DNA from: a virus
Strand: one strand, 5' to 3'
IMG/VR virus record: IMGVR_UViG_3300006789_000193
Span: 1 to 22,426 of that record
Length of the DNA: 22,426 bases
Both the position numbers and the translations under genes were made by a program. Shown in pieces: positions 1 to 22,426 of this stretch. The first letter of the stretch is position 1; each line of letters opens with the position of its first letter. The notes beneath the pieces were generated by a model. That model ran no database searches. It was not told the origin of the DNA and saw only the letters and a program-made list of their open reading frames with translations.

Positions 1-1
1 A

Positions 2-70
2 AAGGCGGCGATTTTGGTACCCGCACTCTATGAGGATTATTCTGTTATCCGCAAACACAATAGTTCATAA
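2..70 (+). CDS. Possible 3' end of an upstream gene (partial)
   Basis: The frame starting at base 2 is open from the window edge to a TAA at 68-70 and would encode a C-terminus ending in IRKHNSS. Another frame is open only to a TGA at 31-33, and a third to a TAG at 102-104, so the assignment is uncertain. No family can be recognised from about 22 residues. If real, the upstream gene ends here and the structured non-coding region follows. Confidence 0.25.
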   Translation, partial: KAAILVPALYEDYSVIRKHNSS

Positions 71-104
71 ACAATATATGTACAGAGAACGAAGCATATA
101 CTAG

Positions 105-317
105 GCCTTGGCAGGTGTGGAGTGAGCAAGAGATCCATTGAACTGTGAGTAAATACCTGCTTCCAATACATGGCTGTACACAATGAATACAGAATGAGGA
201 GGGAACCGTTAGTGGTTCCTTCTGACTGAAACTTCTAAAACAGAATGTAAGAAAGAAAACTTTTCACGAAACAACTCCACGAAGTGGTTGTGAAGTGAAT
301 AGGTCTTTAGACCTTTT
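105..317 (+). other. Structured non-coding leader with several hairpins
   Basis: No credible gene lies between about 105 and 461. Four foldable elements are visible. TTGGCAGGT (108-116) can pair with ACCTG...CCAA (155-165). GGAACC (202-207) pairs with GGTTCC (214-219). A compound hairpin at 263-299 stacks TTCAC/GTGAA, ACAA/TTGT and CCAC/GTGG, separated by a symmetric GAA/GAA internal loop and capped by a GAA loop. AGGTC/GACCT (301-314) is followed by a short T-run. Such density suggests a small RNA, an mRNA leader or a packaging-related site. I recognise no known RNA family. Confidence 0.4.
301..317 (+). terminator. Weak intrinsic terminator candidate
   Basis: A 5-bp stem AGGTC/GACCT with loop TTTA is followed by TTTAT. 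It directly follows the compound hairpin at 263-299 and could end a small transcript before the terminase promoter region. The stem and the T-run are both short, so termination may be inefficient. Confidence 0.3.
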
Positions 318-364
318 ATAATATACATATTCTTTATAATGGTTCAAACGAACTCTCTTAACAG

Positions 365-392
365 TTTACATATGGATTATTATGGGTAAAAT
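365..392 (+). promoter_or_regulatory. Sigma70-like promoter candidate upstream of terS
   Basis: TTTACA (365-370) and TAAAAT (387-392) are separated by 16 bp, about 70 bp before the terS start. Matches to the bacterial consensus are 5/6 and 5/6. AT-rich DNA yields such matches by chance, so this is a candidate only. Confidence 0.35.
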
Positions 393-403
393 ATGTAAGA
401 GAT

Positions 404-411
404 GATAAATA
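404..411 (+). promoter_or_regulatory. GATAAATA box upstream of terS
   Basis: An exact GATAAATA lies about 50 bp upstream of the terS ATG. The same octamer occurs before the portal gene and before the fibre cluster, and on the minus strand inside the antisense operon. It differs by one base from TATAAATA, the T4-type late promoter box. A late-promoter role is inferred from position only. Confidence 0.4.
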
Positions 412-461
412 TTAGCACAACGCATACAGTGGCGATAAAACACTGATTACAGGAGAACGCA

Positions 462-932
462 ATGTCAACTGAACATGAAGACTTTTCAGATAGTAAACCA
501 TTAACGCCAGAGAACCAAAGTGAAGGTTCAAAAGTACACCAAGAAGCCACCAAACATGATAACCATTATCGTGTAAAACAAGTCAAGTACGGCGAAAAAA
601 CTGTCACAGGCAGAGTTATAGGTCGTAACAAAGTGGTTATACCAGAAGAAGAAGTAGCACAACTCAGTCAATATCACTGCACAAACAAAGAAATGGCAGA
701 CTTTTATGGGGTGCCCTTACAAACCTTTATGGACAACTTCCGTGATATCATAGACAAAAACAGAATCATAACAAAACAGAGATTGCGTAAAGCACAATTA
801 GACCTAGCACTCAAAGGCGATAGAGTGATGTTGATATGGCTAGGCAAAAACATACTAGGACAAGCAGAGTCACCTGTAAACGCCGATAACAGTCAAGTGT
901 TGCCATGGCTAGACGAAGACGCCGATAAATAA
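462..932 (+). CDS. terS: Terminase small subunit
   Basis: The small terminase recognises concatemeric phage DNA and hands it to the large subunit for cutting and packaging. The 156-residue product has a charged, disordered N-terminus (1-50). A DNA-binding region follows at about 60-100, where the helix-turn-helix-like stretch TNKEMADFYGVPLQTF is visible. The C-terminal segment GDRVMLIWLGKNILGQ is typical of phage small terminases of this class. Its place directly before terL supports the call. The ATG is preceded by GGAG at a good distance (acaggagaacgcaatg). The stop codon overlaps a GATAAATA octamer at 924-931. Confidence 0.82.
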   Translation: MSTEHEDFSDSKPLTPENQSEGSKVHQEATKHDNHYRVKQVKYGEKTVTGRVIGRNKVVIPEEEVAQLSQYHCTNKEMADFYGVPLQTFMDNFRDIIDKNRIITKQRLRKAQLDLALKGDRVMLIWLGKNILGQAESPVNADNSQVLPWLDEDADK

Positions 933-935
933 CTA

Positions 936-1020
936 TGTTGGTAGCACAACACAACATAACTCTCCACGAGTTAACCGGAATAATGTGTATTACTAATGTG
1001 TAGTCCTCGTGCTACCAACA
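936..1020 (+). ncRNA. Cloverleaf-like RNA or DNA element between terS and terL
   Basis: TGTTGGTAGCAC (936-947) and GTGCTACCAACA (1009-1020) form a perfect 12-bp inverted repeat. The enclosed 61 bases can form three small hairpins: AACTC/GAGTT (958-972), TAAT/ATTA (981-992) and ACTA/TAGT (992-1004). A competing pairing, CACGAG (965-970) with CTCGTG (1006-1011), would break the long stem. It is not a tRNA: I see no T-loop GTTCRA and no 7-base anticodon loop. It could be a packaging recognition site, an RNA processing site, or a structure controlling terL translation. Confidence 0.5.
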
Positions 1021-1045
1021 CTTAAATAGATTTACAGTATACGAT

Positions 1046-2284
1046 ATGAAGTTAACCGAACCACAAAACACTATCTCAAACGATTCTGCACGTTTCCGTG
1101 TGATTGTAGCAGGTAGACGTTTTGGCAAAACATTCTTGGCAATCAACGAATTAGCCAAATTTGCTCGTTATCCTAATCAAAAATGCTTGTACATTGCAAC
1201 CACATACCGCCAAGCAAAAGGTGTGATATGGGATGATTTGTTACAGTTACTATACGAAAAGAATTGGGTAAAGAAAGTAAACCTATCAGACTTAACAGTA
1301 ACACTGGTTAATGATAGTATTATAACCTTGCGTAGTAGTGATAACAATACAGCACTAAGAGGTACTAAGTGGAATTTTATTTCACTCGATGAGTATGCCA
1401 GTATGGATCCTAGCACATGGGACAGTATACTGAGACCCACACTCAGTGATACACAAGGACATGCTATGTTTATTGGTACACCATATGGTAGAAATCACTT
1501 TTGGGATCTATACAATAATGCTAACACTCTAGATGATTGGAGCAGTTATCAGTTTACAACAGCAGAAGGTGGCAATGTAGCACCAGAAGAAATAGAGGCG
1601 GCAAAAAGAGATATGGCAGAAAGAGAATTTAACCAAGAATACAACGCAACATTCGAAGATGCGGCAGGCATAATTGCGTATGCATTCTCACAAGACAATG
1701 TAAAAACAGCACCACAGTTATCGGCTAGCAACGCACTACACATAGGAATGGACTTTAACACAGATAACTTTGCCGCCTGTGTAATGTTACAAGACCGTGA
1801 TACATTACACATAATAGATGAAATCATGCTAATGGGCGCCAGCACCGGCGATATGTGTAAAGAAATACAGCAAAGATATGGCAGGAGAATCATATTTGTA
1901 TATCCAGATGCTTCAGGTTCACAACGTAAGACCAGTGCTAATGGTATGACCGACCACCTTATACTACATAACGCAGGATTCAAAGTGCGTACACCTAAAA
2001 CCAATCCACCAGTTAAAGATGCTATTGCGGCAGTAAATAGTAGGTTGCGTAGTACAAATGGAGACATAAAGTTATTCATAGACCCACAATGCAAGAACAC
2101 ACTGGCCAGTATGAACAAGTTTACATACAAAGAAGGCAGTCGTGTGCCAGATAAGAGTTCAGGATATGATCACATGTTTGACGCACTTAAATATTGTGTA
2201 TGGCAGTTATTCCCATTACAACAAATGCGTTTTGACACATTGCCAGGAAATAGATTTAGAAGTACAGGAGTAAGACCAAGATGA
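1046..2284 (+). CDS. terL: Terminase large subunit (ATPase and nuclease)
   Basis: This is the motor that pumps DNA into the prohead and cuts the concatemer. The 412-residue product is full length for the family. The ATPase domain carries Walker A VAGRRFGKT (21-29), Walker B FISLDE (111-116, with D115 and E116) and the coupling motif GTP (144-146). The RNase H-like nuclease domain starts at GMDFN (D236). Further candidate metal-binding acids are D288 in YPDAS and D375/D379 in YDHMFDALKY. No Shine-Dalgarno motif precedes the ATG, and the cloverleaf-like element ends 25 bp upstream, which may matter for translation. The stop TGA overlaps the next gene's ATG (ATGA). Confidence 0.95.
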   Translation: MKLTEPQNTISNDSARFRVIVAGRRFGKTFLAINELAKFARYPNQKCLYIATTYRQAKGVIWDDLLQLLYEKNWVKKVNLSDLTVTLVNDSIITLRSSDNNTALRGTKWNFISLDEYASMDPSTWDSILRPTLSDTQGHAMFIGTPYGRNHFWDLYNNANTLDDWSSYQFTTAEGGNVAPEEIEAAKRDMAEREFNQEYNATFEDAAGIIAYAFSQDNVKTAPQLSASNALHIGMDFNTDNFAACVMLQDRDTLHIIDEIMLMGASTGDMCKEIQQRYGRRIIFVYPDASGSQRKTSANGMTDHLILHNAGFKVRTPKTNPPVKDAIAAVNSRLRSTNGDIKLFIDPQCKNTLASMNKFTYKEGSRVPDKSSGYDHMFDALKYCVWQLFPLQQMRFDTLPGNRFRSTGVRPR

Positions 2285-2550
2285 TAAAAGGTGATAAAAG
2301 TTGGGCAAATGCCCCAGATAAAAAAACATCGCAATGGAAGAAGAATGAAAGCACAATTGCCAAGAATCCATTCTTAAGAGCACAACGTGATAAGACACAA
2401 GGATTTGCACCTAGTAGTGCTATCAATTCAGGTGTGCCAGATGAACAGTACAAAGAGAATTACGACAAGATCAAGTGGAGCAAAGATAAAAAAGATAAGC
2501 CAAAGTTCCGCACAAAGATTAATGGAAAATACGTAGATGAAGAAGAGTAA
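2281..2550 (+). CDS. Small lysine-rich protein downstream of terL
   Basis: The 89-residue product is strongly charged and probably disordered, rich in Lys, Asp and Asn (KKTSQWKKNE near the N-terminus, KWSKDKKDKPKF near 65-76, acidic end DEEE). No domain or membrane segment is visible. It starts on an ATGA overlap with terL, so translation is probably coupled. It overlaps the next small gene by 14 bp. Its position suggests a packaging or head accessory role, but the function is unknown. Confidence 0.65.
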   Translation: MIKGDKSWANAPDKKTSQWKKNESTIAKNPFLRAQRDKTQGFAPSSAINSGVPDEQYKENYDKIKWSKDKKDKPKFRTKINGKYVDEEE

Positions 2551-2746
2551 TTGGCACGGTGGCAAAGGCAGTACACCACGCACTAACACAAACAGTAAAC
2601 AATATCAAGATAACTGGGATGCCATATTCGGTAAGAAAGTAAAAGAAGTAAATGAAAAGTTTTCAAAGTCACTTGAAAGTTTAGATGATACAGAATATCC
2701 GCAAAGAACAAACATCAACAATAGAAACAATGACACCATTAAGTAA
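2537..2746 (+). CDS. Small hydrophilic protein, unknown function
   Basis: The 69-residue product is polar and rich in Asn, Lys and Ser. It has a short motif QYQDNWDAIFGKK (23-35) and no membrane segment. The motif DNWDAIFGK loosely echoes EQYKENYDKIKW in the preceding protein (both have Q-Y-x-x-N-[YW]-D-x-I), so the two small genes may be distant duplicates or bind the same partner. The start overlaps the end of the previous gene; only a weak GGAAAA ribosome site precedes it. The function is not recognised. Confidence 0.55.
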   Translation: MKKSNWHGGKGSTPRTNTNSKQYQDNWDAIFGKKVKEVNEKFSKSLESLDDTEYPQRTNINNRNNDTIK

Positions 2747-3212
2747 AGACTTAGAGCATTTATATAATGCTACATGGGTAGTCATTGATCCATGGAGTAC
2801 TCAATTTGAGCCACGTGAAGATATCAATAAAGATATTTTAACACATGTCAACAATGTAAACAATTACTATGCTCATATGATACATGAATACATACAAACG
2901 CATAACATAAACAATGTTTATATTGTAAACAATCATGGCATACCTACGCATCCATTGTTTGAAAATTACCCTAAATGGCCTGGCAATCTGCCAGAAGGTG
3001 ATTATGTGTTTGTAGGCTATCACAGTGGTATTTGTATCAAGCAGAAAGGCACTGAAAAACTTAAAGCAACAAAAGATTACATACCATGGGTAAAAGCAGA
3101 CTTAACGTGTACCTTACCAACCAATTGGCTTACAGCAGAAACAGTAGAACAACTACAATACACGTTCAAAGATCATATGGATATGTATGGGGATAGAGTA
3201 AATATAATATAG
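2730..3212 (+). CDS. Isochorismatase-like (cysteine hydrolase fold) protein, tentative
   Basis: The 160-residue product has a strand WVVIDPW (16-22) with Asp20, and a strand-turn VFVGYHSGIC (93-102) with Cys102. These are placed like the catalytic Asp and the Cys after a glycine turn in isochorismatase-family hydrolases. A Lys equivalent (perhaps K82 in YPKWPG) is uncertain, and no substrate can be proposed. An in-frame ATG at 2685 would add 15 residues but overlap the previous gene by 62 bp, so the ATG at 2730 is preferred. Neither start has a strong ribosome site. The gene lies within the packaging cluster, an odd place for a metabolic enzyme. Confidence 0.45.
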   Translation: MTPLSKDLEHLYNATWVVIDPWSTQFEPREDINKDILTHVNNVNNYYAHMIHEYIQTHNINNVYIVNNHGIPTHPLFENYPKWPGNLPEGDYVFVGYHSGICIKQKGTEKLKATKDYIPWVKADLTCTLPTNWLTAETVEQLQYTFKDHMDMYGDRVNII

Positions 3213-3220
3213 GAGACGAT

Positions 3221-3433
3221 ATGAAAGCACATCAATTAGGTCAAAAAAGACATAAAAAAGCATTAGCCAGAAAGAACAAGAAGTATACAGGACCAAAGTA
3301 TTCACGACTTGAACAAATGTTAGTGTGGGCACCAATACTACAAAGAGCAGGCATTGATATGTTTGCAGAACAAATGCCAGAAGGAGAAATGCACAATGTC
3401 CAAGCAAATGGCTCGGCTACCAGTTTCGTTTAA
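3221..3433 (+). CDS. Small basic protein, unknown function
   Basis: The 70-residue product has a very basic N-terminus (HQLGQKRHKKALARKNKKY, 4-22), likely nucleic-acid binding, then a short amphipathic part (RLEQMLVWAPILQRAGIDMF). A good ribosome site AGGAG lies 7 bp upstream of the ATG. Its end overlaps the start of the next gene by 38 bp in another frame. The function is unknown. Confidence 0.6.
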   Translation: MKAHQLGQKRHKKALARKNKKYTGPKYSRLEQMLVWAPILQRAGIDMFAEQMPEGEMHNVQANGSATSFV

Positions 3434-3662
3434 ACAAAGAGTCAGTGGATATAGGCAATTACCAGAAACCACAGAGCCTATAGACTTAACCTATAGAATA
3501 ACATATAGAGATTGTTTTAACATGGATTATACATTTACCAAAGACTTTGAGTACCATGGACCTATAGAATTGATATTACTACAAGTCAAATATGAAATGG
3601 GTCATTACGGTGGACTCAAAGCAGAAGCAATAGCAGGAGATTTACATGAAATTACCAACTGA
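3396..3662 (+). CDS. Small conserved-looking phage protein, unknown function
   Basis: The 88-residue product starts MSKQMARLP. AAGGAG (3381-3386) lies 9 bp before the ATG at 3396, so this start is preferred over an in-frame ATG at 3354 that has no ribosome site. The middle has aromatic strands (YRITYRDCFNMDYTFTKDFEYHG) and the C-terminus a helix (PIELILLQVKYEMG), suggesting a compact alpha/beta protein. No family is recognised. It overlaps the next gene by 17 bp. Confidence 0.6.
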   Translation: MSKQMARLPVSFKQRVSGYRQLPETTEPIDLTYRITYRDCFNMDYTFTKDFEYHGPIELILLQVKYEMGHYGGLKAEAIAGDLHEITN

Positions 3663-3819
3663 AAAAATAAGTACAGCATTTAACACAATGACACTCACAG
3701 GCCTTAGTCTGCTATGGGGTCAAATGTTAGGTATGCTGAATCCATACTTCACCATACTCACAGTATTGTGTATTATAGTAGGATATGGTTCAGAAGTGCG
3801 TATTAAGAAGGAATATTAG
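3646..3819 (+). CDS. Two-helix small membrane protein, holin candidate
   Basis: The 57-residue product has two hydrophobic stretches, about residues 15-31 (MTLTGLSLLWGQMLGML) and 33-48 (PYFTILTVLCIIVGYG). They are separated by Asn-Pro and followed by a charged tail VRIKKEY. This size and topology resemble class II holins, which open the inner membrane at lysis. The ribosome site is AGGAG (3635-3639), 6 bp before the ATG. Against a holin: no endolysin is visible in the window, and small membrane proteins serve many roles. Its 3' end overlaps the end of a convergent minus-strand gene by 17 bp, with no terminator between them. Confidence 0.55.
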   Translation: MKLPTEKISTAFNTMTLTGLSLLWGQMLGMLNPYFTILTVLCIIVGYGSEVRIKKEY

Positions 3820-4042
3820 GTTTATTCTTAAAATCCACAGTTAGGCCTTTAGCAGTATTGCGCCACTTAAACATAGCATTAAACCAAAATAACAGATCTT
3901 GATCAAGATGTATGCTCTTTTGCACTATGTCTTTGAGTTTTGCCTGTTTCTTATCTGTGGGATCTTTTAAATAATTATTTACACATTGCACAAAGTATCT
4001 CTTAAACTCTATGTGCGGATCAGGTATATCATTACTCTTCAT
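3803..4042 (-). CDS. Last gene of antisense operon, unknown 79-residue protein
   Basis: The product is soluble, mostly helical and rich in Lys and Phe (FKRYFVQCVNNYL, then LDQDLLFWFNAMFKWRN). Its ATG lies inside the stop region of the preceding small gene (11-bp overlap), indicating coupled translation. The gene overlaps the convergent holin candidate by 17 bp at the 3' ends. No known family is recognised. Its place in a separately promoted small-gene operon suggests an early or host-takeover protein. Confidence 0.6.
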   Translation of the reverse strand: MKSNDIPDPHIEFKRYFVQCVNNYLKDPTDKKQAKLKDIVQKSIHLDQDLLFWFNAMFKWRNTAKGLTVDFKNKPNIPS

Positions 4043-4184
4043 TACGTGGCTTTATGGTATTGTATGTTGGTTTAGGCACTACAGGTAGTGTGAGTTGCAA
4101 ATACCTTCTATATGCTTGAGTTTTAGGCTTAGGCAACAAATGACCATTAATCCATTCTTTGGTTCTAGGCTTTCTTGTTCTCAT
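4032..4184 (-). CDS. Very small basic protein of the antisense operon
   Basis: The minus strand from ATG at 4184 to TAA at 4032-4034 encodes 50 residues: a basic start (MRTRKPRTKEW), then LPKPKTQAYRRYLQLTLPVVPKPTYNTIKP. It overlaps the end of the double-HTH gene by 20 bp and the start of the 79-residue gene by 11 bp, filling an otherwise empty gap in a tightly packed operon. This is the main evidence that it is real. There is no clear ribosome site, so translation is probably coupled. The function is unknown. Confidence 0.5.
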   Translation of the reverse strand: MRTRKPRTKEWINGHLLPKPKTQAYRRYLQLTLPVVPKPTYNTIKPRNEE

Positions 4185-4551
4185 CGTATTGATCCATATA
4201 TGTGCTAGCCATTTTGATGTAAAACATTTTTGGGTTCACTGTCCAGTGTTCGCCACGTTCGTTAAGTATTTTACCTTGTAATTCTGGTTTTTCGAAGTTG
4301 CTGTAATATATGTCACCATATAAGTATTCACGTCTTGCAACTGTGATAGGATGTATGCCTAAGTCTATTGCAAGTTGCCCCAGTGTTTTGCCATACTTGG
4401 TTTCAAATTTAGTCGGTTTATTTCTTCTTTGAAACGGTGTGCCAAAGTTACGCACACGCATACGGATTGCTTCTGGTGTGACATTCTCCATTTCTGCTAA
4501 GTCATTGCAGGCTATTCCCCATTTTTCTTTAAAATCTACTCTTTGTTTCAT
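4165..4551 (-). CDS. Double helix-turn-helix DNA-binding protein (putative regulator)
   Basis: The 128-residue product shows two helix-turn-helix-like units: residues about 13-37 (ACNDLAEMENVTPEAIRMRV) and about 54-79 (TLGQLAIDLGIHPITVARRE). Both have the [LA]-x-[DE]-hydrophobic ... V/I-T/H-P pattern of recognition helices. The start at 4551 is preferred over an upstream in-frame ATG at 4599, because AAGGAG lies 6 bp before it and its ATG overlaps the previous stop (TAATG). It probably binds DNA, as a regulator of the early-to-late switch or of the packaging genes. It could also be a terS-like specificity protein. The target is unknown. Confidence 0.6.
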   Translation of the reverse strand: MKQRVDFKEKWGIACNDLAEMENVTPEAIRMRVRNFGTPFQRRNKPTKFETKYGKTLGQLAIDLGIHPITVARREYLYGDIYYSNFEKPELQGKILNERGEHWTVNPKMFYIKMASTYMDQYDENKKA

Positions 4552-4964
4552 TATATCTCCTTGAAAATTAAATCTGGCGCAAAGATAGTCTCTGGCCATT
4601 TGTTAGCAATCAATAACTTGTTTATGTTATCGAAAGCACCTAAAAGTTCTTCTATGTTTTTGATTTGGTATACTGTAAAGTCTTTGTCTTTGGTTTTCTT
4701 ATGTTGTTTCAGCATGCCGCCTAATGCGGCAGTTATACCTATATACTTGCTTCTTTTATAGTATTTGCCTTTGCCTAAACACTTGAACTCTGTGGTAACA
4801 AAAGTGTTTAACTCTGGGTATTCGTGTTGTGCTTCTGCTATGATGTATAGTGCGTCTTGCAATATGTTTAGGAGTAATTGCTTGTCGTCTTTGGACATTT
4901 TACAAAATACAGTATTGATCTCTGACTTTGTAAATGCTTTACTCCAGTTTATTGTGTAACTCAT
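4551..4964 (-). CDS. Unknown 137-residue protein of the antisense operon
   Basis: The product is soluble and mixed alpha/beta: a helical N-terminus (DDKQLLLNILQDALYIIAEAQHEYPEL), a strand-rich basic middle (FKCLGKGKYYKRSKYIGIT, 61-79) and a helical C-terminus (IEELLGAFDNINKLLIA). No known family is recognised. The ribosome site AAGGAG sits 7 bp before the ATG. A GATAAATA octamer lies 25 bp upstream on the same strand. Its last codons contain the ribosome site of the next gene, so the two are translationally coupled. Confidence 0.65.
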   Translation of the reverse strand: MSYTINWSKAFTKSEINTVFCKMSKDDKQLLLNILQDALYIIAEAQHEYPELNTFVTTEFKCLGKGKYYKRSKYIGITAALGGMLKQHKKTKDKDFTVYQIKNIEELLGAFDNINKLLIANKWPETIFAPDLIFKEI

Positions 4965-4988
4965 CTTATTCTCCTTATCGTATACATT

Positions 4989-4996
4989 TATTTATC
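4989..4996 (-). promoter_or_regulatory. GATAAATA box upstream of the 137-residue gene
   Basis: The minus strand reads GATAAATA in the short gap between the 57- and 137-residue genes. It could be a second promoter for the distal operon, using the same box seen before terS, portal and the fibre cluster. Confidence 0.3.
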
Positions 4997-5008
4997 ACTA
5001 TGTGTGTA

Positions 5009-5182
5009 TTATACAGCATTTATCGGTTCAATATCAACCTTTTCTACATGCTTTACACCAAAGAACGTGTTAGGCAAACGTCTGTTCAACTGTTCGCAGT
5101 ATGCAATAGCACACTGATAGTCTTTCCAATATGGCCTATCGATTAGCCACTCTTTTGTTGGTTCTGTGATAATTTTGTACAT
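5009..5182 (-). CDS. First gene of antisense operon, 57-residue protein
   Basis: The minus strand from ATG at 5182 to TAA at 5009-5011 encodes MYKIITEPTKEW, then a WKDYQCAIAYCEQLNRRLPN helix, then FFGVKHVEKVDIEPINAV. The ribosome site AAAGGAG (5189-5195) lies 6 bp upstream, and a strong sigma70 promoter about 50-70 bp upstream. The product is small and soluble with two Cys residues (24 and 29), and its family is unknown. A leading position behind a strong host-type promoter is typical of phage early genes, often host-modulating proteins. Confidence 0.65.
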   Translation of the reverse strand: MYKIITEPTKEWLIDRPYWKDYQCAIAYCEQLNRRLPNTFFGVKHVEKVDIEPINAV

Positions 5183-5210
5183 TTGAATCTCCTTTGTAGT
5201 TGTATATATA

Positions 5211-5218
5211 AATTTATC
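5211..5218 (-). promoter_or_regulatory. GATAAATT, one-base variant of the recurring box
   Basis: On the minus strand this octamer lies 29 bp upstream of the 57-residue gene, at or just after the predicted sigma70 start site. It differs from the recurring GATAAATA in the last base, so it may be chance. Confidence 0.2.
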
Positions 5219-5228
5219 TATATATTAT

Positions 5229-5257
5229 ACTATACAAGATTTATAATGGAATGTCAA
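5229..5257 (-). promoter_or_regulatory. Strong sigma70 promoter for the antisense operon
   Basis: On the minus strand, TTGACA (5257-5252) is a perfect -35 box and TATAGT (5234-5229) a 5/6 match to the -10 box, with the ideal 17-bp spacer. The predicted start is near 5222, about 40 bp before the first ATG. This is the best host-type promoter in the window and implies early transcription of the antisense genes by host RNA polymerase. Confidence 0.75.
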
Positions 5258-5261
5258 CCAT

Positions 5262-5294
5262 AAAAAAACCCCAATCATCATTGAGGTTCTTTTT
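5262..5294. terminator. Bidirectional intrinsic terminator
   Basis: An imperfect hairpin (CAAT/ATTG, then CC/GG and AA/TT around one C-A mismatch, loop CATC) is flanked by seven A on the left and TTCTTTTT on the right. It can therefore end transcripts in both directions. It insulates the antisense operon promoter from the structured region and head operon on the right. It would also stop rightward read-through from the terminase cluster. Confidence 0.7.
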
Positions 5295-5471
5295 ACTCTG
5301 TTTTACATCTAGAGTAGGTTTGTTAGGACAAGCCACATTTACTTAGTCACAGGGGTATGCAACTGTAAATAATATTGAAGTAAACGCATAAGGCGTTCAC
5401 TCATATAACTAAGTGTGTTTGCTTTTATTCATTGAATAAAAGTATTGAAAGGCCCCCAACTGGGGGTTTTT
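5294..5471 (+). ncRNA. Candidate structured RNA ending in an intrinsic terminator
   Basis: This gene-free stretch holds consecutive hairpins. TACTCT/AGAGTA is at 5294-5316. GGTTTGT/ACAAGCC (loop TAGG) is at 5317-5334. ACTTAGT (5341-5347) pairs with ACTAAGT (5408-5414) and encloses AACGC/GCGTT (5383-5397). A perfect 9-bp CTTTTATTC/GAATAAAAG lies at 5422-5442. Last comes a CCCCC/GGGGG terminator with five T. Most of the sequence can be paired, and both ends carry terminators, as expected of a stand-alone RNA or a leader with attenuation. No RNA family is recognised, and no clear promoter is visible on the plus strand. On the minus strand it would end at the 5262-5294 terminator, so the strand is not certain. 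Confidence 0.5.
5453..5471 (+). terminator. Strong intrinsic terminator before the portal operon
   Basis: CCCCC, loop AACT, GGGGG and TTTTT form a textbook rho-independent terminator. The stem can extend outwards through two G-T and three A-T pairs. It lies 13 bp before the GATAAATA box of the head operon, so it separates upstream transcription from the late operon. Confidence 0.85.
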
Positions 5472-5483
5472 CATATATATTTT

Positions 5484-5491
5484 GATAAATA
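5484..5491 (+). promoter_or_regulatory. GATAAATA box of the head operon, candidate late promoter
   Basis: GATAAATA sits between a strong terminator and the portal ribosome site. For a T4-type late promoter the start would lie at about 5497-5500, giving a leader of about 30 bases. A perfect 14-bp palindrome CTTGTTATAACAAG (5494-5507) covers the predicted start and could be an operator. Confidence 0.45.
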
Positions 5492-5528
5492 CTCTTGTTA
5501 TAACAAGCAATATAAACCGGAGATATCT

Positions 5529-7217
5529 TTGAGTGATTATCTAAACTATATCACAGGTACCCACGCATTGTACGACAAGTACTATGCCGATTGGAGACTG
5601 TGTATCAATTCATACCATGGTGGGCCAGAATATAAAGATGCCCATTATCTAAGAGCATATCAAGTAGACTTTAACACCCCGAGTGAAATGGTTAACACAT
5701 ATGAAACAGCAGATGACGGTTCATATGTGGCAAAATTCAAAGCCAAAGTAGTACAGGGTTCCACGTACAACGAAACTGTGAGAGGCCAAAACAAATTGTC
5801 GGGCAGTTTCTATGAAGAAAAGTTAGACTCAGTGCCATGGTATAACTATGTTAAGTTAATCACTAACGAATACAACTCGATCTTATTCCGTAATCCACCA
5901 CAAAGAATGCTAGGTGAAAACGCAGATATGTCAGAGTTTATAGAAAATGTAGACGGTGAAGGCAATTCATTAAGTGAATTCATGAGTCAGGTAGATGTGC
6001 TCACTACTGTATATGGAGTTTTACATATTGGATGCTACAAGCCAGTTGGATCAGATATACCTAAATTCAAAATACATACACCTGAAGATGTAACAAATTG
6101 GAGTTATCAATATAATCCAGATGGCAGTTTAACATTAGACAGCATGGTAATTAGGGTTGAATATTCAGACTATCATAGTGTGTACAGAGTATTAACCAGA
6201 GATTATATCGATACCATATTTGTTAAAAATGATAGTTCAGATGATGATTATCTACCACCTGTACAATCAGATGATTTAGAAATGATAGAAGAAGGCACAT
6301 ATCGTATAAGGCAAGAAAATGAATTAGGTTACATACCAGTAACAACAGTATACCAAAATGTAAAAGTGTATAACAACGTTGGTTCAACAATTATTATGGA
6401 TGTTGCACAAATACAACGTAGTGTATACGGCGACAATGCTGAAATATATAGTGCTATCACATATGGTGCTCATCCTACACTCATAGTAGATGAAAACACC
6501 GACGCACTTAATGACGGTCAAGTAAACGCAGAGCCAGGTGGCATAGTGCGAGTGCAAGGTGGCCTAACAGGTGATCAACAAAATTATGTATATCAGTTTG
6601 CTTCACCTAGTCTAGATGCTATCACAGAAATACGTGATTTGATAGACAACAAAATAAACAAATTAACACAAATTGCTATGTTAAGATCAGAAGACTTAAT
6701 CAAAGCAAGTAACAGTGGCGAACAAATAGAAATATTCGACGATAAACTTGCCGCACTGATCCGTAAGAAAGCCACAAACTTAGAAAATACAGAAAGCAAA
6801 CTGTTTGATATCTATTTTGATTGGACAAACCAACAAAAGCCAGATGATTTCCGTGTAAGTTACAGCAGACAATACAACAAAAGAGCATTAGAGGCAGAAT
6901 TAAAAGAAATAGATGTTTTAATCAATGTTGTAAACAAATATGAAGAAATGTTTGGTAATGGTGACATAGAAGCACCAAGTTACAACACAGAAGCAGAAGC
7001 AATAGCAGAAGCAAATAGATTAGGAGGAACTGGCGCACACGAGCACGTTCAAGAAGATGGTAGTAGTATATACATGCCATTTGAAACACATGAATTATAT
7101 GAGGCGGCTATCGGACAGACAGCCTCGGAACCAGATTTTAAAAACAATATGCGAGACAAGATACACATGAGACTTGAAGAGTTAATGTCTAGTACATCAA
7201 CTAACAAAGGTCTCTAA
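5529..7217 (+). CDS. Portal protein
   Basis: The portal is the dodecameric ring at the capsid vertex through which DNA passes and to which the tail is joined. The 562-residue product has portal features: an N-terminal wing (VPWYNYVKLITNEYNSILFRNPPQ), a long stem helix region (DAITEIRDLIDNKINKLTQIA) and a helical clip/crown part (YNKRALEAELKEIDVLINVVNKYEEM). It lies directly upstream of scaffold and capsid genes. The frame is open from 5445, but that part contains the terminator and the GATAAATA box. The TTG at 5529, with GGAG 6 bp upstream, is therefore the likely start, and no in-frame ATG exists near it. Family placement (SPP1-like versus other portals) is not certain. Confidence 0.82.
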   Translation: MSDYLNYITGTHALYDKYYADWRLCINSYHGGPEYKDAHYLRAYQVDFNTPSEMVNTYETADDGSYVAKFKAKVVQGSTYNETVRGQNKLSGSFYEEKLDSVPWYNYVKLITNEYNSILFRNPPQRMLGENADMSEFIENVDGEGNSLSEFMSQVDVLTTVYGVLHIGCYKPVGSDIPKFKIHTPEDVTNWSYQYNPDGSLTLDSMVIRVEYSDYHSVYRVLTRDYIDTIFVKNDSSDDDYLPPVQSDDLEMIEEGTYRIRQENELGYIPVTTVYQNVKVYNNVGSTIIMDVAQIQRSVYGDNAEIYSAITYGAHPTLIVDENTDALNDGQVNAEPGGIVRVQGGLTGDQQNYVYQFASPSLDAITEIRDLIDNKINKLTQIAMLRSEDLIKASNSGEQIEIFDDKLAALIRKKATNLENTESKLFDIYFDWTNQQKPDDFRVSYSRQYNKRALEAELKEIDVLINVVNKYEEMFGNGDIEAPSYNTEAEAIAEANRLGGTGAHEHVQEDGSSIYMPFETHELYEAAIGQTASEPDFKNNMRDKIHMRLEELMSSTSTNKGL

Positions 7218-7260
7218 TATCTTGATAATACCCCAACTCAGGGACAATAGGAGATAAAAT

Positions 7261-8112
7261 ATGTCGGAAGGACAAAATATAGATACGCCAGTTGCAGGCG
7301 AAACCGTGCAACCAGTTAGTACTGATACTGAGGTAGTAAATGACCAAAAATCAGATGTAGTAGATACACCTAAAGCACCTAGTGTAGAGCACAAGGAAGG
7401 TAAAATGTTTGTTGACGGAGTAAGAGTTTATTCTAGAGACGACACTAACCGAATTGCCGCAAATGCCAAAAAGGATGTGGAAAGTAGAATACTAAGTGAT
7501 CTAGATGTTGATAGCATTGATCAAGTTAAGCAAGTAGTAACAGAACTGCGAAACGCATCTCCAGAGAATAATTCTCTAGACGTTGAAGCACTGAGAAGTG
7601 CTGTTCAAAAGAGGGAGGCAACAGTTGAAGAACTGAAAGCAGAACTCAGCAAAGTCAGAACAGACTATGCTGTAAAGGAGCATGTATCCTCCTTAAAGGA
7701 TAATATGCCTACTAGTTGGAAGCCAGAGCAAAAAGATGCTGTGGTAGACTTGATGAAAGCCAGAAACATGCTGTTAGTAGAAGGCGAGACGTTCGCAATC
7801 AAAAACGGTAATGATTATTTAACAGTAGATGGTGAAAAACCAGACTACAAGACTGCTGTAGAAGTAGTTGGTAAAAGTCTAGGCTTACCATTTGCCAAGA
7901 AAGGTGTAGATACATTTGACGCAGATAGAACACCGCAAAATGTTTCTAGCAATGCAGGAGTAAACGAAAGTAGACTAAGAACTGATAGAGAATATAATGC
8001 GGCTTATGTTCAAGTGCGAAACGCAAATAAGACTTTACCACGTGATCAAGTCACGGATGGTATGGTTAAAAAACACATGGAGAGAACAAGATCTTTTAGA
8101 TCAACTCTCTAG
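7261..8112 (+). CDS. Capsid scaffolding protein
   Basis: The scaffold guides capsid shell assembly and leaves before or during packaging. The 283-residue product has the usual build: an acidic, disordered N-terminus (1-45), a coiled-coil-like central region (about 80-150, with EALRSAVQKREATVEELKAE) and a basic C-terminus (MVKKHMERTRSFRSTL) of the kind that binds coat protein. It lies between portal and major capsid genes with an AGGAG ribosome site. I see no protease motif. Confidence 0.75.
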   Translation: MSEGQNIDTPVAGETVQPVSTDTEVVNDQKSDVVDTPKAPSVEHKEGKMFVDGVRVYSRDDTNRIAANAKKDVESRILSDLDVDSIDQVKQVVTELRNASPENNSLDVEALRSAVQKREATVEELKAELSKVRTDYAVKEHVSSLKDNMPTSWKPEQKDAVVDLMKARNMLLVEGETFAIKNGNDYLTVDGEKPDYKTAVEVVGKSLGLPFAKKGVDTFDADRTPQNVSSNAGVNESRLRTDREYNAAYVQVRNANKTLPRDQVTDGMVKKHMERTRSFRSTL

Positions 8113-8150
8113 ATATAATAATACATAATTAATTTAACAGGAGAAAAATT

Positions 8151-9116
8151 ATGGCAACAACAACAGGAACAGTTGCAGAGTTATATAGTAATGTGGTTGC
8201 AGATTTAATACCTTATTTTCAAAATGCAGTATTACTTCCAAACCCGGCTATTTTAGTTCACAACTATAACTTAGAAGGTGCAATCGGTAACCAAATGCAA
8301 ATACCGGTAACAAACAGTTGGCCAGCATCAAACAGTGAAATCTCAGACAATGAAGATATCATTAGTGGGTCAACAGCAGGTACGGATTTCGATCCTACAT
8401 CAGTTACTTTATCAGTAACAAAGAAAGGAGCAGGTACAACTGTTTCAGAAGAAGCATTAGAAGATGGTGGCATGGCTACTGTGTCTAACGCAGTCGTAAC
8501 AAGACTTTCAAGTTCAATTGCTCAATCAACTGACATCGAAGGTTTCAGAGTTGCACTATCAGGAGCAACTGCGGCATTAACAGACATCTCAGGCATCAAC
8601 GTACCAAACGATGGTTTTGCTAACACAGCCTTAACCACAGGTGATTTAGGTGTTGTAATGAGTGCTGAAGGACTAGCATACGCAAGTAAGAGAGAACCAG
8701 TTGTTAAAATGTTTAACGACGTTAAGAATGACGACCATCAAATGGTTGCCACAGTAAGAAACGGTTTTGCTCAGTTACGTAGAAGTGCTACTAACCCTAA
8801 CTTCATTAGATGTTTTGCTACTGAAAGTGGTGTTGGTTCATCAAATGCTAACTTAAACACAATTTCAAAATCAGTTGCTAACTTAAGAAGTGACAATGCG
8901 CCTACAACAGGTGGATTCTACTGGGCATTTATTAACCCAGCACAAGAACTTGCTTTAGCACAAGAACTTAATGGTGTTGGAGCATCAAGTGGATCAATCG
9001 GTTCAGTTGCTCAAGACTTAGCAAATGATGCCTTGTTACAAGGTTTAATCACGCAGGCAATTGGTTGCCAATTTGTTAGAAGTAATAACCTTCCAGAAGG
9101 CCTATTAACGGCGTAA
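8151..9116 (+). CDS. Major capsid protein
   Basis: This is the shell-forming protein, made in the highest amounts. The 321-residue product has a strand-rich N-terminal region (QMQIPVTNSW, then DFDPTSVTLSVTKKGAGTTVSEEAL) and a helical middle (VVTRLSSSIAQSTDIEGFR), as in HK97-fold coat proteins. It follows the scaffold gene and has a strong ribosome site (CAGGAGAAAAATTATG). Codons are more uniform than in neighbouring genes, as expected for high expression. The exact coat subfamily cannot be settled without a search. Confidence 0.82.
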   Translation: MATTTGTVAELYSNVVADLIPYFQNAVLLPNPAILVHNYNLEGAIGNQMQIPVTNSWPASNSEISDNEDIISGSTAGTDFDPTSVTLSVTKKGAGTTVSEEALEDGGMATVSNAVVTRLSSSIAQSTDIEGFRVALSGATAALTDISGINVPNDGFANTALTTGDLGVVMSAEGLAYASKREPVVKMFNDVKNDDHQMVATVRNGFAQLRRSATNPNFIRCFATESGVGSSNANLNTISKSVANLRSDNAPTTGGFYWAFINPAQELALAQELNGVGASSGSIGSVAQDLANDALLQGLITQAIGCQFVRSNNLPEGLLTA

Positions 9117-9128
9117 GGGAGTAAGATT

Positions 9129-9692
9129 ATGGCATTTATAACAGATGGAGCAGGAAACGTAATTAGTTACGCAGAAGCATTAGACATAAAGGACAAAGAT
9201 CAACGTATCTTTGAGGCCAATGAGGTCAACTTTACTGATGTTCCTGACACACCTGGAAGCCTAGATAATTACTTAGAGGATTTGGCACAGAAGGCAACTA
9301 ACAGGATCAATGAAAAGATCCGTGCTAGTGCTAGATGGAGAGAATACCTCGGATATGCTGGTGGGGGATATGATTCTATAGATGATATACCCCCTATCAA
9401 CATGAACTTGATTGTAGGTAGAAAATCAGATATAACTGATATGTGTAGTTACTATACTTTAAAGGAATATTTGCTACCTAAGATTGCAGACTTTGGTAAC
9501 CCTGAATCAGCAGAAGTACAAAAGATTGAGTACTATGCCGGTAAGTTCGATGATTTATTCAGAGAACTAATGGACATACTTGATTGGTATGATGCTGATA
9601 ATGATGGTTCTGTTCAAGCCAATGAAAAAATGGTTAAATTCAGGCCTAACAGGCGTACTAGAGGCAGAAGCAATATAAGTAGAGTAAGATAA
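9129..9692 (+). CDS. Head-tail adaptor with an EF-hand-type calcium loop
   Basis: The position just after the capsid gene and the helical 187-residue product fit a head completion/adaptor protein that docks under the portal. Residues 155-166 read DADNDGSVQANE, which matches the canonical EF-hand loop DxDxDGxxxxxE at every ligand position (1, 3, 5, 12, with Gly at 6 and Val at 8). The preceding LFRELMDILDWY forms an entering helix. The exit helix is short and the C-terminus very basic (RPNRRTRGRSNISRVR), perhaps touching DNA. Its stop overlaps the next start (TAATG). Confidence 0.65.
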   Translation: MAFITDGAGNVISYAEALDIKDKDQRIFEANEVNFTDVPDTPGSLDNYLEDLAQKATNRINEKIRASARWREYLGYAGGGYDSIDDIPPINMNLIVGRKSDITDMCSYYTLKEYLLPKIADFGNPESAEVQKIEYYAGKFDDLFRELMDILDWYDADNDGSVQANEKMVKFRPNRRTRGRSNISRVR

Positions 9693-10084
9693 TGGCATTC
9701 AGAGATACACTGATCGCAGACTTAACAACTACACTTAATGGCAGTAATGTGTCAGTTAGTGCAGAATTACCGTTTGAACAAAGTGGTGATGTTAGGTTGG
9801 ATATAAAGAATAAAAAAACTTTGTATATTGATCAGGACAACGTCAGCAAAGAAGTATTGTATAATACACTTGATGGTGATGTGTATCAAACACTGACTAG
9901 TGTAACTGGATATCTCACAGTAGATGCTAAAAATCAGCCAGGCGACATTGATACTATTACAAATAGTATACGTGAAGCAAGGTTACAAATAACTGGTCCA
10001 TATTCAAAAGAATGTGCGACCGAAACCGAAATCACTACAGACTACATAACGTACACGTTTGATTTCGAGTTTATAACTGTATAA
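9692..10084 (+). CDS. Tail terminator / tail completion protein
   Basis: The 130-residue product has strands and helices resembling small joining proteins (gpU or minor tail type) that cap the tail tube before head attachment. No diagnostic motif is seen; the call rests on size and on position between adaptor and tail tube. The start overlaps the previous stop (TAATG), so synthesis is coupled to the adaptor. Confidence 0.55.
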   Translation: MAFRDTLIADLTTTLNGSNVSVSAELPFEQSGDVRLDIKNKKTLYIDQDNVSKEVLYNTLDGDVYQTLTSVTGYLTVDAKNQPGDIDTITNSIREARLQITGPYSKECATETEITTDYITYTFDFEFITV

Positions 10085-10100
10085 CAAATAGGAGAAACTA

Positions 10101-10583
10101 ATGGGCGTAATAAACGTAACAGCAGGTTCGCAGGCAATTTTGACATTAGGTAACACTGAAGCATTGAGTCTACCAGGGGCAACTAATGCCATGGTAGTAC
10201 CTTTAATGCAAGACGTTTCTGTTAACGCATCACCTGGAACAGTTAGATATTCAACTTTGGATTCTAGTAGTTCTAGTGCGTTTACAACAGTAAATGAAAA
10301 CAGCATTTCAGGAAACATGCTTATAGACGAAGCAACTTTCTTTGGTCTGGCAGTAGCAGGAGGTCTTAACCTCACAGCAGATTCAGGTCTATTCGATACT
10401 AGTAAGAATAAAACAGAAACATTCTTTACTATCGCATTTGAAGGTGCAGACTCAGGTGATTATTATATTAAAGGTAAAGGCTTTATCGGTGGAATAGCCG
10501 CATCGGCATCCATTGATCAAGCAGTATGGATTTCACCATTAGAAATTACCGTTAATGGCGAATTGAGCAAAGCAACCGTATAA
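10101..10583 (+). CDS. Major tail tube protein
   Basis: Rings of this protein stack to form the tail tube. The 160-residue product is beta-rich with Ser/Thr/Gly-rich loops and a closing strand (AVWISPLEITVNGELSKATV), typical of tail tube proteins. It precedes the tail assembly chaperones as in lambda-like gene order. A strong AGGAG ribosome site and a hairpin directly behind the gene suggest high output relative to downstream genes. Confidence 0.75.
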   Translation: MGVINVTAGSQAILTLGNTEALSLPGATNAMVVPLMQDVSVNASPGTVRYSTLDSSSSSAFTTVNENSISGNMLIDEATFFGLAVAGGLNLTADSGLFDTSKNKTETFFTIAFEGADSGDYYIKGKGFIGGIAASASIDQAVWISPLEITVNGELSKATV

Positions 10584-10628
10584 GTTAAAATAACTTACAT
10601 ATATAACACCCTCAATAGTGGGGGTGTT
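10581..10628 (+). terminator. Tandem hairpins after the tail tube gene (attenuator)
   Basis: TAAGTTA/TAACTTA (10581-10597, loop AAA) begins at the stop codon. A second hairpin AACACCCTCA/TGGGGGTGTT (10605-10628, loop ATAG) has ten pairs with one T-G wobble and is followed by GTATTAT. With no real T-run it is more likely a partial terminator or mRNA 3'-end stabiliser, which would raise tail tube output over the chaperones. Confidence 0.55.
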
Positions 10629-10646
10629 GTATTATAGGAGAAAGAT

Positions 10647-10886
10647 ATGGAACATAAATTTATGAGAAACTTTCATGATGGCGTATGGCAAGGTCGTGAA
10701 GATCGTGTTATCGTTGTACATGGTGTAGAACATGATATGGACGAATATGCTAAAGAACATGGTATAGTATTACCAGATAGCAAGGGCAGTAAAAAGCCTA
10801 AAAAAGAAATAAATATAGATGTAGAGGACAAAGGATATGGAGATATGGAACGACAAGAGTCCACAGGAGATACTGACGTCGATTGA
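10647..10886 (+). CDS. Small charged protein between tail tube and chaperones
   Basis: The 79-residue product has a folded-looking N-terminus (FHDGVWQGREDRVIVVHGVEHDMDEYAKEHGI) and a disordered, highly charged C-terminus (KGSKKPKKEINIDVEDKG). A strong AGGAG site precedes the ATG. The last 50 bp overlap the next small gene in another frame. The function is unknown; position suggests a tail accessory role. Confidence 0.55.
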   Translation: MEHKFMRNFHDGVWQGREDRVIVVHGVEHDMDEYAKEHGIVLPDSKGSKKPKKEINIDVEDKGYGDMERQESTGDTDVD

Positions 10887-11013
10887 GGCAGAAGTAGCCA
10901 AGGCTCAACACGAAATTAGATGTGCAACTAGAGATATACAAAAAGCACAAAACAGAATAGCATTTACAATAAGTGCTATACATAATTTAAAAGATAGAGA
11001 TTTAAAGGAGTAA
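10837..11013 (+). CDS. 58-residue coiled-coil protein
   Basis: From ATG at 10837 to TAA at 11011-11013 the frame encodes MEIWNDKSPQ followed by a long continuous helix (about 11-55) with heptad-like hydrophobic spacing (ILTSIEAEVAKAQHEIRCAT, IQKAQNRIAFTISAIHNL). It fills the gap between two other genes, and its last codons contain the AAGGAG ribosome site of the chaperone gene. That supports real translation. The function is unknown. Confidence 0.6.
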   Translation: MEIWNDKSPQEILTSIEAEVAKAQHEIRCATRDIQKAQNRIAFTISAIHNLKDRDLKE

Positions 11014-11016
11014 GAT

Positions 11017-11313
11017 ATGAAATTAAAAGAACTCGCAACACAACCAAAACTAATCAAAGTATCTATAGACGACGAAACCTTACTAGAAAAGTACGGTGAA
11101 GCAGTAGACTTTTGGATGTATGATCGCATGCCATTAGATAGATACACAAAGTTAGCAGGCATAAAAACAGATGACTTCACAAGCATGATTGACTTAGTAA
11201 AAGAAATAGTACTTGATGAAGACGGCGTGCCAGTAATGGATGAAAAACATGTGTTGCCAACAGATTTATTAAATGCGGCTATGGTAAAAGTAGTCGACAT
11301 TGTGGGAAAGTAG
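11017..11313 (+). CDS. Tail assembly chaperone, short form (G-like)
   Basis: The 98-residue product sits in the position of lambda G, upstream of the tape measure. It is acidic and helical (LLEKYGEAVDFWMYDRMPLDRY; MIDLVKEIVLDEDG). These chaperones coat the tape measure and recruit tail tube subunits. The last codons read GTG GGA AAG TAG TAA and contain the lambda slippery heptamer GGGAAAG (11304-11310) in the correct phase. This predicts a -1 frameshifted longer form. An AAGGAG ribosome site lies 6 bp upstream. Confidence 0.75.
   Translation: MKLKELATQPKLIKVSIDDETLLEKYGEAVDFWMYDRMPLDRYTKLAGIKTDDFTSMIDLVKEIVLDEDGVPVMDEKHVLPTDLLNAAMVKVVDIVGK
11304..11310 (+). promoter_or_regulatory. Programmed -1 frameshift site GGGAAAG
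   Basis: The heptamer G GGA AAG is in the zero frame of the G-like gene, immediately before its TAG. The -1 frame is open from here to 11555. This is the same heptamer used by lambda G-GT. A 7-bp stem (11332-11338 with 11347-11353) lies 21 bases downstream, rather far to be a classic stimulator. Confidence 0.8.
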
Positions 11314-11351
11314 TAACCCAGAGATACACTGATAGAGACCCCATTTTTTCT

Positions 11352-11555
11352 ATGATGTTAGTTATAGATACCATGGCACAAAAATATGGAATGCTACCTT
11401 ACCAAGTGATAGAACAAGCCAATACAGGAGATCTACAAATACATATAGCAGTAGAAAAGTATAGGCAAATAAAGAATAATCCTGATAGAGATTTAAATCA
11501 AGAATATTCACAAGAAGAGTTACAAGATATATGGCAAAAATCAAAGTCACAGTAG
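11352..11555 (+). CDS. Tail assembly chaperone, frameshifted T domain
   Basis: This frame has an ATG at 11352 but no ribosome site before it, and the frame is open back to the heptamer at 11304. It is therefore best read as the C-terminal part of a fusion made by -1 slippage: about 179 residues from 11017 to 11555. The segment between (VVTQRYTDRDPIFS) joins the two parts. The domain (ML...YGMLPYQVIEQANTGDL...YRQIKN) is typical of a short T domain, which binds tail tube protein in lambda. Confidence 0.72.
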   Translation: MMLVIDTMAQKYGMLPYQVIEQANTGDLQIHIAVEKYRQIKNNPDRDLNQEYSQEELQDIWQKSKSQ

Positions 11556-11884
11556 ATGATGATGCTTTTAACAAGCAATTAAGAGACATAAAAACTTATG
11601 TCGATGAAACCTTGGTTAAAGAAATGGTCAAAGAATATCGAAAGCAAACACCTATAGATGGTGGTAATGCAAGGCGTAAAACAATTCGCAAACGTAATTC
11701 AGTAATTGGTGATTATGCATACGCAGGAGTACTAGATCAAGGATTATATCCTAATCCTCCTGCAAACGGCACTGGTAAAACTAGAAGTGGTTACAGCACA
11801 CAGGCACCTAAAGGCATGGCTGAACCAACAATAAAACATATAGAAGATGAACTAGATAAGTTCATTAAACGGAGTAACAAATAA
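11531..11884 (+). CDS. HK97 gp10-like tail completion protein
   Basis: The 117-residue product contains TPIDGGNARR (40-49), close to the TPxDTGxLR signature of HK97 gp10-like minor tail/tail completion proteins, followed by a basic region and GVLDQGLYPNPPANGTG. Such proteins act at the tail-head joining end. Usually the gene precedes the tail tube; here it lies between the chaperones and the tape measure. It overlaps the chaperone frame by 25 bp and the tape measure start by 1 bp (TAATG). Confidence 0.6.
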   Translation: MAKIKVTVDDDAFNKQLRDIKTYVDETLVKEMVKEYRKQTPIDGGNARRKTIRKRNSVIGDYAYAGVLDQGLYPNPPANGTGKTRSGYSTQAPKGMAEPTIKHIEDELDKFIKRSNK

Positions 11885-13773
11885 TGGCAGAAATCAAAAC
11901 TAAACTGACCCTAGACAATAGTCAGTTTAACAGAAATGCTAAAGAAAGTACTAGATTAACATCTGGTCTAAAAGCAGGCCTTAATGGATTAGGCAATGCG
12001 GCTAAGTTTGCGGCAGTAACAGTAACAGCCGCCACAACTGCATTAACATTCCTTGTTGCTAGAAGTGTCCAAACAATTGATCGTCTGGGTAAAGTAAGTA
12101 AAACAACAGGTTTTGCCGCAGAAACATTACAAAAATTCCAATTTGCCGCAGAACAAAGTGGTGTTAGTGCGGATCAAGCCGCAGTAGCATTAAGACGTTT
12201 CAGTAGAAGATTTGGTGAAGCCGCAAAAGGCACAGGTGAGTTATTACCTGCACTAAAAAGGTTAGGTATAGAAACAAGAAACGTCGATGGTCAAGTTAAA
12301 AGTGCTGAAGAAATACTATTTGAATTTGCAGATGGTATTAAGAATGCCAAGAATGAATCAGACGCACTTAGTTTAGCCTTTAAGGCGTTTGACAGTGAAG
12401 GTGCAGAATTAGTAGAAACATTAAGAGATGGTAGTGATGGATTAAGAGCATTCTTCGATGAAGCAGAAGCATTAGGCTTTATATTATCAACAAACAGCAT
12501 ATCAGGTGTAGAAGCATTTGCTGATGAATTTAATCGATTACAAGCAATTGTAGGTGGTTTAATTAACCAATTTACAGCCGCACTTGCACCTACATTAGAA
12601 GCAGTAACAAGAAAATTTAGAGGCTTTATTCAACAACAAATTAAAGCCGCAGGTGGTTTAGAAGAGTTTGGTGCATTTTTAAAAGACAAATTTATTGACA
12701 TATTATCAACAGTTATATTAGCATTAGAGGGTGTATTCAACACTTTAGTTGATATTGGTAATGCTATTGTTAATGTTATTCGATTATTTGGATCATTATT
12801 TGGTGTTGAGTTGTTTCCTTCATTAGCCAAAGAAGGCGAAGAATTAGTTAGTATATTTGATTTATTTGACAAATTAAAAGGTATGGGGGGAATAATAGAT
12901 ACAGTAATGCTTCCTCCGGCATTAGTTGCACTTATAAATTTTGCAAAAGAGGCAGGCCCAGAGTTATTATCTTTACAAGGCAGTCTAGAGTCTATAGGAG
13001 AAGGAAAGTTATTTAAGAAATCAACTAGTGGCCAAAGTCTAGTTGATCTATTATTAGGTACCAAAGAAGATGCCAAGAACAAAGTTGAAGACATAATAGA
13101 AGAAATAGTTGTTGTAGGTGAAAAAATACCTAAATCACTAGGTGATCGAGTACTCGACGCATTATTTGGCGTTAATAGAGTTGATGAATTCTTTATAGCA
13201 TATGAAAATACTGGTGCTAAAACATTAGAAAAACTAGGTGCTATAGCACAATTAGTATTTGGCGATGAATTGATGAATAAGATCAAAGATGCATTTGCTA
13301 ACAGTGATGTGGGTGACTTTACTAAGACACTGGCAGATGGCATGGTCAAATCAGCACAGATGTTTGAAGATGCCTTAGCAGAAGCATTTGTTAATGGTAA
13401 AGCAGACTTCAGTGACCTAGCAGACTTTATAAAGATAACACTAGCAAAAGCATTTATACAAAAAACAATAACAGGACCATTGATGATGTTATTTGGCTTA
13501 GCAGGTGGTGGACCAGCAAAAGCAGGACAACCATACATAGTTGGTGAAGAAGGACCAGAACTGTTTATACCTAAAAACTCAGGTACAGTTATACCTAATG
13601 ATATCACAGAGTCATTAGCAGGTGGGCCAGGTATTGGGGGTGGTGGTACAAGTGTCACATATAACATACAAGCCGTAGACGCACCAAGTTTCCAACAGTT
13701 AGTAGCAAGTGATCCACAGTTTATATATGCTGTAACCCAAGCAGGTGCTAGAACAATACCAGGGAGTAGATAA
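11884..13773 (+). CDS. Tail tape measure protein
   Basis: It sets tail length and is ejected ahead of the DNA. The 629-residue product has an N-terminal core helical domain (FQFAAEQSGVSADQAAVALR near 80-105) and hydrophobic segments at about 37-58 (FAAVTVTAATTALTFLVA) and about 268-305 (LSTVILALEGVFNTLVDIGN and onward). The Gly-rich C-terminus has the tape-measure signature YIVGEEGPELFIPKNSGTVI. At about 0.15 nm per residue the tail would be near 94 nm. No peptidase or lysozyme motif is visible. Start and stop overlap both neighbours (TAATG), so translation is coupled. Confidence 0.9.
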   Translation: MAEIKTKLTLDNSQFNRNAKESTRLTSGLKAGLNGLGNAAKFAAVTVTAATTALTFLVARSVQTIDRLGKVSKTTGFAAETLQKFQFAAEQSGVSADQAAVALRRFSRRFGEAAKGTGELLPALKRLGIETRNVDGQVKSAEEILFEFADGIKNAKNESDALSLAFKAFDSEGAELVETLRDGSDGLRAFFDEAEALGFILSTNSISGVEAFADEFNRLQAIVGGLINQFTAALAPTLEAVTRKFRGFIQQQIKAAGGLEEFGAFLKDKFIDILSTVILALEGVFNTLVDIGNAIVNVIRLFGSLFGVELFPSLAKEGEELVSIFDLFDKLKGMGGIIDTVMLPPALVALINFAKEAGPELLSLQGSLESIGEGKLFKKSTSGQSLVDLLLGTKEDAKNKVEDIIEEIVVVGEKIPKSLGDRVLDALFGVNRVDEFFIAYENTGAKTLEKLGAIAQLVFGDELMNKIKDAFANSDVGDFTKTLADGMVKSAQMFEDALAEAFVNGKADFSDLADFIKITLAKAFIQKTITGPLMMLFGLAGGGPAKAGQPYIVGEEGPELFIPKNSGTVIPNDITESLAGGPGIGGGGTSVTYNIQAVDAPSFQQLVASDPQFIYAVTQAGARTIPGSR

Positions 13774-14426
13774 TGAGTTTTCAAACAATTATAGATAACG
13801 CAACATTCATATCAGTAGATAAACGCAAGACCACAGCAATGAGTGTTAGTAGAAGTGGACATGTAAAAACAGCAGAACGCCAACCCAGTGTGTATAAATT
13901 TACAGTAGGTAGTGTACCTGGCTTAAAATATTCAGAAAATAGAGGTGTACTTGAAGACATTGACTCTGCTGATAGAACAGTAGAAGCAAATATCAGTTTA
14001 TCAAACAATACTGGCATGAACTATGTTACAGCATATCAAGGTGACGTAATAGATTCAGAACTAAACAATATTGTTATGGTAGGTGGAGATGGCAAAGAGT
14101 TATACATCAATACCAGTACTGTAACAGGATCAGGAACACTATTTAAGAAAGGTGATTATGTACAACCTGCAGGTAACAGTAGCATATACAGATATCCATA
14201 TCAAGTAACATCAGATGTTTCATTTAGTGCGTCAGCCAATGTAACAATACCTGTACACAGACCTGTATTAGAACAGTCAGGACAAGTTATAACCAGTGGC
14301 GGACTTAGAACCGGCACAGAATGTAGGTTTCATGTAAAAGCAATGGTTTGTCCAACATACAGCATTGTGCCACATGATAGAATTGAATTTGCTGGTGATT
14401 TTGAATTTGTAGAGATTATAACTTAA
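13773..14426 (+). CDS. Distal tail protein (M-like position)
   Basis: The 217-residue, beta-rich product directly follows the tape measure, the place of lambda gpM or distal tail proteins that form the ring between tube and hub. No decisive motif is seen. Its C-terminal half (YRYPYQVTSDVSFSASANVTIPVHRP) is likely a beta-sandwich. It is joined to both neighbours by TAATG overlaps. Confidence 0.6.
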   Translation: MSFQTIIDNATFISVDKRKTTAMSVSRSGHVKTAERQPSVYKFTVGSVPGLKYSENRGVLEDIDSADRTVEANISLSNNTGMNYVTAYQGDVIDSELNNIVMVGGDGKELYINTSTVTGSGTLFKKGDYVQPAGNSSIYRYPYQVTSDVSFSASANVTIPVHRPVLEQSGQVITSGGLRTGTECRFHVKAMVCPTYSIVPHDRIEFAGDFEFVEIIT

Positions 14427-15097
14427 TGAGCACAACAATTACAGAAGTACAAGGTACTAACATATCACCTATAACACTTATTGATTTACAATTAGGTGCT
14501 AATGTTTATTATCTCAGTAGTAATTGGAAACCTGTAACAGTAGACAGCAATAATTACACAGAACTAGGTGCTTTCTTAAGTGTAAGCAATATAGATGACA
14601 ATCTAAAATACAATGCTAATGATCTAAGTTTAACATTAAGTGGTATTCCAAGTGGACAAAACTATCTACAAGAAATATTAGATAATCCAGTAAAAGGTGG
14701 TAATGTTGTGTTGAAAAGAGCATTTGTAGATACAAGTACATATGAACTAACAGGCAATGTGTACACAAGATTCAAAGGTGTTATAACCAATTACAAAATA
14801 GATGAACAAGTAAATGTATTAAGTAAACAAATGGACTATGCTGTCACAGTGACACTTGCAAGTCAATTAACAGTACTCAGTAACAAGATATCAGGACAAA
14901 GAACAAATCCTGAAGACCGAAAAAGACTATTCCCCGCAGACAGAAGTTTCAACCGTATACCCATACTGTACAATACCAGTTTCGACTTTGGTAAAGAATA
15001 CAGCACATATGGTGGATATGGTGGCGGAGGAGGCGGTGGCGGTGGCGGTGGTCGTGGCCGTGGAGGCGGTGGTGGCTATAATCAACAACAAAGATAA
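14426..15097 (+). CDS. L-like minor tail protein with a glycine-rich tail
   Basis: The 223-residue product begins with a beta-rich domain (SPITLIDLQLGANVYYLSSN; then LSLTLSGIPSGQNY) like minor tail L/DUF2163-type tip proteins. It differs from lambda gpL in lacking any cysteine, so it cannot hold an Fe-S cluster. From about residue 194 it ends in a low-complexity tail: an eleven-glycine run, RGRG, five more glycines, then YNQQQR. The DNA there is a small GC-rich island in an AT-rich genome. The tail could be a flexible linker inside the hub. Confidence 0.65.
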   Translation: MSTTITEVQGTNISPITLIDLQLGANVYYLSSNWKPVTVDSNNYTELGAFLSVSNIDDNLKYNANDLSLTLSGIPSGQNYLQEILDNPVKGGNVVLKRAFVDTSTYELTGNVYTRFKGVITNYKIDEQVNVLSKQMDYAVTVTLASQLTVLSNKISGQRTNPEDRKRLFPADRSFNRIPILYNTSFDFGKEYSTYGGYGGGGGGGGGGGRGRGGGGGYNQQQR

Positions 15098-15118
15098 AGA
15101 TATAAAGGATGAAAAGAT

Positions 15119-15571
15119 ATGATAAAACAAGCAGAAGTAAAAGATTTTAAGAACATAAAAAAGATGTTTGTCAACTTTGCCAATAGTGCGCCAGTTGATT
15201 ACTTACATAATCCACATTATGATGAGGATTATATAGATCAAGTATTCTATACAGTAATGAAACAAGGTGTGTTATTGTATGCTGAACAAAAAGGCAAACC
15301 TGCAGGATTCTTTATAGCCATGCCGGCTGGAGATATATGGTTGCCTCAATTGCCTCCTGTACTTAGAGAAGCCGCATGGTGGGTTGAACCAGAGTTTAGA
15401 GATGGTGCTATAGGTGGTAAATTATTCTTAAAGTATTTGAATATAGCAAAAGCAATGAAAGAAGTAGGTAAAATACAAGGATACACAATGACATTAATGG
15501 AGCAATCACCAGACATCAAAATAGAAAAATATGGCTTTAGGCCAATAGAAACAATTTATTATTCAGGGTAG
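15119..15571 (+). CDS. GNAT-family N-acetyltransferase in the tail tip cluster
   Basis: The 150-residue product has the GNAT plan: N-terminal helices (DFKNIKKMFVNF), strands around VLLYAEQKGKPAGFFIAM, then motif A at 86-102 (AWWVEPEFRDGAIGGKLF) with the acetyl-CoA pyrophosphate loop R94-x-x-x-x-G99-G100. Motif B follows near 136-148 (IEKYGFRPIETIYY). It probably transfers acetyl from acetyl-CoA to an amine; the substrate is unknown. It sits between the L-like gene and the hub gene, where lambda-like phages carry K (NlpC/P60 peptidase) and I. It may modify a virion protein or a host target, or simply be a transferred gene. Confidence 0.8.
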   Translation: MIKQAEVKDFKNIKKMFVNFANSAPVDYLHNPHYDEDYIDQVFYTVMKQGVLLYAEQKGKPAGFFIAMPAGDIWLPQLPPVLREAAWWVEPEFRDGAIGGKLFLKYLNIAKAMKEVGKIQGYTMTLMEQSPDIKIEKYGFRPIETIYYSG

Positions 15572-15580
15572 GAGTAACAG

Positions 15581-17932
15581 GTGGCAGTATTTACAGCAAT
15601 AGGAACAGCAATAGCAACAGCAATAGGTGGCGCATTGGTCACAGCAACAGGACTTACACTATTAGGTAGTGTTGTAGCAGGTGTTATTGCGGCAGGCTTG
15701 GCATTCGGTACAGCAAAACTTTTAGGAGTATTTGATGTTCCGGACGTAGGCGCCATGGGCAGAGCCAATGGCAGTAAAGTACAGGTGGCCCCGAGTACTG
15801 ACAACAGGATCGGTGTGGCTTATGGCCGTAATTTCATGAGTGGTCCAATAACAGATGTTGCTATATCAAATCAAAACAACACTATGCACTATTGTATCAC
15901 ACTCAGTGAATTAAGTGACGGCCATGATGTAGGTTCATACACACTTAATCAGATCTTTTGGGGTGATAGAAAACTAAACTTCTCAGGAGCAAATGTAGTC
16001 AGTTATACAGATCCAAATGCCACAACCACAGAAGATTGGTCAAACAAAATCCGTATAAGAGTATATGCTGGTGATACTACCAGTGCTAAACAGATATTCC
16101 CAACATCAGGTGCCGTAAATGCCACAACAATGATGCCACACTGGAATGTGTTTGGTACAAGTCATTACACTATGGAAGGATTAGTATTTGCAATGATTGA
16201 AGTAGATTATGATGCTGAAAATGGTCTTACAGGACTAGGTAGTATGACATTTGATATTACTAATAGCAAAGACAATCCAGGTGAAGTATTGTTCGATTAT
16301 TTGAAATCAAGTCGATACGGTGCTGGATTAGCCAATAGTGATATAGACATAACAAGTATACTAGGCACAGCAAATACACAGATGAAAGGTTATTGTGATG
16401 AACAAATTACTTATACACCTAACACTGGTGGTAGTAGCACTATAGACAGATATCAAATCAATGGTTATTTGAGTACTTTTGATAGTTGTATGGATAACAT
16501 AGACAAAATATGTAGAAATGCCGCAACATACTTTACATTTGATGGAAAGCAAGGCAAATTTGCGGCTATTCCAAACAGACCATATAGTAGCAGTGAATTA
16601 AGTTCAGCATTTGTTCTCAATGATGACAATATAGTTAGTAAGATATCTGTTAGTAGTACAGAATTATATCAACAACTTAATAGTATAACAGTAGAGTTTG
16701 CTGATCAAAACAGAAAAGATCAAACAAATACCATATTAGTAGAAACACCAAGTGGAGATAGAAACACAGGCGAACCAGATAATAATTTAGATTACAGAGC
16801 AGAGTTGGTTAACAATAATATACATGCAGAACAACTAGGAAACATTGATCTAAATCAAAGTAGAAAAGGTATGGTTGTAGAATGCACCAGTGATTTCTCA
16901 GGACTACAAATAGACGCCGGTGATGTTGTAAAACTAACTAATAGTGATTATGGATTTAGTGACAAGTTATTTCGTGTAATGAAAAACACAGAAGCATTAG
17001 GTCAAGATGGTATGATATTGTGTAATTTATTGCTGTTAGAGTATGACTCAAGTGTATACACAGAACCAACTATTACAGAAAGTGAAGAAGAAGATGATCC
17101 TATTGATATACCTGTAATACCACCTATACCTCCAATTATACCTCCAATTGTGTTTAAAAACATAATCCCAAATGTGCCAAGCAAAAGTGTAACAGGCACT
17201 GGTACAAGTTGTGTGTGTACAGTATTTAAATCATTGCCAGATACATATACAACAGTATTTGTATCAAGTAGTACACCTGATTTTGTCATAGGCGATACAG
17301 TAACATTAAGTGGAGCCAACTTAGGAGGCATAGATACTATACATGATTGCACATTCACTGTTGATGCAGTCAGTGGTGGACTAATTACTAACCCAGTAGG
17401 AAACATATCAGGTACAGCACTTGTATATGATCCCGACAAATGGGGCGGACAAATTCCAACAGCACCGTTGGCCAACTTGGCAGTAGGCACACAGATCGAA
17501 GATCAACCAGCAGCCAACTTAGCATTCAGTAACACAGATGTTGTTAAAGATATATTTACACCTAGGGAACTAGACTTTAAATTAAGCCTAGATGGTTTAG
17601 AACCAGGAGACTACAGTTTTGTAGCAACTGGCACGCCAGTAGGAGCAATACCAGCCAGTGGTGTAGCAAACTTTAGTTTGAGAGCAAATGTTGTGCTTGA
17701 AGATGTACAAGGTGGCTTTACAGCAACAGAATTTGGTTCAACACTTAACAATAGTGCCGAAATACCTACTAACATGATAGCAGTACAAAAATTAACTATA
17801 CCTGCAGATTTAAGCACAGGTAATGTGGTATTGCGTGGTAAAAACACAATGGACACAAACAGTGGCGGACAAATAGGTTTTACTAATTTAAAATATGACT
17901 GGATAAGAATCAATAAAGGAGACATATTCTAA
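15581..17932 (+). CDS. Tail hub / tip attachment protein (J-like)
   Basis: The central tail hub closes the tube and anchors fibres. The 783-residue product starts at GTG with AGGAG 8 bp before it. Residues 4-50 are a hydrophobic Ala/Gly-rich segment (IGGALVTATGLTLLGSVVAG), as in lambda gpI-type tip proteins, followed by hub domains (NRIGVAYGRNFMSGPITDVA; VLFDYLKSSRYGAGL; CDEQITYTPNTGG). Residues about 505-525 form an acidic then Pro/Ile linker (EEEDDPIDIPVIPPIPPIIP). Beyond it lie beta-rich domains, likely fibre- or receptor-facing. The stop overlaps the next start (TAATG). Confidence 0.78.
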   Translation: MAVFTAIGTAIATAIGGALVTATGLTLLGSVVAGVIAAGLAFGTAKLLGVFDVPDVGAMGRANGSKVQVAPSTDNRIGVAYGRNFMSGPITDVAISNQNNTMHYCITLSELSDGHDVGSYTLNQIFWGDRKLNFSGANVVSYTDPNATTTEDWSNKIRIRVYAGDTTSAKQIFPTSGAVNATTMMPHWNVFGTSHYTMEGLVFAMIEVDYDAENGLTGLGSMTFDITNSKDNPGEVLFDYLKSSRYGAGLANSDIDITSILGTANTQMKGYCDEQITYTPNTGGSSTIDRYQINGYLSTFDSCMDNIDKICRNAATYFTFDGKQGKFAAIPNRPYSSSELSSAFVLNDDNIVSKISVSSTELYQQLNSITVEFADQNRKDQTNTILVETPSGDRNTGEPDNNLDYRAELVNNNIHAEQLGNIDLNQSRKGMVVECTSDFSGLQIDAGDVVKLTNSDYGFSDKLFRVMKNTEALGQDGMILCNLLLLEYDSSVYTEPTITESEEEDDPIDIPVIPPIPPIIPPIVFKNIIPNVPSKSVTGTGTSCVCTVFKSLPDTYTTVFVSSSTPDFVIGDTVTLSGANLGGIDTIHDCTFTVDAVSGGLITNPVGNISGTALVYDPDKWGGQIPTAPLANLAVGTQIEDQPAANLAFSNTDVVKDIFTPRELDFKLSLDGLEPGDYSFVATGTPVGAIPASGVANFSLRANVVLEDVQGGFTATEFGSTLNNSAEIPTNMIAVQKLTIPADLSTGNVVLRGKNTMDTNSGGQIGFTNLKYDWIRINKGDIF

Positions 17933-18333
17933 TGCAAAAAGTAATAATTTATAACAATATCACTGGGCATATTGAACAAAACATCAAAATAGCAAGTACA
18001 AGTCTAGAAAAAATGTTGACTGGAAGAAGTTATTTGAGTAGTATGGAATATGATCTCAAAGGCAAAATAGACGACTATCAAATAAATGTTAGTGTAGATC
18101 CACATGTGGTAGAAGCAAAACCAGAGCCTACAATAGATGTATCAAAAGAAATAAGAATACAAAGACGCAACCTGTTAGCAGTAAGTGACTGGACTCAAGC
18201 ACAAGATTCACCATTAAGTGACAGCAAAAAAGCAGAGTGGCAAACATATAGACAAGCACTTAGAGACATGCCTGATACATACAGTTCAGAAACTGACATT
18301 GCAAACGTCATTTGGCCTACTAGACCAAGTTAA
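17932..18333 (+). CDS. Tail fibre assembly chaperone (Phage_tail_APC type)
   Basis: The 133-residue product ends with the signature of phage tail assembly chaperones at 78-114: RRNLLAVSDWTQAQDSPLSD, then KKAEWQTYRQALRDMP. Such proteins help fold or trimerise tail fibres. Its location between the hub and the giant fibre fits. The start is coupled to the hub stop (TAATG). Confidence 0.78.
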   Translation: MQKVIIYNNITGHIEQNIKIASTSLEKMLTGRSYLSSMEYDLKGKIDDYQINVSVDPHVVEAKPEPTIDVSKEIRIQRRNLLAVSDWTQAQDSPLSDSKKAEWQTYRQALRDMPDTYSSETDIANVIWPTRPS

Positions 18334-18336
18334 TTC

Positions 18337-18344
18337 GATAAATA
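18337..18344 (+). promoter_or_regulatory. GATAAATA box upstream of the fibre cluster
   Basis: GATAAATA lies 4 bp after the chaperone stop and 61 bp before the next gene. The leader between them contains two mutually exclusive hairpins (18362-18389). It may give the fibre genes their own transcript. Confidence 0.4.
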
Positions 18345-18361
18345 TACTAGTAATAAAAATG

Positions 18362-18389
18362 GCTATATTGCCTCAGTGATATAGCAATA
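18362..18389 (+). promoter_or_regulatory. Overlapping alternative hairpins in the fibre leader
   Basis: GCTATAT (362-368) pairs with ATATAGC (379-385), positions given as 18xxx. TATTGC (366-371) pairs with GCAATA (384-389). The stems share bases and cannot form together. They end 6 bp before the CAGGAG ribosome site, so a switch could affect translation of the 167-residue gene. Confidence 0.35.
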
Positions 18390-18405
18390 CCCTTCAGGAG
18401 TAGTT

Positions 18406-18909
18406 ATGTCAGGTAGAGTTTTATCTTTTAAATCTTATATTGGCGGCGCAGACAACGTACAGATGTTGGAAATGTTTCCGTCAAGTCAAAGTCAATTCAC
18501 ATACGATTACGGTTTTGATGTATCAACGTATACATTCGATGCCGATTATCAAACCATAGTGGTTGACACATTAACATATGATCGTGTTTCAGGCGATCCT
18601 AATTTTACAGAGTCTAATGTAGTAGGCAGTTTTGGTAGTAACACCACTATAGATAGTGGTTTTATTGATACCACTACAGCCGCAAGTGGAACTGTTAAAT
18701 TCACAATACCAAGTCAACGGTACGCAGGTAATATCATACCTGATGCTAGAGCAAATGTACCTATTACAGTAGTAAGTTTTAAATGGACAGATCCTGCCGC
18801 AAATACAACAACATCGCATAGATGGGCAGTAATTGAAAGGTATGAACCTGACGTAACAATAGGCAATCCACAACTTAGCACAGGATTTACACCTATTCCA
18901 ACATCCTAG
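18406..18909 (+). CDS. Small beta-rich tail protein, unknown function
   Basis: The 167-residue product is beta-rich and Thr/Ser-rich (YDYGFDVSTYTFDADYQTIV; TIDSGFIDTTTAASGTVKFT) with a conserved-looking end (HRWAVIERYEPDVTIG). There are no membrane segments or catalytic motifs. A CAGGAG ribosome site and its own upstream GATAAATA box are present. It lies directly before the giant fibre gene and is likely a fibre-anchoring or virion-surface protein; the family is not recognised. Confidence 0.6.
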   Translation: MSGRVLSFKSYIGGADNVQMLEMFPSSQSQFTYDYGFDVSTYTFDADYQTIVVDTLTYDRVSGDPNFTESNVVGSFGSNTTIDSGFIDTTTAASGTVKFTIPSQRYAGNIIPDARANVPITVVSFKWTDPAANTTTSHRWAVIERYEPDVTIGNPQLSTGFTPIPTS

Positions 18910-18917
18910 GAGACTAA

Positions 18918-21900
18918 ATGGCTAACATAATAGTATCAGTATCAGAACCAACTATAAACGTTGATTCTACCAATAATACAGTAAACGTATCAACAACTAC
19001 TTCAAATGTATCAGTAAGTAACATATCAGTTGTTTCTAACTCACAGATACGACAAGGTATAAGTGTAAGTAATCTTGGTGGCTTTGGTAATTTAGCATAT
19101 GATAATAGTGCATCAAGTAATGGTGTAATTCAATATACAGGTGTTAGTAACTCTGATATATACAGCACAATTACTACAACTAATGTTAGTGGTTATGGTA
19201 ATATTGCTTTTGATCAAACAAATGGCGATATAGAATACACTGGTGTTGCTCAATCAGACATTAGAGGCAGTATTTCTAATGTAGGTGCTATAAATTATGA
19301 TACAGGCACCGGTGAAATTGGTGTCGATGGAGCCGCAATATTTACAGCAAGAAGCACAGACGATTTAAGTGAAGGTGTAACAAATTTATACTTTTCAAAT
19401 ACCAGAGTTAGAAGTAACATAAGTGTTACTGATGCAGGAGGAGATGGAAGTTTAGCATATGACAACACTACAGGTGTATTTACATACACAGGACCAAGTC
19501 AAGCAGAAGTATTAGCACATTTTTCAAATGTATCACCGATAAATTTAGAAGCAAATGGCCAAATTAGTGTTGACGAAAGTGCTATATTTTCAGGCAAGAC
19601 TACTGATGATTTAACAGAAGGAACAACAAATTTATATTTCACACCAGCAAGAGTAAGAAGCAATATAAGTCTTACTACAAATTCACCAAGTGGTAACGGT
19701 TCATTAACATATGATAATTCAACAGGTGTATTTGACTTTACACCTGCCGCAACAAACAGTTTAACAAATGCTGATGTAAAAACGTTTATAGAAGCAAATG
19801 GCCTAGACGCAAGTGCTAATTTAACTACAACAGCAAATACCAGTGCCGCACATGGTACATTCACAGGCGCAACCAGTTTAACAGCAACAGGTAATGTCAG
19901 TATAGGCGGTAACCTAGATGTAACAGGTAATATAAATTCAGAAACAGTAGTAGACTTATTTGTAGAAGACCGTAACATAACACTACAATATGGTACAGTA
20001 GGTTCACCAAGTGCTAATTCACAGGTATTTGTAGACAGAGGATCAAGTGCTAACACATATATCAAATGGGATGAAGGTTCAGATAGTTGGAAATTCTCTA
20101 ATGATGGTAGCACAGAATACAAAATACCAACAAGCACTAGTGACCTAGCAGAAGGTACTAACTTATACTTCACAGCCGCAAGAGCAAGAGGTAACATTAG
20201 TGTAACAGACTCAGGTGGCGACGGCAGTTTAGCATATGATTCAGGTACAGGTGTAATTACTTACACAGGCCCAAGTGCCGCCGAAACAAGAGCCCATATT
20301 AGTGTTACTGACGCAGGTGGGTTAGGTAGTGCCGCATATGACTCAGGTACAGGTGTAATAACATACACAGGACCAGCAGACAGTGATGTAAGAGGCTTAG
20401 TTAGCACAACAACAACAAGTGCCAGTGGAGGTGGATCATTAGCATATGATTCAGGTACAGGTGTATTTACATTTGCTCCAGCAGACTTGTCAAGTACAGT
20501 AAGTTTAACAGATTTTAGTGTCACAACAGGCACAACTACAAGTGGAAACAGTTCATTGGCATATGACAATACCTCAGGTGTTTTCACATTCAAACCAGTA
20601 GATATAGAAGTATTAACAGGTGTAGACTATGGTAGTACACCAACTGGTAATCCCACTGGAACAATCGATTACAAAACAAGATCAATTAGTAATGTATCCG
20701 CAATACAAGGTAGTAATACTGGTAGTTTTCTAGAACTAGCAGGTAACATTACTTCATATGCCGCCGGCGCCCCACACTATATCCATTATGATTATGTTCG
20801 TAGCAAACTGAGTATGTTAACCAACAGTATAGCATTTGATGCCGGTACAGCAGGAACAGATGACGGTATTATTAATTTAGCAAATGGTGTTCTATCCAGT
20901 TCAGTATTTACAGCATTACAATCAGATAATGCTCAAGCAAACATCGATAATTTTGGTAACATAAATGCTACTTACTTCCATGGTGATGGATCAAATATCA
21001 CAAATGTTACCAGTGATGTAACATCAGAAAACATAGTAAGAGTGTGTATAGCCGGTGAAGACATAGCAAAAGGCGATGCTGTATACATAAGTGGTGGCAC
21101 AGGAGATAATCCAGAAGTATCTAAAGCAGATGCCGATGATGCCGCAAAGATGCCGGCATTTGGTATTGCCAAAGAAGCAATTAGCAGTAGTTCAACAGGT
21201 AACGTTGTAATATATGGTGAAATAACCAGTTATGATACCACATCATTTACAACAGGAGACAGTTTATTTGTCAGCACAACACCAGGTAGTTTAACAAACT
21301 CAGCACCAACAGGCGAAAGCAGTCTGTTACAAAAGATTGGTAAAGTCATCAAAGGTGGTAGTCCTGGTGGTAAGATTACTGTTACAGGTGCTGGTAGAAC
21401 AAACGCAACACCTAACTTAAATGATGGTAATATCTTTATTGGTAATGCCTCAAATCAAGCCACAACGGCAGTTTTTGCAGACGAATTATTAGCATATGAT
21501 GGTAATTCATCAATAAGTAATTTAACTGCTTTAAGTAATGTGTTTATGCCTAGTACTGTAGGTTCCCAAAATAGTGGAAGAAGTGCTAGAGTACAACCAG
21601 TATTTTTTAATGGTTCTAATGTAGAACCGCAAAGTTCAATACCTTTAACACGATATGGATTGAATAAACAAAGTTTAAGTGGTTATCAAGTTTATGGTCC
21701 AGCCATGGATGCCAGTCATGATGTTGAAATGCAAGACAAACTTGTACCAATCTGGACATTTAAAACAAGTGATAATATTACTACTGATACCACAGATGCA
21801 TGGGGTATGTATTTTGAATGGCCTGATGGAAATTCTTCGGGTACAGGTAATCTACTGCTAGCCAAACCAAGTACTTATTCCGGCGGCTTTCTGAATAACA

Positions 21901-22426
21901 CTCAATTTGTTGTAGATTACCACCAAACAGTTGAGGGACGACTTACAGCAAATTCAGATCTTTATGCAGAAAGTAATGTTAATTTAAAAGGCAATGTATA
22001 TGTTTCAGCCACAGGTGGCTCATTAGATGCTAATTTATTTGTTACTGAATCTACTGATGGTAATGGCGCAAACGTTAGGAATGTAAAATCATTGGAGGTA
22101 GATGCAATAAGTGGGCGTAGTGCTTTTGGAAACACAATTGCAATATCTACCAGTAATTTAACAATCAATAGTAACATAATTAATAACACAACAACCATGG
22201 CTGATACTGATTATACATCAATAATCACTGAACAAAGAGGACATTATAACCAAACTGTATATGGTACACCTTTTTCAGATTTAGGTATAACTCAGAGTGC
22301 AAGTGCTAACACTGAATTAAGTGCTACTTATGTAGGTGGTGTGTTAGCAGGACCAAGTGGCGATAACTTCCCAGCAGATGGTACAATAACAACAACAGCA
22401 GGCAGTAATGTAGTACAATTAACAGG
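18918..22426 (+). CDS. Giant repeat-containing tail fibre protein (partial, runs off window)
   Basis: The frame is open from ATG 18918 (AGGAG 4 bp upstream) to the edge, at least 1169 residues. Residues 1-45 are Val/Ser/Asn-rich. From about 50 to 560 it carries tandem motifs GSLAYDxxTGVxTYTGP (about eight copies) and DLxEGTxNLYFTxxRxRxNIS (three copies), known from marine phage fibres. A non-repetitive domain at about 705-835 (EDIAKGDAVYISGGTGDN ... GNVVIYGEITSYDTTSFTTG) looks like a beta-barrel module. Later parts are beta-rich and rich in Ser/Asn/Thr, probably the shaft near the receptor-binding tip. The tip and any self-cleaving chaperone domain lie outside the window. Confidence 0.85.
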   Translation, partial: MANIIVSVSEPTINVDSTNNTVNVSTTTSNVSVSNISVVSNSQIRQGISVSNLGGFGNLAYDNSASSNGVIQYTGVSNSDIYSTITTTNVSGYGNIAFDQTNGDIEYTGVAQSDIRGSISNVGAINYDTGTGEIGVDGAAIFTARSTDDLSEGVTNLYFSNTRVRSNISVTDAGGDGSLAYDNTTGVFTYTGPSQAEVLAHFSNVSPINLEANGQISVDESAIFSGKTTDDLTEGTTNLYFTPARVRSNISLTTNSPSGNGSLTYDNSTGVFDFTPAATNSLTNADVKTFIEANGLDASANLTTTANTSAAHGTFTGATSLTATGNVSIGGNLDVTGNINSETVVDLFVEDRNITLQYGTVGSPSANSQVFVDRGSSANTYIKWDEGSDSWKFSNDGSTEYKIPTSTSDLAEGTNLYFTAARARGNISVTDSGGDGSLAYDSGTGVITYTGPSAAETRAHISVTDAGGLGSAAYDSGTGVITYTGPADSDVRGLVSTTTTSASGGGSLAYDSGTGVFTFAPADLSSTVSLTDFSVTTGTTTSGNSSLAYDNTSGVFTFKPVDIEVLTGVDYGSTPTGNPTGTIDYKTRSISNVSAIQGSNTGSFLELAGNITSYAAGAPHYIHYDYVRSKLSMLTNSIAFDAGTAGTDDGIINLANGVLSSSVFTALQSDNAQANIDNFGNINATYFHGDGSNITNVTSDVTSENIVRVCIAGEDIAKGDAVYISGGTGDNPEVSKADADDAAKMPAFGIAKEAISSSSTGNVVIYGEITSYDTTSFTTGDSLFVSTTPGSLTNSAPTGESSLLQKIGKVIKGGSPGGKITVTGAGRTNATPNLNDGNIFIGNASNQATTAVFADELLAYDGNSSISNLTALSNVFMPSTVGSQNSGRSARVQPVFFNGSNVEPQSSIPLTRYGLNKQSLSGYQVYGPAMDASHDVEMQDKLVPIWTFKTSDNITTDTTDAWGMYFEWPDGNSSGTGNLLLAKPSTYSGGFLNNTQFVVDYHQTVEGRLTANSDLYAESNVNLKGNVYVSATGGSLDANLFVTESTDGNGANVRNVKSLEVDAISGRSAFGNTIAISTSNLTINSNIINNTTTMADTDYTSIITEQRGHYNQTVYGTPFSDLGITQSASANTELSATYVGGVLAGPSGDNFPADGTITTTAGSNVVQLT
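19075..20600 (+). repeat. Tandem repeat array inside the tail fibre gene
   Basis: About eight GSLAYD-type units lie near 19078, 19190, 19437, 19690, 20213, 20317, 20428 and 20540. Three DLxEGTxNLYFT units lie near 19363, 19608 and 20140. Units at 20213-20480 are nearly identical at the DNA level (tagcatatgattcaggtac and close variants), pointing to recent duplication, while those before 19450 have diverged more. Confidence 0.75.

Follow-up and report, generated by a model that had tools for sequence, protein, structure and literature searches.

What can remove a short DNA word completely from a phage genome, in genes of both strands as well as between genes? This question is raised by an IMG/VR virus record of 22,426 bases, analyzed here over its whole length (the window), which forms part of a small phage genome. 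A first-pass annotation, made by reading the letters alone, had reported that the self-complementary site MGCK is missing from it in all four forms and had proposed restriction by the host or a nuclease of the phage itself as the cause.

MGCK Is Absent From the Window

Computed counts confirmed the reported absence: AGCT, AGCG, CGCT, and CGCG each occur zero times in the 22,426 bases. Based on trinucleotide flanks 99 sites are expected, based on a dinucleotide Markov model 143, and the rough estimate of 100–200 given beforehand was thus right. Dinucleotide shuffles of the window (n = 300) contained 141 sites on average and never fewer than 106. The codon-shuffled null that had been suggested, run as 2000 synonymous-codon permutations of 19.8 kb of predicted genes, yielded 107.8 ± 7.2 sites with a minimum of 82, versus none observed. 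With these minima, chance is ruled out as the cause of the absence.

The limits of the gap are directly observed as well. Each of the remaining 12 NGCN tetramers occurs, and the contexts opposite to MGCK are as common as had been stated (AGCA 221, CGCA 78, GGCG 54, TGCT 111, TGCA 66, and GGCC 30 copies), which indicates that both flanks are required and that the motif is sharply delimited. Out of 24 self-complementary motifs built as two-fold base, NN, two-fold base, MGCK is the sole absentee, with RGCY following as the next lowest at 0.62 of expectation. Codon choice around the gap obeys the previously noted rule exactly: where the preceding codon ends in A or C, the alanine codon is GCA (204) or GCC (48) and never GCT or GCG (0 each), while GCT (97) and GCG (20) are found after codons ending in G or T. 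MGCK is missing from genes of either strand and from the 2.65 kb outside assigned genes, and its avoidance is strand-symmetric, the motif being self-complementary, and independent of the reading frame. Since all frames and noncoding DNA are affected, selection on proteins or codons cannot be the cause. That the gap affects both strands and coding as well as intergenic DNA supports the DNA-level cause that the annotation had put forward.

Gene Content of the Window

Judging from its gene content, the phage is presumably of siphovirus type, with genes for large terminase, portal, head protein, tape measure, a GNAT enzyme, a J-like tail protein, and a long fiber-like protein in this order (Table 1). 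The conserved gene directly before the large terminase probably encodes the small terminase, as the related gene of phage DSL-LC06 is annotated as DNA-packaging protein. The closest annotated relatives of the large terminase are those of DSL-LC06 (44% amino acid identity) and Pelagibacter phage HTVC111P (43%), and the best annotated match of the J-like tail protein is found in Methylophilaceae phage P19250A (31% over 437 amino acids). The full open reading frame of the helix-turn-helix-like protein comprises 144 amino acids (4165–4599); its structure model is of low confidence (pLDDT 54) and too poor for a fold search. The window is also found, at 99.99% identity, inside a longer IMG/VR record, G001 (47.9 kb), in which two related genomes seem to have been joined.

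Table 1. Features of the window, with coordinates and supporting observations.
Feature	Position	Strand	Observation
Whole window, MGCK fully absent	1..22426	.	0 vs. 99–143 expected
Conserved phage gene directly before terminase	462..932	+	In 20 of 22 contigs compared
Large terminase	1046..2284	+	phrog_2, E = 2e-41; tblastn; tree
Conserved gene of minus-strand module, 79 aa	3803..4042	-	Tree unsorted by MGCK absence
Conserved gene of minus-strand module, 50 aa	4032..4184	-	In phages with and without MGCK
Helix-turn-helix-like protein, 128 aa from likely start	4165..4551	-	In MGCK-free phages and MGCK-bearing sisters
P137, 137 aa, candidate determinant or host marker	4551..4964	-	Close form only in MGCK-free phages
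Portal protein	5445..7217	+	phrog_145, E = 1.5e-37; tree
Major head protein	8151..9116	+	phrog_544, E = 3e-05
Tape measure protein	11884..13773	+	phrog_9483, E = 4e-46
Host-specificity protein J-like tail protein	15581..17932	+	phrog_31, E = 4e-24

The Absence Extends Across a Group of Phages

A count in related phages, as the annotation had recommended, revealed that the gap is shared by a whole group of small marine phages. All 12 IMG/VR contigs with terminases 77–100% alike contain zero MGCK sites, and the same applies to G059, with a terminase identity of only 61%, and to L313, L319, L321, L322, and L342. In 13 little-redundant contigs amounting to 209 kb, a set which takes in the window and a probably complete genome of ~28 kb, no site was counted versus 840–1218 expected. 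The relative G004 (28,264 bases) ends in a 98-base repeat, which points to a probably complete genome of ~28.2 kb. It contains structural genes, sugar-modifying enzymes, and small genes of unknown function, and none of its proteins tested was recognized as a replication protein, nuclease, or methyltransferase. Throughout the window group AGCT, AGCG/CGCT, and CGCG disappear jointly, and none of its phages has CGCG without AGCG.

Outside this group, the phages closest to it (G060, G061, G062, G064, and G009; records G059–G064 are those behind L283–L286, L297, and L298) contain AGCT only once or not at all, with observed versus expected numbers of 0/94 for G060, 0/29 for G061, 1/114 for G062, and 0/14 for G064. 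Nevertheless, these five sisters retain AGCG and CGCG at about one fifth to two thirds of expectation; for AGCG/CGCT and CGCG together, G060 holds 50 sites and G062 holds 24 versus ~90 expected. The absence of MGCK therefore extends an absence of AGCT.

More distant relatives display parallel gaps of their own, with absolute zeros for GTAC, CTAG, CATG, TGCA, AGCC/GGCT, ACGT, GATC, GGCC, GCGC, or YCGR (CCGA, CCGG, TCGA, and TCGG all zero), and with up to six gaps in one genome (G020). The avoided words are 4 bp long and mostly palindromic, and AGCT, GTAC, CTAG, CATG, TGCA, GATC, GGCC, GCGC, and ACGT are classic Type II sites. Gaps differ even between close relatives: ACGT is absent from G003 and occurs 56 times in G004 at 83% nucleotide identity, GTAC is absent from G049 and occurs 39 times in G051 at 84% identity, and CTAG occurs 15 times in G024 versus zero in relatives at 92–93% identity. 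Such switching of gap sets is expected with changing host strains, and changing host restriction systems account for it most simply. No accessory phage gene was found to be common to all GTAC avoiders (48 contigs) or to all AGCT avoiders (60 contigs), which makes a host cause the simplest common explanation. A general search for associations between genes and the other avoided words mostly returned clade-linked and structural genes and was discarded.

A Host Defense as the Probable Cause

In light of these observations, we consider it fairly probable that a DNA-cleaving defense of the host drove the loss of MGCK. The likeliest candidate is an orthodox Type II restriction-modification system acting at MGCK, or, as a variant of the same reading, an AGCT enzyme together with an MGCG/CGCK enzyme. 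What we infer is that the agent is a DNA-cutting enzyme, almost certainly, and that the host is its probable source. A host of this kind would carry a sequence-specific defense recognizing MGCK, and a phage genome with such a site would be cut upon entry; mutations removing sites would be favored and those creating sites purged. Over long exposure the number of sites would fall to zero and stay there, on either strand, in genes as well as in intergenic DNA. An absolute zero instead of a depletion suggests that each site is near-lethal in effect. Sequence-specific restriction had been the first option named by the annotation, and it gains support from the persistence of the gap down to 61% terminase identity and from the restriction-like zeros of the relatives.

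A literature search, with REBASE outside its scope, found no enzyme cutting MGCK, and within that scope the specificity appears to be new. To our knowledge, no named enzyme is assigned to this degenerate site. The parts of the metaepigenome literature reached by keyword list AGCT, GATC, GCWGC, CGCG, and others, with MGCK not among them. Identification of the host via a genome collection was abandoned, as only distant terminases (≤47% amino acid identity) in mixed MAGs were retrieved. A search with the tail protein for unrelated phages of the same host returned no MGCK-free phage of another family; its matches were L319, L321, and L322 of the MGCK-free group itself and MGCK-bearing relatives.

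The absence of MGCK could be explained by one MGCK enzyme as well as by two activities that together add up to MGCK, one against AGCT met across the wider family and one against MGCG/CGCK encountered by the window group alone. The latter possibility, which is a variant of either a host or a phage model and whose probability overlaps with theirs, is a tentative but serious one. It matches G060, G061, G062, and G064, where AGCT is down to zero or one copy and AGCG/CGCT and CGCG are retained, and also the many more distant relatives in which AGCT alone is zero. Against it stands the fact that the window group loses all three parts jointly, without any case of CGCG in the absence of AGCG, and a single degenerate site is the shorter description.

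Further points speak against the host-defense reading. MGCK is zero throughout a diverse group while other gaps fluctuate, which a phage-encoded determinant would predict just as well, and the phage protein P137 tracks the absence of MGCK among near relatives.

P137 as a Candidate Phage Determinant

The phage could instead make its own MGCK nuclease, without a methyltransferase, against DNA of the host or of competitors, with P137 or a partner providing the specificity and with its own genome cleared of sites for that reason; we regard this as unlikely. The annotation had specifically named a phage nuclease cutting RGCY. Chlorella-virus enzymes of the CviJI type act on RGCY, which like MGCK is a degenerate, self-complementary 4-bp site around GC. 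The avoided flanks in the window are, however, M and K instead of R and Y, and its 122 RGCY sites (AGCC 52, GGCC 30, and GGCT 40) rule out a nuclease of this type. Unlike in CviJI-type systems, neither a nuclease nor a methyltransferase gene was recognized: when proteins of the window and of G004 were scanned with Pfam, PHROGs, and PADLOC, which novel folds could escape, no nuclease was found, and no methyltransferase family was recognized among the proteins tested. The search for an endonuclease that had been proposed thus gave no candidate among these proteins. GTAC and AGCT, the words most often avoided in the wider family, likewise lack an accessory gene common to all their avoiders, and the RGCY option is unsupported as stated. 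P137 may nevertheless be a phage-encoded factor of another type.

All MGCK-free genomes of sufficient length to include the gene carry a close form of P137 (the window, G003, G004, G006, L003–L006, L012, L313, G059, G066, L322, and L342), with amino acid identities down to 33%, and this form is missing from the MGCK-bearing near sisters G060, G061, G062, G063, G064, G009, and L044. The contigs that lack both MGCK and P137 (G002, L002, and L319) are all partial, and for G002 and L002 a further-reaching close relative does carry the gene. No other non-structural family matches this distribution as fully. The gene is found at two different genome positions, and in G059 it coincides with the absence of MGCK, even though terminase and portal of this phage nest among those of MGCK-bearing sisters (the portal as sister to that of G009, support 100/99). 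All this favors a phage-encoded cause. However, the tail of G059 is window-like, which suggests that its host may be the one of the window group, and in evolutionary terms the co-occurrences amount to only two. The concordance in near relatives, which is confounded with the host, does not hold for distant homologs, as these occur in MGCK-bearing L335, L324, L336/L337, and L330 and, weakly, in G035. Furthermore, sisters without P137 also avoid AGCT, and P137 cannot account for that part of the pattern there. P137 gave no match to a nuclease family, a PDB sequence, or, with its structure model (pLDDT 87.5), a PDB fold, and its best viral fold matches are uncharacterized proteins. A host switch accounts for the tracking of MGCK absence by P137 equally well. 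That P137 and its relatives provide the specificity of a phage nuclease of unknown fold, which would act at MGCK without a methyltransferase and destroy host or competitor DNA, or make up this enzyme entirely, appears doubtful to us, even a little more so than a phage-encoded nuclease in general. The helix-turn-helix-like and the 79-aa proteins were rejected as causes, being present in MGCK-bearing sisters, with trees that do not sort by MGCK.

Methyl-C deamination is a familiar route to rare words, but a purely mutational loss, by such deamination in MGCK or by biased replication, is highly improbable, since decay leaves residues and falls far short of 0 versus 840–1218 expected, no methyltransferase was recognized among the phage proteins tested, and the words that G059 has at the MGCK positions of its aligned sisters are not confined to C-to-T or G-to-A changes (CGCT is matched by CGCA and AGCG by AGCA, among others).

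Relation to Known Systems and Implications

About one tenth of viral genomes have been described as having lost sites completely or almost so, and these sites nearly always belong to orthodox Type II systems (Rusinov et al., 2018; PMC6286503). The host-defense reading fits this restriction-site avoidance, in which a short site is wholly or nearly lost from dsDNA phage genomes. In contrast to those cases, MGCK is a degenerate 4-bp site of four tetramers, it is gone from a whole phage group instead of single genomes, and the phages neighboring this group switch between several absolute gaps. Whole-site elimination is thus an already known phage adaptation, of which the MGCK record is an unusually complete and group-wide case.

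Phage DSL-LC06 (OR003941; PMC10611076) resembles the window group in its size of ~30 kb, its related large terminase, and its lack of annotated replication genes. It has an absolute gap of its own for a different word (AGCC/GGCT, 0 versus 109 expected) and differs by a pair of PacI-like and HNH nucleases, which is missing from the MGCK-free group and is therefore excluded as the cause there. Very similar pairs also go along with different gaps (YCGR 12 in G036 and 0 in G031), which speaks against this cause as well.

From sequence only, the absence of MGCK provides a strong readout of the specificity with which DNA is cut in uncultured marine bacteria, where an enzyme that acts on MGCK is to be expected and can be searched for. 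The phage family represents a natural experiment, as close genomes have switched gaps for ACGT, GTAC, CTAG, TGCA, YCGR, and AGCC, which allows the speed at which restriction sites are purged and regained to be measured. In addition, the missing words may permit phages to be assigned to their hosts.

Genome records and gene content

The record that contains the window at 99.99% identity (G001, L018-L020; IMGVR_UViG_3300037635_000677) is 47.9 kb long, which corresponds to ~1.75 genome lengths from two strains that are 85-95% alike, and is probably a chimeric assembly. The genome of G004 (L024/L025), a phage of the same MGCK-free group, comprises ~28 kb and is probably complete; no DNA replication genes were recognisable in it. 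Replication genes were also absent from the annotation of phage DSL-LC06, and none were conspicuous in the ORF lists of the wider-family relatives G020 and G046. Adjacent genes for a PacI-like and an HNH nuclease, a pair kept in 14-15 related contigs of DSL-LC06-like phages, showed no relation to the choice of the avoided motif.

Differences in missing motifs between genomes

Among the MGCK-free phages, ACGT was absent from G003 (L022/L023) vs 56 copies in G004, two genomes with 83% identity to each other, which suggests either an extra purge or a relaxation, either one recent. TGCA was nearly gone in some members (6/135 in G006 (L028), 0/50 in L003, 1/34 in L006, and 1/31 in L012) and retained in others, e.g., in the window (66/144). 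GCWGC occurred once in the window vs 20 expected, a near-absence common to its phage group and the Pelagibacter phages HTVC111P, HTVC202P, and HTVC026P.

In G020 (L211/L212, 30.8 kb), six palindromes, namely TGCA, CATG, AGCT, GTAC, ACGT, and GCGC, were missing together. DSL-LC06 contained no AGCC/GGCT vs 109 expected, a non-palindromic gap common to >12 related contigs. Finally, all four YCGR tetramers (CCGA, CCGG, TCGA, and TCGG) were absent from six wider-family relatives. Like the MGCK gap, this one is degenerate and self-complementary, and represents the second such case.

Locations of motif gaps and of the nuclease gene pair
Feature	Record	Handle or position
YCGR gap	G026, G030, G032, G037, G045, G047	L217-L222, L227/L228, L244, L235
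AGCC/GGCT gap	DSL-LC06 (OR003941)	L032:1-29811
PacI-like and HNH nuclease genes	DSL-LC06	L032:7322-8109
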